A stretch of 48,631 nucleotides of DNA from a virus, in the IMG/VR virus record IMGVR_UViG_3300042549_006742, positions 1 through 48,631 of that record. The stretch is one strand, 5' to 3'. Within the stretch, counting starts at the first letter, position 1. Each line of letters starts with the position of its first letter. The notes beneath the pieces are model-generated. The model did not search any database. It had not been told where the DNA came from and was given only the letters and a program-made list of their open reading frames with translations. Of this stretch, positions 1 to 48,631 are shown in pieces. The translations under genes and the position numbers were made by a program.

Positions 1-981
1 TGAACCACCACAATTTGCTTTAATTTTATCGTAAACTTCTTTAGTGATTTCAGCACCATAACCTTTATCTTTTAAAGTCTTTTCAGTGTTAGGTCCAAAC
101 TTACCATCCGCAGTTAAACCTAAACATTGTTGAACTTCAGCAATCACTGAATTTTGACATCCTTTTTTATATGGGAAATCAGTACAATTAGTGTAGGTAG
201 TTCCACCAGTACCACCACCTGTGTCACCACCACCTGAGCCACCATCAGTATTATCAGGTTTTGGGTTAGGTATTTTTTCATCATCATTTCCTGACATCAT
301 CCACCAAGTAACTGCCGCGGCACCTAAAATCAGTGCCATTCTTTTTCTACCTTTAGATGTTAATTTACCGGCTCCGTCAACCCAACCCCATTTTTGGAAT
401 TTACCTTTCCACCAAGTTTTACTTTTGGTTGCGTTTCGTTTAACAAAATCAAGGACTTTTTGACCTGATTTATCAAGATTTTTACCTGCCGCGGTTACTG
501 TGTTATCGGCAGAACCTTGAGCGACTTTGGATAGTCTTTGACTATATGTTTGAGTAACCTCTTGACCTGTTTTTTTGTAAATGTCATCTAATTGACCATT
601 TAACTTCATATTTTTTAACTCAGTGGTTATTGCCAATTTTTCTTGAGGTGCTAATTTTTGACCTAGTTTGGTCTCAACTGCTGATTGTATTTTAGCGTAA
701 TTTTTAGTAACAAATCCATCACCTAAGACTTTTTTAACATTACCTTTTAATAAATCCTCAGCGGTTTCTTTACTAGCATTTTTAATTACGTCATCAATTG
801 TGTCTCTAATTGCGTCTTTAATACCTGTTTTAATTGAGGCTCTTAATGCGTCATCAGTCATACCGGCAATTGCACCTTCACGGATTAAAAACTTATTAGT
901 CTTATTGGACATCAATTCTTGAATACGGATTGACTCCTCTAAAAACATTATTTGTTTATCTAAAAATTCTAAATCTTTCAT
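1..981 (-). CDS. Membrane-anchored peptidoglycan-binding protein (partial, C-terminus outside window)
   Basis: The frame runs open from the ATG at 981 to the first base of the window, giving at least 327 residues without a stop. The N-terminal two thirds is helical and Lys-rich with no domain I recognise. A Gly/Ser/Thr-rich linker follows a single hydrophobic segment (ALILGAAAVTWWMM) that follows a basic patch. The last visible part, from VQQCLGLTADGKFGPNTEKT, matches the peptidoglycan-binding type 1 repeat, with two flanking Cys residues. A virion or lysis-associated wall-binding role is likely but inferred. A TATTTAT box lies 13 nt upstream at 995-1001. The next gene upstream (1017-2501) has a similar design, which suggests a functional pair. 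Confidence 0.8.
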   Translation of the reverse strand, partial: MKDLEFLDKQIMFLEESIRIQELMSNKTNKFLIREGAIAGMTDDALRASIKTGIKDAIRDTIDDVIKNASKETAEDLLKGNVKKVLGDGFVTKNYAKIQSAVETKLGQKLAPQEKLAITTELKNMKLNGQLDDIYKKTGQEVTQTYSQRLSKVAQGSADNTVTAAGKNLDKSGQKVLDFVKRNATKSKTWWKGKFQKWGWVDGAGKLTSKGRKRMALILGAAAVTWWMMSGNDDEKIPNPKPDNTDGGSGGGDTGGGTGGTTYTNCTDFPYKKGCQNSVIAEVQQCLGLTADGKFGPNTEKTLKDKGYGAEITKEVYDKIKANCGGS

Positions 982-1016
982 ACTTTTTTTTTTTATAAAT
1001 ACATTTTAATAAATGA

Positions 1017-2501
1017 TTATTTCATTGAACCTTTTAATTTACCAAATTTGGATTCTAACCACGAATTTGATTTTACCATTTTATCACCAAATGATTTCAT
1101 ATTATCGGTCCCAACAATTTTTTCCAATCCACCTGGTTCCATTTCAATACCAAAGGCAAATGCTAATTTAGGGTCGACATTACCTGTGATTGGTAATTTA
1201 TATGCCTTCTGAATATCTTTAATTGCTTGTGTTGTTTCGGGTCCGTAAATACCATCTACTTTTCCGTTATATTTTAATGTGGGAACACCACCCATATTAG
1301 CCGGAGTTTGTTTCGCTAATAATATACCTTCTTGGACTTTTTTAACTTTATCTCCTTTATCACCTTCTTTAATTGTTTTTTCTTTAAAGAATTCTGCGAT
1401 ACCGACACCAATACCTGTCCCGACCGCTAGTTTACCTAACCCTTTTTTAGTTGCGATTTCTTTACCTGTTTTAATTAACGCTTCTTTACCAACATTTAAT
1501 CCAAATGTTTCACTAATCCAACTAACCATTTTAGTTATTATAGTATCAATACCTGAGAATACTTTACCAATAAACCCACCAATATTTTTACCAAAAACTT
1601 TAACTATGAATTTTTGAGCATCACCTAAAAATTTACTTAACATTGGTAATTTTTTAATTAATTTTGTTAAAATACCTTTAGCCGCTGGACTTTTAGCTCC
1701 GGCCTTAACCGCTTGTTTTAATGTGACACCCGCAGCCTTACCTGCCGCCGCAGTGAATAATAAAGATAGAATATCAGTTATTAAAAATAAAAATGGCATT
1801 TGTTGTCTTTCAGGGTCTTCAGGGTCGTAATCATTTGATAATATCTCATAGATATCTAACACAACAATTAACCCCCATATTGCTCTCATAACTACAACAG
1901 TTGGGAACATTGATAATATCACATCGGCAATAATACCAATATAACTATTTAAATTACGTCGTACCCAACGTAAAAATGGTAATACACCTTTTTTCAATAT
2001 AGGTATAATGACTTTTTGAGCCACAACACTTACACCCTTTTTAATACCTTCCCACGCACTACTAGCGACTGACTTAACACCGTTCCACGCTTTACTCGCA
2101 CCTGACTTGATACTATCCCATAAACCTTCACAAATAACACTAACCTCATCCCAAGATTCGTTGATTATTGTTTTAGTAACTTCTTTATTGGTAGTTTCAG
2201 TTATTAAATAATTTTTGTCAAATTTTTTATCCCATTCAATTAAAATATTCATTTTATCGTTAGGTGATGATACTAAGTTTTCAAGTACCATATTTAAAAA
2301 CTTTCTAGGTGTTGACACCCATTCTGTCAAAGATAATTGACCCTTATTATAACGATATTCAGAATCTGATTTATTAATCTTATATAGATTTGAAATAAGA
2401 TTTGAATTGTATGGTACGAATACTGCAGATTCTTCTAAGATATAAAACCCTTTAGTTGTAAAAATAAATTTTTCATCATTAGAAATTCCTATATATTTCA
2501 T
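1017..2501 (-). CDS. Large membrane protein with C-terminal peptidoglycan-binding domain
   Basis: 494 residues. After a mixed N-terminus (about 1-125) there is an amphipathic Ala/Trp/Lys segment resembling tape-measure-type repeats (GASKAWNGVKSVASSAWEG). Hydrophobic segments follow around residues 190-225 and 245-270. The C-terminus (about 385-455) is a peptidoglycan-binding type 1 domain containing YNGKVDGIYGPETTQAIKD. The combination fits a phage protein that spans or punctures the envelope, or a virion-associated lysis factor; no catalytic domain is visible. A TATTTAT box at 2515-2521 lies 13 nt before the ATG. Function is inferred from architecture only. Confidence 0.8.
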   Translation of the reverse strand: MKYIGISNDEKFIFTTKGFYILEESAVFVPYNSNLISNLYKINKSDSEYRYNKGQLSLTEWVSTPRKFLNMVLENLVSSPNDKMNILIEWDKKFDKNYLITETTNKEVTKTIINESWDEVSVICEGLWDSIKSGASKAWNGVKSVASSAWEGIKKGVSVVAQKVIIPILKKGVLPFLRWVRRNLNSYIGIIADVILSMFPTVVVMRAIWGLIVVLDIYEILSNDYDPEDPERQQMPFLFLITDILSLLFTAAAGKAAGVTLKQAVKAGAKSPAAKGILTKLIKKLPMLSKFLGDAQKFIVKVFGKNIGGFIGKVFSGIDTIITKMVSWISETFGLNVGKEALIKTGKEIATKKGLGKLAVGTGIGVGIAEFFKEKTIKEGDKGDKVKKVQEGILLAKQTPANMGGVPTLKYNGKVDGIYGPETTQAIKDIQKAYKLPITGNVDPKLAFAFGIEMEPGGLEKIVGTDNMKSFGDKMVKSNSWLESKFGKLKGSMK

Positions 2502-2527
2502 ATTGTTTTAATTTATAAATATTACGA

Positions 2528-2782
2528 CTATAGTAAAGTATTTGCTTTACCACGATTTATTTTAACGATGTCAGCCCATTTAGTTAACCCTATTTGGTTT
2601 GCGGGTCCTCTAGTCACACCTGACTCCCATTTTGTAACTGTGGGATATGGGGGTTTACCACCACCTCCACCACCTGTACTCGGTGCTGCGGCGGGAGCGG
2701 CATCTTGTTCCCCAAGTTCTGACGAATCATCAATATTCGTGAAATGGTTTAAAAGACTTATTATGTTATCAATATTGCTCAT
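2528..2782 (-). CDS. Short Gly/Pro/Ala-rich protein with LGEQ site
   Basis: 84 residues. The N-terminal 26 residues (NIISLLNHFTNIDDSSELGEQ region) are amphipathic and end in LGE-Q. A low-complexity Ala/Pro/Gly stretch follows, then a short conserved-looking tail (WESGVTRGPANQIGLTKW). The LGEQ followed by DAAPAAAP closely parallels LYEQ-AAPAPS in the tagged gene at 45633-45965, which supports a shared processing site. The TATTTAT box at 2788-2794 is only 5 nt from the ATG. The reverse-strand reading of the same segment is a Pro/Gly-rich artefact. Probably a small virion component, but no homologue is recognised. Confidence 0.65.
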   Translation of the reverse strand: MSNIDNIISLLNHFTNIDDSSELGEQDAAPAAAPSTGGGGGGKPPYPTVTKWESGVTRGPANQIGLTKWADIVKINRGKANTLL

Positions 2783-2797
2783 ATAGTATAAATATTT

Positions 2798-2826
2798 TTG
2801 TTTTCATAAATATTTTAATATCTTTG
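2798..2826 (+). promoter_or_regulatory. Bacteroidota-type promoter for the lipoprotein gene
   Basis: TTG at 2798-2800 and TATCTTTG at 2819-2826 are separated by 18 nt, matching the Bacteroidota -33/-7 consensus. The ATG at 2844 is 17 nt downstream. It shares the intergenic region with the TATTTAT boxes of the divergent gene. Confidence 0.6.
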
Positions 2827-2843
2827 TTGAAAATGTGAACCCT

Positions 2844-3359
2844 ATGAAATATATTGTAATAATCGTAATCTCTCTGTTAACATTAACATCTTGTTATAAA
2901 CAGTATTCCCAACCAAAAACCTTATCATTAAGTGGTGAGTATATCGTGGATAAAATCACGTATTCTAAAATTGAGAATTCAACAACTCCTGACGAGACAG
3001 TGTATTATGGTGGTGACATTTATGTTAATCCTAATGGGACATTCCCTATGGATAGTATAAGTGTTGGATTCACACGTTGGCATTTAGACTATAGTGTAAT
3101 ATCGTTTGACCCACATACCTTAAATACAGGTCAAGTTATTTGGGAAAAACAATATTTCTACACGGTTACAAATCATTACACTAACTATGATTTAGGTTAT
3201 CTTGACTTCACAATGGATAATGGGGGTCGACGAGTATTTAAAATAATTGATGATGGTGTTGAAAACCTGGTATTAAGAACTACGGGTCAATGGGGAGCTT
3301 ACGGAGCGTCAGGTCCTGAAGAATCTTTGACACTTTATTTAACTAGAGTAGGTCCATAA
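2844..3359 (+). CDS. Secreted lipoprotein of unknown function
   Basis: The start is taken at the ATG at 2844 rather than the in-frame GTG at 2835, because it gives a compact signal sequence of one Lys, a hydrophobic core (IVIIVISLLTL) and a lipobox TSC with Cys at residue 17. The mature part is about 155 residues, beta-rich and polar, with no domain I can name. Lipidation at Cys17 would anchor it in the host envelope, so it may be an exclusion or host-modifying factor expressed by the phage; that is inference. It has a host-type promoter (2798-2826) and ends at a strong hairpin. Confidence 0.8.
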   Translation: MKYIVIIVISLLTLTSCYKQYSQPKTLSLSGEYIVDKITYSKIENSTTPDETVYYGGDIYVNPNGTFPMDSISVGFTRWHLDYSVISFDPHTLNTGQVIWEKQYFYTVTNHYTNYDLGYLDFTMDNGGRRVFKIIDDGVENLVLRTTGQWGAYGASGPEESLTLYLTRVGP

Positions 3360-3390
3360 AAAAACCCCTCTTTATCGGAGGGGCTTTAAT
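3359..3390. terminator. Convergent hairpin terminator
   Basis: CCCCTC at 3365-3370 pairs with GAGGGG at 3378-3383. An A-run precedes it on the plus strand and a short T-rich stretch follows. It lies between the converging lipoprotein and acidic-protein genes. Confidence 0.75.
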
Positions 3391-3392
3391 AT

Positions 3393-3710
3393 TTAAAATA
3401 GTTCTGACTTAGGTAGTCTTTTTGGATTTACTAAGTAATATTCATTAAGAAATGAAATTACCTCATCGTCGTCAATATCATACTCATCCGAGTAATCAAA
3501 CGCATCTGAGAATTCATCATCAAAGTCTTCACCAAACGCGTCACTAATTTTATTCTTAGAATCAAAATCAAACCCAAAACCGATAGTTTCATCTAAATCT
3601 ATTTGGTCTGTTCTAATTTCATCTTCTTTGTCAAATAACAATCTAAATGTCACATCTAATGTTTCTGATGTTTCATTGATATAAAAGGATACTAATTCTT
3701 TAACTTCCAT
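3393..3710 (-). CDS. Acidic hypothetical protein
   Basis: 105 residues. The N-terminal half (to about residue 45) looks like a small beta domain. The second half is very rich in Asp, Glu, Phe and Tyr (FDDEFSDAFDYSDEYDIDDD), ending in a short positively charged tail. I recognise no family. It precedes two more acidic proteins on the same strand (3762-4493, 4527-5252), so the three may work together, perhaps as scaffold, internal or DNA-mimic proteins; that is speculative. Confidence 0.7.
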   Translation of the reverse strand: MEVKELVSFYINETSETLDVTFRLLFDKEDEIRTDQIDLDETIGFGFDFDSKNKISDAFGEDFDDEFSDAFDYSDEYDIDDDEVISFLNEYYLVNPKRLPKSELF

Positions 3711-3761
3711 AATTTAATCTTTAATTAAAAAATATCTGAAAACTTATTAAAAGTTAATATA

Positions 3762-4493
3762 TTAGTTATATTTTTTAAATCTTTTGAACATATCCAATGA
3801 TTTGTTAACTTGTTCCATAATTGGTTCAGCGTCTTCATCATCAATACCTAATTCAAATGAAAATTCATCATCATTTGATTCTTCATTGTCGTGAGTCAAA
3901 TCAAGACTAAATTCAACATTATCGTCACCATATTCGTCATCATCAAATGGTATAATATCACCTAAATCGAAATTTTCGATATCACCATCAAAATCAACTG
4001 TTCCGTGTTTAACATCACTATCTCTGTCGGCAATCATATCCAATGGTGCTCCAAATCTGTCTTCTTGTAATTCAAAATCAAATTCAGTGTCATAATCAAC
4101 GTCGTGTTTCGGCCAATCTTCAGATGGGTCTTCCTCATAATGGAATGGTCTTTTAGCTGGTTTACTAAAATGTTTTTTAATGTCGGACTTTGCAGATTTT
4201 TCGGCTTTAGGGTTAGAATAATCATCTTCTTCCGCAGAAAATAAACCTGTGGACTTATTATCAAATCTCATTTCATTGATACTTTCATTTATTCCAAAGT
4301 TTTTATAACCACTAACTTCACCTCTACTATTAACAGTAACACCTTCTTTATCTTTGGCCATATCAACTACGTATAATGGTGTCATATTATTACCATTACC
4401 ATATTCTGTCACATAACCATCATAAGTTGTTTTATGTTTATCTAATATGTTTTCTCTTTCTTCGTTTGTTACATCGAAATAATATTTTCTCAT
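3762..4493 (-). CDS. Acidic protein with NEERENIL-type N-terminus
   Basis: 243 residues. The N-terminus (MRKYYFDVTNEERENILDKH) is a variant of the tag found on many proteins here: a short beta strand, an acidic pair, then a helix. It is most similar in style to 42124-42531. The rest is low-complexity and strongly acidic, with repeated Asp/Glu/Phe clusters from about residue 105 to 225. No enzyme motif is visible. A TATTTAT box at 4509-4515 lies 15 nt before the ATG. A scaffold or internal-core role would suit the composition but is inference. Confidence 0.75.
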   Translation of the reverse strand: MRKYYFDVTNEERENILDKHKTTYDGYVTEYGNGNNMTPLYVVDMAKDKEGVTVNSRGEVSGYKNFGINESINEMRFDNKSTGLFSAEEDDYSNPKAEKSAKSDIKKHFSKPAKRPFHYEEDPSEDWPKHDVDYDTEFDFELQEDRFGAPLDMIADRDSDVKHGTVDFDGDIENFDLGDIIPFDDDEYGDDNVEFSLDLTHDNEESNDDEFSFELGIDDEDAEPIMEQVNKSLDMFKRFKKYN

Positions 4494-4526
4494 AATTTTT
4501 GTTTTCTTATAAATATCGTTTATTGA

Positions 4527-5252
4527 TTAATAATCATCATCTTCATCCTCTTCGTCCTCATACCCGTCTTCATAGTAATCTTCATCCTCGTCCTCATCAT
4601 CAAGAGTACTGTCAAATTCTTTTGACATTGGAAACGACATATATATTTGCATAAGAGTTGAAGTATCCCTTCTCATACGTCTCTCAACTGATTGGGGGGT
4701 AATTTCTTTATCTTCATCCTCAAGCATAGACATTGCTCCTGAAATCATCACATTACGAACTTCATCTGCGTGTTCTAATGCGTATTTTAACGCTTTTTTA
4801 TTACTAATGTTTTTATATGTGATAAAATGTTCTAATCTTTCTTTACCACAAGATAAGAAATACCCTGATTCCAACATATTAACAATACTTGTTGCTCGAA
4901 TAGCGGTTAAAAATAACTTTATTTTTTTCCAATCGTAGTTTTTTAATATTTGACGATTTTTTAAAACAAAGTCTGACATTGATTTTTGACTCTCAGTTAA
5001 CTTTTTTCTAGGTTTAACTGACTCAGTACGTCTTTTTCTTCGGTTATTAAAGTCTTCCTCATATAACCATATATCTTCACCTGAGATTAAGTTAAGACGA
5101 GAACCATTGTCCCAATCGACATAATATAAGTCATCCCCAAAAACATTACTTGAACTTAAAACGGTTCCCGCAGTTCCCGGTGGGACTGCAGAATAAGGGT
5201 CGGACATTTTGAGTACTACTACTCTATCACCTTTTTGTAATTCTGGATTCAT
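4527..5252 (-). CDS. DUF4314-like N-terminal domain protein with acidic tail
   Basis: 241 residues. Residues 5-65 (GDRVVVLKMSDPY, PPGTAGTV, YVDWDNGSRLNLI) match the small SH3-like DUF4314 family. The central part (about 85-205) is helical and unidentified. The last 30 residues are almost all Asp, Glu and Tyr. A TATTTAT box lies at 5269-5275, 16 nt upstream of the ATG, in a divergent spacer shared with the gene at 5299. Function unknown; the acidic tail links it to the two downstream genes. Confidence 0.75.
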   Translation of the reverse strand: MNPELQKGDRVVVLKMSDPYSAVPPGTAGTVLSSSNVFGDDLYYVDWDNGSRLNLISGEDIWLYEEDFNNRRKRRTESVKPRKKLTESQKSMSDFVLKNRQILKNYDWKKIKLFLTAIRATSIVNMLESGYFLSCGKERLEHFITYKNISNKKALKYALEHADEVRNVMISGAMSMLEDEDKEITPQSVERRMRRDTSTLMQIYMSFPMSKEFDSTLDDEDEDEDYYEDGYEDEEDEDDDY

Positions 5253-5287
5253 ATTTTGATTTTATTAGATAAATATAATTAATAAGG

Positions 5288-5294
5288 TATTTAT
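5288..5294 (+). promoter_or_regulatory. TATTTAT start-proximal box
   Basis: TATTTAT followed by ATGT and then the ATG at 5299, which is the strict 4-nt spacing class. Confidence 0.5.
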
Positions 5295-5298
5295 ATGT

Positions 5299-5934
5299 AT
5301 GAGAAAAACTATTTTAATAACTGAAGCACAACAACGTGTAATTTTGTGCGAGTTGGCTAATAAGGAAATTGATAGTACTATTGGTGAAAACGATAAATTA
5401 GTTAAACGAATCGCGAAACAAGCGTCAGACCAAATTAAATTTGATTTAAGTATATTGGGTACTTTTAGTTTGGCTATTGGTGGTTTAATGGGTCCGTTGG
5501 AAAAGTTCATTCACGGTGAATACCCTGAAATGTCAACTATGGAGATTAGTTTATTGTTAGCGGGCGTTGGGTTCCAATATATGTTGGATAATAAAGTTCC
5601 GTTATCAAAGTTAATTCAAAAGATTAAAGAAGATGGTTTGTACGATATCTACCAAAAAGTTCTTAAAAAATCTGACGTATTAAAAGATTCTTTCTTATCA
5701 TTTGTTGATAGTTTAGGGGTTAGTGTTAAAAAGACCGCAAATATTATGGGATACACATTCTTAATCCCGTTAATCCCCCTTATATATAATATGGTAACTA
5801 ATGGTCAATTCAGTGAGAATGATACCGTTGAAATAATTAAAAGATTGTCAGGATTTGTCGGTCTTAATTATGGTGGTATTGGTTTAAAAGAATTGTTGTC
5901 ATTAATGGTTGCCCGTTTCCGTAAAGAAAAATAA
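5299..5934 (+). CDS. Tagged membrane protein
   Basis: 211 residues. The first 20 carry the shared tag (MRKTILITEAQQRVIL, then a possible L-C-E site). Hydrophobic stretches around residues 52-70, 85-100 and 155-175 suggest two or three membrane segments (the last is IMGYTFLIPLIPLIYNMV). No family is recognised. The tag plus membrane segments is unusual, since most tagged proteins here look soluble. It is transcribed divergently from the acidic-protein operon, with the TATTTAT box 4 nt from its ATG. Confidence 0.75.
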   Translation: MRKTILITEAQQRVILCELANKEIDSTIGENDKLVKRIAKQASDQIKFDLSILGTFSLAIGGLMGPLEKFIHGEYPEMSTMEISLLLAGVGFQYMLDNKVPLSKLIQKIKEDGLYDIYQKVLKKSDVLKDSFLSFVDSLGVSVKKTANIMGYTFLIPLIPLIYNMVTNGQFSENDTVEIIKRLSGFVGLNYGGIGLKELLSLMVARFRKEK

Positions 5935-6005
5935 CATTAAATTTGACTTTTATTAAAATGATATTATAATTGGAATACAATAATAAAATCAATAAATAAA
6001 AATTT

Positions 6006-6494
6006 ATGTTTAACAAAAATTACCCAAGCATCTTTGATAGCTTTTTAAGTAATGAGACAGATTTATTCGAATCTTTCTTCAATCAATTTAACAAAACGTT
6101 AAAACCAACAGTTGGTGAAACTAAAACTGAAAGTGGGGTTAATGAAGATGGTAGTAAATGGTACAAAACTACATTCACATCTAAAGATGGTAGTTACACT
6201 CAGTCAGTGTATTCTTCAACACCTAACTTATCTAAAACTTGGACACCAAAAAGTAAAACTAAAACAACCGTTACTGACTCAACAATTACTGAATTGACTG
6301 AGAATTTAAATAAAGCGGTTGAGGCTCAAGATTACGAAAATGCGGTTAAATGGAGAGACGAAATTAAGGCTTATGAGAAAAACGCTGATGAGGTTAACAC
6401 ATTGAAGTCTAAATTAGAAACTGCGGTTTCAACTCAAAATTATGAGGACGCAATCAAATTGAGAGACAAAATCAATAAATTGACTAATAAGTAA
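6006..6494 (+). CDS. Protein with two UVR-type helical repeats
   Basis: 162 residues. The C-terminal part holds two copies of a UvrB/UvrC-type UVR helical hairpin: LNKAVEAQDYENAVKWRDEI at about 101-120 and LETAVSTQNYEDAIKLRDKI at about 137-156. These motifs usually mediate protein-protein contact, as in UvrB-UvrC or McsA. The N-terminal half (1-90) is Ser/Thr/Lys-rich with a DGSKWYKTTF segment. No catalytic motif is seen, so an adaptor role is more likely than repair activity. It ends at a perfect terminator. Confidence 0.8.
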   Translation: MFNKNYPSIFDSFLSNETDLFESFFNQFNKTLKPTVGETKTESGVNEDGSKWYKTTFTSKDGSYTQSVYSSTPNLSKTWTPKSKTKTTVTDSTITELTENLNKAVEAQDYENAVKWRDEIKAYEKNADEVNTLKSKLETAVSTQNYEDAIKLRDKINKLTNK

Positions 6495-6512
6495 TATTAG
6501 TTCATATAAAAT

Positions 6513-6544
6513 AAAAAAGGTCATATAACTATGACCTTTTTTTT
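6513..6544 (+). terminator. Perfect 13-bp hairpin terminator
   Basis: AAAAAAGGTCATA at 6513-6525 pairs perfectly with TATGACCTTTTTT at 6530-6542 around a 4-nt loop, followed by more T. It serves both converging genes. Confidence 0.9.
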
Positions 6545-7559
6545 ATCTCTGATAATTTAATATTTGTGTTTTAACTTGTTCTTCCTCATCAGGTGTTAAA
6601 CCGTGAATGTCTCTATGGTTCTCAAACCAATCATTAACAACCACATCAATTGGTACTTTCCTTAATTTGGCTAGTCGTTTAAATCCTTGGTATTGTGCGG
6701 GAATTTCGTGAGCCTGTGTATAATACTCTAAAGATGTGTCAGGTTCGTCTACAACTCTTTCAAATTCCCCGTGATATTCTTGTTTAGAATGTTCCATTTC
6801 GTGAGCCAAGACTTCATTTAATTCGCCAGCCAATTCGTATAGTTGTTTTGTTATAGTATTTGGGTTGTATTCGATTCCAATTTCAATAACATCGTCATCG
6901 GGGGAATAATAACCTTCTACTTTATAACCACCAATAATGTCGTTTAATTTTAATGTTAATTCAACAGAATATGTTTGTTTAGAGTTGATGAAACTATATT
7001 CCTGTTCACCATTAATATCTTCAGGTAAAAACACACCACCTTCTTTTTTATCTTTAACTGTATTAAGAATGTCTTTAACGATAGTTCTAATTGCTAGTCG
7101 ATTCATACGAATTTCATTTAATTGTTTTGTGTCCAACTCAAGTTCTGACGAATATACTAAAATTTGCTCAATTTTAAAATGTTTAATTTGTAATGGTTCT
7201 AAAAATTCTAAAATTTCTTGTTCAATTTGTCCTAACACATACAATTGGTTCATTAAATCCATAATATCCATAATACCATTATTCTCATTAAAGTCAAAAT
7301 TGCTCTCTTTAAAAAGAGTAAGGACTTTTTTAAATGTTTCATTTAAATTAAAAATGGTTACGGAAATCGTGTAAAATTCAGTCCAATCACCAATTCTTAC
7401 CATTTTTTTATTTTCGGGTAAAAATTGGAACATATAATCAAATGAATAATAATCTTTTTTAAATTTAAAATGTTTTTTAACTAATCTTTTATTGATGTTA
7501 TCAATAACTTTTTTTGGTAAAACTTTATTTACAGTTTTTATGTCTTTTTTGTCGTCCAT
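6543..7559 (-). CDS. Putative HExxH zinc metallopeptidase
   Basis: 338 residues. LAHEMEHSKQ places the zinc motif HEMEH at residues 253-257; a downstream AHEIPAQ (Glu at about 285) could be the third ligand, as in gluzincins. The preceding N-terminal 170 residues are helical and unrecognised. It is one of three HExxH proteins in the window (also 25136-25522 and 26388-27530) that share little beyond the motif. A TATTTAT box lies at 7579-7585, 19 nt before the ATG. Substrate unknown; virion maturation or wall peptide cleavage are possibilities. Confidence 0.75.
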   Translation of the reverse strand: MDDKKDIKTVNKVLPKKVIDNINKRLVKKHFKFKKDYYSFDYMFQFLPENKKMVRIGDWTEFYTISVTIFNLNETFKKVLTLFKESNFDFNENNGIMDIMDLMNQLYVLGQIEQEILEFLEPLQIKHFKIEQILVYSSELELDTKQLNEIRMNRLAIRTIVKDILNTVKDKKEGGVFLPEDINGEQEYSFINSKQTYSVELTLKLNDIIGGYKVEGYYSPDDDVIEIGIEYNPNTITKQLYELAGELNEVLAHEMEHSKQEYHGEFERVVDEPDTSLEYYTQAHEIPAQYQGFKRLAKLRKVPIDVVVNDWFENHRDIHGLTPDEEEQVKTQILNYQR

Positions 7560-7623
7560 ATCTTAATTCAATATACTTATAAATACCAAATATGGTATTA
7601 AACTCAACCTCATTTATTTTTTT

Positions 7624-8034
7624 ATGGAATTAATATCAAGTCACCCGATTAAAAAGTCGGATTTAGGCTTTCACGGGAACCTATTCGGTGGGTCATTATT
7701 AAAGTGGATTGATTCGGCTGCGGCGGGATATGCAATGCAACTATGTGATACACCAAGAATGGTTACTGTCTCAATCGACAAATGTAATTTTGAAAAACCT
7801 GCAAAGGAAAATCAATTGTTAAAAATCTATGGTTACCCCTCAAGAATAGGGAATACCTCAATAACAATTTATATGGAGGCTAGGTCCCATAATGTTTACA
7901 CCGGTAAACAAGAATTAGTTTTGAAAACAAATATCACATTTGTTAGGATTGATGATACAGGTTCCCCAATTCCAATTAGTGACAGAGTAAAAAATAAGAT
8001 TAATAAGATAATCGAAGAGATTGTATTAGTCTAA
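7624..8034 (+). CDS. Hotdog-fold acyl-CoA thioesterase
   Basis: 136 residues, typical for a single hotdog domain. LGFHGNLFGGSLLKWIDSAAA matches the N-terminal helix motif of YciA/BACH-type acyl-CoA thioesterases. It is followed by VTVSIDKCNFEKPA and a YMEARSHN strand. Such enzymes hydrolyse acyl-CoA to free fatty acid and CoA in the cytoplasm. It is an unusual cargo for a phage and may tune host lipid or CoA pools. Its 3' end overlaps the convergent cupin-tailed gene by 9 nt. Identification is confident; its role in infection is not known. Confidence 0.85.
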   Translation: MELISSHPIKKSDLGFHGNLFGGSLLKWIDSAAAGYAMQLCDTPRMVTVSIDKCNFEKPAKENQLLKIYGYPSRIGNTSITIYMEARSHNVYTGKQELVLKTNITFVRIDDTGSPIPISDRVKNKINKIIEEIVLV

Positions 8035-8913
8035 GAAATGGACCTTAATTTTAAGTTCTGACGAACCTTTAATGACTCTATGATAAACACCTTCAGGGAT
8101 TACAATTTGTGTCCCTGGTGTTAATCTTTTTGGTAGTTCATTATCAAATTGAATCTCCCATCCATCACCTTCGATAACTTCAACCAATCTATCTTCACGG
8201 TCACGATGCCATTTCAATTCCTCATCATCAACATTCTCAGAAAAAACTCTAACTCTAACACTTTCATTTATTTCTTCATCATATGGTAATTCGTCATCAG
8301 ATTTATCCGTGTCCAATTCTTCAACATCCATATGTAATGAATACCCTTCAAATTCATCAGATTTTTTGACCATACGAGTTAATACAATATTAAGTGTTTT
8401 CTCACCGGCTTTTATAAGTGAATCGTTATTTGGTTCATTTGTGTTTAATCTAACAATGACCCTAATAGACATACGATTATAAGGTATCCAATTAGTATTT
8501 TCAGGAGCAACGTATTCTACTTCAAAATAGTTATCATCAGAATCAAAACTTGACAAACTTTTTTCTAATTCAGTTCTAAACTCTTCCGATAATGAAACTA
8601 ACGAATCAAATCTTTCAGGAACATCTGTATTATAATAAATTCGGTAATTAATTGAATTAACGAGTCTACTTATTCGAGCTAATTCACGAATTTTAGAATT
8701 AAATGCCTCTTGATTATTTTCATCTTCCCAAAAACTATCATCAGAATTTATATAGATATCAAATTTTGGTTTTTGATTATATATGTCATATAATTCTTGA
8801 ACTAACTCAACACTTGGTAAGTCATTAATCTCAACACCTAATTCTTTACTTGTTAATCTAATTGCGTGTTTGATATATTTTTCAAATATATTTTTAACTT
8901 GTTCTTTTGTCAT
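8026..8913 (-). CDS. Hypothetical protein with C-terminal cupin-like domain
   Basis: 295 residues. The last 75 residues (WHRDREDRLVEVIEGDGWEI ... LTPGTQIVIPEGVYHRVIKG) read as a small cupin barrel with His residues that could bind metal. The N-terminal 215 residues are acidic and unassigned. It follows the 8915-10306 gene with a 1-nt gap and has no promoter-like box of its own, so it is likely the second gene of that operon. A structural or sugar-sensing role is possible; no enzyme is claimed. Confidence 0.7.
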   Translation of the reverse strand: MTKEQVKNIFEKYIKHAIRLTSKELGVEINDLPSVELVQELYDIYNQKPKFDIYINSDDSFWEDENNQEAFNSKIRELARISRLVNSINYRIYYNTDVPERFDSLVSLSEEFRTELEKSLSSFDSDDNYFEVEYVAPENTNWIPYNRMSIRVIVRLNTNEPNNDSLIKAGEKTLNIVLTRMVKKSDEFEGYSLHMDVEELDTDKSDDELPYDEEINESVRVRVFSENVDDEELKWHRDREDRLVEVIEGDGWEIQFDNELPKRLTPGTQIVIPEGVYHRVIKGSSELKIKVHFLD

Positions 8914-8914
8914 A

Positions 8915-10306
8915 TTACCAATTTCTTGAAGATTTTAATCCTAATTTTTTTGCGTATCTACCGACATTACAACTCCAATATCCTGCGGTTGTTCTATCTT
9001 TCTTTTGGTCACATTTATGTCTTGCTCTAAATGATTTTGCTGCCCCCTTGTTATTATTTTTAACTCTTAAATTGGGGTCACCAAAAGTGACTTTCTTAAC
9101 AGTTCCTTTACCTGTCTTAACATATACCGCAAATTTCTTTGGTCCGCCTGGTGTTCTAAAAGGACTACCTAATTTCACATTCTTACCTCGGTGTAATGCC
9201 TCATTAATTGAATCTTCCAATTCATCGTGTTTAAATACTTTTGAATCTAAATCTCTATTTTCAATCGGAGCATATTCGAATGTGAAAGTGTCTCGACCAA
9301 ATGGGTCACGGTCATCAATATCAATTCTTTCTAAATCTTTTTTGAAAAAGTAAGGTTTATTTTTATTAATAAAAACAAAATAATCAAAATCTAAATCTAA
9401 AAATCTTTTGAAGTGTGGAACACCGGTAACTCTAAAATGTCGAATAAAAGTTTTAAATAGAATATTGTATATATTACCCATTAAGAATAATTTAGTAATA
9501 CCATCAAATGTTATACTAAAATACCTCATTGACCCCATCTTTTTGATAAGTTTAATCCTATGGTCCTCACTTAAATTTAACCCCTCACGGATTTCTCTTT
9601 CATCTTCATTTTCTTCCTCATACATTGGTGCGTCCAAGTAAACTTCTTCACCACCTTCAAGGATTACTTTTTTACCTAAATCAGATTCTACTAACCAAGT
9701 ATCTTCTTCATTAAGACGTATTAAGTTTTTATTATATAATGACCTAACTTCATTAACTAAGTTGAAGAACCCCTCAGAATAAATTCTAAACACATTCTCA
9801 CTCAACGAAATCTCATTATCAATATGATATTTTAAAATCTCAGATACGTTAACTTTACCTTCTAATTTCATAGTTTTTTTACCCCATTTTTTACCTTTAC
9901 CTTTAGTTCCACAAGCCGATGGTGTTGGTCTACACGCCGGATATTTTGACCTATCCTCACCCTCACTTCTTCCACAGGACTTACAAGTTTTTTTACCATT
10001 GGAATCTGTACGACAAGTATTACAGTCAACCCAACCTTGAGATTTACCTTTACCACCTTGTCTTGAAAACCATCCGTGTAACCCTGACTTCTTTTCTTTG
10101 CTATAATCAGTTTTTTTGGCTTCGTCAATTGGTTCAACTTCTTCTTTCCAAATTTTACCTTGTCGACATTTAACTACCGCACCTGACGCATACGCAGAAG
10201 GCCAAGTGTCGTATTTTTGTTTAGCTAGTCTAACACATCTATCCGCCTTCTTCTTCTTATTTTTAGATTCATTAAGGACTTCATATATTAATTCATCAAT
10301 ATTCAT
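8915..10306 (-). CDS. Multi-domain phage protein with Zn-ribbon cysteines
   Basis: 463 residues. The N-terminus ends in VLNE-S, a candidate processing site. Residues 20-50 (KADRCVRLAKQKYDTWPSAYASGAVVKCR) and the C-terminal 90 residues (FAVYVKTGKGTVKKVTFGDP, SFRARHKCD, GYWSCNVGRY) are modules I associate with T4-like phage structural proteins. Between about 70 and 145 lies a Gly/Lys-rich segment with CxxC pairs (CNTC, CKSC), likely one or two Zn ribbons. The middle (about 150-370) is unassigned. A TATTTAT box at 10325-10331 lies 18 nt before the ATG. It is a possible virion or assembly protein; the family memory is from knowledge, not a search. Confidence 0.7.
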   Translation of the reverse strand: MNIDELIYEVLNESKNKKKKADRCVRLAKQKYDTWPSAYASGAVVKCRQGKIWKEEVEPIDEAKKTDYSKEKKSGLHGWFSRQGGKGKSQGWVDCNTCRTDSNGKKTCKSCGRSEGEDRSKYPACRPTPSACGTKGKGKKWGKKTMKLEGKVNVSEILKYHIDNEISLSENVFRIYSEGFFNLVNEVRSLYNKNLIRLNEEDTWLVESDLGKKVILEGGEEVYLDAPMYEEENEDEREIREGLNLSEDHRIKLIKKMGSMRYFSITFDGITKLFLMGNIYNILFKTFIRHFRVTGVPHFKRFLDLDFDYFVFINKNKPYFFKKDLERIDIDDRDPFGRDTFTFEYAPIENRDLDSKVFKHDELEDSINEALHRGKNVKLGSPFRTPGGPKKFAVYVKTGKGTVKKVTFGDPNLRVKNNNKGAAKSFRARHKCDQKKDRTTAGYWSCNVGRYAKKLGLKSSRNW

Positions 10307-10312
10307 TGGTCG

Positions 10313-10343
10313 TTGTTTTATTAAATAAATATCCCTATCTTTG
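10313..10343 (+). promoter_or_regulatory. Bacteroidota-type promoter, leaderless spacing
   Basis: TTG at 10313-10315, 20 nt, then TATCTTTG at 10336-10343, with only GGTT before the ATG at 10348. It overlaps the TATTTAT box of the divergent gene at 10306. Confidence 0.65.
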
Positions 10344-10347
10344 GGTT

Positions 10348-10752
10348 ATGAATAATAAATATCTATATATCCTAAGAGGTTTACCGGGTGCTGGTAAAAG
10401 TACATTAGCAAGAACTATCGGAGCCGTTTATTTTGAAGCTGATATGTTTTTTTTGGAAGGTAAAGAATATAAATTTAACCCAACCAAATTAAAGGACGCT
10501 CACGCTTGGTGTCAAAACCAAGTTAGAACATCTATGAAGAATTCTGATTCAAAGTTGGGGGATAGTAAAATTGCCGTCGCAAATACTTTCACTCAAGAAT
10601 GGGAAATGCAACCATATATTGATATGGCTAAAGAATTTGGGTTTACCGTATTTACGTTGGTGGTTGAGAATCGTCACGGTGGAACAAATGTTCACAACGT
10701 TCCCGAAGAAGTAATTGATAAAATGAAAGAAAGATTTGAAATTAAATTATGA
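10348..10752 (+). CDS. P-loop nucleotide/polynucleotide kinase-like protein
   Basis: 134 residues from the ATG at 10348; an earlier in-frame TTG at 10306 would overlap the promoter and is rejected. LRGLPGAGKSTLAR is a Walker A motif. The spacing to FEADMFF, FNPTKLKDAHAWCQ and ANTFTQEWEMQPY matches the AAA_33 / N4BP2-like kinase family, in which the strand ending in N-T marks the Walker B region. Relatives include polynucleotide 5'-kinase domains, so nucleic-acid end repair or small-molecule phosphorylation are both possible. It overlaps the next gene by ATGA. Confidence 0.85.
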   Translation: MNNKYLYILRGLPGAGKSTLARTIGAVYFEADMFFLEGKEYKFNPTKLKDAHAWCQNQVRTSMKNSDSKLGDSKIAVANTFTQEWEMQPYIDMAKEFGFTVFTLVVENRHGGTNVHNVPEEVIDKMKERFEIKL

Positions 10753-10979
10753 AACTAATTAATATATTTTTTAAAACTGCCCAAATATATATTGCACTTA
10801 AAATATGTTCGGCATTGTACTTGGTTCATTACTTACCTAAACAACATTCAATAGACAATGTAATATGGTGGGTTTCTGTATTAATACTTGATATGTGGTT
10901 AAATTTAGTCGTATTCAGTAGTGATACTGTTAATATCACTATTAAAGAGCCTGAGAAGACTGAGGACGAAAAAGAATAA
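10749..10979 (+). CDS. Small membrane protein
   Basis: 76 residues, translationally coupled to the kinase by an ATGA overlap. Two hydrophobic segments (about 2-25 and 36-60) are followed by a charged tail (KEPEKTEDEKE). No family is recognised. Its stop adjoins a convergent small membrane protein gene. It might anchor or regulate the kinase, but only the operon layout supports that. Confidence 0.65.
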   Translation: MKLINIFFKTAQIYIALKICSALYLVHYLPKQHSIDNVIWWVSVLILDMWLNLVVFSSDTVNITIKEPEKTEDEKE

Positions 10980-11201
10980 TTATTTAGAACGACTTCGTAA
11001 TAAGAAATATAATCCAAAGAATAATCCCGAAATGGAATATAAAACGAGATTTGCTTTCATTAAACTTCCTGTTAGTGTAATAAGATAATATTGAACCACG
11101 TCGAACCCGAAAGGATTGAAAAACATCGCTAACACAAGACATTTTACTGCCATATTTCCCATAAAGATTTTCTTCCACGTCTTGATTTGTCCCTTCATCA
11201 T
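10980..11201 (-). CDS. Small two-TM membrane protein
   Basis: 73 residues with a basic N-terminus (KGQIKTWKKIF), a first hydrophobic segment containing NPFGFD, and a second (LYSISGLFFGLYFLL) before an Arg/Lys tail. The topology is convincing, and I prefer this frame to the overlapping frame 10984-11205 of the same length, which starts 4 nt earlier and looks compositionally random. The start could be either of the two adjacent ATG codons. Function unknown. Confidence 0.6.
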   Translation of the reverse strand: MMKGQIKTWKKIFMGNMAVKCLVLAMFFNPFGFDVVQYYLITLTGSLMKANLVLYSISGLFFGLYFLLRSRSK

Positions 11202-11298
11202 CCATATATTTTAATTTAAGATTTATGCGTATATCAGCATTTTCTTGGATAAATATAAATACGTTAATATTTATAAAAGAATACTAAAAAATTCTAAT

Positions 11299-11826
11299 AT
11301 GAAAAGATTTATTATAGACGAAAACAAACTTCGAAACACGATACGTAAAAAAATCCTTGAGCAATCATCAATGGAGGATAAAGAGCAAGAACAAAAACCA
11401 AGATGTTTGACCAATAATATTGTCCGATTGGAGGATATCGTTGGTAGAGCTGACGAGTTAGACAATTATACACCAGGTATAACTAAAAGATTATCGGGAG
11501 TAAACTCAATGGTTGATACTTTAGGTATCCTAAATAACATTAGATTATTTAAAGATGTTAATGATGGTGGTGCTCACTTATCGTATGAAATGATGAACAA
11601 TTTAAATAAATTTCGTAATAAAAACTATTACGATGAAACAACAGGAAATTGTCATAAAGCGATGGATAAAGTGATTGAGTTATATAAAGAACACGAACAC
11701 GGAACCGAACTAGTTAAAGATATTGAACGAGTATTGAATCTTCAATCTAAAGAAGATGAATTTACACCTTCTTCAAGAAGTAAAGAATACTTAAAACAAT
11801 GTTTAAACCTGATTAAAGGTAAATAA
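11299..11826 (+). CDS. Tagged hypothetical protein
   Basis: 175 residues from the ATG at 11299; the upstream in-frame TTG at 11245 is rejected because the shared tag (MKRFIIDENKLRNTIRKK) begins exactly at this Met. The tag ends with ILE-Q, a strong example of the candidate processing site. The rest is helical (KVIELYKEHEHGTELVKDIE) with no known domain. A TATTTAT box lies at 11268-11274, 24 nt upstream. A double hairpin follows the stop. Confidence 0.75.
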   Translation: MKRFIIDENKLRNTIRKKILEQSSMEDKEQEQKPRCLTNNIVRLEDIVGRADELDNYTPGITKRLSGVNSMVDTLGILNNIRLFKDVNDGGAHLSYEMMNNLNKFRNKNYYDETTGNCHKAMDKVIELYKEHEHGTELVKDIERVLNLQSKEDEFTPSSRSKEYLKQCLNLIKGK

Positions 11827-11840
11827 AGAAATCCGATTAG

Positions 11841-11898
11841 GACCGTTACCGTTATGGTAACACTTAAAGGGGAAGGTTCGCTACCATTCCCCTTTTTT
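11841..11898 (+). terminator. Double hairpin ending in a strong terminator
   Basis: A first stem-loop pairs GTTACC (11845-11850) with GGTAAC (11856-11861). A second pairs AAGGGGAA (11867-11874) plus GGT with ACC plus TTCCCCTT (11887-11894), followed by a T-run. The second is a good intrinsic terminator for the tagged gene. The first may be part of a processed 3' RNA. Confidence 0.75.
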
Positions 11899-11927
11899 AA
11901 TGCCCGATATTTATCAATAAAAACATT

Positions 11928-12206
11928 ATGAAAAAAATTAAATGGTTCTTCACCGAATTTATGAATATGTATTCGGGGAAAAAGTCTTATTTCTCGAAAA
12001 AGAGAATTGAGTCAGGAATTGCGTTTGTTATCGCACAATGGGGGATGATATTCTTCTTATTAGAAAAACATTCAACATTAAGTATGGGTGAATTTGTTTT
12101 ATGGGCAACAGTTGAATTTGCAGTGGCAGGTTGGATGGTTAATAAAATCCAAAAAGAAAAATCGACAAATTCGGAAAATACGGATGAAACTGAAAACCCT
12201 CAATAA
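11928..12206 (+). CDS. Small membrane protein, holin candidate
   Basis: 92 residues with a Lys-rich N-terminus, two hydrophobic segments (about 30-48 and 55-73) and a charged C-terminus. Size and topology fit a class II-like holin, but the nearest endolysin is over 5 kb away, so this is only a candidate. A TATTTAT box at 11908-11914 lies 13 nt before the ATG. The stop codon lies in the loop of its terminator. Confidence 0.65.
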   Translation: MKKIKWFFTEFMNMYSGKKSYFSKKRIESGIAFVIAQWGMIFFLLEKHSTLSMGEFVLWATVEFAVAGWMVNKIQKEKSTNSENTDETENPQ

Positions 12207-12219
12207 AGAGGGTTTTTTT
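12195..12219 (+). terminator. Intrinsic terminator overlapping a stop codon
   Basis: AACCCTC (12195-12201) pairs with GAGGGTT (12208-12214), followed by seven T in all. The TAA of the upstream gene lies in the loop. Confidence 0.85.
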
Positions 12220-12742
12220 ATTGTAAGAATGATAGGACTTTTTCCTTGATTCCGGATTGTTTAATACCTTCCTTCATTTTCTTAGTATGAACAAAGTTAG
12301 GTAACGCACTTAAATCTAAATCATCAATAACAACCCAATGAGTTACTTCAGGGTGGTTATTTAACCAATTGGTAATCTCAGTTACTCTGTTACTTTCTAA
12401 GTCACTCAATGTCTTTAAAACAACATTTGGTGTAAAATCAATTGGTGATTTACTCACACCATATACTTTGAACATATCTTGTAATTGTTCCAAAGTACAA
12501 TGTAGTTTCCAATCAGATGATACAACAATCTCAGCGTCTGTTAATTCCAACACCTCATTCAATACTTTAACCGCTTTTGCGTTGAAGTTATCCATCTTGA
12601 TATGTGCGGGAATTTGGGGGTCATTAACATACCCTTCACTTTCAGGGTTCGCCAATTTCCATTTTTTAATCTTTTTAATGCGTCCACCCCACTCGGTTGA
12701 TAAACACATTACACCATCGTTATCTAAAAATATTACTTTCAT
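12218..12742 (-). CDS. HAD-superfamily phosphatase (Swiss-army-knife RNA repair type)
   Basis: 174 residues. MKVIFLDNDGV supplies the HAD motif I Asp pair (D7, D9). VVSSDWKLH (about 72-81) fits motif II and its following region, and VVIDDLDLSALP fits motif IV. This pattern matches the HAD domain annotated in Swiss-army-knife RNA-repair proteins, which acts on phosphorylated nucleic-acid ends or small phosphates. It is encoded 3 nt downstream of the papain-like gene and lacks its own promoter, so they form an operon. A kinase of complementary activity is encoded at 10348; a joint role is speculative. Confidence 0.8.
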   Translation of the reverse strand: MKVIFLDNDGVMCLSTEWGGRIKKIKKWKLANPESEGYVNDPQIPAHIKMDNFNAKAVKVLNEVLELTDAEIVVSSDWKLHCTLEQLQDMFKVYGVSKSPIDFTPNVVLKTLSDLESNRVTEITNWLNNHPEVTHWVVIDDLDLSALPNFVHTKKMKEGIKQSGIKEKVLSFLQ

Positions 12743-12745
12743 AAG

Positions 12746-13231
12746 TTATTTAATTTGGTATGCGAAATAAATTTCTTTTCTCAATTTTATTGCGTCTTCG
12801 TAGTTACCGATAACAACACCATTTTTAATTGTGAATGCGTGACCTTTAACTATGATGAAAAATGTTCCTTCAGAGTATTTCTTAATGAATGTCCCTACCG
12901 TCATTTTTCTTTTAACGACCTCACCCTTTACTTTAACATCATAATGTAATCCCCCGTATACACCATAACCAATCGGTTTAATTTTCTTGTAATTACAAGT
13001 ATAACGTGCTTCGGACAATTTGTTAAGTGTTGCGAATGTACCACGAGTTCCTTGTCTTGGTTGTCTACCAAATTTCTCAGTGATAATTTTCCACGCCTTG
13101 TCATAAGGAATGTCAAACGCTGATGCGAATGCTCTTACAACACAATCATTAGTTTCTGATTTAGCGATTTTTGATTCATCATATCCTTTAATCGCTTTAG
13201 ATGTTATTTCGTATGGGGCTTTCGTTTTCAT
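12746..13231 (-). CDS. Papain/C39-like cysteine peptidase-fold protein
   Basis: 161 residues. NDCVVRAFASAFDIPYDKAW places a Cys (residue 30) at the start of a helix, as in papain-fold enzymes. FFIIVKGHAFTIKNGVVIGN gives the His (about 131) and a following Asn/Asp region in the right order. This layout is seen in phage C39-like and transglutaminase-like proteins. Whether it is a peptidase, an amidase or inactive cannot be settled here. It has a textbook host-type promoter with only 4 nt between the TATCTTTG box and the ATG, suggesting early, leaderless expression. Confidence 0.7.
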   Translation of the reverse strand: MKTKAPYEITSKAIKGYDESKIAKSETNDCVVRAFASAFDIPYDKAWKIITEKFGRQPRQGTRGTFATLNKLSEARYTCNYKKIKPIGYGVYGGLHYDVKVKGEVVKRKMTVGTFIKKYSEGTFFIIVKGHAFTIKNGVVIGNYEDAIKLRKEIYFAYQIK

Positions 13232-13235
13232 ATAT

Positions 13236-13264
13236 CAAAGATACAAAAATTCCCCAAAGTGCAA
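13236..13264 (-). promoter_or_regulatory. Bacteroidota-type promoter nested in a terminator
   Basis: Reading the minus strand: TTG (13264-13262), 18 nt, TATCTTTG (13243-13236), ATAT, then ATG at 13231. The -33 TTG lies in the loop of the hairpin formed by 13251-13257 and 13270-13276, whose T-tract ends right at the -7 box. Confidence 0.75.
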
Positions 13265-13284
13265 TAACCTTGGGGATAATTTTT
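13244..13284. terminator. Hairpin terminator for 13300-13503
   Basis: TCCCCAA (13251-13257) pairs with TTGGGGA (13270-13276). On the minus strand it is followed by a T-rich tract, and on the plus strand by eight T. It overlaps the next gene's promoter. Confidence 0.7.
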
Positions 13285-13299
13285 TTTGAAAACTATTGA

Positions 13300-13503
13300 C
13301 TATTCGGAATCTTTTTCTTTCAGTTTCTTTTCTACCTCAACAATTTGGGCAAACCCACTAAATGCGAACATACTTGAACAAGCCCAAGCAACCATTTCCC
13401 AGGTTGAGTTACGAGAAAGAGTCGCACAATATAACGATGTAAAACCACCAAGTAATAATGAATATTTATTAACCACCCGCATTATCTTTTCAAACTTTTC
13501 CAT
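13300..13503 (-). CDS. Small membrane protein
   Basis: 67 residues. A basic N-terminus precedes two hydrophobic stretches (LLLGGFTSLYCATL and MVAWACSSMFAFSGFAQIV), then a charged tail (EKKLKEKDSE). The hydropathy pattern favours this strand over the overlapping plus-strand reading. No family is recognised. It ends just before the terminator/promoter junction of the downstream operon. Confidence 0.6.
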   Translation of the reverse strand: MEKFEKIMRVVNKYSLLLGGFTSLYCATLSRNSTWEMVAWACSSMFAFSGFAQIVEVEKKLKEKDSE

Positions 13504-13580
13504 ATCTAAATCTTTTTAACAAACATAAACTAAATTATTGATTATTTCAAAACAGATAACTAATTATTTGAAAAAAGTTT

Positions 13581-13588
13581 TATCTTTG
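13581..13588 (+). promoter_or_regulatory. TATCTTTG box, leaderless spacing
   Basis: TATCTTTG followed by TGAT and the ATG at 13593. No well-spaced -33 TTG is visible, so this is weaker than the other host-type promoters. Confidence 0.5.
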
Positions 13589-13592
13589 TGAT

Positions 13593-13760
13593 ATGGCAAA
13601 AAAAGTAATAGAGACTGAACATAAGAAATGGGAGAGGGTATATGAGTTTGATGACTATACCACAATTTGGCGATATGATAGCAAAAGGAGTTTAATTAAT
13701 CCGGTTGAGGTTGAAATAAAATATAAGTCAGAAAGGAAAAAGTCGATTAAATCTGATTAA
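13593..13760 (+). CDS. Small basic protein (55 residues)
   Basis: Starts MAKKVIETEHKKWERVYEF and ends KKSIKSD. It is Lys/Glu-rich with a YTTIWRYD strand. It is supported by the TATCTTTG box 4 nt upstream, which it shares with other start sites here. Its stop overlaps the convergent gene at 13757 by 4 nt. No family is recognised. It may be a small early-expressed host-interaction protein. Confidence 0.6.
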   Translation: MAKKVIETEHKKWERVYEFDDYTTIWRYDSKRSLINPVEVEIKYKSERKKSIKSD

Positions 13761-14443
13761 CAATCTTTTGGATTGTCTTTGGTGGCATATTTAACCCCCA
13801 TAATAGTACCGACGATACTAAATGCGTTTGTTAATAGAATTCCGAACATATTACTCCAAGCCGGACCGATTGTATTAACTTCCTTATTCATAATAATTGA
13901 GAAGATATACATCCCCGTAGTCACGATTGCTATGAATGCGATAACACCTAACGCAACTTTAACGATATTACCCATCAATTCGGTTTGGGTTTTTTTCTGT
14001 AATAAATCTAAGTCAGTTAATGCGTTAGTCTTTGCGTGTTCAGCATCTTCTCTCGCCAACTCAGTTCGTTTCATTTCATCCTGAAGTTCGTTTTGAATTC
14101 TTTCATTCTCTTCTTTCCAGGTAAGAAGTTCATTATTTTGACATTCAATTTGTTTTTTGGAATTCTCAACGTTATCTAACGTAATTTGTAACTCGTCTAA
14201 TATTCGAACATTTTCGGTATTTAACGATTCTAATTCCTTATTCTTATTTTGAATTTGTTTAGTTATATCTAAACGTTTTTTTCGTGATTCTTTGTCTTTT
14301 TCAGTGCAAGTTTTAATATATTGTGAGAAGTCAGAATCCTCTTCAGCGTCAATTAATTTCAATAAGTTACCCTCAAGACCAATATTCTTGGTCTTGTAAA
14401 GGTCAATTAATTGTTTTTTTGTATTTGCACTAAACTTAATCAT
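13757..14443 (-). CDS. Coiled-coil protein with C-terminal membrane hairpin
   Basis: 228 residues. Residues about 45-155 form a long coiled coil (NKELESLNTENVRILDELQ and similar heptads). Two hydrophobic segments follow at about 158-185 and 198-215, leaving the coiled coil in the cytoplasm. It overlaps the response regulator by ATGA and so is the third gene of the kinase-regulator block, perhaps its membrane-attached effector. No enzyme motif is present. Confidence 0.75.
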   Translation of the reverse strand: MIKFSANTKKQLIDLYKTKNIGLEGNLLKLIDAEEDSDFSQYIKTCTEKDKESRKKRLDITKQIQNKNKELESLNTENVRILDELQITLDNVENSKKQIECQNNELLTWKEENERIQNELQDEMKRTELAREDAEHAKTNALTDLDLLQKKTQTELMGNIVKVALGVIAFIAIVTTGMYIFSIIMNKEVNTIGPAWSNMFGILLTNAFSIVGTIMGVKYATKDNPKDC

Positions 14444-14877
14444 TTATACACTTTGAACTCAGCGGTTCTATTTTTGAAATTAGGGTAATCTTCTCTGAAC
14501 TCTTCTAATCTTGGTTCAATCTCATCTGATTTGACCAACCAAAATTGTGCTCCGGCTTGTAACGCTTTTGCTTGTTCTGATGGTTCATTTGATGATGAAA
14601 TAATTCCGATAACTACGTGGTTACCATATTCAAAATTAATCTTTCTCACTAACTCAATTCCGTCAAATGATGAACCAATTATATTTAAATCAACAAATAC
14701 ACATTCAGGTTTTTCTGAGTTATTTCCTGAATCAAACCATTGTTTAAACATTCTTGCCGCCTCATCTGAGCTATTAACAGATTTTAGTGATAAACTGATA
14801 TCTAATAACGAACAAGCGTCTTCAAATACTAAGTGGAATAAATCCTCGTCATCGACTAATAATATAGATTCTATCAT
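14440..14877 (-). CDS. Receiver-only response regulator
   Basis: 145 residues covering one receiver domain: acidic pair D9-D10 (LLVDDED), phosphoacceptor D63 (CVFVDLN), Ser at 94-96 (IISSS) and Lys116 (FWLVKSDE). No DNA-binding output domain follows, so it acts through protein contact, in the manner of CheY, Spo0F or Rcp1. It sits between the histidine kinase and the coiled-coil membrane protein. A TATTTAT box (14896-14902) 18 nt upstream suggests it can also be expressed separately from the kinase. Confidence 0.9.
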   Translation of the reverse strand: MIESILLVDDEDLFHLVFEDACSLLDISLSLKSVNSSDEAARMFKQWFDSGNNSEKPECVFVDLNIIGSSFDGIELVRKINFEYGNHVVIGIISSSNEPSEQAKALQAGAQFWLVKSDEIEPRLEEFREDYPNFKNRTAEFKVYK

Positions 14878-14904
14878 TTTTTAAATTTTATAACAATAAA
14901 TACT

Positions 14905-14920
14905 TTACTTTTAAAAGTAA
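14905..14920. repeat. 16-bp perfect palindrome
   Basis: TTACTTTTAAAAGTAA lies in the 50-nt gap between the kinase and response-regulator genes, next to the TATTTAT box. It could be an operator or a weak processing hairpin. Confidence 0.5.
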
Positions 14921-14927
14921 TTTGGAT

Positions 14928-17066
14928 TCACCTCAATTTTATTTTCATTTTTGTACCTGTTTCATTTTTTTCACAAGTAATGGTAAAACCGTGTTCGTGT
15001 AAAATTGCGATACAAATATTCAACCCCAAACCTGTTCCTGATTCTTTTTGACCTTCTTTTCTATGATATGGTTGTGATAGGTATTCGAATTCTGATTGAG
15101 TCATACCACGACCATTGTCCTGTAATGCTAAGTGGTTTTCGTCTTCCATATAGACCGCAACCACCTTATTATCCGAATCGTTATATTTTAAACCATTACG
15201 AATTAAATTATCAATTGCCGTACAAAATAGAGGTTCATTAACATCCAATGTTGGTAACCAATCAATTGCAACTTGACTTGAATATGCGGTGGATGTTAAG
15301 TATGAGTTTAAGATGTCTCTTAGATTTAAATTTTCTTTTGTTAATACAACATCTTGTTTAACTAAATTTGTAAATTCATAAACTCCCTTATAAACTTTCT
15401 GTGTATGTTTTAAACCTTCCTTCAACATTTTAAGTGGGGCTTCCAATTTTAATGTTTCAATATCTTCAGGTTTTAATCTTCGTTCTAACGAACTAATTCC
15501 TCTTGGGATGTATGTGTTTATCCCTGAGTGCATATCGTGTCTTAGAATCTTCGCAGCGTGTTCTAAATATGTGTTTTTCTTTTCTATCTCTCTCTTTTGT
15601 TCATAAGAAGTTGTAATGTCTGTTGAAATTTTCATAACACGATAAACCTTACCATCAACACTAAGAATTGGGTTGTAAGTTGCTTGTAAATAAACTAAAG
15701 AACCATCTTTTTTAATTCTAATAATTTCACCTGAAAATGATAAACCATCTTTTAATTTTTCCCAAAAAATACGATACTCGTCACTTTTTGAATATTCTTC
15801 ATCCACAAAAATTCTATGATGATTTCCAATTACTTCAGCATTAGATGAATATCCCATAGTTTCTAAGAACAAATTATTGGCAAAAACGATATTACCTTCT
15901 AAATCAAATTCAATAACCGCATTAGATTTATTAATAGCATTCATTCTATTATGAATTTCTACTTCCTTTTTTTTAAGTTCAGTAACGTCTTGTCTAATTG
16001 ACGTATAACCTTTTACTTTACCGCTATCACTATCAAAATCGGCTTTAATATAGGTGTCAACCCAATATAATTCACCTTCTTTATTTTTATTGATAACTAA
16101 GTCATTCCAAATCCCACCTTTTTTAACGGTCTTATACATATTAGCCCAAAATTTCTTATCGTGAATTCCCGAATTAACAATATTATGGTCTTTACCTAAA
16201 CACTCATCAAGACTCCAACCTGAAACATCTTCAAATTTTTTATTAACGTAAACAATTTTACCTCTTTTATCTGTTTTACTGACCAAGACTGATGAGTCCA
16301 CAAAATGTTCAAACTCACCTAATTCATTTTTAAGTTCATTACCTTCTTGAACTGAATAAGCAAATGAAAATAATGACGATAACATTTCGGCAAAATTTAC
16401 TTCCACTTTATGCCATTCCCTAACCGTATAACTTTCAATACATATTACACCAATTACTTCACCTTTATAAACGATTGGAACGTCAAGCATTGCTCTAACA
16501 CCTAATGGGTCTGAATAAGTTTCTTTAAAACATTGTGTTGATGGATGTAAATTAACATCATTTGCAATTATAATCGGATTTGTTTTAAGTCCATTGAAGT
16601 ATGGTTTATAATCTTTTTCAAAAATCTCAATCCCGTTAACCCATTCACCTGTTTTTTTCTCATATAATTGTTCACACACAATACTTGTTTTTTTCTGGTT
16701 ATATAACCAAATTGAACATCTATCGGCACATACGCTATTTGTAACTTCTTTAGTTAATAATTTAGCACCTTCATTAACATTTCCCTCATAAAATAAATGA
16801 TTGTGTGTTTGTGATATTAAAGTTTCATTTAAATTTCTTGCGTAATAATTCAATTTAATTGATTCTTTATTTTTTTTCACATAATCATAAATTATTTTGA
16901 AAAATAGGGGGATAAATAAAACAAAACAGATAAATTCAACCCACATTACTGAATTACATAGGGGTAGAATATTAAACACCACTAAAAGTTTTATTATCAA
17001 AAACATTGTCATCACAACGACTGAGGTATAAAAAGAATATCGTGTGTTTTTTTCTAGTGATATCAT
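14928..17066 (-). CDS. Membrane sensor histidine kinase (GAF-PAS-PAS)
   Basis: 712 residues. Two membrane segments (about 11-33 and 41-60) are followed by a GAF domain (about 85-240; MLDVPIVYKGEVIGVICIE), a PAS domain (about 250-365; ending YTSIRQDVTE), a second PAS (about 372-485; ending VMKISTDIT), an H-box with His510 (ILRHDMHSG) and a HATPase domain with N-box (IDNLIRNGLKYN, 618-629), DNGRGM (650-655) and GTGLGL (677-682). All key residues are present, so it should be active. A TATTTAT box lies at 17084-17090, 17 nt upstream. A complete sensor kinase is rare on a phage. The ligand is unknown; the PAS style resembles Aer or redox sensors. Confidence 0.93.
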   Translation of the reverse strand: MISLEKNTRYSFYTSVVVMTMFLIIKLLVVFNILPLCNSVMWVEFICFVLFIPLFFKIIYDYVKKNKESIKLNYYARNLNETLISQTHNHLFYEGNVNEGAKLLTKEVTNSVCADRCSIWLYNQKKTSIVCEQLYEKKTGEWVNGIEIFEKDYKPYFNGLKTNPIIIANDVNLHPSTQCFKETYSDPLGVRAMLDVPIVYKGEVIGVICIESYTVREWHKVEVNFAEMLSSLFSFAYSVQEGNELKNELGEFEHFVDSSVLVSKTDKRGKIVYVNKKFEDVSGWSLDECLGKDHNIVNSGIHDKKFWANMYKTVKKGGIWNDLVINKNKEGELYWVDTYIKADFDSDSGKVKGYTSIRQDVTELKKKEVEIHNRMNAINKSNAVIEFDLEGNIVFANNLFLETMGYSSNAEVIGNHHRIFVDEEYSKSDEYRIFWEKLKDGLSFSGEIIRIKKDGSLVYLQATYNPILSVDGKVYRVMKISTDITTSYEQKREIEKKNTYLEHAAKILRHDMHSGINTYIPRGISSLERRLKPEDIETLKLEAPLKMLKEGLKHTQKVYKGVYEFTNLVKQDVVLTKENLNLRDILNSYLTSTAYSSQVAIDWLPTLDVNEPLFCTAIDNLIRNGLKYNDSDNKVVAVYMEDENHLALQDNGRGMTQSEFEYLSQPYHRKEGQKESGTGLGLNICIAILHEHGFTITCEKNETGTKMKIKLR

Positions 17067-17103
17067 AATTAACTATTTACTTTATAAATATCTTAAAAAC
17101 AAA

Positions 17104-17130
17104 AAACCCCCAACTTAAAGAAGGGGGTTA
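17104..17130 (-). terminator. Terminator for the YceI gene (copied sequence)
   Basis: AACCCCC (17105-17111) pairs with GGGGGTT (17123-17129), with a T-run on the minus strand. The stem and the loop are identical to the terminator at 40627-40650. Confidence 0.85.
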
Positions 17131-17149
17131 ACAAATAAATAAACCTTAA

Positions 17150-17674
17150 TTAATCGACTTTGGTAAACTGAACACTAACGTTTAAGATAACATCATCAGA
17201 GACTAAGAGACCTCCTTTATCTGTTACCGCATTAAATGATAAACCAAACTCAGAACGTTTAATAGTACCACCTAATTCAAAACCATATTTTGTATTACCG
17301 TAGAAATCCACATCATTACCATTGTAGTTACCAACTAAAGAAACTTCTTTTTCAACTCCGTGAATATTAATTAATCCTTTAATTTGATACTCATTATCGT
17401 TTTTAGTAATCTCAGTTGATTTGAACGTCAATTTAGGAAAATTCTCAGCATCAAAGAAGTCGGCAGATTTTAAGTGATTATCACGGTCGGCAATACTTGT
17501 TGTGATTGAATCAACATTCGCATCAAATGAAATTTGTGCATCTGTAAAATCATCTGAATCTGAAATCATTTCAGCTTCAAAATCTGTAAAACGACCTGTA
17601 ACGGTGGAAATCATTAAATGTTTCACTTTAAACTCAATCTCTGAGTGTAATTTATCAATAATAAATTTTGACAT
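17150..17674 (-). CDS. YceI-family lipid-binding protein
   Basis: 174 residues covering a full YceI lipocalin-like barrel: FIIDKLHSEIEFKVKHLM at the start, VTGRFTDFEAE, the loop RDNHLKSADFFDAENFP, and GTIKRSEFGL. YceI proteins bind isoprenoid-type lipids. This copy has no signal peptide, unlike periplasmic YceI, so it should be cytoplasmic or virion-bound. It is divergent from the endolysin. Only a weak box (CTAAATA in complement) sits near the start. It is unexpected in a phage, and its role is unknown. Confidence 0.9.
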   Translation of the reverse strand: MSKFIIDKLHSEIEFKVKHLMISTVTGRFTDFEAEMISDSDDFTDAQISFDANVDSITTSIADRDNHLKSADFFDAENFPKLTFKSTEITKNDNEYQIKGLINIHGVEKEVSLVGNYNGNDVDFYGNTKYGFELGGTIKRSEFGLSFNAVTDKGGLLVSDDVILNVSVQFTKVD

Positions 17675-17745
17675 ACTAAATATTTTTTTTTATGTCTAAT
17701 TAATAGGGATTAAAAATGTATTTATCAATATAAAAATTAAATATT

Positions 17746-18549
17746 ATGATAAAAATTGGTTCGAAAGGTGAGGACGTGAAAAAATTACAAGTAAAATTAG
17801 GTTTAACACCTGATGGTAACTTTGGTCCCAACACAGAAAAGGCCGTTAAAGAATGGCAAACAAAAAATGGTTTAACACCTGATGGTATTGTTGGGGAAAA
17901 ATCATTAACCCTATTAGGTATTACCTCAGTGGTAACACCAACATCTAATTCGATTGACTTGTCAAAATTAAAAGGACATATTCCTGATTCAGTGTTAGAA
18001 CAAATACCGGAGGTTCGACTAAGGTTCAATTGTAACTCAGTTTTAAGATTATGTCATTTCTTGGCTCAATGTCATCACGAGTCAGGAGGGTTTAAAGCGG
18101 TCTCTGAAAATTTAAACTATTCATCAAAAGGTCTTAAAAATACATTTGGTAAATATTTTCCAGGTAACTTATCAGAATCTTATGCAAAACAACCTGAAAA
18201 AATCGCATCAAGAGTTTATAGTAGTAGAATGGGGAATGGTGACGAATCAAGTCAAGAAGGTTGGAAATACCGTGGCCGAGGTTACATCCAATTAACCGGA
18301 AAACAAAATTATAGTAAGTTCACATCATTTATTGGTGAGGATTGTATCGGTAATCCTGATTTGGTTGCTAACAAATATCCGTTGGCATCTGCGGCATTTT
18401 TCTTTGATTCTAATAAACTATGGTCAATTTGTGATTTAGGTGCAACTGATGATGTTGTTACTAAAGTTACCAAACGTGTTAACGGAGGAACAATTGGATT
18501 ATCTGACCGTATCAAACATTTTAAAGAATACCATTCATTATTAAAATAA
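17746..18549 (+). CDS. GH19 endolysin with N-terminal peptidoglycan-binding domain
   Basis: 267 residues. Residues 1-60 are a peptidoglycan-binding type 1 domain (LQVKLGLTPDGNFGPNTEKA). Residues 71-267 form a GH19 chitinase/lysozyme domain: catalytic Glu112 in CHHESGGF, Glu121 in SENLNYSS, and the YRGRGYIQLTGKQNY strand (175-189). GH19 phage endolysins cleave murein glycan chains. There is no signal peptide, so a holin or virion delivery is needed. A TATTTAT box lies at 17719-17725, 20 nt upstream. The linked glycosyltransferase gene at 18576 follows on the same strand. Confidence 0.93.
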   Translation: MIKIGSKGEDVKKLQVKLGLTPDGNFGPNTEKAVKEWQTKNGLTPDGIVGEKSLTLLGITSVVTPTSNSIDLSKLKGHIPDSVLEQIPEVRLRFNCNSVLRLCHFLAQCHHESGGFKAVSENLNYSSKGLKNTFGKYFPGNLSESYAKQPEKIASRVYSSRMGNGDESSQEGWKYRGRGYIQLTGKQNYSKFTSFIGEDCIGNPDLVANKYPLASAAFFFDSNKLWSICDLGATDDVVTKVTKRVNGGTIGLSDRIKHFKEYHSLLK

Positions 18550-18575
18550 ATCAATTAATATTTATGGTAAATTAA

Positions 18576-19247
18576 ATGATGAAAGAACGAATAGCTGGAA
18601 TAGCGTCATTACCTGACAGAGTTGATTGTTTAGAAGATACTGTCAATAGTTTATATGACCAAGTTGATAGGATTGTTGTTGGATTGAATAATTATACTGA
18701 AATTCCTGAATTTTTAAAAATGAAGAAGATTGATGCTTATTTACTTGACAATAGTTTAGGTGATGCTGCAAAATTTTATAAAATTGACGATTTCCCAAAT
18801 CATTATTATTTTTCTTGTGATGATGATATTATATATCCAAATAACTATTGTGATGTCTTAATTGAAAAATGTGAAAAATATAAATCAATTGTTGGGTTAC
18901 ACGGGGTTATTTTAAGAAAACCTGTTACAAGTTATTATAAAAACAGAACCGTTTATCATTGTCTAAAACCATTAAATCGAGATATTGAAGTTGATTTACT
19001 TGGTAGTGGTGCTTGTTTAATTGACACCTCAATGCTGAAAATAAGTATCAATGATTTTCCAATTCCAAATATGGGTGATATTTGGTTAGGGGATTTATGT
19101 AAAAAACAGAATATAACATCATATACCATTGAAAGAGGTGATAATTGGTTATTATATAATGAAAAAATGAATAATAAATGGACAATATTTGACGATTTTA
19201 AATCGAAAAAAGATATTGAACAAACCAAAATAGTTTCAAAATGGTAA
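18576..19247 (+). CDS. GT-A type glycosyltransferase
   Basis: 223 residues. SLPDRVDCLEDTVNSLYDQV resembles the opening of family-2-like enzymes, and FSCDDDI (about 84-90) supplies the DxD metal/UDP-sugar site. LGSGACLIDTSML and MGDIWLGDL are typical acceptor-side motifs. It overlaps the following methyltransferase by 7 nt, forming an operon with the endolysin, methyltransferase and second glycosyltransferase. The likely product is a modified glycan on the virion or host surface; donor and acceptor are unknown. A TATTTAT box is 10 nt upstream (18559-18565). Confidence 0.85.
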   Translation: MMKERIAGIASLPDRVDCLEDTVNSLYDQVDRIVVGLNNYTEIPEFLKMKKIDAYLLDNSLGDAAKFYKIDDFPNHYYFSCDDDIIYPNNYCDVLIEKCEKYKSIVGLHGVILRKPVTSYYKNRTVYHCLKPLNRDIEVDLLGSGACLIDTSMLKISINDFPIPNMGDIWLGDLCKKQNITSYTIERGDNWLLYNEKMNNKWTIFDDFKSKKDIEQTKIVSKW

Positions 19248-19930
19248 AGACAACAATTAAATACAATAATACTAATATCATATTTGAAGGATTATTTGAT
19301 AGTGACCATATCTATCGACACTTAAACATAACTAATAATTTTTACGAATTAAAATTATTGGAGAAAATTAAATCTTTAAACCTTAAAGGGACTTATGTTG
19401 ATGTTGGAGCAAATATAGGTAATCACACCCTATTTTTTTCTAAGTTTTGCCCATCTGACAAAGTAGTTTCAATTGAGTTATCTCAAAACATTTTTAACAC
19501 ATTAAAACGAAACGTCACTGAAAATAACAATCTTCAAAATGTTGAGGTGATTAATGTTGGTGTCGGTGAAAAATATAAAACAGTAACAATTTCAGATATG
19601 GATGTTACTAATGTTGGTATGACAAAAATAACCGGTGATGGGGGTGACATAATTGTTGACACGCTTGACAATCTATTACAAAATGAATCTAACATTTCAA
19701 TAATTAAATTAGATGTTGAGGGTTATGAAAAAAACGCATTAATAGGTGCTAAAGAAATAATTAAAAAACATTCCCCAATAATAATCGCCGAACTTAAAGA
19801 CGATAAGGAATTTAACGAGTTTAAAGAAATTGCTGATGAAATAGGGTATGAGACCGATAAAGTCAATTACGCATCAACCCCAACTTATATTTGGGTTAAA
19901 AAAAAAAAGATTATAAATTCGTTTATATAA
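19241..19930 (+). CDS. FkbM-family SAM methyltransferase
   Basis: 229 residues. GTYVDVGANIGNHTLFFSKF is the SAM-binding motif I, VVSIELS the acidic loop, and IIKLDVEGYEKNALIGAKE the FkbM signature. FkbM enzymes O-methylate sugars and related groups. After WVKK the zero frame reads only a few more residues (IINSFI) and stops. The -1 frame continues smoothly into a glycosyltransferase (19909-21138). The domain itself is complete before the A-run, so a separate protein is possible with or without frameshifting. Confidence 0.9.
   Translation: MVKTTIKYNNTNIIFEGLFDSDHIYRHLNITNNFYELKLLEKIKSLNLKGTYVDVGANIGNHTLFFSKFCPSDKVVSIELSQNIFNTLKRNVTENNNLQNVEVINVGVGEKYKTVTISDMDVTNVGMTKITGDGGDIIVDTLDNLLQNESNISIIKLDVEGYEKNALIGAKEIIKKHSPIIIAELKDDKEFNEFKEIADEIGYETDKVNYASTPTYIWVKKKKIINSFI
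19898..19909 (+). other. Slippery A-AAA-AAG run (candidate -1 frameshift site)
   Basis: Eleven A followed by G. Reading frame zero gives AAA AAA AAA AAG; a -1 shift at A-AAA-AAG leads to GAT TAT AAA, the start of the glycosyltransferase motif. The same heptamer is used by E. coli dnaX. An assembly or sequencing error in the homopolymer would give the same picture. Confidence 0.6.
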
Positions 19931-21138
19931 TACCATCATACGAAAGGTATGTTAAAGTTAAAAATCTAATTGACGGTATTTTATCCCAAACTGAGGATTG
20001 TTTAATAATTTTATTAGACGATGGGTCCAAAGATGTTAGATACAATGAATTTAAAACCTACAATAATTTAGTTTATCTAAAAAATCCAACTAACAACGGT
20101 AAAGATAATTTTTGGAAAACTGTAAATAAGTTGTTGGATGAAATGTCCAAATACACATTTAAATATGGTGTAATGACCGGTGATGATTTTGAATTGGTGG
20201 AGAATTATCAGTCAAGATTATTAAGTTATATTAATGACTCTGATATTGTTAGGTTATTTACACAAACAAGTGTTACAACCACAAATTGGGGTTATGTGAA
20301 TTGGATTGATGGGGCGTTTTGTGCACCTTACTCGTTCTTTAAACGAATTAACTTTGAGTTATTTCCAATCATAAAAAGACGTAATCAGATGTCGTCAGGT
20401 GTTGGACAACAAATGAGCCAACGACTAAATAGTTTAAAATTTAGTGTTAAAAATTATGGGTCATTAATTATTCATAATGGAAATGATGATTCAAAAATGC
20501 ACCCAACTTTAAGAAAACGTCAACCATTAGAAACTGATTTGACCAACATAGAATTTGAAATTCAGAAATTAATGATAAGTACATCAGTTACCTCTGAAAA
20601 TGTTGAGATACCCGTAACTAATGTAAATGTTAAAACATTATCCTCAGAAAACGTTTTAGATATTTTAAAATTAAAAAACCATATCCCTGATTCGATATTA
20701 CTACAATTACCAATTATTATTAATAGATTCAATTGTAATACAATTATACGATTATCACATTTATTATCTCAATGCCACTATAACACAAATGGTTTTAATA
20801 AAGAGGTGGTACGTGAAAAACCTAACACCAAAATAATAAATAGAAAAACATTTAATCAAAAAGTATTTAACCACCTTCAAATATTGACTGAAAAAGATTA
20901 TATTATATTTGGTAAAAAAATTGGTAAAAATTTGGTTGATAACCCAAGTTTGGTAGAATTAAAATATTCGTTAGTTGCATCCGCTTATATTTTTGACGTT
21001 AAAAATTTATGGTCTATTTGTGATTTTGGAATTAATGAATTGGTTGTTGGGAAATTAACTAAACGTATATATGAGGATTCAAAAAGTGTATCAGATAGGT
21101 ATATGTTATTTAAAAAATATTATAACATCTTAAAATAA
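19909..21138 (+). CDS. Glycosyltransferase fused to a catalytically dead GH19-like domain
   Basis: The open frame runs from the A-run to 21138 with no stop and no ATG until 20131. The missing N-terminus is exactly where the family-2 glycosyltransferase motif lies (FVYIIPSYERYVKV, then LLDDGSKD), so a start at 20131 would give a broken enzyme. The last part (about 20662-21135) aligns with the neighbouring GH19 endolysin: HIPDSILLQLP, RFNCNTIIRLSHLLSQCH and NLWSICDFG match it, but catalytic HES is replaced by YNT and the RGRGYIQLTG strand is lost. The GH19 part is therefore likely a binding module. Confidence 0.75.
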   Translation, partial: DYKFVYIIPSYERYVKVKNLIDGILSQTEDCLIILLDDGSKDVRYNEFKTYNNLVYLKNPTNNGKDNFWKTVNKLLDEMSKYTFKYGVMTGDDFELVENYQSRLLSYINDSDIVRLFTQTSVTTTNWGYVNWIDGAFCAPYSFFKRINFELFPIIKRRNQMSSGVGQQMSQRLNSLKFSVKNYGSLIIHNGNDDSKMHPTLRKRQPLETDLTNIEFEIQKLMISTSVTSENVEIPVTNVNVKTLSSENVLDILKLKNHIPDSILLQLPIIINRFNCNTIIRLSHLLSQCHYNTNGFNKEVVREKPNTKIINRKTFNQKVFNHLQILTEKDYIIFGKKIGKNLVDNPSLVELKYSLVASAYIFDVKNLWSICDFGINELVVGKLTKRIYEDSKSVSDRYMLFKKYYNILK

Positions 21139-21140
21139 GA

Positions 21141-21168
21141 AAACCCCCAATCACTTGGGGGTTTTTTG
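21141..21168. terminator. Perfect 10-bp bidirectional terminator
   Basis: AAACCCCCAA (21141-21150) pairs with TTGGGGGTTT (21155-21164) around TCAC, with A- and T-runs on the two sides. It lies between converging genes. Confidence 0.9.
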
Positions 21169-21176
21169 ATTTAGGG

Positions 21177-21875
21177 TTAGAATGTAATCTCATTGGTAAT
21201 TGGGTCCCATTCAAAGGTCCAAGGTGTTTGAGAGTATAAGTAACGCTCATTTAACAAGGACGCATTAAAGTAGTGAGTGTGTCCGTCGAAGTAGTGACCA
21301 TAACCGGTGTGGATGTGACCACAAACGTGGATTTTTGGTTTAATCAATTTAATTCTGTCCGCTAATAATTCACAACCTAAGTGTTCACCTCGGCGACCTT
21401 CAACATCATCAAGAAATCCGTAAGCCGGTCCGTGAGTTACCAAGATATCTGTAGTGTCAGGAATCGCATCCCATTTAGCAAATAATTCAGGACCTTTTTT
21501 AGGTAGATTAAAAGCCCAATCATAAAACTCAGGTTGCCAAGGAGAACCATAGATGTTAACTAATGGACCATCACCATCTTGGATAGTGATTGTTTCGTCT
21601 TGGATGTAATCAATTGTTTTATAACCTGTTAAGTTACCCTTAACTTTTTCTGCGTTGTTTTGAAATCCCCAATCGTGATTACCGGCAATGTATATTTTGT
21701 GGGTATAATTAAGACCATCAAACCATTTTGCAAATTCAGTTATTTCGTGTTCATACCCCATTGAGGATATATCACCCGCGTGGATTAATAAATCACCACC
21801 AGGTAAATCACCCAATGAATTATTGTGTACGTGTTTATGTTTGTTGTGCGTATCACTTATTAATGTTACTTTCAT
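21177..21875 (-). CDS. Calcineurin-like metallophosphoesterase
   Basis: 232 residues with all five family motifs: ISDTH (D8, H10), AGD (D35), GNHD (65-68), LVTHGPA and VCGHIHTGYG. The order and the HGPA motif match the MPPED/UPF0046-like branch of two-metal phosphoesterases. Substrates may be nucleotides or nucleic-acid ends. The promoter has TTG (21920-21918), 18 nt and TAACTTTA (21899-21892), with a 16-nt leader. It heads a minus-strand accessory region. Confidence 0.9.
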   Translation of the reverse strand: MKVTLISDTHNKHKHVHNNSLGDLPGGDLLIHAGDISSMGYEHEITEFAKWFDGLNYTHKIYIAGNHDWGFQNNAEKVKGNLTGYKTIDYIQDETITIQDGDGPLVNIYGSPWQPEFYDWAFNLPKKGPELFAKWDAIPDTTDILVTHGPAYGFLDDVEGRRGEHLGCELLADRIKLIKPKIHVCGHIHTGYGHYFDGHTHYFNASLLNERYLYSQTPWTFEWDPITNEITF

Positions 21876-21891
21876 ATCGTATAATTTTTTA

Positions 21892-21920
21892 TAAAGTTAA
21901 TCTTTTTATTTGAATTGCAA
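21892..21920 (-). promoter_or_regulatory. Bacteroidota-like promoter
   Basis: TTG, 18 nt, TAACTTTA on the minus strand. The last base departs from the TAnnTTTG consensus. It lies 16 nt from the metallophosphoesterase ATG. Confidence 0.45.
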
Positions 21921-21922
21921 AA

Positions 21923-22093
21923 TTATCTTTCAATATTTGAAATTTCAGTGTTATCAATTCTCACAAAACTACATTCTGAAAAATCAACACCGTCACTCCA
22001 AAAACAATTCCCATCCCAAAAATAAATACCCCATTTGTCGATACTATCTTCTGTCTTATGATTAAGTCCCCAATAATATCCAATTTCTCTCAT
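21923..22093 (-). CDS. Small Trp/Tyr-rich protein (56 residues)
   Basis: Starts MREIGYYWGLNHKTEDSIDK and ends EISNIER. It is rich in aromatic residues (WGIYFWDGNCFW). It fills the gap between the metallophosphoesterase promoter and 22105-22593 on the same strand. It has a clean start and stop but no family I recognise. Aromatic small proteins of this type are common in phage accessory regions. Confidence 0.55.
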   Translation of the reverse strand: MREIGYYWGLNHKTEDSIDKWGIYFWDGNCFWSDGVDFSECSFVRIDNTEISNIER

Positions 22094-22104
22094 TTTGTTT
22101 GTTT

Positions 22105-22593
22105 TTATAAATTATCAAGTGGGGATATCATATCCTTATCTTCTAAAAATAATTTATCATTCTCAGTTAATGAATCCTTTCCGTATTTTAATATTTTATC
22201 CAAAAGGATGTCTTTAGTTAAATACTCTTTTCTAAAATTAAAAAAGTCATAATTCATTTCAAATTGAAAAAACCCAAAGACTGACGTGTCAAACGTGTTC
22301 AACAAAACGTCTTCAGTTATATCGTCAATTGTTGTGTAACCTTCCATATCATTATGGATTTGATTATCGTATTTTCTTACCTCATCAATTTCTTTCTCAC
22401 TACAAAACAGAATATTGTACTCAAGTTCACCCTCTCTCCAATGACATACTTTACCATCATATTTAAAAGTATACATTTCAATCCTCCCCAACAAGTCAAT
22501 AATCATTTTTAATTCATACTCACTAAATTGTTTCATACCGGTTTCACTTTGTTCTTGTGTGAAACTTGAAATTATTCTATATATTTTCGACAT
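22105..22593 (-). CDS. Hypothetical protein
   Basis: 162 residues, acidic, with mixed helix and strand (SEYELKMIIDLLGRIEMY; CHWREGELEYNILFCSEKEI). No motif is recognised. Its start lies within the end of 22577-22780 (17-nt overlap), so it belongs to the four-gene overlapping operon 23554 to 22105. There is no separate promoter. Confidence 0.65.
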   Translation of the reverse strand: MSKIYRIISSFTQEQSETGMKQFSEYELKMIIDLLGRIEMYTFKYDGKVCHWREGELEYNILFCSEKEIDEVRKYDNQIHNDMEGYTTIDDITEDVLLNTFDTSVFGFFQFEMNYDFFNFRKEYLTKDILLDKILKYGKDSLTENDKLFLEDKDMISPLDNL

Positions 22594-22780
22594 TATTTTT
22601 TGTTAAATGTATGATTAAATCATCAATTGACAAATCGTCTTTAATTTTGCCAAGATTGTAAGTAGTAAAAGTCTTATCAGGGTTAGATACTTTTACCATA
22701 ACATAATCTAACTCTGATACATACAATTTTTCAATAACCCCCTTACCTTTGGGGGTATTTATCTCAATTAGTCCCACCAT
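22577..22780 (-). CDS. Hypothetical small protein
   Basis: 67 residues. The first half reads as a small SH3-like barrel (INTPKGKGVIEKLYVSELDY), the second as an amphipathic helix (SIDDLIIHLTKNN). It overlaps both neighbours (13 nt upstream, 17 nt downstream), which supports operon expression and translational coupling. Confidence 0.6.
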   Translation of the reverse strand: MVGLIEINTPKGKGVIEKLYVSELDYVMVKVSNPDKTFTTYNLGKIKDDLSIDDLIIHLTKNNVENI

Positions 22781-23379
22781 CCTTCAACACGATTTGACAT
22801 TATTTTAAAAACTAATTTACGACATCTATCTTGATTTTCGTGAGCAATTTCCATTGCAATTAGTTTTTTATCTTTTTCTTCTACAGGTCGACTGAATCGG
22901 TTAACCTCACCTGACATCACACGTTTGTATTGACGTGGGTATTTTTTGAAATACTCGTCAAAATTTTCACTAATTTCTTCAATCTCCAATCTTTTAGAAT
23001 CTCGGTATTTCTCAGGGATATCATCTTTATCTGTAATATCTAACCAAAGAATGTTAGATTCGTGATAATCCATATATTCCATATCGTAGTGGTCATCTTG
23101 ACAACGTTGGATTAAACGTGAAGTCAATCTCATTAATTCAGCATCACGTTTAGCTCTAGTATGTCTATCTTTTCCACCGATATAATCGGCTTGGTTATTC
23201 AATTTAACTCTAATAACTTCATAAATGAAAAATGAATCCCAATCACGGTCTTTCCATATTACAGGAAACCATTTCCATAGGTTTTTAATGCCTTCAATGA
23301 AATCTTTGTGGTAATATCTACCATCAAATTTCCACCATAATCTTATTTTTTCAAATACTGTTATTTTTTCATTTTCCAT
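22768..23379 (-). CDS. Hypothetical protein, helical
   Basis: 203 residues starting MENEKITVFEKIRLWWKFDG. It is rich in Trp, Asp and Arg (WKWFPVIWKDRDWDSFF), with a long helical, charged middle (KRDAELMRLTSRLIQRCQDD). No domain is recognised. It overlaps the preceding gene by 11 nt. The conserved-looking length and composition suggest a real cytoplasmic phage protein. Confidence 0.65.
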   Translation of the reverse strand: MENEKITVFEKIRLWWKFDGRYYHKDFIEGIKNLWKWFPVIWKDRDWDSFFIYEVIRVKLNNQADYIGGKDRHTRAKRDAELMRLTSRLIQRCQDDHYDMEYMDYHESNILWLDITDKDDIPEKYRDSKRLEIEEISENFDEYFKKYPRQYKRVMSGEVNRFSRPVEEKDKKLIAMEIAHENQDRCRKLVFKIMSNRVEGWWD

Positions 23380-23554
23380 CTTTCAATACTTTTTTAGTTG
23401 AGTCATATCTTTCATAAAACATACTCTTAGGTGTCCAACTGTATCTATTAGTTTCAATACTTAATCTAAAAAATACTTCACCTTCAAGTTCAACATATTT
23501 GTCAACTTCACCCGTGATTGGGTCTATAATCAAATATTCGTTTATAATCTTCAT
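23369..23554 (-). CDS. Small hypothetical protein
   Basis: 61 residues from the ATG at 23554 (MKIINEYLIIDPITGEVDKY). An upstream in-frame TTG is rejected because the ATG is preceded at 4 nt by TATATTTG, the host-type box. It is beta-rich with YSWTPKSMFYERYDS. It heads the overlapping operon down to 22105. Confidence 0.6.
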   Translation of the reverse strand: MKIINEYLIIDPITGEVDKYVELEGEVFFRLSIETNRYSWTPKSMFYERYDSTKKVLKDGK

Positions 23555-23558
23555 AGGA

Positions 23559-23566
23559 CAAATATA
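23559..23566 (-). promoter_or_regulatory. TATATTTG box, leaderless spacing
   Basis: TATATTTG followed by TCCT and the ATG at 23554 on the minus strand. No TTG lies at the ideal distance; one is 12 nt away. Confidence 0.4.
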
Positions 23567-23582
23567 CGGACTTATTTCCAAT

Positions 23583-23617
23583 AAAAAAAGGAGTAACGTT
23601 TAAATTACTCCTTTTAA
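23583..23617. terminator. 11-bp hairpin terminator
   Basis: AAAAGGAGTAA (23586-23596) pairs with TTACTCCTTTT (23605-23615), with a T-run on either strand. It ends the 23668-23916 transcript just upstream of the next promoter. Confidence 0.85.
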
Positions 23618-23667
23618 ATATATAGAGGCTCTCGTGATGAGAGTGATAGTAATAATAAATACCACTA

Positions 23668-23916
23668 TTATTTTAAAAAATCAACACTCCTGTTATTTTG
23701 TGAACGATTTTTTTTGATTTTGTTAGATTGGAACTTTTTAATTTTATTGAAAAGTACACCAATAGTGTAAATTCTTGACTCATCTAATTTACCTCCCCAC
23801 TTAACCATTAGTTTTTTGAATAGGTTATCCGCAACCGATATTTGGTCTAAAGTCACACAAGATGTTAATACATCTATAACCCAATTGAATTCTACTTGAA
23901 ATTGTGTCTTTTCCAT
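23668..23916 (-). CDS. Small basic hypothetical protein
   Basis: 82 residues. The helical N-terminal part (FNWVIDVLTSCVTLDQISVADNLF) is followed by a very basic Asn/Lys/Arg tail. A TATCTTTG sequence lies 23 nt upstream of the ATG (23947-23940), without a clear TTG partner. The basic tail could bind nucleic acid. No family is recognised. The 50 nt downstream hold a second short stem (CTCTC/GAGAG). Confidence 0.6.
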   Translation of the reverse strand: MEKTQFQVEFNWVIDVLTSCVTLDQISVADNLFKKLMVKWGGKLDESRIYTIGVLFNKIKKFQSNKIKKNRSQNNRSVDFLK

Positions 23917-23951
23917 ATCGTTTAGTTTTAAAGTTTAATCAAAGATAGTGA

Positions 23952-24284
23952 TTAAAAGTCTGAAGTTAAAATTAAATCTACGAATTTTTTAATAGTTCTT
24001 CTTTTTAATGAAACATCAACACCGGGGAACACATCATCAATTTCGTTAAATAAACGGTTGACCAATGATTTTTTATTATCATCAACAGAGAGTAATTTAT
24101 CATCAATTCGAATCATAATTCTATTTTTCATAAAATCATCATTAAAGAAAGTGCTATTTCCAAATGGTTTTGATACAGGAAAATGTCTTTTAAGGAATGT
24201 TAGGATTTGTTTATCCGTATTCTCTTCGTTATATTTTTTTAAAATCTCTTCTCTCTCAGATTCGGTTATTATTAATCGTCCCAT
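23952..24284 (-). CDS. Tagged hypothetical protein
   Basis: 110 residues from the ATG at 24284, chosen over the ATG at 24290 because the tag (MGRLIITESEREEILKKY) starts there and a TATTTAT box lies exactly 4 nt upstream. The remaining 90 residues are mixed and unassigned (FFNDDFMKNRIMIRIDDKLL). There is no clear [I/L]-x-E-Q site. Confidence 0.7.
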   Translation of the reverse strand: MGRLIITESEREEILKKYNEENTDKQILTFLKRHFPVSKPFGNSTFFNDDFMKNRIMIRIDDKLLSVDDNKKSLVNRLFNEIDDVFPGVDVSLKRRTIKKFVDLILTSDF

Positions 24285-24288
24285 AAAC

Positions 24289-24295
24289 ATAAATA
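24289..24295 (-). promoter_or_regulatory. TATTTAT start-proximal box
   Basis: TATTTAT, GTTT, ATG on the minus strand (ATG at 24284). Confidence 0.5.
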
Positions 24296-24335
24296 TTAAG
24301 GTTTAGTTCTTTTACAAAGATACTTATTATTTAAT

Positions 24336-24614
24336 ATGTTTCTTGTAAAATATTTTGATTTACATTTTAATCGTTTATATAAAAACGAATTGGAACTACT
24401 CTATGGAGAAGGTGCAAAAATTGTTGTGAATAATGTATCGTATTCAACTAACAATAAATCGTATGTTGTTGATGTTAAATTAATACTTGGTGACACAACG
24501 TATGATGATATGACGGACCTATATAGTGATGGGTTAAATTATTTAGTTACAGAATCTTGGAAAGGTTCCGGGTTTAAAACAAAAATATCTTTAATTTATT
24601 CCGTAGACATTTGA
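24336..24614 (+). CDS. Hypothetical protein
   Basis: 92 residues, no recognised domain. A strand-rich core (AKIVVNNVSYSTNNKSYVVDVKLIL) is followed by a helix and a C-terminal strand. The ATG is preceded by an AT-rich region with a near-match to the TATTTAT box. It lies just upstream of the FKBP gene on the same strand. Confidence 0.55.
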   Translation: MFLVKYFDLHFNRLYKNELELLYGEGAKIVVNNVSYSTNNKSYVVDVKLILGDTTYDDMTDLYSDGLNYLVTESWKGSGFKTKISLIYSVDI

Positions 24615-24657
24615 TTATTCGAAAAACGTGCATTATACTTAATAAAAAAAACAAATT

Positions 24658-25092
24658 ATGAAGAAAATTGAAACAGGTGACACAATTAAAGTTCACTACA
24701 CAGGAAAATTAGAAGATGGTACTGTTTTTGACACATCTTTGTCTGATGGACGTGAACCATTAGAGGTAAAATTAGGAGAATCACCACTTATCCAAGGATT
24801 TGTTGACGGATTACTTGAAATGACAGTTGGTGAGAAGAAAACTGTTGAAATTGATGTTGAAAACGCTTATGGTCAAATTAATGAGAATTTGATTTCTGTT
24901 GTTCCTAAAGACCAAGTACCTGAAGGGGTTCAAGTTGGTGAAGGATTACAAGCGATGACACCAAACGGAATGCCAATCAATGTATTAGTAACTGAAGTTA
25001 ATGAAGAAACTATTACGGTTGATGCTAATCACCCATTGGCTGGTAAAAAATTAATATTTGACTTAGAAGTTGTTGAATTAGTTGAAGCTTAA
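24658..25092 (+). CDS. FKBP-type peptidyl-prolyl isomerase, SlyD-like
   Basis: 144 residues. IKVHYTGKLEDGTVFDTS and IQGFVDGLLEMTVGEKK are the FKBP halves. The insert between about 75 and 130 (VPEGVQVGEGLQAMTPNG ... VTEVNEETITVDANHPLAG) is the chaperone IF domain of SlyD, and it lacks the His-rich C-terminal tail. SlyD enzymes accelerate proline isomerisation and act as folding chaperones. A foldase on a phage is unusual and could serve virion-protein folding. It is followed by a good terminator. Confidence 0.9.
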   Translation: MKKIETGDTIKVHYTGKLEDGTVFDTSLSDGREPLEVKLGESPLIQGFVDGLLEMTVGEKKTVEIDVENAYGQINENLISVVPKDQVPEGVQVGEGLQAMTPNGMPINVLVTEVNEETITVDANHPLAGKKLIFDLEVVELVEA

Positions 25093-25110
25093 TTAAAAAA
25101 AGAATATATC

Positions 25111-25137
25111 AAAACCCGGCAATAGTCGGGTTTTTTT
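25111..25137 (+). terminator. Intrinsic terminator
   Basis: AAAACCCG pairs with CGGGTTTT around a short loop, followed by T7. Confidence 0.85.
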
Positions 25138-25522
25138 ATTCATACATATTTTCAACCAAGTCAGGATTTTTCTTTTCGAACACTTTGATTAGTTGACCGG
25201 CCAATGAATTGGCTTCGTCTTCATTCGGTCCCCCAATATCAGGTCCCATATCTCGTTTTAAAACGTTCATTTGGTATTCGTGAACCCATTCGTGTGCCAA
25301 CGTCCTAAAGATGTCACGAGTCATTCTATTTTTACATAAAACATTAATCTGATTAGGTAATCGACTACCTGTTGTCATACCACCAACTCTTTCACCTAAA
25401 AAAGTGATTGTAATATCATCCTTCAATGGTAGACAATGGTTTAATAACTTAATAAACTCATCATAAACTTTATAGTTGTCTTTATTTATATCTGATTTCT
25501 TATGTTCTATAGTAACTTTCAT
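25136..25522 (-). CDS. Small HExxH zinc peptidase-like protein
   Basis: 128 residues, very small for a peptidase. LAHEWVHEYQ puts HEWVH at 77-81, and NEDEANSLAGQLI gives a Glu (about 103) in the SprT/minimal-gluzincin position. The N-terminus is a short beta region. It is divergent from the lysozyme-like gene at 25558, with mirror-image TATTTAT boxes. It may process virion or host proteins; the substrate is unknown. Confidence 0.8.
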   Translation of the reverse strand: MKVTIEHKKSDINKDNYKVYDEFIKLLNHCLPLKDDITITFLGERVGGMTTGSRLPNQINVLCKNRMTRDIFRTLAHEWVHEYQMNVLKRDMGPDIGGPNEDEANSLAGQLIKVFEKKNPDLVENMYE

Positions 25523-25532
25523 ACCTATTAAA

Positions 25533-25547
25533 TATTTATAATAAATA
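25533..25547. promoter_or_regulatory. Mirror-image divergent TATTTAT boxes
   Basis: TATTTAT (25533-25539), one base, then ATAAATA (25541-25547), which is TATTTAT on the minus strand. The spacing to each divergent ATG is 18 nt. Confidence 0.6.
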
Positions 25548-25557
25548 CTTTTAAATT

Positions 25558-26388
25558 ATGAGTAAGAGATTAATAATTACTGAATCAGAAAAAAACGAAA
25601 TAAAAGGTCTATATAATATTAACGAACAGGATAAGCCAGGCTTTGGTGATGCGATAATGGCATTATTAAAAAAATCAGAAGATGAGTCTAATTCAGACGA
25701 TAAAACTAAAACTGATGATACCAAATCAGATAATTCTGACGATTCATATTTAAATGATAAAACTTCAGGTTCTGTTGATTCTAAATGGATGAAAGTTACC
25801 AAAAAAGTAATTGATAAATTTGAAGGTGGTTATTGGAATGGTTCAACATCAAAGAATAATCAAACAACTAAATTAGGTATTTGTAGTAATCATCCTGACG
25901 GAAGTATGGGTGCTTCAACTGAAACTATGTTTGGGTTAGACAGATATAATGGTAGTATTGAAAAAACATCTGATGGTCAAGAATTTTTCAGACTTATTGA
26001 TAAACAGAAGAAAGACCTTGGTATGGCCCAATTCTGTAAAAAATGGAAATGGAATTATAAAGGTGGTGAATTAGAAGATACGTTAAAAAATTTAGCGGCT
26101 AAAGTAATGAAACATAGTTATGATAGAAATGCCGGTAATTACTTCTCACCTGAACTTAGAAAACGTGTTGAAAGTAATGATAGATTATTAATGCACTTCT
26201 CATATGCTAGTTGGAATGGACCTGGTTTCTTCCAAAAATTCGCAAAAAGTTTAAATAACGCAGTTAAAGATGGTAAGTCTGATAAAGAATTATTAAAACA
26301 AGCAATTGAGGATAGAAAAGGAACTCGATTATTGAGACAGGAAAAAGTTGCAGCAGTATTAACTGACCCTAATTTAAATTTAGCATAA
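25558..26388 (+). CDS. Tagged lysozyme-like murein hydrolase
   Basis: 276 residues. The N-terminus is the tag (MSKRLIITESEKNEIKGLY) ending in INE-Q. An acidic Ser/Asp linker (about 40-75) precedes a domain with KFEGGYWNG at about 89-97, resembling the EGGY catalytic motif of GH108-type phage lysozymes, then GICSN and GASTETMFGLDRYNG. The identification is moderate. The tag implies this enzyme is packaged or localised with the other tagged proteins, which would make it a virion-borne rather than a cytoplasmic lysin. It overlaps the next gene by one base. Confidence 0.65.
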   Translation: MSKRLIITESEKNEIKGLYNINEQDKPGFGDAIMALLKKSEDESNSDDKTKTDDTKSDNSDDSYLNDKTSGSVDSKWMKVTKKVIDKFEGGYWNGSTSKNNQTTKLGICSNHPDGSMGASTETMFGLDRYNGSIEKTSDGQEFFRLIDKQKKDLGMAQFCKKWKWNYKGGELEDTLKNLAAKVMKHSYDRNAGNYFSPELRKRVESNDRLLMHFSYASWNGPGFFQKFAKSLNNAVKDGKSDKELLKQAIEDRKGTRLLRQEKVAAVLTDPNLNLA

Positions 26389-27530
26389 TGAGAAAATTAA
26401 TAGAAAGTGTACTCCACGAAGAATTGGGGGTCCCATCAAACATTGTTGAAGCGGCAAAAAGTATTACTGAAAACGTATACTATGAACTAAAAAAAATATT
26501 TAGTGGTGATGGTTATCTAACTGAAGATAATTATCCATTATCATTCCGAATAAATACGAACATTAGTGATTTAACCATCAAAAATATTTCCTTTATGTTA
26601 GAAATTAAAGAGGCGGGTGTTGATGAGTTAACTTTGGGAGGTGCAGGATTTAATCCAAGACAAAGTGTTGATTACAATAAATTTGTTTATGTTTCAAAAA
26701 AAGACCCAAGTGATTTACACATTATGTTAAAATTCTACATACCTGATGATGAAGATGTTGATGTAACATTTGATGACTTTTTCACATACTATGAAGAAAA
26801 TTTTAATGATGTTGTAAATAACATTTCACACGAAATAAAACACGCTTACGACCATTTTAAAAAACCTGAAGAATCTATCCCATCATCAGTTGAATATCAA
26901 TCATCAATTAATTTTGGATTTGGTATTAGACCATTACAAGAATTCTTTTTTGATGTTTACTACAGTCATCAAACTGAAAATTTGGTGAGAGCCACTGAGA
27001 TTTATACAAGTGTTAAAACAGAAAAGATTAATGAAGACAGATTTCTTGAGTTTTTATTAAAGACCGAATCATACAAACGTTATAAGAACCTACAAAATTT
27101 TACGTTTGAGCAATTTTATAATTCATTATTAGATTCGGTTGACGTTATTAAAGAAAGACTTGAGTCAAACGAAATTGATATTCCTGAAACAGATGATGAG
27201 GTTGTTAAATTAATTTTACAATTAGCCTACACTAACATTACCAATAAAAAAATTGACACTTTAAATAAACATTTAGCAAGTGGTTTTGCCGAAATGTTTA
27301 TGGGTATTGACCCTGAAAGTGAAAAAGGTAAATTTTTCAATAAAAACGCATCTAAATTTGGTAGATATGAAAATAATTATTTAGGTTTTTATAAAGACCA
27401 AATAAAAAAATTCAATATAGTCGGAGATAAAATGGTTAAAAAAATCTCAAAGTTATATGCAATTGCTAACAATGAAGATTCTAACCAAAGTGATATCATC
27501 AAAAAAATATATAACAAAGTAAACCCCTAA
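26388..27530 (+). CDS. Putative HExxH metallopeptidase
   Basis: 380 residues. NISHEIKHAYDHF places HEIKH at 148-152, and LVRATEIY (about 203) could give the third ligand. The N-terminus (MRKLIESVLHEELG) has an L-H-E site and may be a reduced tag. The C-terminal half is helical. It is coupled to the lysozyme-like gene (stop and ATG share a base). It is the largest of the three HExxH proteins; wall-peptide or maturation cleavage are possible roles. Confidence 0.7.
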   Translation: MRKLIESVLHEELGVPSNIVEAAKSITENVYYELKKIFSGDGYLTEDNYPLSFRINTNISDLTIKNISFMLEIKEAGVDELTLGGAGFNPRQSVDYNKFVYVSKKDPSDLHIMLKFYIPDDEDVDVTFDDFFTYYEENFNDVVNNISHEIKHAYDHFKKPEESIPSSVEYQSSINFGFGIRPLQEFFFDVYYSHQTENLVRATEIYTSVKTEKINEDRFLEFLLKTESYKRYKNLQNFTFEQFYNSLLDSVDVIKERLESNEIDIPETDDEVVKLILQLAYTNITNKKIDTLNKHLASGFAEMFMGIDPESEKGKFFNKNASKFGRYENNYLGFYKDQIKKFNIVGDKMVKKISKLYAIANNEDSNQSDIIKKIYNKVNP

Positions 27531-27547
27531 TTAAATAGGGGTTTTTT
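27519..27547 (+). terminator. Intrinsic terminator
   Basis: AAACCCCTA (27521-27529) pairs with TAGGGGTTT (27536-27544), followed by T. The stop codon of the upstream gene falls within the 5' arm. Confidence 0.85.
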
Positions 27548-27548
27548 A

Positions 27549-27851
27549 TTAATTAGATAAATCAGTGGGTTCAAAACCAAAGAACTCAGATAATTTACTA
27601 AACTCCGGTTTCATACCACTTGAGTAATCACTATATTTTAAATCTCTACCTTCAGAATCAATTAGACTAAGCATACCACTAACATATTTGAATATGTTTT
27701 TATCGTTCAAGATTGCTATTAATTCACGATGTTCATCAATCATCATATAACCTTCCATAGTTTTATATGCGGTTAATATGTTTCCCTCCGAATTTAACAA
27801 TACAATACTTGGGAATTTCTTATTCAACAAACTAATTTCTTTTTTCTTCAT
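27549..27851 (-). CDS. Hypothetical protein
   Basis: 100 residues with a beta-rich N-terminal half (FPSIVLLNSEGNILTAYKTM) and a hydrophilic C-terminus. No domain is recognised. It lies 3 nt downstream of 27855-28088 and is likely cotranscribed with it and with thymidylate synthase. Confidence 0.6.
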   Translation of the reverse strand: MKKKEISLLNKKFPSIVLLNSEGNILTAYKTMEGYMMIDEHRELIAILNDKNIFKYVSGMLSLIDSEGRDLKYSDYSSGMKPEFSKLSEFFGFEPTDLSN

Positions 27852-27854
27852 AAC

Positions 27855-28088
27855 TTAACTTATTATATTGATTTCACTTTCTGTTTCAATGACAACTCTC
27901 GCACCACAACTTAATATAGGTTTTTTATCCCCACTACCACAATATATTATCTTACTTGGACCAAGTATCTCAACTTCATTACAATAAGTGTTCTTACGTC
28001 CTTGTTTTATCGTAATTACGGGTAAGTCAGTATCTTTTGTTTTGTTTGACCTGATATGATGTTGATTAACGTGTATCCGTGTCTTCAT
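27855..28088 (-). CDS. Conserved phage-type small protein
   Basis: 77 residues. MKTRIHVNQHHIRSNKT, PVITIKQGRKNTYCNEVEI and CGARVVIETESE form a compact pattern I associate with small conserved proteins of T4-like phages; the function of that family is unknown. It lies 18 nt after thymidylate synthase on the same strand. Identification rests on memory of the pattern, not a search. Confidence 0.7.
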   Translation of the reverse strand: MKTRIHVNQHHIRSNKTKDTDLPVITIKQGRKNTYCNEVEILGPSKIIYCGSGDKKPILSCGARVVIETESEINIIS

Positions 28089-28106
28089 TTCTTCAAATAT
28101 AATAAA

Positions 28107-29435
28107 TTAATTTGATAATGGTGCTTTTATTGTTGGATGTGATTGATATCCGATAATCTCAAAATCCGTAATTTCCATATTCTTAATAAGAACATCAATA
28201 TCACTATGTAAAGGACCAACACCACATTCACCTGATTCAGTAGGCCAAAACTCAGTGTTAATGTTTAATGTTGGTAATTGAAATGGTGTCCTTGTTCTTG
28301 TCGGAATTTTAAATTCATCACAAACTTTTGTGAATTCTTCATCACTCATTCCTTCCTGTATCTTAGACAAATCTAATTTGGGGTTTTCATAACACATACA
28401 AACTCTTTCATCAACTCGTAATTCTCTACCAATTTGTTCTTTTGCTTGTTCAATATGGTTTGAATATAAATGAGTATCTCCCAAGTTTCCAATTAATTGG
28501 TCAGGAACCATATTCACCTCTTTAGCAATGATTTCCAATAACAATCCATAAGATGCAATATTGAATGGTAAACCTAAGAATGTATCTACTGAACGTTGAT
28601 TCCACATTAATGAGATTGCTCTTCTTTGAGGAACTACATTAGTCCCTAAATTATCTAAAAATTCGTGTCTGTATACTAATTTTAATTCTTCAGTTTCATC
28701 AGGGTGATGTGTTTTAGTTAAACAATCTTCTCTTATTAACGGATTAAATTTATCTGCTATTGACAATCTCTCATCTAAACTCAACTCTCTTGTATAAACT
28801 TGAAATCCATAATGACAAGGTGGTAGTACCATTGAATCCAATTCTCCAACATTCCAAGCATTTACCATCAAACGTCTTGAATCAGGATTTGTTTTAAGTT
28901 CGTTGATTAAACACGAGATTTGGTCAATAACTGTTTGGTCAGCTTCTTCATAAATGTTTTCATATGAACCGTCAGTTGAAAAATACATTTTCTTTTTAGT
29001 CCATCTTCTCCATTGCTTACCATACACAGGACCTAAATCACCCCACTTCTTAGCAAACTCATCATCTGTTTTGATTTTGTTGATGAATTCTTCTTGCGTG
29101 TAGGAACGTTTGACTGTTTCATCCTCATAAAATTCGTGACCATCTTTATAAGCGGTACAGTAATTCTTATAAGCATCACCATCCCAAATATGACAATCAT
29201 TATCAACAAGGTATTTGATGTTTGTATCACCACGTAAGAACCATAACAATTCGGTAATAACTCCTTTCATATACATTTTCTTTGTTGTAAGAAGAGGAAA
29301 TCCGTCCTTCATATTATGACGAATGGTATAACCAAAGATAGATTTAGTTCCCGTACCGGTTCTATCTTTCTTATCAACCCCATAATCTAATATGGTTTGA
29401 AGTAAATCTGTGTATTGTTTATCTAACGTGTTCAT
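28107..29435 (-). CDS. thyA: Thymidylate synthase with large insertions
   Basis: 442 residues against about 264 in E. coli ThyA. The conserved parts are present: RTGTGT (25-30), FPLLTTKK, ELLWFLRGDTN, WGDLGPVYGKQWR, RRLMVNAWN, catalytic Cys207 in LPPCHYGFQ, GLPFNIASY, and HPTIKAP at the end. Extra segments lie around 100-130, at 215-270, and near 350-385. The enzyme makes dTMP from dUMP using methylene-THF, and pairs with the DHFR at 32087. It heads a minus-strand run to 27549. No intein or intron splice motif is obvious in the inserts. Confidence 0.93.
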   Translation of the reverse strand: MNTLDKQYTDLLQTILDYGVDKKDRTGTGTKSIFGYTIRHNMKDGFPLLTTKKMYMKGVITELLWFLRGDTNIKYLVDNDCHIWDGDAYKNYCTAYKDGHEFYEDETVKRSYTQEEFINKIKTDDEFAKKWGDLGPVYGKQWRRWTKKKMYFSTDGSYENIYEEADQTVIDQISCLINELKTNPDSRRLMVNAWNVGELDSMVLPPCHYGFQVYTRELSLDERLSIADKFNPLIREDCLTKTHHPDETEELKLVYRHEFLDNLGTNVVPQRRAISLMWNQRSVDTFLGLPFNIASYGLLLEIIAKEVNMVPDQLIGNLGDTHLYSNHIEQAKEQIGRELRVDERVCMCYENPKLDLSKIQEGMSDEEFTKVCDEFKIPTRTRTPFQLPTLNINTEFWPTESGECGVGPLHSDIDVLIKNMEITDFEIIGYQSHPTIKAPLSN

Positions 29436-29440
29436 ATAAT

Positions 29441-30082
29441 TTATTTTTTCTTTTTTTTGGTTTCAGGATAAACACCTAAAGAATACCCTAACATTAATTC
29501 AAGATTCCCTAAGTTTGTTTCAGTTCTCACAGGGGTGTCATTATTATAGAATAACGAACAAAGAACTATTTTTTTCTGTGACAAACTATAAACTACTTTC
29601 CAACAAATTGAAGGTATCTTCATCCCATTCACTTCGATATTTGGGGTTCCCCAATATCCACCTGTATAAATCATTAGTGAATCGGTTTGGGACATTTTCC
29701 TAATCTCGGTTTCCATCGCTTTCCAAATCCCTCTATTAAGTTTTCTTGTTTGTGGTAATCTATTATAATCTCTAAAAGTTAAAGAATCAAGACGACAGTT
29801 ATACGCAAAGTCTTCGGCGTTAGCCAAATGTCCTTTATCGTATAAAGTCCCTTTATATTGATTCTCATTCACTAATTTTAATTTAGTATCGTTCACCCAA
29901 TTGGTGGCTCTTTGACACTTACCACCACCTTTATACAACTTGTATTTCACATATAATGGTTGTTCTAATTGTTTATTAACGTAAGCGGTGTAAGCTTCAT
30001 TTATAATTGTCGTGTCAACTTTATATTGACTCAATAATGGTAAACTTACCATTAAACATAACACTAAAAAAAATCCTTTCAT
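29441..30082 (-). CDS. Secreted DNA/RNA non-specific endonuclease (NUC1 family)
   Basis: 213 residues. A signal peptide (FFLVLCLMVSLPLLSQY) precedes a NUC1 domain: YDKGHLANAEDF carries the DRGH-type catalytic His (H85), and YNRLPQTRKLNRGIWKAMETEIR has the Mg-binding Asn and the conserved N-x-G-x-W-x-x-x-E pattern. Such enzymes cut DNA and RNA outside the cytoplasm. It is a phage-encoded secreted nuclease, which could feed nucleotides or block competing DNA. It overlaps no neighbour but is within 1 nt of the gene at 30083. Confidence 0.88.
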   Translation of the reverse strand: MKGFFLVLCLMVSLPLLSQYKVDTTIINEAYTAYVNKQLEQPLYVKYKLYKGGGKCQRATNWVNDTKLKLVNENQYKGTLYDKGHLANAEDFAYNCRLDSLTFRDYNRLPQTRKLNRGIWKAMETEIRKMSQTDSLMIYTGGYWGTPNIEVNGMKIPSICWKVVYSLSQKKIVLCSLFYNNDTPVRTETNLGNLELMLGYSLGVYPETKKKKK

Positions 30083-30343
30083 TTATTTTGTTTCTTCAAT
30101 TGTGTATTGTCCACAAATAATAACTCTTTTATGGTCTTCGTTAATCATACTAAGACAAGATTTATCAATTACCTTATACGTTATTGCGTGATATCGGTAT
30201 TTATGTGAATCTATAATTAAATACTTACATTGGTTGTATTTGTTATCTTCACATTTTACGAATAACACTGAACTAACAATAATCATTACCATTACAATAA
30301 TACCAACTATGGCATCAAATTTATTCATATAACCATCCGTCAT
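30083..30343 (-). CDS. Small secreted or membrane protein
   Basis: 86 residues. One hydrophobic segment (IVGIIVMVMIIVSSVLFV, about 12-29) precedes a Cys-rich exported domain with four Cys. The ATG at 30343 is favoured by an ATGA overlap with the preceding gene; an alternative ATG is at 30328. It is followed directly by the secreted nuclease, so it might be a partner or immunity factor, but this is only context. Confidence 0.6.
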   Translation of the reverse strand: MTDGYMNKFDAIVGIIVMVMIIVSSVLFVKCEDNKYNQCKYLIIDSHKYRYHAITYKVIDKSCLSMINEDHKRVIICGQYTIEETK

Positions 30344-30636
30344 AACAATTCTGTTATTAATTTAACAACTTCACTCTTGTATCCACCGATAGTCCATTCA
30401 GTAATGGTTTCAATATTTGGATTACCATACTTAGCACCATTTTTATAGTTGTAGATATTAGCGACCTCACCGTTTTCAAATTCCACTTTCCATTCAGCAT
30501 CAACTTTACCATCACCTGACGCCTTTCTTGGTTCTCCAAATAATTCAACCAACTTAGCGTAAGTTGTTGTGAAATCAGCTTTGTGCGATGTTCCAACCAC
30601 GTTGATGTGTTCGTCGTTATGTGTTCTATATTTCAT
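30340..30636 (-). CDS. Conserved phage-type hypothetical protein
   Basis: 98 residues: AKLVELFGEPRKASGDGKVDAEWKVEF, ending in an amphipathic helix. The domain appears as small stand-alone proteins in phages, as far as I recall, with unknown function. It ends with an ATGA overlap and probably drives translation of 30083-30343. Confidence 0.6.
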   Translation of the reverse strand: MKYRTHNDEHINVVGTSHKADFTTTYAKLVELFGEPRKASGDGKVDAEWKVEFENGEVANIYNYKNGAKYGNPNIETITEWTIGGYKSEVVKLITELL

Positions 30637-30663
30637 ATTCTTTAGATTTTAAAACAAATATAA

Positions 30664-30696
30664 ATAAAAAACCCCAAACTTTTTAGATTTGGGGTT
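30664..30696 (-). terminator. Intrinsic terminator
   Basis: AACCCCAAA (30670-30678) pairs with TTTGGGGTT (30688-30696), with a T-run on the minus strand. Confidence 0.85.
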
Positions 30697-30705
30697 AAAT
30701 TATTT

Positions 30706-31638
30706 TTAATAATCTGATATTTGATACGCTCTGAGTGGTTTGACATCATCTAAACCATAAACCTCACTAAGCCATACCTTTAATAGTGATTGGATTTCAT
30801 CCCAATCATAACCTAAAACTTCACCAAAAAACGCCCATACTCTATCATTATCAATATTAACAATATGTCTACCATCATCGTTATAATACGCAAATAATGG
30901 TTTACCATTTTCATCACGATAAAACAAAACCTCACCTTTCTTAACCGGATTTAAATTATTAAATTGGTTAAGGAATGATAATGGATTATCTTGATATGCT
31001 CGTTTGATTATATCTAAATTACCACCGAACAATTTAATAGCGTTTTCATATCCCAAGTCTTCGACTGCGTGTCTTACCTTCTTATTTAATGGGTTATCAC
31101 TTTCTTCTTTTAATACATTTTTGATTGTATCTCTTAAAGATTCCCCTTCACGTATCATACCATCCCACAAACCTGTTTTATCAAGTAATCCAAAGGCTTC
31201 TTCATCACTAATCACATCTTCATAACCTGGCCAATTATATGGTCTACCATTGAATGATTTGATAAATAGATTTTGGTGTGATGGGATTTCCAAATCAATA
31301 TCGTATATTTCAAATCCGTGGTCATCGGCAACCGCACCAATCCATTGTTTTAATAGATATATCTCTTCACCTGATAGATTTTTAAAATCAACAATCATAT
31401 CAACAATTATCTCAACAAATTCTTCATCCATAATATCATAATCCAATATATTAAAATAAAAAAATGCGTCAGGAAAACGTCTTTGTGAAACACTACAACT
31501 ACCTTTTAAATTGCCAAGATGATGACCTAATTCAGGGTTATCATCAACCACTTGTTTAAATTTGTAGAAACCACCCAACATTTTAATTGCTTGAGATAGT
31601 CCAAACTTTTCAATTAAGTTATTAATTTTCTCAACCAT
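30706..31638 (-). CDS. Protein with two LGG-type helical modules
   Basis: 310 residues. Two copies of a roughly 25-residue module are visible: IEKFGLSQAIKMLGG near the start, and VEDLGYENAIKLFGG at about 193. Before the second copy lies SLRDTIKNVLKE-E, resembling an internal tag with an L-K-E site. The same module recurs in the 38940-40601 genes. No enzyme motif is present. It sits next to the tagged gene at 31643 and ends at a good terminator. Confidence 0.7.
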   Translation of the reverse strand: MVEKINNLIEKFGLSQAIKMLGGFYKFKQVVDDNPELGHHLGNLKGSCSVSQRRFPDAFFYFNILDYDIMDEEFVEIIVDMIVDFKNLSGEEIYLLKQWIGAVADDHGFEIYDIDLEIPSHQNLFIKSFNGRPYNWPGYEDVISDEEAFGLLDKTGLWDGMIREGESLRDTIKNVLKEESDNPLNKKVRHAVEDLGYENAIKLFGGNLDIIKRAYQDNPLSFLNQFNNLNPVKKGEVLFYRDENGKPLFAYYNDDGRHIVNIDNDRVWAFFGEVLGYDWDEIQSLLKVWLSEVYGLDDVKPLRAYQISDY

Positions 31639-31642
31639 AATT

Positions 31643-32059
31643 TTAATCTTGAATACTAGGGATAACTTCCGAATCTAACCAATGTTCAAATTCATAATAA
31701 CCACCCATTTCTTTTAATACATTTTGTAATCGAACATCCTCATCAGATAATGTTGAATAGAAATCAAACTCAAGTAAATAACCACGTTTATCAGTAGCAA
31801 TAACACCTAAGTATTCATCACCGTAAAATCTAATCTCTCCGTAATATTCAATCTCACCATTTTCAATTTCCTTCATTTCAGAATAGGTAAATTTAATGGG
31901 TAAAGATTTAATCTCACCTTCAATTGTCATACCTTCTTTAGTATCGTATTCCTCATTACCGTAACCGGTATTACTATCGTAATCCTCATCGTCATAAACA
32001 CTTTGTTCAAACAAGTGTTTGTATTTTTTATACTGACTTTCTGTAATTATTATTTTCAT
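31643..32059 (-). CDS. Tagged hypothetical protein
   Basis: 138 residues. MKIIITESQYKKYKHLFE-Q is a near-ideal tag with the processing-like LFE-Q site, then an acidic Tyr/Asp linker. The body is beta-rich (EIENGEIEYYGEIRFYGDEY). A TATTTAT box lies 5 nt upstream (32065-32071). The last residues run to 4 nt upstream of the LGG gene. Function unknown. Confidence 0.75.
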   Translation of the reverse strand: MKIIITESQYKKYKHLFEQSVYDDEDYDSNTGYGNEEYDTKEGMTIEGEIKSLPIKFTYSEMKEIENGEIEYYGEIRFYGDEYLGVIATDKRGYLLEFDFYSTLSDEDVRLQNVLKEMGGYYEFEHWLDSEVIPSIQD

Positions 32060-32086
32060 ATACTATAAATATGTTACATTTTTAAA

Positions 32087-32464
32087 ATGAAAGCAATAAT
32101 CGCAGTTAACAATTTAGGGTTCATTGGAATTGGGGATAAATTATTATGGAAATCAACCGATGACTTAAAACATTTTAAATCACTAACACTGAACCAAACT
32201 CTATTAGTTGGTTACAGAACCTTTACAGGTCTACCACCATTAAAAAATAGAACACTTATTGTTGATGAAAGAGATAAATTAATTACCGATGTTGATTGGT
32301 GTATTGGGGGTAAAAAAACGTATGAGAAATATTGTCATCTATTTACCGAAATCCATATCTCACATATTGATAATGATGATATTGGTAACGTAACATTTCC
32401 TGACCTATCAAACTTGAATCCTGAATGTAAAGTTTTTAATTACCGGTTCGAATCCCAAAATTGA
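32087..32464 (+). CDS. Dihydrofolate reductase (short form)
   Basis: 125 residues against about 160 in E. coli FolA. AVNNLGFIGIGDKLLWK, then DDLKHFKSLT (catalytic Asp at 25 or 26), VGYRTF and CIGGKKTYE are conserved. The C-terminal half is shortened, ending soon after FPDLSNLN. It reduces dihydrofolate to THF, regenerating cofactor used by the thymidylate synthase. The 3' end overlaps the convergent gene at 32440 by 25 nt. Activity is likely but not certain given the short C-terminus. Confidence 0.85.
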   Translation: MKAIIAVNNLGFIGIGDKLLWKSTDDLKHFKSLTLNQTLLVGYRTFTGLPPLKNRTLIVDERDKLITDVDWCIGGKKTYEKYCHLFTEIHISHIDNDDIGNVTFPDLSNLNPECKVFNYRFESQN

Positions 32465-32796
32465 TAATCCATATTATAAATTGTTTGTAACTGAGGTTTT
32501 CTTTCACAATTTACCAATAATAAGATATTCTCAAGTTTTTCATTAAAGTCGTGAACATCAAAACTTTTTCTCATTACAAAATTAATAATGATTAAACCAT
32601 TATCAACATTAAACTCAATATTGTATTCTGATATATTTCTACGGTAGTTCTTATTTACAAATGAGTTAACCATATTGTGAAATAAATGGATGTCATATTG
32701 TTCAAAACAAGGACGACTACGATGAATATGAATAGGGACTCTACCTATCATAGTATCAAGTCTCCTATCGTTATGTGTTATATTCAGTGTTCCCAT
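32440..32796 (-). CDS. Hypothetical protein
   Basis: 118 residues from the ATG at 32796 (MGTLNITHNDRRLDTMIGRV). The in-frame upstream ATG at 32856 lies beyond the terminator at 32817-32842 and is rejected. Mixed composition, no domain recognised. It overlaps the DHFR gene tail to tail. Confidence 0.6.
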   Translation of the reverse strand: MGTLNITHNDRRLDTMIGRVPIHIHRSRPCFEQYDIHLFHNMVNSFVNKNYRRNISEYNIEFNVDNGLIIINFVMRKSFDVHDFNEKLENILLLVNCERKPQLQTIYNMDYQFWDSNR

Positions 32797-32816
32797 AGTT
32801 GAAATTATAGTAAATA

Positions 32817-32843
32817 AAAAATCCCCAATCAAGTTGGGGATTA
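32817..32843 (-). terminator. Intrinsic terminator
   Basis: ATCCCCAA (32821-32828) pairs with TTGGGGAT (32834-32841), with a T-run on the minus strand. It ends 32850-33239. Confidence 0.85.
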
Positions 32844-32849
32844 TATGTT

Positions 32850-33239
32850 TTACCACTGAGGGTCTTTATCTTTTCGTTCAATATTATCTTCAATAATCTT
32901 AACCTGAATTTCTCTTGACTTACCAACAGAATTAACTTTGAGGTAATACTCAATATTGTGATATATTTGGAAACAATCAACGAATCTAATACCTCCCAAT
33001 ATTGTTGATACGTGCACTTTAAAAATAGTTAATGTAAATCCTGGATAAATCTCAGTCTCTTTCTCAACATTATTAACTGTGATTGAGTCAATACTTGTAA
33101 CGTCATTTAAGATTTCAGGGTCAACCCAATCAGGTGTTGCTTGATTTTCATCAGCAATGTCCCATAACAAATTCAAACAATCATCGGTTAATTTTTGATA
33201 GAGACCTACTAATTTATTTTCGCTGATTAAAACTTTCAT
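32850..33239 (-). CDS. Tagged hypothetical protein
   Basis: 129 residues from the ATG at 33239, where the tag (MKVLISENKLVGLYQKLTDD) begins; the longer frame to 33272 is rejected. The body is beta-rich (TSIDSITVNNVEKETEIYPG), comparable to the central region of 39365-40111 and 43908 in style. A TATTTAT box sits 4 nt upstream. Function unknown. Confidence 0.7.
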   Translation of the reverse strand: MKVLISENKLVGLYQKLTDDCLNLLWDIADENQATPDWVDPEILNDVTSIDSITVNNVEKETEIYPGFTLTIFKVHVSTILGGIRFVDCFQIYHNIEYYLKVNSVGKSREIQVKIIEDNIERKDKDPQW

Positions 33240-33243
33240 ACAA

Positions 33244-33250
33244 ATAAATA
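33244..33250 (-). promoter_or_regulatory. TATTTAT start-proximal box
   Basis: TATTTAT, TTGT, ATG on the minus strand (ATG at 33239). Confidence 0.5.
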
Positions 33251-33261
33251 TGGTGTTAAAC

Positions 33262-33290
33262 AAAAAACCCACCTGATGAGGTGGGTTTTA
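33262..33290 (-). terminator. Intrinsic terminator
   Basis: AAACCCACC (33265-33273) pairs with GGTGGGTTT (33280-33288), with a T-run on the minus strand. Confidence 0.85.
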
Positions 33291-33291
33291 A

Positions 33292-33477
33292 TTAACTCAT
33301 TAATTTCTTAATGGATAACATAATTTGTACTTGTTTATTTTCTAATACTTTAATACGTTTCATCTGTTCATCATTCATTTCAAAGTGTTCAGCTTTAATT
33401 TCCGATATTTGATTTCCGACTCTAGTATGTTCGTTTAGTAATTGTCCGTACATCTGTGCTTTTTGAGAATTTTCCAT
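33292..33477 (-). CDS. Small coiled-coil protein
   Basis: 61 residues, nearly all helical with heptad spacing (LLNEHTRVGNQISEIKAEHF ... KVLENKQVQIMLSIKKLM). No tag and no membrane segment. It sits between two tagged genes and ends at a strong terminator. It may be a scaffold or small adaptor. Confidence 0.6.
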   Translation of the reverse strand: MENSQKAQMYGQLLNEHTRVGNQISEIKAEHFEMNDEQMKRIKVLENKQVQIMLSIKKLMS

Positions 33478-33516
33478 AACTGTAATATAATAATGTTTGT
33501 TTTAATATCAAGGATT

Positions 33517-34071
33517 TTATGCAAATTCAATTTCACACAGATACCCCATTTTATCTGTGTAATTTTTTTGAAAGTGTTTTGCAGTTAACCATAAAAATTC
33601 ATCACGATATTCATTAACAACTGCGAAATAATCATCATCATCATTTTCAACAGGGTACAATTCATCAAATGGTCTACCACCATCAACGATTGTGCTGAAA
33701 TCAATATCAATCCAAACCGTAACATCTTTATCTTTAGTGTTAACATCAATACGAGCGAACCTAACGTCACCACTTAAATCATCATCACTTAATGTTATTT
33801 GGATGTAATCTTTCGACATATATAAATGGGGACTTGATGTTGATTGGTTAAACTTATAACCATCTTCCTCAAAATACTTTAATGGGTTTATGTTATGTTC
33901 TTCATTCCATTCTAAAACCCAACCTTCAAGATGATGGTGAAAAGACATCGGCATACGCATTAACTTCATCAAATTTTCATCAATTGACGCATACCCCCGT
34001 TTATCCCAAATCTTTCTAAATGATTTTTTCCAAACATCCATTAATTGGTCCTCAGTTATTAATACTTTCAT
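33517..34071 (-). CDS. Tagged hypothetical protein
   Basis: 184 residues. MKVLITEDQLMDVWKKSF is the tag. The body contains FHHHLEGWVLEWNEEHNINP and an acidic, strand-rich core. The coding-strand TATTTAT box runs straight into the start codon (TATTTATG), so a leader would be absent if the box is a -10 element. It begins 5 nt after the glycosyltransferase stop. Function unknown. Confidence 0.7.
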   Translation of the reverse strand: MKVLITEDQLMDVWKKSFRKIWDKRGYASIDENLMKLMRMPMSFHHHLEGWVLEWNEEHNINPLKYFEEDGYKFNQSTSSPHLYMSKDYIQITLSDDDLSGDVRFARIDVNTKDKDVTVWIDIDFSTIVDGGRPFDELYPVENDDDDYFAVVNEYRDEFLWLTAKHFQKNYTDKMGYLCEIEFA

Positions 34072-34076
34072 AAATA

Positions 34077-34709
34077 TTATGCGTCTTTACGTTTACCTAA
34101 ACCGGCCTTTGGTATGTAAACAATGGGTTCCCATAACCAACTAACATTAGGTATTACTTTTGTTAATTTTTCTATAACACGGAAATCACTACAAGACCAA
34201 GAATCCCAAATAGCATCTTTCGAATATTTGAAATTGAATCCAATACAGGACCCCCCAATTTTAGTTAATCTCATATCACCATAACTAAGAGGTAATGTTC
34301 TACCACTTGAAAATTTCATCCTCCAAGCAACTAAAGTATCATCATCAACGGTGTTGATTTTCTTGACCACTTTTTGAACTGAATTTTTATCAATAAATAA
34401 ATCATCATCATCCAAATAAATTATCCAACCATCAGTAACTTTTTCATTTAAAATGTTAAGATATAGGTTATGAACCATTTTACGACTTCTACGTGGTGGT
34501 TCAGTGTCCGATTGAATTACATTTTCTTTATCTATTAGGACATAATCTGTAATCCCCATTTCTTCAATATAAGGGATTGAATCTTTATCATCGGTACAAA
34601 CAATATGTCGAATATTCTTATATGTTTGAGACCTAACAGATTCAACATTCCTTTTAAAACCTATTGGTCGTCCTGAAGTTCTTGTTAAAATATTAATTAA
34701 TGGTTCCAT
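34077..34709 (-). CDS. GT2-like glycosyltransferase
   Basis: 210 residues. INILTRTSGRPIGFKRNVES is a family 2-type opening, and IIYLDDDDLF (about 95-104) is the metal/sugar-nucleotide site. CIGFNFKYSKDAIWD resembles the acceptor region. It has a TATTTAT box 8 nt upstream (34718-34724). It is probably the third glycosyltransferase acting on virion or host glycans. Donor unknown. Confidence 0.85.
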   Translation of the reverse strand: MEPLINILTRTSGRPIGFKRNVESVRSQTYKNIRHIVCTDDKDSIPYIEEMGITDYVLIDKENVIQSDTEPPRRSRKMVHNLYLNILNEKVTDGWIIYLDDDDLFIDKNSVQKVVKKINTVDDDTLVAWRMKFSSGRTLPLSYGDMRLTKIGGSCIGFNFKYSKDAIWDSWSCSDFRVIEKLTKVIPNVSWLWEPIVYIPKAGLGKRKDA

Positions 34710-34724
34710 ATATTAATATAAATA

Positions 34725-35117
34725 TTAGAAAAAAAAGTTACGGGAATGGATTCTACAAACTTCATCATTCAAATGATTCAAATATCTCCCAAATGTTTGG
34801 TCAGACCTAATTCCCGACATTATTCCCTTATCTAAATTGGGGTGTAACATAACAGTATTCTTATCCCCACCATATATATAGATTTTATTATGAAATGGGA
34901 ACCCATTCATACTATAATAAATTGCGTCAAAATCAAAAACTTTACCACCAATACGATATCTAACATCAAAACTATTAGGGTCGTACATTGTATAATAATT
35001 AGTATTAATCCTGACAAAATAATGGTCCTCAAAATAACTAATAGTATACTCGCAAGGACAAAAGAAATTCATAAATTTCTCAACTATCCTAAATTTTTTC
35101 AATTCAATCTCATCCAT
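34725..35117 (-). CDS. Hypothetical protein
   Basis: 130 residues rich in Tyr and Phe (YEDHYFVRINTNYYTMYDP type sequence), with FCPCEY near the start. It ends 15 nt before the glycosyltransferase start and shares its strand. No domain recognised; a link to glycan modification is suggested only by position. Confidence 0.6.
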   Translation of the reverse strand: MDEIELKKFRIVEKFMNFFCPCEYTISYFEDHYFVRINTNYYTMYDPNSFDVRYRIGGKVFDFDAIYYSMNGFPFHNKIYIYGGDKNTVMLHPNLDKGIMSGIRSDQTFGRYLNHLNDEVCRIHSRNFFF

Positions 35118-35169
35118 ATTAGAATATTAAATAAAATTTCATTAATTTAGTAGTATCAAATATTGAATT

Positions 35170-35529
35170 ATGGAAAATTTTGACAAAATAAGAGAAGTCG
35201 TAATCAAATGTATCAAACGAAAATACGACAATAGTAAAATAACCTTCACCAATGATAATAACATATATCAACTTGATATTCGAATTTTTAGTAATTCCCC
35301 AACAAAACAATTAGAATGTGTTTGTGATGTTGAAGAGATATTAAAATTATGTCACATTAAAGAAGATATTAAAATTAGAGTTAATGACCGTAATCGGTTA
35401 TTTATTCATATTGACGTAATAAGTGAAAATTTAGTAAAATTTAGGAAAAAATTGGATTTACCAACACCAGTAATTACGGCAATACAGAATAGTTCTTATG
35501 GAATACATTGTAATACTGACCCAATATGA
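35170..35529 (+). CDS. Hypothetical protein
   Basis: 119 residues. Lys-rich helix at the start (IREVVIKCIKRKY), then a beta-rich region. It overlaps the next gene by ATGA. These three plus-strand genes (35170-36217) form a tight operon of unknown function. Confidence 0.6.
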   Translation: MENFDKIREVVIKCIKRKYDNSKITFTNDNNIYQLDIRIFSNSPTKQLECVCDVEEILKLCHIKEDIKIRVNDRNRLFIHIDVISENLVKFRKKLDLPTPVITAIQNSSYGIHCNTDPI

Positions 35530-35879
35530 TAGATAATATTTTCAGAAAATTCTTTTGGAGTATAGACGCAATTGAATTACGTTCACAAGATAGAGTTATG
35601 ACCGTTTACGGTAGACAAGTAGGGTATTTAACTCTAGGTATCGCACCTAAAAATAAATTAGTTCCTGACGAACTAAAAAGTTATAATGGTGTTGTTGATA
35701 CCGTCAAAATAATTATTCGTGACCACGCCAACATTAATCAAGCCCCACTAAGAGAATGGGGTAAAATGTGTTGTATTAAAGAATGTGATTTTGACCATTA
35801 CATTAAACAAGTTTATATTGAAACATTACAACGTAAACGACGAGAAGAATTAATTAAGCCACATAAATTCATTTGGTGA
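35526..35879 (+). CDS. Hypothetical protein
   Basis: 117 residues. Starts MIDNIFRKFFWSIDAIELRS and ends in a basic tail (LQRKRREELIKPHKF). It overlaps both neighbours. Middle of the three-gene operon, with no recognised domain. Confidence 0.6.
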   Translation: MIDNIFRKFFWSIDAIELRSQDRVMTVYGRQVGYLTLGIAPKNKLVPDELKSYNGVVDTVKIIIRDHANINQAPLREWGKMCCIKECDFDHYIKQVYIETLQRKRREELIKPHKFIW

Positions 35880-36217
35880 TGAAAGATATTGATATTAGAT
35901 TATTGATTAAAAAAACAATATGTAAAATGGAGTCCCCATTCTCTTCGGTTAATGTGAAGATTTCAAAATTAATGTACTTAGATAGTGAAGTTTCACAACT
36001 ATCTTTCAGTGCATCAACATATTATCTTGTAACACAAAATAAAAATATTTATGAAATTGAAGTCATATACCACCCCCGTTCATTTCTGTCATCAACATTT
36101 GAACAAAGAAATAAATACGAGAATAGAGCAACCAATTCAATACAATTAATGTTAGGTGGGTTATTAAAAGTCGAACCTGAAGATATCAAACTCAAGTTCA
36201 TTATTGGGGGATGTTAA
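35879..36217 (+). CDS. Hypothetical protein
   Basis: 112 residues from the ATG at 35879, which shares a base with the preceding stop codon; the upstream TTG/GTG starts are rejected for that reason. A mixed fold with VKISKLMYLDSEVSQLSF. It ends in a 4-nt overlap with the convergent gene at 36214. Confidence 0.6.
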   Translation: MKDIDIRLLIKKTICKMESPFSSVNVKISKLMYLDSEVSQLSFSASTYYLVTQNKNIYEIEVIYHPRSFLSSTFEQRNKYENRATNSIQLMLGGLLKVEPEDIKLKFIIGGC

Positions 36218-36450
36218 TACTGTTTCAGTAGAATAGTTGTGTCACTATCGGATTTGAAATTTTCAACTGACTTGTAAGTGTTGTAAGTTACCTTCAACAC
36301 TTTTTCATCATTGGGGATATTAACATACCCGTCGAAATTAGAATAATAAATAGACTTGTCAGTGGTTACTTTAACTGCCGGTAATGTCTCTTTGGTCTCA
36401 ACATCTAAGAACCAAACCTTAATCATCAATGCTAATATTACTGTTTTCAT
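36214..36450 (-). CDS. Small CarboxypepD-reg-like beta-sandwich protein
   Basis: 78 residues. FLDVETKETLPAVKVTTDKS, then NFDGYVNIPNDEKVLKVTY, follow the pattern of the CarboxypepD regulatory-like domain common in Bacteroidota surface proteins. The N-terminal hydrophobic stretch (VILALMIKVWF) might be a short signal or the first strand. Stand-alone copies are unusual. Confidence 0.55.
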   Translation of the reverse strand: MKTVILALMIKVWFLDVETKETLPAVKVTTDKSIYYSNFDGYVNIPNDEKVLKVTYNTYKSVENFKSDSDTTILLKQY

Positions 36451-36490
36451 ACTAATACGTATATTAAATTTTACTCAAATGGCCCGAAAA

Positions 36491-36521
36491 TTGATTTATT
36501 AACGTTTTATTAATATATTTA
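36491..36521 (+). promoter_or_regulatory. Bacteroidota-like promoter
   Basis: TTG (36491-36493), 20 nt, then TATATTTA (36514-36521), 16 nt before the ATG at 36538. Confidence 0.45.
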
Positions 36522-36537
36522 ATAATAAAGTAACATT

Positions 36538-36882
36538 ATGAAAAAATTTCTAATCTCAGTAATGTTTCTTCTAATCAGTTACATATCATATGCACAAGAA
36601 GAAGAAATAACAATGGTTGTTTCAACATACAGTAACAACACCATTGAACAAACAGGTTTCCTTGACAAAAATGGGAAAAAAGATTCCGTATGGACTCAAT
36701 ATAATGAAGTAGGTAAGATAATCGGTGTGGGGTCATATTCCCACGGGGTTAAAGACGGGTATTGGTATTGTTATAACGATAACGGACGTAAAATCTTTGA
36801 AGTCCTATATGTTAACGGAGAAAAAAGAAAAGGTAAACAATGGGATGATAAGGGACATCTTATTGATAAAAGAAAGTGGTAA
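36538..36882 (+). CDS. Secreted MORN-repeat protein (YwqK-like)
   Basis: 114 residues. A signal peptide (FLISVMFLLISYISYAQ) precedes repeats typical of MORN/YwqK proteins: GFLDKNGKKDSVWTQYNEVG, then SHGVKDGYWYCYNDNG, then NGEKRKGKQWDDKG. Such domains are widespread as exported proteins in Bacteroidota. A phage-encoded, secreted copy suggests envelope modification or superinfection exclusion; the annotation 'antitoxin' given to some family members need not apply here. Confidence 0.8.
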   Translation: MKKFLISVMFLLISYISYAQEEEITMVVSTYSNNTIEQTGFLDKNGKKDSVWTQYNEVGKIIGVGSYSHGVKDGYWYCYNDNGRKIFEVLYVNGEKRKGKQWDDKGHLIDKRKW

Positions 36883-36884
36883 AC

Positions 36885-36912
36885 AAAAACCCCAAGTTAA
36901 TCTTGGGGTTCA
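36885..36912. terminator. Convergent terminator
   Basis: AACCCCAAG (36888-36896) pairs with CTTGGGGTT (36902-36910). The T-run is best on the minus strand. The minus-strand stop codon lies within the hairpin. Confidence 0.8.
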
Positions 36913-37352
36913 TTAAAATATAATGACTTATCAACGTTTTTAATTTGAATACTAAAACTAGAACTTGTGAAATTAGGCCCTAACATACGTAAGTCCATTT
37001 TTAACATTGTTTGAATATTTGCGACCCATATATAAGGATGACCATCTTTATAAATTTTTTCTACAGGATAATTGTATAAACCATTATAATTACCATCATC
37101 ATTATTAATGAATACAACCCACGGGAATGGTTTATCCGGAATTAATTCAAGTACGTAGTCGTAATGTCTTCTAAAATCATCCTCATAATCCCACTGTCTC
37201 TCACCCTCAAATAAATCAACAAGTTCAACTTCAAATTTAAAATCAGTTTTAATACCTGCATATAATTTAAAATATCGGTTAATCATCACAGTTGCGAATT
37301 TTTGAATTGTTTTCAAAACACTCTCATCGGTAATATCTCTTTTTTTTTCCAT
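36897..37352 (-). CDS. Hypothetical protein
   Basis: 151 residues from the ATG at 37352, chosen because of the TATTTAT box 4 nt upstream; the longer frame from 37376 is rejected. MEKKRDITDESVLKTIQKF is helical, then a beta-rich part (FPWVVFINNDDGNYNGLYNY). Not clearly tagged. Function unknown. It shares the box architecture with the tagged genes. Confidence 0.65.
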   Translation of the reverse strand: MEKKRDITDESVLKTIQKFATVMINRYFKLYAGIKTDFKFEVELVDLFEGERQWDYEDDFRRHYDYVLELIPDKPFPWVVFINNDDGNYNGLYNYPVEKIYKDGHPYIWVANIQTMLKMDLRMLGPNFTSSSFSIQIKNVDKSLYFNEPQD

Positions 37353-37356
37353 ATCA

Positions 37357-37363
37357 ATAAATA
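37357..37363 (-). promoter_or_regulatory. TATTTAT start-proximal box
   Basis: TATTTAT, TGAT, ATG on the minus strand (ATG at 37352). Confidence 0.5.
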
Positions 37364-37410
37364 TGTTATTGTTCAATAAACTAACCTAGTTTATCGTAGC
37401 AAATTTATGT

Positions 37411-37665
37411 TTATCGTTTCACTTCCAAATCCTTAAATGAGTCGGGGTTAATGAATTCTGATTCAAGATAAGTAACAACAGACCTCATCACCTCACCCTC
37501 AGTCTGATTACTTTTCTCACCAGCAATACGAATTACCATCGCTAACGCACCCGATAATACAGATAATGATTCACCGTATTCTATTGATTCCTTATTAGTC
37601 CCCAAATCCAAATACAATCTCCCGTCTTCACGAACTTCATATCCTATCTTAATGTAATTCTCCAT
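37411..37665 (-). CDS. Small hypothetical protein
   Basis: 84 residues: a short beta region, then a helix (SLSVLSGALAMVIRIAGEKS). No domain is recognised. The promoter box TATCTTTG (37677-37670) is 4 nt from the ATG, pointing to host-type early expression and a leaderless transcript. Confidence 0.6.
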   Translation of the reverse strand: MENYIKIGYEVREDGRLYLDLGTNKESIEYGESLSVLSGALAMVIRIAGEKSNQTEGEVMRSVVTYLESEFINPDSFKDLEVKR

Positions 37666-37669
37666 AAAT

Positions 37670-37677
37670 CAAAGATA
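37670..37677 (-). promoter_or_regulatory. TATCTTTG box, leaderless spacing
   Basis: TATCTTTG, ATTT, ATG on the minus strand. It directly follows the T-tract of the preceding terminator. No TTG partner is visible. Confidence 0.5.
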
Positions 37678-37707
37678 CAAAAAAACCCCACTTAAAAAAA
37701 GAGGGGC
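37678..37707 (-). terminator. Terminator for 37716-38930
   Basis: CCCC (37686-37689) pairs with GGGG (37703-37706) around an A-rich loop, with a T-tract on the minus strand. Confidence 0.6.
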
Positions 37708-37715
37708 TTCATATA

Positions 37716-38930
37716 TTATTTTACCGTATCAATACTATTAATTTCCCAATCAATCTCATTGAACATTCGTTTTAATTTATATTCATATGTTCGATTAAAC
37801 CAATCAACGATTAAATCAGGATTATTACCAAAGACTTCAAATAATTTAGAGTATCTTGGTTCCAAATATAATCTCCTATCATCTGAACCATAATCATTAT
37901 CAAAAAACCCAATTAACTTAGAATTAAGATTAAATCTGTCTTTATCTATAACATAGATGTTAACACCATCTTCTGATGGGCTCATTACAAATTTAACATT
38001 CTCAGGTAATAACTGAGGGGCAACGTGTTTGATGTATTTATCAATCGTATTATCTTTTTTAGATTCGGTATTCTCATTAATAGATTTACCCTCATCTTCA
38101 CTAAACTCTTCCGCATCAACAAGTATTTGAATTTTATTATGGTCAATTCTATCAAAAAAACTACCGGTGATTGGGATTGAGTTGTTTGTTATCTTATTCC
38201 ACTTATCAACAATATCCATAGTTAAATGACTACGATAATTGGGTTGCCAAGTGGCATAACCACCAGCATCACTCTCCGTATAATGAACTATAACTAATGG
38301 AATATCTTTAAATCTTGAGGGATGTAAATAGGGGTCTTTTTTTCTTGTTACCTCCAAATGTGAAATATTGGGATATTCTTTATATAACCATTTCTTAAAT
38401 AATTCAACCCTTTTATCAATTGGAATTGAAACCCCCTCATTAATTACTTCATCATCATCAACAAACTCTTCAGTATCAATAACAATTTTTGCATTATATC
38501 CACTAAATTTCCATCTAGGTATGACAGGTATTTGACCACCTGTAACTTTATTCCATTCGTCACTTATTTCACCCGCTAACCAAGAGTCGTGATTAACCGC
38601 ATCACTATCGGTTGTATAATAAATTTTAATTAACGGATGACCGTCATATGTTGAGGTTTCCAAAAACGAAATCTCGTCAAAATTATTATGTAACCATTTT
38701 TTAAATAAGTTAACACTTTTTTCGGTTGAAATCTCTTCTTTCAACAATCTAAATCTCAATAACGGTTTACCGTTAATTGTTATATCACCCTTGTCATTCT
38801 TACCAATGGTTTTAACAACAACCTTCTTATTCTTAAATTTCCCACCCATTAATGTATCCCCAACTTTAATGTCGAGTTTAATCATTTCATTAATGGATTT
38901 ATATTGTTCTTCAGTTATTATTATTTTCAT
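37716..38930 (-). CDS. Tagged protein with an internal tandem duplication
   Basis: 404 residues. MKIIITEEQYKSINEMIK is the tag. Two related blocks follow: one beginning VNLFKKWLHNNFDEISFLE (about 72) and ending IDTEEFVDDDEVINE, the other VELFKKWLYKEYPNISHLE (about 175) and ending VDAEEFSEDEGKSINE. Each is about 95-110 residues. The C-terminal part is unrelated. No domain is named. It lies downstream of two other tagged genes with close spacing. Confidence 0.75.
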   Translation of the reverse strand: MKIIITEEQYKSINEMIKLDIKVGDTLMGGKFKNKKVVVKTIGKNDKGDITINGKPLLRFRLLKEEISTEKSVNLFKKWLHNNFDEISFLETSTYDGHPLIKIYYTTDSDAVNHDSWLAGEISDEWNKVTGGQIPVIPRWKFSGYNAKIVIDTEEFVDDDEVINEGVSIPIDKRVELFKKWLYKEYPNISHLEVTRKKDPYLHPSRFKDIPLVIVHYTESDAGGYATWQPNYRSHLTMDIVDKWNKITNNSIPITGSFFDRIDHNKIQILVDAEEFSEDEGKSINENTESKKDNTIDKYIKHVAPQLLPENVKFVMSPSEDGVNIYVIDKDRFNLNSKLIGFFDNDYGSDDRRLYLEPRYSKLFEVFGNNPDLIVDWFNRTYEYKLKRMFNEIDWEINSIDTVK

Positions 38931-38939
38931 AGTATCATT

Positions 38940-39368
38940 TTAAATTTTAGTCCTCATCCAACTGAACAAATTTGCGAAATTAGATTTTACTGTTTTGATT
39001 CCCCTTAAATTATAAACCTCACCCAACCACTTCTCTGTAACTTTTTGAATAACAAGGTTGGTCAAATCAAAATATTCATCCAAAACCCACCAAATATCAG
39101 AACTAATGTAAACTTCATCATTTCGTCTGTTGTAAACCATTAAGTTATAACCTTTTTTATAACGAAATAACGTCCAATCACCATCTGTTTCAGATTGAAC
39201 AACTTCCAAATCATCAAACAGGTGTAAGAACTCCATAAAAGTATCAATATTCAATACTTTACAAAAAGTATCAAACCCACCCATTAAGTCAATAACCTGT
39301 TTAACCCCATTGGTTTTAATCAACTCTTTAAGTCTCTCAACTTTATTTTCGGTTATTATTATTTTCAT
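38940..39368 (-). CDS. Tagged protein with LGG-type module
   Basis: 142 residues. MKIIITENKVERLKELI, then TNGVKQVIDLMGGFDTFCKV is the module shared with 30706, 39365 and 40095. The remainder (LFDDLEVVQSETDGDWTLFRY, ... EKWLGEVYNL) is homologous to the C-terminal half of 39365-40111. It overlaps that gene at its start. Function unknown. Confidence 0.75.
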   Translation of the reverse strand: MKIIITENKVERLKELIKTNGVKQVIDLMGGFDTFCKVLNIDTFMEFLHLFDDLEVVQSETDGDWTLFRYKKGYNLMVYNRRNDEVYISSDIWWVLDEYFDLTNLVIQKVTEKWLGEVYNLRGIKTVKSNFANLFSWMRTKI

Positions 39369-40111
39369 ATCATTTTAATATAACTAGGACCCAGTAAAGG
39401 TTCTGTTCTCTTTAAGTTTAAGTGGAAAACATCTTCAGCCCACTCCTTAGTGTATTCAATAATACTGTAGTATTCAATACCAAGTTTACCATTTAAAAAA
39501 TCCCAAATTTCTTTTTCACTTATGTAAAGACACTTTAGGAATTTATCGTAAATCATCACATTATTACCTTCCTGATATCTAAATAAAATGTAATCATTTT
39601 TATCTTTTGATTGAACTGCCTCTAAATCATCAAATAGATGTAAAAAGTCCATCGGACCACTAAGATTAAATATTTTACAAAATTTATCCCAACCACCCAT
39701 TAATTTAATTGTGGTATTAGGTCCTTCACGATTAAGTATATATTTAAGTTTATCAACTTTATTTTCAGTAATAATACCGTCTTCAAGTTTACCATTAATT
39801 AATATTGGGACAATCCAAGGTTTTCCTGTGTAGTATAATTTTTCACGTAAATATTGTGCAAATCCTTGAACATCATCTTCATCAAAGTAAGCGTCTGCAT
39901 AAACATCAATATAAACACTTAATGATGGTTTATGTTTGATATTTATCACTTTAACTTTATCTATATGGCTAAACAATGTTAGATACCAATTACTAGCACT
40001 AATCTCTTCATTACGATAACGTTCCTTTAGTACGGATAATTCTTCATCAATCAATCGTTGGAATAACCCAAAAACCTTTTTATTTACTTCCTCGTTAATT
40101 AATATCTTCAT
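39365..40111 (-). CDS. Tagged protein fused to a second, internal tag plus LGG module
   Basis: 248 residues. The N-terminal tag MKILINEEVNKKVFGLF is followed by a beta-rich domain (about 45-110) and then, at about residue 114, by IITENKVDKLKYIL and the LMGGWDKFCKIFNL module. From there the sequence aligns with the whole downstream protein (38940-39368), tag included. This is a clear gene fusion that kept the tag. It overlaps neighbours on both sides. Confidence 0.8.
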   Translation of the reverse strand: MKILINEEVNKKVFGLFQRLIDEELSVLKERYRNEEISASNWYLTLFSHIDKVKVINIKHKPSLSVYIDVYADAYFDEDDVQGFAQYLREKLYYTGKPWIVPILINGKLEDGIITENKVDKLKYILNREGPNTTIKLMGGWDKFCKIFNLSGPMDFLHLFDDLEAVQSKDKNDYILFRYQEGNNVMIYDKFLKCLYISEKEIWDFLNGKLGIEYYSIIEYTKEWAEDVFHLNLKRTEPLLGPSYIKMI

Positions 40112-40601
40112 TGATATAACTGTTTAATTTATATTTCTCTATAATTTGTTTGAATATCTGAGTTCTACCTCGTTTACCAATTGTATTTCTTTTTGATATA
40201 AATGAATATCCAAATCCTGAGTCACCACAAGTACCAAGAACTCTCCTATACTCTTGACCACTATGTCCATTAAATGGTGTAGACGCGTATGCAGTGAACT
40301 TATAATTCATACCACCACTAGTCCATTTAAAATCACCAAGTTTCTTTTCTTTCTTATTCCAACTATCTTCTAAATTAAGTGACTCAATTAATAAATTGTC
40401 GATATACATATTCTCACCTGTCGAATCGAATTTATATGGGACAAAACCTGTTGATTTATAAAATTCCTTTAAATCATCGTTAAATGCTACTTTCAACAAA
40501 GTTTTAATACCACCAACCAATTTAACCACCTCATTAACACCTTTAGTATTAATTAACTCACGTAATTTTTCACCGGCTGATTCTTTAATCAAAATTCTCA
40601 T
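40095..40601 (-). CDS. Tagged protein with LGG-type module
   Basis: 168 residues from the ATG at 40601 (MRILIKESAGEKLRELIN); the longer frame from 40625 is rejected because of the TATTTAT box 4 nt upstream. TKGVNEVVKLVGGIKTLLKV is the LGG module. The C-terminal part (FTAYASTPFNGHSGQEYRRV) has Gly/Tyr-rich loops and is unassigned. First gene of the overlapping 40601-38940 block. Confidence 0.7.
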   Translation of the reverse strand: MRILIKESAGEKLRELINTKGVNEVVKLVGGIKTLLKVAFNDDLKEFYKSTGFVPYKFDSTGENMYIDNLLIESLNLEDSWNKKEKKLGDFKWTSGGMNYKFTAYASTPFNGHSGQEYRRVLGTCGDSGFGYSFISKRNTIGKRGRTQIFKQIIEKYKLNSYINEDIN

Positions 40602-40605
40602 ACCA

Positions 40606-40612
40606 ATAAATA
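40606..40612 (-). promoter_or_regulatory. TATTTAT start-proximal box
   Basis: TATTTAT, TGGT, ATG on the minus strand (ATG at 40601). Confidence 0.5.
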
Positions 40613-40623
40613 TAATAGAAAAC

Positions 40624-40655
40624 AAAAAACCCCCAACTTAAAGAAGGGGGGTTTT
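40624..40655 (-). terminator. Terminator, duplicate of 17104
   Basis: AAACCCCC (40627-40634) pairs with GGGGGTTT-type sequence (40646-40653), with the same loop as the terminator at 17104-17130. The upstream gene's last codons run into it. Confidence 0.8.
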
Positions 40656-41540
40656 AGTTAACATTAAACATATCACAGGACAACTATACTCTTTAATACC
40701 GGTACTACTGTGATTATATGTGTAAGTCACATTTTGGGGGTCCTCAAATGAAATCCCCCTCACTTTTTCTTCAATACCTTCCAAATCATAAGAACCATCA
40801 ACATCAATGATGAAAAACCTTGGAACATTCGAAAATCTTGACTCATCACCTAATTCCATCAAATACTTGGAAACAATATGTGGCTCAGATAACGCAACAT
40901 CCCTCCAAGATTCCCCATAATAATCCATAAATTGATTAGTAACACTTCGAGAAACTTTTTGGTCAAACCCAATTCCGTGAATATAATAATCAATACCACC
41001 TCTATGTGAAAATGTTGGAATGATATCTTCGTCAGCATTAAAAATTAAATACTCCAAATAATCATTACGTAATGTATTGAAGATTTTTAGATATGAGAAT
41101 TTCTCAATATCCTTTTGCATCTTCTTCAAACTACCATCAAAATTAGTTTCATCGTAAGCGGAGGGGTAAACAATGGTCTTAACCGCATATGAATCGAACT
41201 GAGCGGAAACAAATGGCCACTTATAATCAACGTAACCCAATTTAAAATACTCGGACTTATAATGATTGAACAATTTAATGGCATTCATACCATTCCTATA
41301 TTTTTCAGTCGTTCTAAACATTTCACGTAAAATAACTCTCGCCTCATTGTAATTCCAATGTTCAACAATGAAATCGGTAACGTCAATTAATTTTGTATCA
41401 ACAACCACATCACCTTTACGATTGACTTTAACAGGAACGTTCCAAACGTCCTTCATTATTTTTAAAAATAAATGTTGGGTATCCTTTGAGCCAAGAATTA
41501 ATCCAACTTGTTCTTTTGTGATTCCGTCCTTAATATTCAT
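40638..41540 (-). CDS. Putative restriction-endonuclease-like fold protein
   Basis: 300 residues, not tagged. HRGGIDYYIHGIGFDQKVSR (about 180-199) has the spaced Asp ... Asp-x-Lys pattern of PD-(D/E)XK nucleases, but no other support. The N-terminal half is helical. The last codons overlap the terminator hairpin. The assignment is weak; a hypothetical protein is the safe call. Confidence 0.55.
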   Translation of the reverse strand: MNIKDGITKEQVGLILGSKDTQHLFLKIMKDVWNVPVKVNRKGDVVVDTKLIDVTDFIVEHWNYNEARVILREMFRTTEKYRNGMNAIKLFNHYKSEYFKLGYVDYKWPFVSAQFDSYAVKTIVYPSAYDETNFDGSLKKMQKDIEKFSYLKIFNTLRNDYLEYLIFNADEDIIPTFSHRGGIDYYIHGIGFDQKVSRSVTNQFMDYYGESWRDVALSEPHIVSKYLMELGDESRFSNVPRFFIIDVDGSYDLEGIEEKVRGISFEDPQNVTYTYNHSSTGIKEYSCPVICLMLTKTPLL

Positions 41541-41570
41541 AATTCAAATATAAGAAAAATAAATCGCATA

Positions 41571-41597
41571 AAAAAACCCCACGGATGAGGTGGGGTA
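41571..41597 (-). terminator. Intrinsic terminator (repeated sequence)
   Basis: ACCCCAC (41576-41582) pairs with GTGGGGT (41590-41596), with a T-run on the minus strand. The core CCCCACGGATGAGGTGGGG is the same as at 46004-46022. Confidence 0.85.
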
Positions 41598-41607
41598 ATA
41601 AAAATTG

Positions 41608-42111
41608 TTAGGCCGTTTGTTGTTTTAATGTTTTACAAGCCGTAATATTAAACCCTTTTCCAAATTTCTGAGATAGTTTCCATATCGTATCCCAAGACAC
41701 TGTGGCCTCACCACTCAAATCTTCATATAATGGTTTACCAAATTTTTTATTATATGCGTTTAACACTGAACCCATTTGTTGTTGTGTTTTAATCTCACTA
41801 AACACTTTATTTAAATCACCTGAAGTTCCAATACCTTTAATCGAATTATTTAATCTTAGTATCCAAGACTGAATTGTTTTATCCGCAGGATTTGGTTGAC
41901 CTGACACTCCTCGTAATTTACTAAATAACTCTAAGACTAATTCTGAAGTTTTTTTGGTTTGTTGACATATAGTTTGAGGTGAGGAGTCAACCGCGTCATA
42001 ACCGGTATCGGGCATTGATTCAAGACCCCCAAGAGAAAACGCCTGTTCTTTTATAACTCTCTTGACTATTCTAACTAAATCTGATTCAGATAATCTTATT
42101 ACTTTTTTCAT
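41608..42111 (-). CDS. Tagged hypothetical protein
   Basis: 167 residues. The tag MKKVIRLSESDLVRIVKRVI ends in IKE-Q. It is nearly the same as the tag of 46025-46429 although the bodies differ completely. The body is helical (KTSELVLELFSKLRGVSG), with no known domain. It lies 12 nt downstream of 42124-42531. Confidence 0.75.
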   Translation of the reverse strand: MKKVIRLSESDLVRIVKRVIKEQAFSLGGLESMPDTGYDAVDSSPQTICQQTKKTSELVLELFSKLRGVSGQPNPADKTIQSWILRLNNSIKGIGTSGDLNKVFSEIKTQQQMGSVLNAYNKKFGKPLYEDLSGEATVSWDTIWKLSQKFGKGFNITACKTLKQQTA

Positions 42112-42123
42112 AATAATTTTTAA

Positions 42124-42531
42124 TTAAAATTCATCCTCTTCCTCAGAGTCATATCCATTTAATTTGTCTTCACAAAACTCAATAATATCTTTTAAATAAT
42201 CAATAGCTTCATCATCAGACATTTCCATTAGTTCATCTTCAATATCTTGATGAATACTTGGTAGGTCATACATTCTGTAATCACTATCATCTTCCTCCAA
42301 TTCATTTTCTTCAGAACCCAAAACTTCCTCATCGTTAACTAATGAGTCAAAATCATCCTCATCTATTTCACTAAACGATTCTAATTGTTCACTAACCAAT
42401 GGTTTAGCATTACCCAATTTATTTTCTACCAAGGCTTTAAACCTTTCAGTCTGTACTTGCAAACTACCGGTATGTTGTGAACGAATACTATTTCTTTCTT
42501 CTTCACTCATTTCATTTAAAATGTGTTTCAT
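42124..42531 (-). CDS. Acidic protein with NEMSEEER-type N-terminus
   Basis: 135 residues. MKHILNEMSEEERNSIRSQH is a second tag type, like 3762-4493. It is very acidic (ENELEEDDSDYRMYDLPS, C-terminal SEEEDEF), with a second L-V-S-E-Q at about residue 46. A TATTTAT box lies at 42547-42553, 15 nt upstream. It may be a scaffold or internal protein. Confidence 0.7.
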   Translation of the reverse strand: MKHILNEMSEEERNSIRSQHTGSLQVQTERFKALVENKLGNAKPLVSEQLESFSEIDEDDFDSLVNDEEVLGSEENELEEDDSDYRMYDLPSIHQDIEDELMEMSDDEAIDYLKDIIEFCEDKLNGYDSEEEDEF

Positions 42532-42579
42532 AATATCTTTTTTAATATAAATAGTTACTAGACATAAAAAAACTCAACA

Positions 42580-43908
42580 TTATTTAGAGAGTTCAATCAA
42601 ATCGGACTCTTTAAACTTATATGTTTTACCAACAGTCCCAATTGGGGAATTATTGAAAACATAAACATCCGAACCTTTAATGAATGCCATTCTATCAATA
42701 GGTTTATTACTGTAATTAACCGCATTTGAGAACCCAATATTTGCTGAATAAATACCATCTTTTAATTCAATATTGGATAATGGTTTAATTTGATACGTTA
42801 CACCATCAATTGTGGCATCAATACCATCAATTATGTCTTTTTTTGTGCCAAAACCTGAGATTTTAATATCAGAACCCGGATGAAATTGGTCCCTTATTTT
42901 TTCAGCATCAAGTTTTTCTTGTCTAAAATTGTTAACTATTGATTTAAGTTGGATGTCAAGAAGTTGTTTCATATCATCACTATCAACATCCCTGAATAAA
43001 TCGGCCATCCAATTAATCATTGACGACTCAATATTACCCTCATCATATGTAAATTTGTTATCTTTGATGTCTCTAGCCAAAAATAACTTCATTCTTTCGT
43101 GAATTGGTAGTTTAGTGTTAAAGAAATTGACAATTGACCAACCCCTCTTATCAAATGGAATAGGTTTTACACCGACAACACCCGCAACATACTCATTAGT
43201 CGATGGTGTCCAATAATCTTTAAAGGCAATCTCAAGGGCTTTCTTAATATTTGTTGACTTAATGTAAGACTCAAACTTCACAATATCGGGGAAATATGGA
43301 AATACTTTAGAATCAAACACATTTTTCCATATATAAATTTTCTTATTCTTAGTTAAAAAGATATCTTTAGACGATAATTCGAAGGTTTCATTAGTAATTG
43401 TGTTATGTAATAGTACTTTACAACCCGGTGTCTCTTTAATTTCATTAAAAACACGTTCAAGTTCAGATGGAGTGTCAGCAATACCATTAATGTATACTAA
43501 TTCATATTGAAATCCAAAATTAGTGTAATCAATTTCAATTACACATTCATCAATTGGTTCATCAGGAACCAAATCCAACTCCTGTTCATTCAAACTATCT
43601 TGTAATATCACCTCATTTGTGAATATCTTTAAATGGGGGAAACTTTTTCTAAGTCTATATTGTATTTCACTTGTTAAAAAATCAAAATCAAAGGTATCAT
43701 CATAACCATAAATGTCAATCCAAACTTTAATTCCATCATTATATGTCATATGATTAATCTCAACACCATCAATTGATGCTATTGCGTCCTGTGCATCCCA
43801 AGAAAACCCCTCACTATTAGATAGTATATCCTCAACTTGAACATTAATTAAATATTCAAGGATTTCTTTCAGTTTAGTTTCCTTACTCTCAGTAATTATT
43901 ACTTTCAT
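42580..43908 (-). CDS. Tagged protein with possible PD-(D/E)XK nuclease domain
   Basis: 442 residues. MKVIITESKETKLKEILE is the tag. About residues 45-110 share the beta-rich style of the N-terminal domain of 39365. Near the C-terminus, IIDGIDATIDGVTYQIKPLS (about 357-376) has the spaced D ... Q-x-K form seen in some restriction-type nucleases. The TATTTAT box is 4 nt upstream. The nuclease call is weak. Confidence 0.7.
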   Translation of the reverse strand: MKVIITESKETKLKEILEYLINVQVEDILSNSEGFSWDAQDAIASIDGVEINHMTYNDGIKVWIDIYGYDDTFDFDFLTSEIQYRLRKSFPHLKIFTNEVILQDSLNEQELDLVPDEPIDECVIEIDYTNFGFQYELVYINGIADTPSELERVFNEIKETPGCKVLLHNTITNETFELSSKDIFLTKNKKIYIWKNVFDSKVFPYFPDIVKFESYIKSTNIKKALEIAFKDYWTPSTNEYVAGVVGVKPIPFDKRGWSIVNFFNTKLPIHERMKLFLARDIKDNKFTYDEGNIESSMINWMADLFRDVDSDDMKQLLDIQLKSIVNNFRQEKLDAEKIRDQFHPGSDIKISGFGTKKDIIDGIDATIDGVTYQIKPLSNIELKDGIYSANIGFSNAVNYSNKPIDRMAFIKGSDVYVFNNSPIGTVGKTYKFKESDLIELSK

Positions 43909-43912
43909 ATTG

Positions 43913-43919
43913 ATAAATA
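43913..43919 (-). promoter_or_regulatory. TATTTAT start-proximal box
   Basis: TATTTAT, CAAT, ATG on the minus strand (ATG at 43908). Confidence 0.5.
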
Positions 43920-43927
43920 CTTACATA

Positions 43928-44257
43928 TTATGATTTGGATTCATACCAGGCTCGACTATTTGGATATTTTTCCCTATGTATACCAATTAACTCAACGGCC
44001 CTATCGTAATCATAGACTAGTTCTTTCTCAAAAATATCAAGTGTCTCACCACCTAATCCTCTTTCTACAAATAAAACGTGGGGAGATTCAAAACACTCAT
44101 CAACAATATAACCCATTTCATTCGCATATTCCCTCACATAAGAGTAAGATTTATCTAATAGCACTGAAAACTTCTTTAAACTATTAGTTAGACATACCAC
44201 ATTAACCTCAACACCGTTGATTTTTGTGGTTAACATATATTGTTTCAATTTTCCCAT
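43928..44257 (-). CDS. Hypothetical protein
   Basis: 109 residues from the ATG at 44257 (MGKLKQYMLTTKINGVEVNV); the longer frame from 44314 runs through a terminator and is rejected. Mixed beta/alpha, no domain recognised. A tagged gene lies on either side, but this one lacks the tag and the box. Confidence 0.55.
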   Translation of the reverse strand: MGKLKQYMLTTKINGVEVNVVCLTNSLKKFSVLLDKSYSYVREYANEMGYIVDECFESPHVLFVERGLGGETLDIFEKELVYDYDRAVELIGIHREKYPNSRAWYESKS

Positions 44258-44271
44258 ACAACAAATATAAT

Positions 44272-44308
44272 AAAAAAAAGAAACCCCACCTAATAAAAGA
44301 TGGGGTCG
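44272..44308 (-). terminator. Intrinsic terminator
   Basis: ACCCCA (44284-44289) pairs with TGGGGT (44302-44307), with a T-run on the minus strand. Ends 44338-44613. Confidence 0.75.
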
Positions 44309-44337
44309 GACCATAAATACTATCTATGGTGGAGTAA

Positions 44338-44613
44338 CTATTTATTCATTTTATATATTTCAATCAACTCGTCACCAAACATACTCATAATCTCATTATG
44401 AATATCTTCATCAAACGATTGTGAGAAATCTCTAGCACAATAACCTCTAAGAGTTGCCGTAATAACGTACTTATACGTGCTCCATTCAAACGAACTTGGG
44501 GGAACAGTTAATTTCTCCTCGCCACTTTTTAATTGGTCAACATAATCTCTCATACAATGATATCGTCGTTTCAGATAAATACTATACTGTCGTTCAGTTA
44601 TAATGATTTTCAT
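44338..44613 (-). CDS. Tagged hypothetical protein
   Basis: 91 residues. The tag MKIIITERQYSIYLKRRYHC is followed by a small mixed domain (KYVITATLRGYCARDFSQSF). The TATTTAT box is 4 nt upstream, with the consensus TGAT spacer. Function unknown. Confidence 0.7.
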   Translation of the reverse strand: MKIIITERQYSIYLKRRYHCMRDYVDQLKSGEEKLTVPPSSFEWSTYKYVITATLRGYCARDFSQSFDEDIHNEIMSMFGDELIEIYKMNK

Positions 44614-44617
44614 ATCA

Positions 44618-44624
44618 ATAAATA
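44618..44624 (-). promoter_or_regulatory. TATTTAT start-proximal box
   Basis: TATTTAT, TGAT, ATG on the minus strand (ATG at 44613). Confidence 0.5.
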
Positions 44625-44636
44625 CCTACAAATCAT

Positions 44637-44664
44637 AAAAAACCCCACCTGTTATAGATGGGGA
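44637..44664 (-). terminator. Intrinsic terminator
   Basis: CCCCA (44643-44647) pairs with TGGGG (44659-44663), with a T-run on the minus strand. Confidence 0.75.
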
Positions 44665-44682
44665 AATTTAGTATTATTATGT

Positions 44683-45513
44683 TTAGTTTTTCACTTGAAT
44701 ACTCTTCTTAAAGGTTAACGTAATATATGTATCATCATTACCGTATAAGTATAATTTACCAAATAAATCATAACCTAAAAATTTACTTCTCATTCTCAAA
44801 GGTCCGGCAACATCTAACTCAGCATTAACTGATTGATTTGGTGTCCGTCCGTCACCGTTTTTATTTAAATCCTCAACTTTAATAAATACTTGAAAAGGAC
44901 CTGTAGATTGTTTAGGTTGTAATGTCATAGGTACTTTTAAATCTGAAGTAACTAAATCAGTATCACCATTGAATACTTTAATAGTGATTGGGGTTGTTGA
45001 GTTATTAGTAAAACCTTCAAATTTAAATGGTACTAACGTACCAACAGTTGTTGTTGTTGGTTTTTCCGATTTTGTTAAATCAAGATTTCTATTACCTACC
45101 AACTCTTCAACCTTACCTTCGCCAACTTGAGGTTTACCATCAGCACCAACTGTACCAACTTGAGGTTTACCATCAGCACCAACTGTACCAACTTGAGGTT
45201 TACCATCAGCACCAACTGTACCAACTTGAGGTTTACCATCAGCACCAACTTGAGGGTTATTTACAGGTGCTTTTCCACCCGGAAATTGAGTCTCCAATTT
45301 TTGAATGGTGGTGGGGTATTTTGATATATCTAAAATCTTACCTGATTTATTCTTTGCAACCCACTTATTATTCTGTTTCTGATATGTATAATTTTTATCA
45401 CCAGGAACTGTTAACCAAGTATTATCAACAACCTGTTCTTTTAACAACCTTCTTTCTTCAAGTAATCTATTTGATTCCTGAATATGTCGTATCTTACTAT
45501 AACTTCGATTCAT
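44683..45513 (-). CDS. Repeat-linker protein with C-terminal beta domain
   Basis: 276 residues. The N-terminus (IQESNRLLEERRLLKEQ) is helical and ends in L-K-E-Q. Residues 32-75 have a WVAKNKSGKILDISKYPTT segment. About residues 88-130 are four near-identical 11-residue units (GADGKPQVGTV). The C-terminal 120 residues are beta-rich and Ig/fibre-like. The layout suits a structural or adhesive protein. A TATTTAT box lies at 45528-45534, 14 nt upstream. Confidence 0.75.
   Translation of the reverse strand: MNRSYSKIRHIQESNRLLEERRLLKEQVVDNTWLTVPGDKNYTYQKQNNKWVAKNKSGKILDISKYPTTIQKLETQFPGGKAPVNNPQVGADGKPQVGTVGADGKPQVGTVGADGKPQVGTVGADGKPQVGEGKVEELVGNRNLDLTKSEKPTTTTVGTLVPFKFEGFTNNSTTPITIKVFNGDTDLVTSDLKVPMTLQPKQSTGPFQVFIKVEDLNKNGDGRTPNQSVNAELDVAGPLRMRSKFLGYDLFGKLYLYGNDDTYITLTFKKSIQVKN
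45122..45250 (-). repeat. 33-bp in-frame tandem repeat, 3.9 copies
   Basis: Near-identical 33-bp units begin at 45122, 45155, 45188 and 45221. They encode the 11-residue linker GADGKPQVGTV. The near-identity suggests recent slippage expansion or a need for exact spacing. Confidence 0.9.
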
Positions 45514-45549
45514 AATTAATTTTAATAATAAATATAAACCAAAATAATA

Positions 45550-45625
45550 AATCGCGGCGGGGAAGAAACAAAAGGACGACCGAAGGTCGGAAACGGTTAC
45601 CGGTAAATAAGAGAATTTCTTACTT
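45550..45625 (+). ncRNA. Candidate structured RNA on the opposite strand
   Basis: A G/C-rich island in an AT-rich genome. GACC-GAA-GGTC and CGGTTACCG can fold, and TAAGA-GAATT-TCTTA followed by CTTTTTT resembles a plus-strand terminator. All neighbouring genes are on the minus strand, so a plus-strand RNA would be antisense-located and separate. No family is recognised; there are no covariation data. Confidence 0.3.
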
Positions 45626-45632
45626 TTTTATC

Positions 45633-45965
45633 CTATTTTTTAGGACTTGTATCAACTAATTGTTCTAATGTTGGTAAAGTTACCCCACTGATTTTTTTTG
45701 CAACCAAATCGTCCTGAACAAGTTTAATTACTTGTGGGTATAATTGTGTAACATCAGCACCTTCTGAACCTTGACTAGTAATGATTTGACTTGTCGTTTT
45801 ATCAACCACTTTAATATCTAATCGACAACTACCAAAAAAACAAAACTTAGTTCCCGCGGCAACGTATTGTGTATTAGGGGTTTGTCCTGATGGGGCAGGT
45901 GCTGCCTGTTCATATAATCCCTTTATATGTTTCTTATCGGCTTCAGTAATTATAAACTTTTTCAT
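45633..45965 (-). CDS. Tagged protein with clear LYE-Q site
   Basis: 110 residues. MKKFIITEADKKHIKGLYE-Q, then AAPAPSGQTP. This is the clearest example of tag, site and low-complexity linker; the downstream AAPAP parallels 2528-2782. The body contains two Cys (FCFFGSCRLDIKVVDKTTSQ). A TATTTAT box lies 14 nt upstream (45980-45986). Confidence 0.75.
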   Translation of the reverse strand: MKKFIITEADKKHIKGLYEQAAPAPSGQTPNTQYVAAGTKFCFFGSCRLDIKVVDKTTSQIITSQGSEGADVTQLYPQVIKLVQDDLVAKKISGVTLPTLEQLVDTSPKK

Positions 45966-45997
45966 ATATACTTTTTATCATAAATATTGTATAAAAC

Positions 45998-46026
45998 AAA
46001 AAACCCCACGGATGAGGTGGGGGGTT
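45998..46026 (-). terminator. Intrinsic terminator (repeated sequence)
   Basis: ACCCCAC (46003-46009) pairs with GTGGGG-type sequence (46017-46024). It shares its core with the terminator at 41571. Confidence 0.85.
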
Positions 46027-46429
46027 AATCAATCTCTTTTCTTGATTTCTTATTTAATACATTGTCTATGTGGTCACTTAACCTTTGACAAATAGGGGTT
46101 AAATCTTCAATATCTTCCTCATTATCACCAACAATAAAAAATGCAGATTCAATGTATGATTTTAAATATACACTCCACTCTTCTTTTTCTTCTTGTGTTA
46201 AATCGTCTGCCACATCGTAAGTCAACTGAAGTATTGGGATTTGAAGTTGTTGTTTAGCTCTTTCAAGACGAGTTTGCACTTTAGGTTTCTCACCACTAAA
46301 AAAAGAACTACCCCCAAGAAAATAATCTCCATTATTAAATTGAACAACATCTAAATCATCTGACTCATTAATAACCCTTTTAACAATTCTAACTAAATCA
46401 GATTCTGTTAGTCTTATAACTTTTTTCAT
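46025..46429 (-). CDS. Tagged hypothetical protein
   Basis: 134 residues. MKKVIRLTESDLVRIVKRVI followed by NE-S (I-N-E-S). The tag is nearly identical to that of 41608-42111; the bodies are unrelated. A helical body (LERAKQQLQIPILQLTYDVA). A TATTTAT box lies 14 nt upstream (46444-46450). Confidence 0.7.
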   Translation of the reverse strand: MKKVIRLTESDLVRIVKRVINESDDLDVVQFNNGDYFLGGSSFFSGEKPKVQTRLERAKQQLQIPILQLTYDVADDLTQEEKEEWSVYLKSYIESAFFIVGDNEEDIEDLTPICQRLSDHIDNVLNKKSRKEID

Positions 46430-46463
46430 ATATACTTTTTATCATAAATATTATATAAAACAA

Positions 46464-46491
46464 AAAACCCCACCTAAATAAGTGGGGGTAA
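46464..46491 (-). terminator. Intrinsic terminator
   Basis: ACCCCAC pairs with GTGGGGGT, with a T-run on the minus strand. Ends the gene at 46494-46808. Confidence 0.85.
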
Positions 46492-46493
46492 TA

Positions 46494-46808
46494 TTATTCT
46501 TCTTCTTCACTTTCAAATAGTTCTCTCCATTTCTTACTTTCCTCATATGGATTGTTAACATAATCATTAACACATTCCATAGCCTCTTTAACACTTCTAA
46601 AAGGAATGTCCTTACATCCTACACTAACAACACAACCAACACTTAAAAATTTAATACGAAGCTCGTATTCCCTAAGTATTTCCTGTTTGTTAGGTTTATA
46701 CATAAGTTTTTGACCCAATTCAGGACCTCTATCATAACCTCTCGGTGCCCCCTCCATCATTCCCATATCTTGAACTGGAACAGGTTCATTTACATCGTAA
46801 TCTCTCAT
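46494..46808 (-). CDS. Hypothetical protein
   Basis: 104 residues. The N-terminal Met/Gly/Pro-rich part (PVPVQDMGMMEGAPRGYDRG) looks unstructured; the C-terminal part (FRSVKEAMECVNDYVNNPYE) is helical, with two Cys in VGCVVSVGC. No tag and no domain recognised. Separate terminators flank it on both sides. Confidence 0.6.
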   Translation of the reverse strand: MRDYDVNEPVPVQDMGMMEGAPRGYDRGPELGQKLMYKPNKQEILREYELRIKFLSVGCVVSVGCKDIPFRSVKEAMECVNDYVNNPYEESKKWRELFESEEEE

Positions 46809-46855
46809 AATCTTTTTTATTTAATAATACAGAATATATTTGATGAGGTCAAATA

Positions 46856-46884
46856 AAAAACCCCTCCGTTGAAGAGGGGGTGGT
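46856..46884 (-). terminator. Intrinsic terminator
   Basis: CCCCTC (46861-46866) pairs with GAGGGG (46874-46879), with a T-run on the minus strand. Ends the ParB-like gene; the 5' part matches the terminator at 47957. Confidence 0.85.
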
Positions 46885-46888
46885 AAGA

Positions 46889-47758
46889 TTAATTTGTAAT
46901 CTCTAATTTATATTTATTACCCAATCTATCCAATGATGTAACACCAATTAAATTCTTTCTAAGGTTATGATTATATAAATCCAATACCAAGTGATTAAGT
47001 GAGTGTCTAACACTACCTGAGTATAACAAATAATCAGTTGCGGTACTATTAACTCTCTTGAAGATAACCTCATCCAAACGTTTTAGATTAACCCCATTCA
47101 AGTAATATAAATCTAACAACGCTTTCAAGTAATATCTCTTACCATACTTCTCAACAATCGGTAAGTATTTCTCCAACCATTTGAATGTGTTGGAAATCTC
47201 TTCAAACATATCATTAGTAAGAGTTAACAAACCATCCTTAAACTTTGAATGGTTCATTGATAACCCATTCTTTTTCATCACATAGAAGAATAACTCGTGT
47301 TCAAAATCAAATCTCTCATATAATGATTTGTATTTGGTATAGTTAATATCCCCAACTTCACTCTTTGAACCCATAAAGTTTGTAACATCCCATTCCAAAC
47401 CTGATGTGTTTATTAACTCAATGATTCTTAATATCTCTTCTTCAGGAATGTCAGCAATAACAAAACTAATCGGAATGTTTTCCTCAGATATAGCACTGTG
47501 TCTGTGTTGTCCATCTATAATTAAAAATGGACAACCATCAGTTAAAAAGTTGGGATTCCTTACAACAATGATTGGAACCTCCTTCACATACTTCTTTCTA
47601 ATTGATTGTCTAAGTTTCTTGATGTGGGAATTACTGATATTCCTGTTCCCCTTGATTTTACCAAATAACTTGTAGTTAGTTGTTTGATAAATTTTTGTTA
47701 ATTCATAACACTCTGTTCTTAATACTTCATTGATTAAGTCATTCATTAAATTTTCCAT
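46889..47758 (-). CDS. ParB/DGQHR-type nuclease-like protein
   Basis: 289 residues. FLIIDGQHRHSAISEENIPI (about 77-96) is the DGQHR motif of the ParB/sulfiredoxin superfamily, preceded by SHIKKLRQSIRKKYVKEVPI, the normal ParB-like layout. No helix-turn-helix partner is obvious; the C-terminal half is helical. Such proteins can bind CTP or act as nucleases or DNA-binding regulators. The promoter has TTG-20 nt-TATCTTTG and a leader of about 55 nt, so it is probably an early gene. Confidence 0.8.
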   Translation of the reverse strand: MENLMNDLINEVLRTECYELTKIYQTTNYKLFGKIKGNRNISNSHIKKLRQSIRKKYVKEVPIIVVRNPNFLTDGCPFLIIDGQHRHSAISEENIPISFVIADIPEEEILRIIELINTSGLEWDVTNFMGSKSEVGDINYTKYKSLYERFDFEHELFFYVMKKNGLSMNHSKFKDGLLTLTNDMFEEISNTFKWLEKYLPIVEKYGKRYYLKALLDLYYLNGVNLKRLDEVIFKRVNSTATDYLLYSGSVRHSLNHLVLDLYNHNLRKNLIGVTSLDRLGNKYKLEITN

Positions 47759-47813
47759 AATACTTTTTTTTGTCGGGTCTAATTACCCATTGTTTTGTGG
47801 TCTATTACCAAAT

Positions 47814-47844
47814 CAAAGATATATATAATCCCCTAATTTATCAA
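47814..47844 (-). promoter_or_regulatory. Bacteroidota-type promoter of the ParB-like gene
   Basis: On the minus strand: TTG (47844-47842), 20 nt, TATCTTTG (47821-47814). The ATG is 55 nt away, and the leader contains a short GGGT/ACCC hairpin near 47780. Confidence 0.65.
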
Positions 47845-47956
47845 AATTTTTTCCAGAAATTTTTTTTCACTATTAGACCCCTTTTTAGAATATGTCGATT
47901 TTTTCAGGAAATTTAAACATATCACCCCAATATGTACATTCAATAAACATATAACA

Positions 47957-47985
47957 AAAAACCCCTCCGTTGAAGGAAGGGTTCT
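47957..47985 (-). terminator. Intrinsic terminator
   Basis: ACCCCTCC (47961-47968) pairs with GGAAGGGT (47975-47982), with a T-run on the minus strand. Confidence 0.75.
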
Positions 47986-48003
47986 AATTAATTATATTGG
48001 GGA

Positions 48004-48372
48004 TTATACAATGTTAGCCCCCACAACACTCTTAATGTTATAATCAGGAAAATATTTGTTGAAGACATATTCCACAAAATATTTCTCATTACTCATCCAC
48101 ATCAGGTTAGGTAATAACTCCTCAATCTCCCCAATAAACTTATGGTCATAATATAAACACTCATTAACTTTCTTATACCTCATAATAACATTCATATCCT
48201 TGTCATATAATTCCACCTTATCATCATTCTCCCCATACCCTTTTAGTTTCCTAACCATCATTTTAGATACCACCCCTTTGTAAGTGTCAAATAACTTCTC
48301 AGCCTCCTTATTCTCATATTGAGAAAATCTTCTAATCTCCCCCAATTGTTTCTCTGTAACTATAATCTTCAT
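48004..48372 (-). CDS. Tagged hypothetical protein
   Basis: 122 residues from the ATG at 48372 (MKIIVTEKQLGEIRRFSQYE); the longer frame from 48420 is rejected because the tag and the TATTTAT box point to this Met. Body of mixed fold (MMVRKLKGYGENDDKVELYD). Last gene before the G-run region. Function unknown. Confidence 0.7.
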   Translation of the reverse strand: MKIIVTEKQLGEIRRFSQYENKEAEKLFDTYKGVVSKMMVRKLKGYGENDDKVELYDKDMNVIMRYKKVNECLYYDHKFIGEIEELLPNLMWMSNEKYFVEYVFNKYFPDYNIKSVVGANIV

Positions 48373-48376
48373 ATCA

Positions 48377-48383
48377 ATAAATA
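48377..48383 (-). promoter_or_regulatory. TATTTAT start-proximal box
   Basis: TATTTAT, TGAT, ATG on the minus strand (ATG at 48372). Confidence 0.5.
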
Positions 48384-48474
48384 TATACCTGTTCAAATAG
48401 GGGGACCCTTTTTCCCCCAAAATTTTTCTAGAATTTTTTTTGGTATTTTTAGTTGTACGCTTTCACGAAAGTAT

Positions 48475-48590
48475 TATCCCCCCTTTTTGACCCCCAAAAT
48501 AGACGGAAGGGGAGGGGGGATACGTAGGGGGGAGGGGTGTATAGGGGGTACAGGGGGGTGTAGGGAGGAGTTCTCCCCCCGTCTGAGTGT
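48475..48590. other. G-run/C-run region with possible quadruplex and inverted repeat
   Basis: No gene is visible from 48373 to the window end. C-runs at about 48478-48496 are followed by at least six runs of four or more G between 48509 and 48558 on the plus strand, spaced by TAC, GTA or TATA, then a C-run (48575-48580). AGACGG (48501-48506) can pair with CCGTCT (48579-48584). It looks unlike the AT-rich rest of the window. Confidence 0.6.
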
Positions 48591-48631
48591 TCAAACCAAA
48601 TTACCCCTCCCTCTCTGTATGGTCTTATATG

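Follow-up and report, generated by a model that had tools for sequence, protein, structure and literature searches.

Short, exchangeable N-terminal leaders ending in [I/L/V]-x-E on many unrelated proteins of large phages probably represent an expanded T4-style capsid-targeting system

About one-quarter of the genes in the 48,631-nucleotide stretch of viral DNA analysed here (the window; IMG/VR record IMGVR_UViG_3300042549_006742) begin with one of a few short leader types, and these leaders recur on 319 body-nonredundant open reading frames (ORFs) in the phage records compared, which reach 412 kb, with 18 to 43 tagged genes in each large record. Computational comparison revealed shared leaders of several classes, an [I/L/V]-x-E junction, exchange of leaders on homologous bodies, S77 protease and gp23 genes occurring in the same records, and an upstream element that tagged genes share with head genes. 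The leaders are probably T4-style capsid-targeting sequences, greatly expanded and cut by the S77 prohead protease.

A sequence-only reading of the window had proposed that 17 genes and five variants share an N-terminal tag, and all 22 starts did correspond to ORFs with the N-termini quoted. The tag regular expression matched 19 of the 81 window genes, compared with a mean of 0.53 and a maximum of 5 in 200 shuffles of the N-termini, which established that the shared tag is real; windows beginning at internal methionines matched in 2 of 203 cases (Fisher p = 1e-9). The 19 matches comprised the 17 named genes, the variant at 42531 and a gene at 23554 that looks like a chance match. In a class-free test, in which ungapped BLOSUM similarity was scored at residues 2-28 for all gene pairs, 38 window pairs scored 32 or more, compared with three at residues 61-87 and 4.0 in shuffles. 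The five variants proved to belong to other leader classes: [TS]-[NE]-E-E-R (4493 and 42531), short-helix (10306 and 26388) and HIQESN (45513). One uniform tag was ruled out; there are at least five leader classes, which have mainly the end motif in common. The leader-bearing genes are listed below (the arrow follows the last residue of the leader or possible site).

3762..4493, minus strand: TNEERxxILDKH-class leader; possible site VTE↓Y, residue 30 (4404-4493)
5299..5934, plus strand: tagged; leader end ILCE↓L, residue 18 (5299-5352)
8915..10306, minus strand: short-helix leader MNIDELIYEVLNE↓S (10268-10306)
11299..11826, plus strand: tagged; leader end KILE↓Q, residue 21 (11299-11361)
23952..24284, minus strand: tagged; no [ILVMF]-x-E after the core
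25558..26388, plus strand: tagged, muramidase-like; leader end NINE↓Q, residue 23 (25558-25626)
26388..27530, plus strand: short leader MRKLIESVLHE↓ELGVP (26388-26420)
31643..32059, minus strand: tagged, ITE-Q class; LFE↓Q, residue 18 (32006-32059)
32850..33239, minus strand: tagged, ISE class; no [ILVMF]-x-E found
33517..34071, minus strand: tagged, ITE class; no site close to the core, the sole motif being IDE↓N, residue 32
37716..38930, minus strand: tagged, ITE-Q class; INE↓M, residue 15 (38886-38930)
38940..39368, minus strand: tagged, ITE class; LKE↓L, residue 15 (39324-39368)
39365..40111, minus strand: tagged; LIDE↓E, residue 23 (40043-40111)
40095..40601, minus strand: tagged; LRE↓L, residue 15 (40557-40601)
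41608..42111, minus strand: tagged, RLTES class; leader end VIKE↓Q, residue 22 (42046-42111)
42124..42531, minus strand: MSEEERxxIRSQH-class leader; site uncertain (LVE↓N, residue 36)
42580..43908, minus strand: tagged; LKE↓I, residue 15 (43864-43908)
44338..44613, minus strand: tagged, ITE-Q class; no [ILVMF]-x-E found downstream
44683..45513, minus strand: HIQESN-class leader; end LLKE↓Q, residue 26 (45436-45513)
45633..45965, minus strand: tagged; leader end GLYE↓Q, residue 19 (45909-45965)
46025..46429, minus strand: tagged, RLTES class; 22-residue leader MKKVIRLTESDLVRIVKRVINE↓S (46364-46429)
48004..48372, minus strand: tagged, VTE-x-Q class; only LGE↓I, residue 12

The tag had been described as running into [I/L]-x-E in about ten proteins. 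[ILVMF]-x-E was found after the core, at residues 15-23, in 12 of the 17 strict cases; the genes starting at 24284, 33239 and 44613 had none there, and those at 34071 and 48372 had only the motifs at residues 32 and 12. At residues 13-32, [ILVFM]-x-E was present in 13 of 19 tagged and 20 of 59 untagged window proteins, with 0.51 expected when residues 10-32 of the tagged proteins were shuffled. Site enrichment inside the window alone is modest, too weak to prove a cleavage motif, and the convincing evidence came from relatives.

In those relatives the commonest class, RLTES, has 22 residues conserved in 112 body-nonredundant proteins, and conservation drops right after [I/L/V]-x-E (3.1 bits at residue 22, 1.0 at 23 and 0.34 at 24). 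Glu22 was present in 97 of the 112; the first [ILVMF]-x-E ended at residue 22 in 94, at residue 26 in six and elsewhere in 11, and one protein had none. Position 20, P3 for Glu22, was I in 80, V in 15, L in 14, T in two and S in one. The motif was also present in 23 of 24 members of the ITE-E-E-K class. In the ITE-Q class, 36 of 109 proteins lacked [ILVMF]-x-E between +5 and +25 downstream of the core. The [I/L]-T-E core itself matches L/I-x-E, which makes the position of the cut ambiguous.

Leader swaps between homologous bodies were scored. Homologues of RLTES-tagged bodies that carried other leaders had [ILVMF]-x-E no more than 6 residues from the junction in 23 of 25 cases and six of seven families, 11 of the 25 coming from a single family; the remaining family, of two members, had no motif at the junction. 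Controls shifted by 13, 26 and 39 gave 5, 13 and 10 of 25. The test had initially given 25 of 27 and eight of nine families, from which two RLTES leaders lying behind start calls too far upstream were removed; with RLTES-like leaders removed as well, the result was 20 of 22. A cruder test, in which swaps and small insertions were mixed, gave a match to 4 residues or fewer for 82 of 93 pairs but exact register for just 16 (shifted controls 10, 11, 11, 19 and 54 of 93). One body, 98% identical, was found behind two leaders alike only in their last residues, RVIKE, and the muramidase relatives carried at least four leader types. Together, the class-free pairs, the RLTES set, the swap test and the muramidase relatives showed common, exchangeable leaders on unrelated bodies.

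Among individual window genes, the 11299..11826 product and its six matches had leaders that were all different, each with an [ILF]-x-E end (a weak seventh match, E = 3e-4, was left out), and in three full-length relatives of 5299..5934 the leaders ended in LITE, IILE and LLE. Four relatives of 8915..10306, similar only after about residue 143, had different short leaders ending in [IL]-x-E; two strong relatives and one weak relative of 26388..27530 had other leaders, their ends being [IL]-x-E just ahead of LGVP, and a fourth protein, which starts LGV, was matched by eye only. The possible VTE↓Y site of 3762..4493 was not kept among the relatives shown. Residues 1-104 of the 42580..43908 product resemble smaller proteins, some of them tagged.

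The S77 (gp21-type) protease was detected in 25 of 37 tag-bearing records, hand-picked and mostly the largest of 88 matches listed (others above 48 kb were left out), and in 10 of 10 of those of at least 240 kb. It was present in all 23 records that carry a gp23 capsid gene, and gp23 was missing from the 12 records that lack the protease. In a second set, 15 records picked from 43 loci and sharing one record with the first, it was present in nine of nine gp23-bearing records; the relative G018 carries it. The suggested look for a gp21-like protease in the rest of the window's genome yielded neither S77 nor gp23, whether from the window record or from the 186.8-kb parent. Residues H85 and S140 of T4 gp21 are conserved in four relatives and in the cultured Flavobacterium phage immuto (vB_FspM_immuto_2-6A, MW353175), which has leaders of similar build on its genes at 1803, 25061, 103806, 111675, 117631 and 118632, and a relative's protease matched a prohead core protease of known structure, 5jbl, with a value of 4e-18. 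For the major capsid protein (MCP), the predicted processing site was I-[NY]-E↓A, ending at residue 60, in every one of the 17 sequences recognised. Control records were the 17 contigs above 40 kb among 80 matches listed; S77 without the RLTES pattern was observed in two control records, T4 and immuto. The co-occurrence with S77 may reflect common ancestry of one phage group.

A TATTTAT element was present within 25 nt upstream of 67 of 100 tagged and 178 of 987 untagged genes (p = 9e-24, pooled without G006) and is common to tagged genes and head genes. In G006 it was scarce, at 2 of 16 tagged and 18 of 546 untagged genes. The 78-kb border used for immuto in this analysis was set after positions were seen. 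The T4 late promoter TATAAATA, sought over the same distance, was found at 6 of 116 tagged and 35 of 1533 untagged genes and is absent from most tagged genes.

The bodies had been said to differ completely, which mostly holds, except that one module is common to 39368, to 40601 and to 40111 in its C-terminal half. A second tag-like stretch, ITENKVDKLKY, lies near residue 113 of the 39365..40111 product. A Pfam scan of the 149 longest of the 319 nonredundant tagged proteins, a few of which are falsely tagged (for example the M42-like peptidase L063:6186), matched unrelated families: phage lysozyme, sigma-70, UPF0227, VanY and PPK2. On the tagged window proteins PHROGs and Pfam, to which some of them were sent, gave nothing convincing, and PF00191 was rejected for 41608..42111 with a score under the family cut-off. 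The lysozyme-like call for the 25558 product gained some support from fold comparison. Its model has a helix at residues 9-18 (modest confidence), a disordered linker and a lysozyme-like body at 74-276; the best VIA-align score was Z 8.1 to a GH24 muramidase, and residues 74-276 gave Z 7.1-7.4 with many T4 lysozyme entries, both in a range that the tool regards as possible chance. No Foldseek match in the PDB at E≤0.001 and no Pfam match were obtained for this protein. The suggested nuclease found no support among the tagged window proteins scanned, and a non-specific endonuclease at 29441-30082 has no tag. A search for relatives of 42580..43908 for fold comparison returned only the phage's own parent record.

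It is unlikely, in our judgement, that the leaders are instead unprocessed targeting or interaction helices that dock on the prohead core, portal, membrane or replication compartment, with [I/L/V]-x-E marking only the helix end. The T/S/N-E-x-[DEQ] stretch does resemble a helix start, the modelled helix spans residues 9-18 with modest confidence, the downstream site is missing from a third of the ITE-Q class, and targeting and processing are separable in T4 (PMC9026906). However, conservation ends right at the glutamate, [I/L/V]-x-E persists at the same junction across differing leaders, and the predicted cut site of the capsid protein is the same motif.

Two further explanations were considered. 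A gene-expression device, either a coding-level translation enhancer or a promoter-plus-start cassette spread by recombination, would account for the TATTTAT element common to tagged genes, but the conservation is at the protein level and extends to residue 22, synonymous codons vary at conserved tag residues (Thr, for instance, uses four and Ser six), and the element often occurs without the tag, on 178 untagged compared with 67 tagged genes; we consider this reading very improbable. Slightly less probable still is a single fast-evolving paralogous family, in which the tag would be a remnant of common ancestry and the bodies would have diverged past recognition. Some tagged genes do look like tandem paralogues (32-34 kb in relative G011; 39368, 40111 and 40601 in the window), but the bodies belong to unrelated families and one body can carry different leaders.

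For the T4-style capsid-targeting reading, the proposed analogy is partly supported by the protease accompanying gp23, the I-x-E site of the MCP, the end of conservation, leader exchange and the upstream element; the third of the ITE-Q class without a downstream site and the lack of protease and capsid gene in the window record count against it. In such a scheme, late-expressed proteins would be made with a short leader of about 11-30 residues, probably an amphipathic helix, which would bind the forming prohead core. The gp21-type protease would cut after [I/L/V]-x-E and free the body within the head, to be packaged and then injected along with the DNA. The interchangeable cargo would include muramidases along with further wall enzymes, a hydrolase, a sigma factor and many proteins without a known role. 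A broader proposal, which we judge about as likely as not, is that a large group of uncultivated phages, probably infecting Bacteroidota, uses a modular capsid-export code, in which a half-dozen dissimilar leader classes would all end in one prohead-protease signal, about 20-40 cargo proteins per genome would be loaded into the head, and recombination would move leaders between cargo genes.

If this is true, the virion would act as an injection device for multiple effectors, with a payload readable from the genome. Identifying the phage proteins that travel in the head usually requires proteomics on phages in culture. With a leader that can be read, the proteins injected by many large uncultivated phages could be predicted together, among them wall enzymes, a sigma factor and numerous unknowns that are candidates for anti-defence or takeover roles; new protein-packaging tags would be gained as well. 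The cultured phage immuto makes the idea testable.

PMC9026906 reports that T4 gp21 cleaves after L/I-X-E and that a 10-residue leader is enough for targeting. The T4 system (IPI, IPII, IPIII and Alt, processed by gp21) resembles the present one in its short N-terminal leaders, unrelated bodies, L/I-x-E motif and S77 protease, here with H85 and S140 and encoded near a gp23-type capsid gene. Unlike T4, for which four internal proteins are named, these phages have several leader classes, 18-43 tagged genes per large record, and wall enzymes and a sigma factor among the cargo. The tag regular expression had no match in a 40-kb T4 stretch in which ipI is the only annotated internal-protein gene; the IPI leader has ITE↓A at residue 19 and otherwise no clear similarity to the tag.

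The large phages phiKZ and SPN3US (proteases gp175 and gp245) likewise package many head proteins and have N-terminal propeptides that end in x-E; of eight SPN3US propeptides, two are short (20 and 24 residues) and the other six have 111-254 residues. Their motif is S/A-X-E or A-X-E, whereas the RLTES class, the one class scored, has I, L or V at P3, and A/S-x-E was not the pattern found there. Relatives G009 and G011 resemble the bS21-encoding Bacteroidetes phages (PMC9723584) in TerL, portal, protease, MCP and a small opposite-strand gene, judged by eye to be bS21; in the uncultivated relatives, position and visual inspection were the basis for naming TerL, scaffold and bS21. The tagged phages are probably the same group, and the hosts are therefore probably Bacteroidota.

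The passages of PMC9723584 consulted do not mention N-terminal leaders, no description of these leaders was recognised among the openly licensed papers searched (including PMC3012670, PMC9026906, PMC9723584 and PMC10052503), and no virion proteomics of these phages was found there. A short tblastn search of the tag against annotated phages gave no match, the query probably being too short. The Microcystis phage Mel-JY01 had no leader set of comparable breadth; three of its genes, at 60-62 kb, start alike with a MIKLKSLLKE-like sequence.

The N-termini quoted by the sequence-only reading for its named gene starts were borne out in all cases, and the shared motif lay above chance: the tag pattern matched 19 of 81 window genes, compared with 0.53 for shuffled sequences and 2 of 203 internal-methionine windows. 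Four large relatives gave 29/359, 34/380, 18/268 and 16/564 (shuffled means of 1.7, 2.2, 1.6 and 2.6, respectively), and an all-against-all comparison of N-termini that used no motif agreed with these results. With looser patterns covering all leader classes, and expectation taken from internal-methionine windows, 22 of 80 window genes were tagged (0.8 expected).

Tagged genes under the looser patterns in larger phage records related to the window (expected counts within 1.1-3.7)
G055: 35 of 342
G018: 35 of 191
G011: 33 of 355
G001: 43 of 376
G009: 21 of 262
G006: 18 of 543

The proposed common tag stood as a set of shared N-termini and not as one uniform sequence, there being several leaders. 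The commonest was MKK[IV]IRLTES[DE]Lx[RK]I[VI]K[RK]VIxE. This RLTES class was retrieved from a viral collection with a degenerate DNA pattern for the first 11 residues, the matches listed being a lower bound, and the comparison drew on 112 of these proteins whose bodies were nonredundant. Conservation extended beyond the residues set by the pattern, through residues 12-22, and information content, still 3.1 bits at Glu22, was down to 1.0 at residue 23 and 0.34 at residue 24. The first [ILVMF]-x-E fell at residue 22 in 94 proteins, at 26 in six and elsewhere in 11, and was absent from one; Q, S or N followed it in 70 of 111. Synonymous codon variation was seen all along the tag, so it is the protein that is under selection. 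The site was present in 23/24 proteins of the ITE-E-E-K class (Q next in 16/23). Other classes comprised short basic helices (MNLNxIIKKVLKE), HIQESN leaders and MLINEQILRMKLMMGLLNE-type leaders.

Several unusual arrangements were recorded. The window gene at 39365-40111 opens with a leader and carries another tag-like stretch, ITENKVDKLKY, near residue 113, resembling a fusion of two tagged genes. At phage locus L390:2128-3675, short basic leaders stand in tandem, MNLQQTIRKILREE then NNLQETVRKVLREK, ahead of a muramidase-like protein. An HIQESN-class window gene contains tandem 33-base repeats coding VGADGKPQVGT (45122-45250). In the cultured Flavobacterium phage vB_FspM_immuto_2-6A (immuto), four proteins (L241:1803, L243:3806, L243:17631 and L243:18632), two of them just before TerL, have a common FDLKKFLVENKLTxNSKLLxE-like leader.

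If the leader is removed, the place of the cut should persist when the leader is replaced. Among homologues of RLTES-class bodies with other leaders, [ILVMF]-x-E lay within 6 residues of the leader-body junction in 23 of 25 (six of seven families, a single one, YMFFSNLEQ, contributing 11 of the 25), and at control positions shifted by 13, 26 and 39 in 5, 13 and 10 of 25, respectively. When RLTES-like leaders were also excluded, 20/22 kept the motif. Leaders in the YMFFSNLEQ family were 13-22 residues long, every one ending in [ILV]-x-E; one family of two members had no [ILVMF]-x-E at the junction. A 98%-identical body was found with two leaders, RLTES in one case and HIQEAN in the other, which had only the last residues, RVIKE, in common, as if recombination had broken within the leader. 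Leaders ended in [ILF]-x-E in window gene 11299 and its six matches, and in [IL]-x-E in 5299 and three full-length relatives, in 10306 and four relatives (only the distal part being common), and in all five leaders of Q[KT]ISLPI bodies, of which four belong to a single class and the fifth to a different one. Other leaders were found on two strong relatives and one weak relative of the 26388 body, and relatives of the muramidase-like gene had at least four leader types.

A gp21-type (S77) prohead protease, which the sequence-only reading had suggested seeking, was present in 25/37 tag-bearing records, including 10/10 of those of at least 240 kb. All 23 tag records with the major capsid gene gp23 had the protease; the 12 without it also had no gp23 and so are probably fragments lacking the head module. 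In a second set of 15 records, the protease was found in 9/9 with gp23. It occurred in 2/17 random AT-rich contigs (41-104 kb) compared with 10/18 tag-bearing ones (49-99 kb; p = 0.012). Both of those random contigs, T4 and immuto have gp23 and the protease with no RLTES pattern; the protease therefore does not imply the tag. Residues H85 and S140 of T4 gp21, which we take to be catalytic, were conserved in four relatives and immuto. Among the relatives in which a head module was seen, G018 is the nearest, and there the module lies 45-49 kb upstream of the match to 5299; if gene order is kept, the corresponding place would be past the end of G055. The relatives' capsid proteins could be aligned to T4 gp23, and I-[NY]-E|A, the predicted cut site, stood at residue 60 in 17/17 capsid proteins recognised among 20 neighbourhoods.

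T4 gp21 is reported in PMC9026906 to cleave after L/I-X-E, and for targeting a stretch of ten IPIII residues is enough; T-even internal proteins are described, in PMC3012670, as diverse defence proteins with the targeting sequence alone conserved. The tag system probably works like T4 capsid targeting, with a probably homologous protease and capsid and with leaders that are dissimilar to those of T4 and multiplied. No homology of the leaders to T4 was found, the tag pattern having been run on a 40-kb stretch of T4, so the claim stops at T4-like working. The T4 logic first proposed was partly supported: the [I/L]-x-E junction and, in relatives, the gp21-type protease and gp23 capsid fitted it. 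Against it, one third of the ITE-Q class had no downstream [ILVMF]-x-E; these proteins may be targeted without cutting, cut at the core ITE, or serve another role.

In a Pfam scan of 149 of 319 nonredundant tagged proteins, phage lysozyme was recognised three times, once in fusion with polyphosphate kinase 2. Further hits were VanY and peptidoglycan-binding domains, a sigma factor, and a UPF0227 hydrolase whose domain starts at residue 27, directly past the leader. A sigma-70 family protein with an ITE-Q leader (L083:2357-2932) is a candidate packaged sigma factor. In the model of window gene 25558, the muramidase-like gene, the leader forms a helix at 9-18 (modest confidence) and a disordered linker joins it to a body modelled with confidence. 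The best structural matches of this body were a GH24 muramidase and T4 lysozyme (Z 7-8), but Foldseek returned nothing significant in PDB; the modelled fold likeness is therefore suggestive only.

TATTTAT, which on the opposite strand reads as the core of the T4 late promoter, occurred within 25 nt before the start in 67/100 tagged vs 178/987 untagged genes of the window and three relatives. Upstream of tagged and head genes it peaked 11-13 and 20-25 nt ahead of the start codon.

Examples of TATTTAT upstream of tagged or head genes
window 2783-2802
window 5279-5298
window 46430-46450

In G006 it was upstream of few genes (2/16 tagged, 18/546 untagged). Within 60 nt upstream, it preceded 28/54 head-region genes vs 200/874 other untagged genes in the three relatives counted with the window; those read as TerL, protease and scaffold had it in each relative, and the capsid gene in 1/3. 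In immuto it was commoner past 78 kb (21/81), where most annotated structural genes lie, than before (13/142). Since the element is common to tagged genes and head or structural regions, the tagged genes are probably late.

The window (48,631 bases, 31% G+C) corresponds to bases 18,582-67,212 of the 186.8-kb IMG/VR record G055, at 100% identity. Its products include thymidylate synthase, FKBP and DHFR, besides many unknown proteins. Its relatives look like the bS21-encoding Bacteroidetes phages described in PMC9723584, which makes a Bacteroidota host likely on sequence grounds; a small opposite-strand gene in G009 and G011 was taken, by eye, as bS21. The window also encodes a two-component pair, a GAF-PAS-PAS histidine kinase and a response regulator (14440-17066, Pfam), and a DNA/RNA non-specific endonuclease (29441-30082, Pfam Endonuclease_NS) that starts with a signal-peptide-like stretch rather than a leader of the kinds described.
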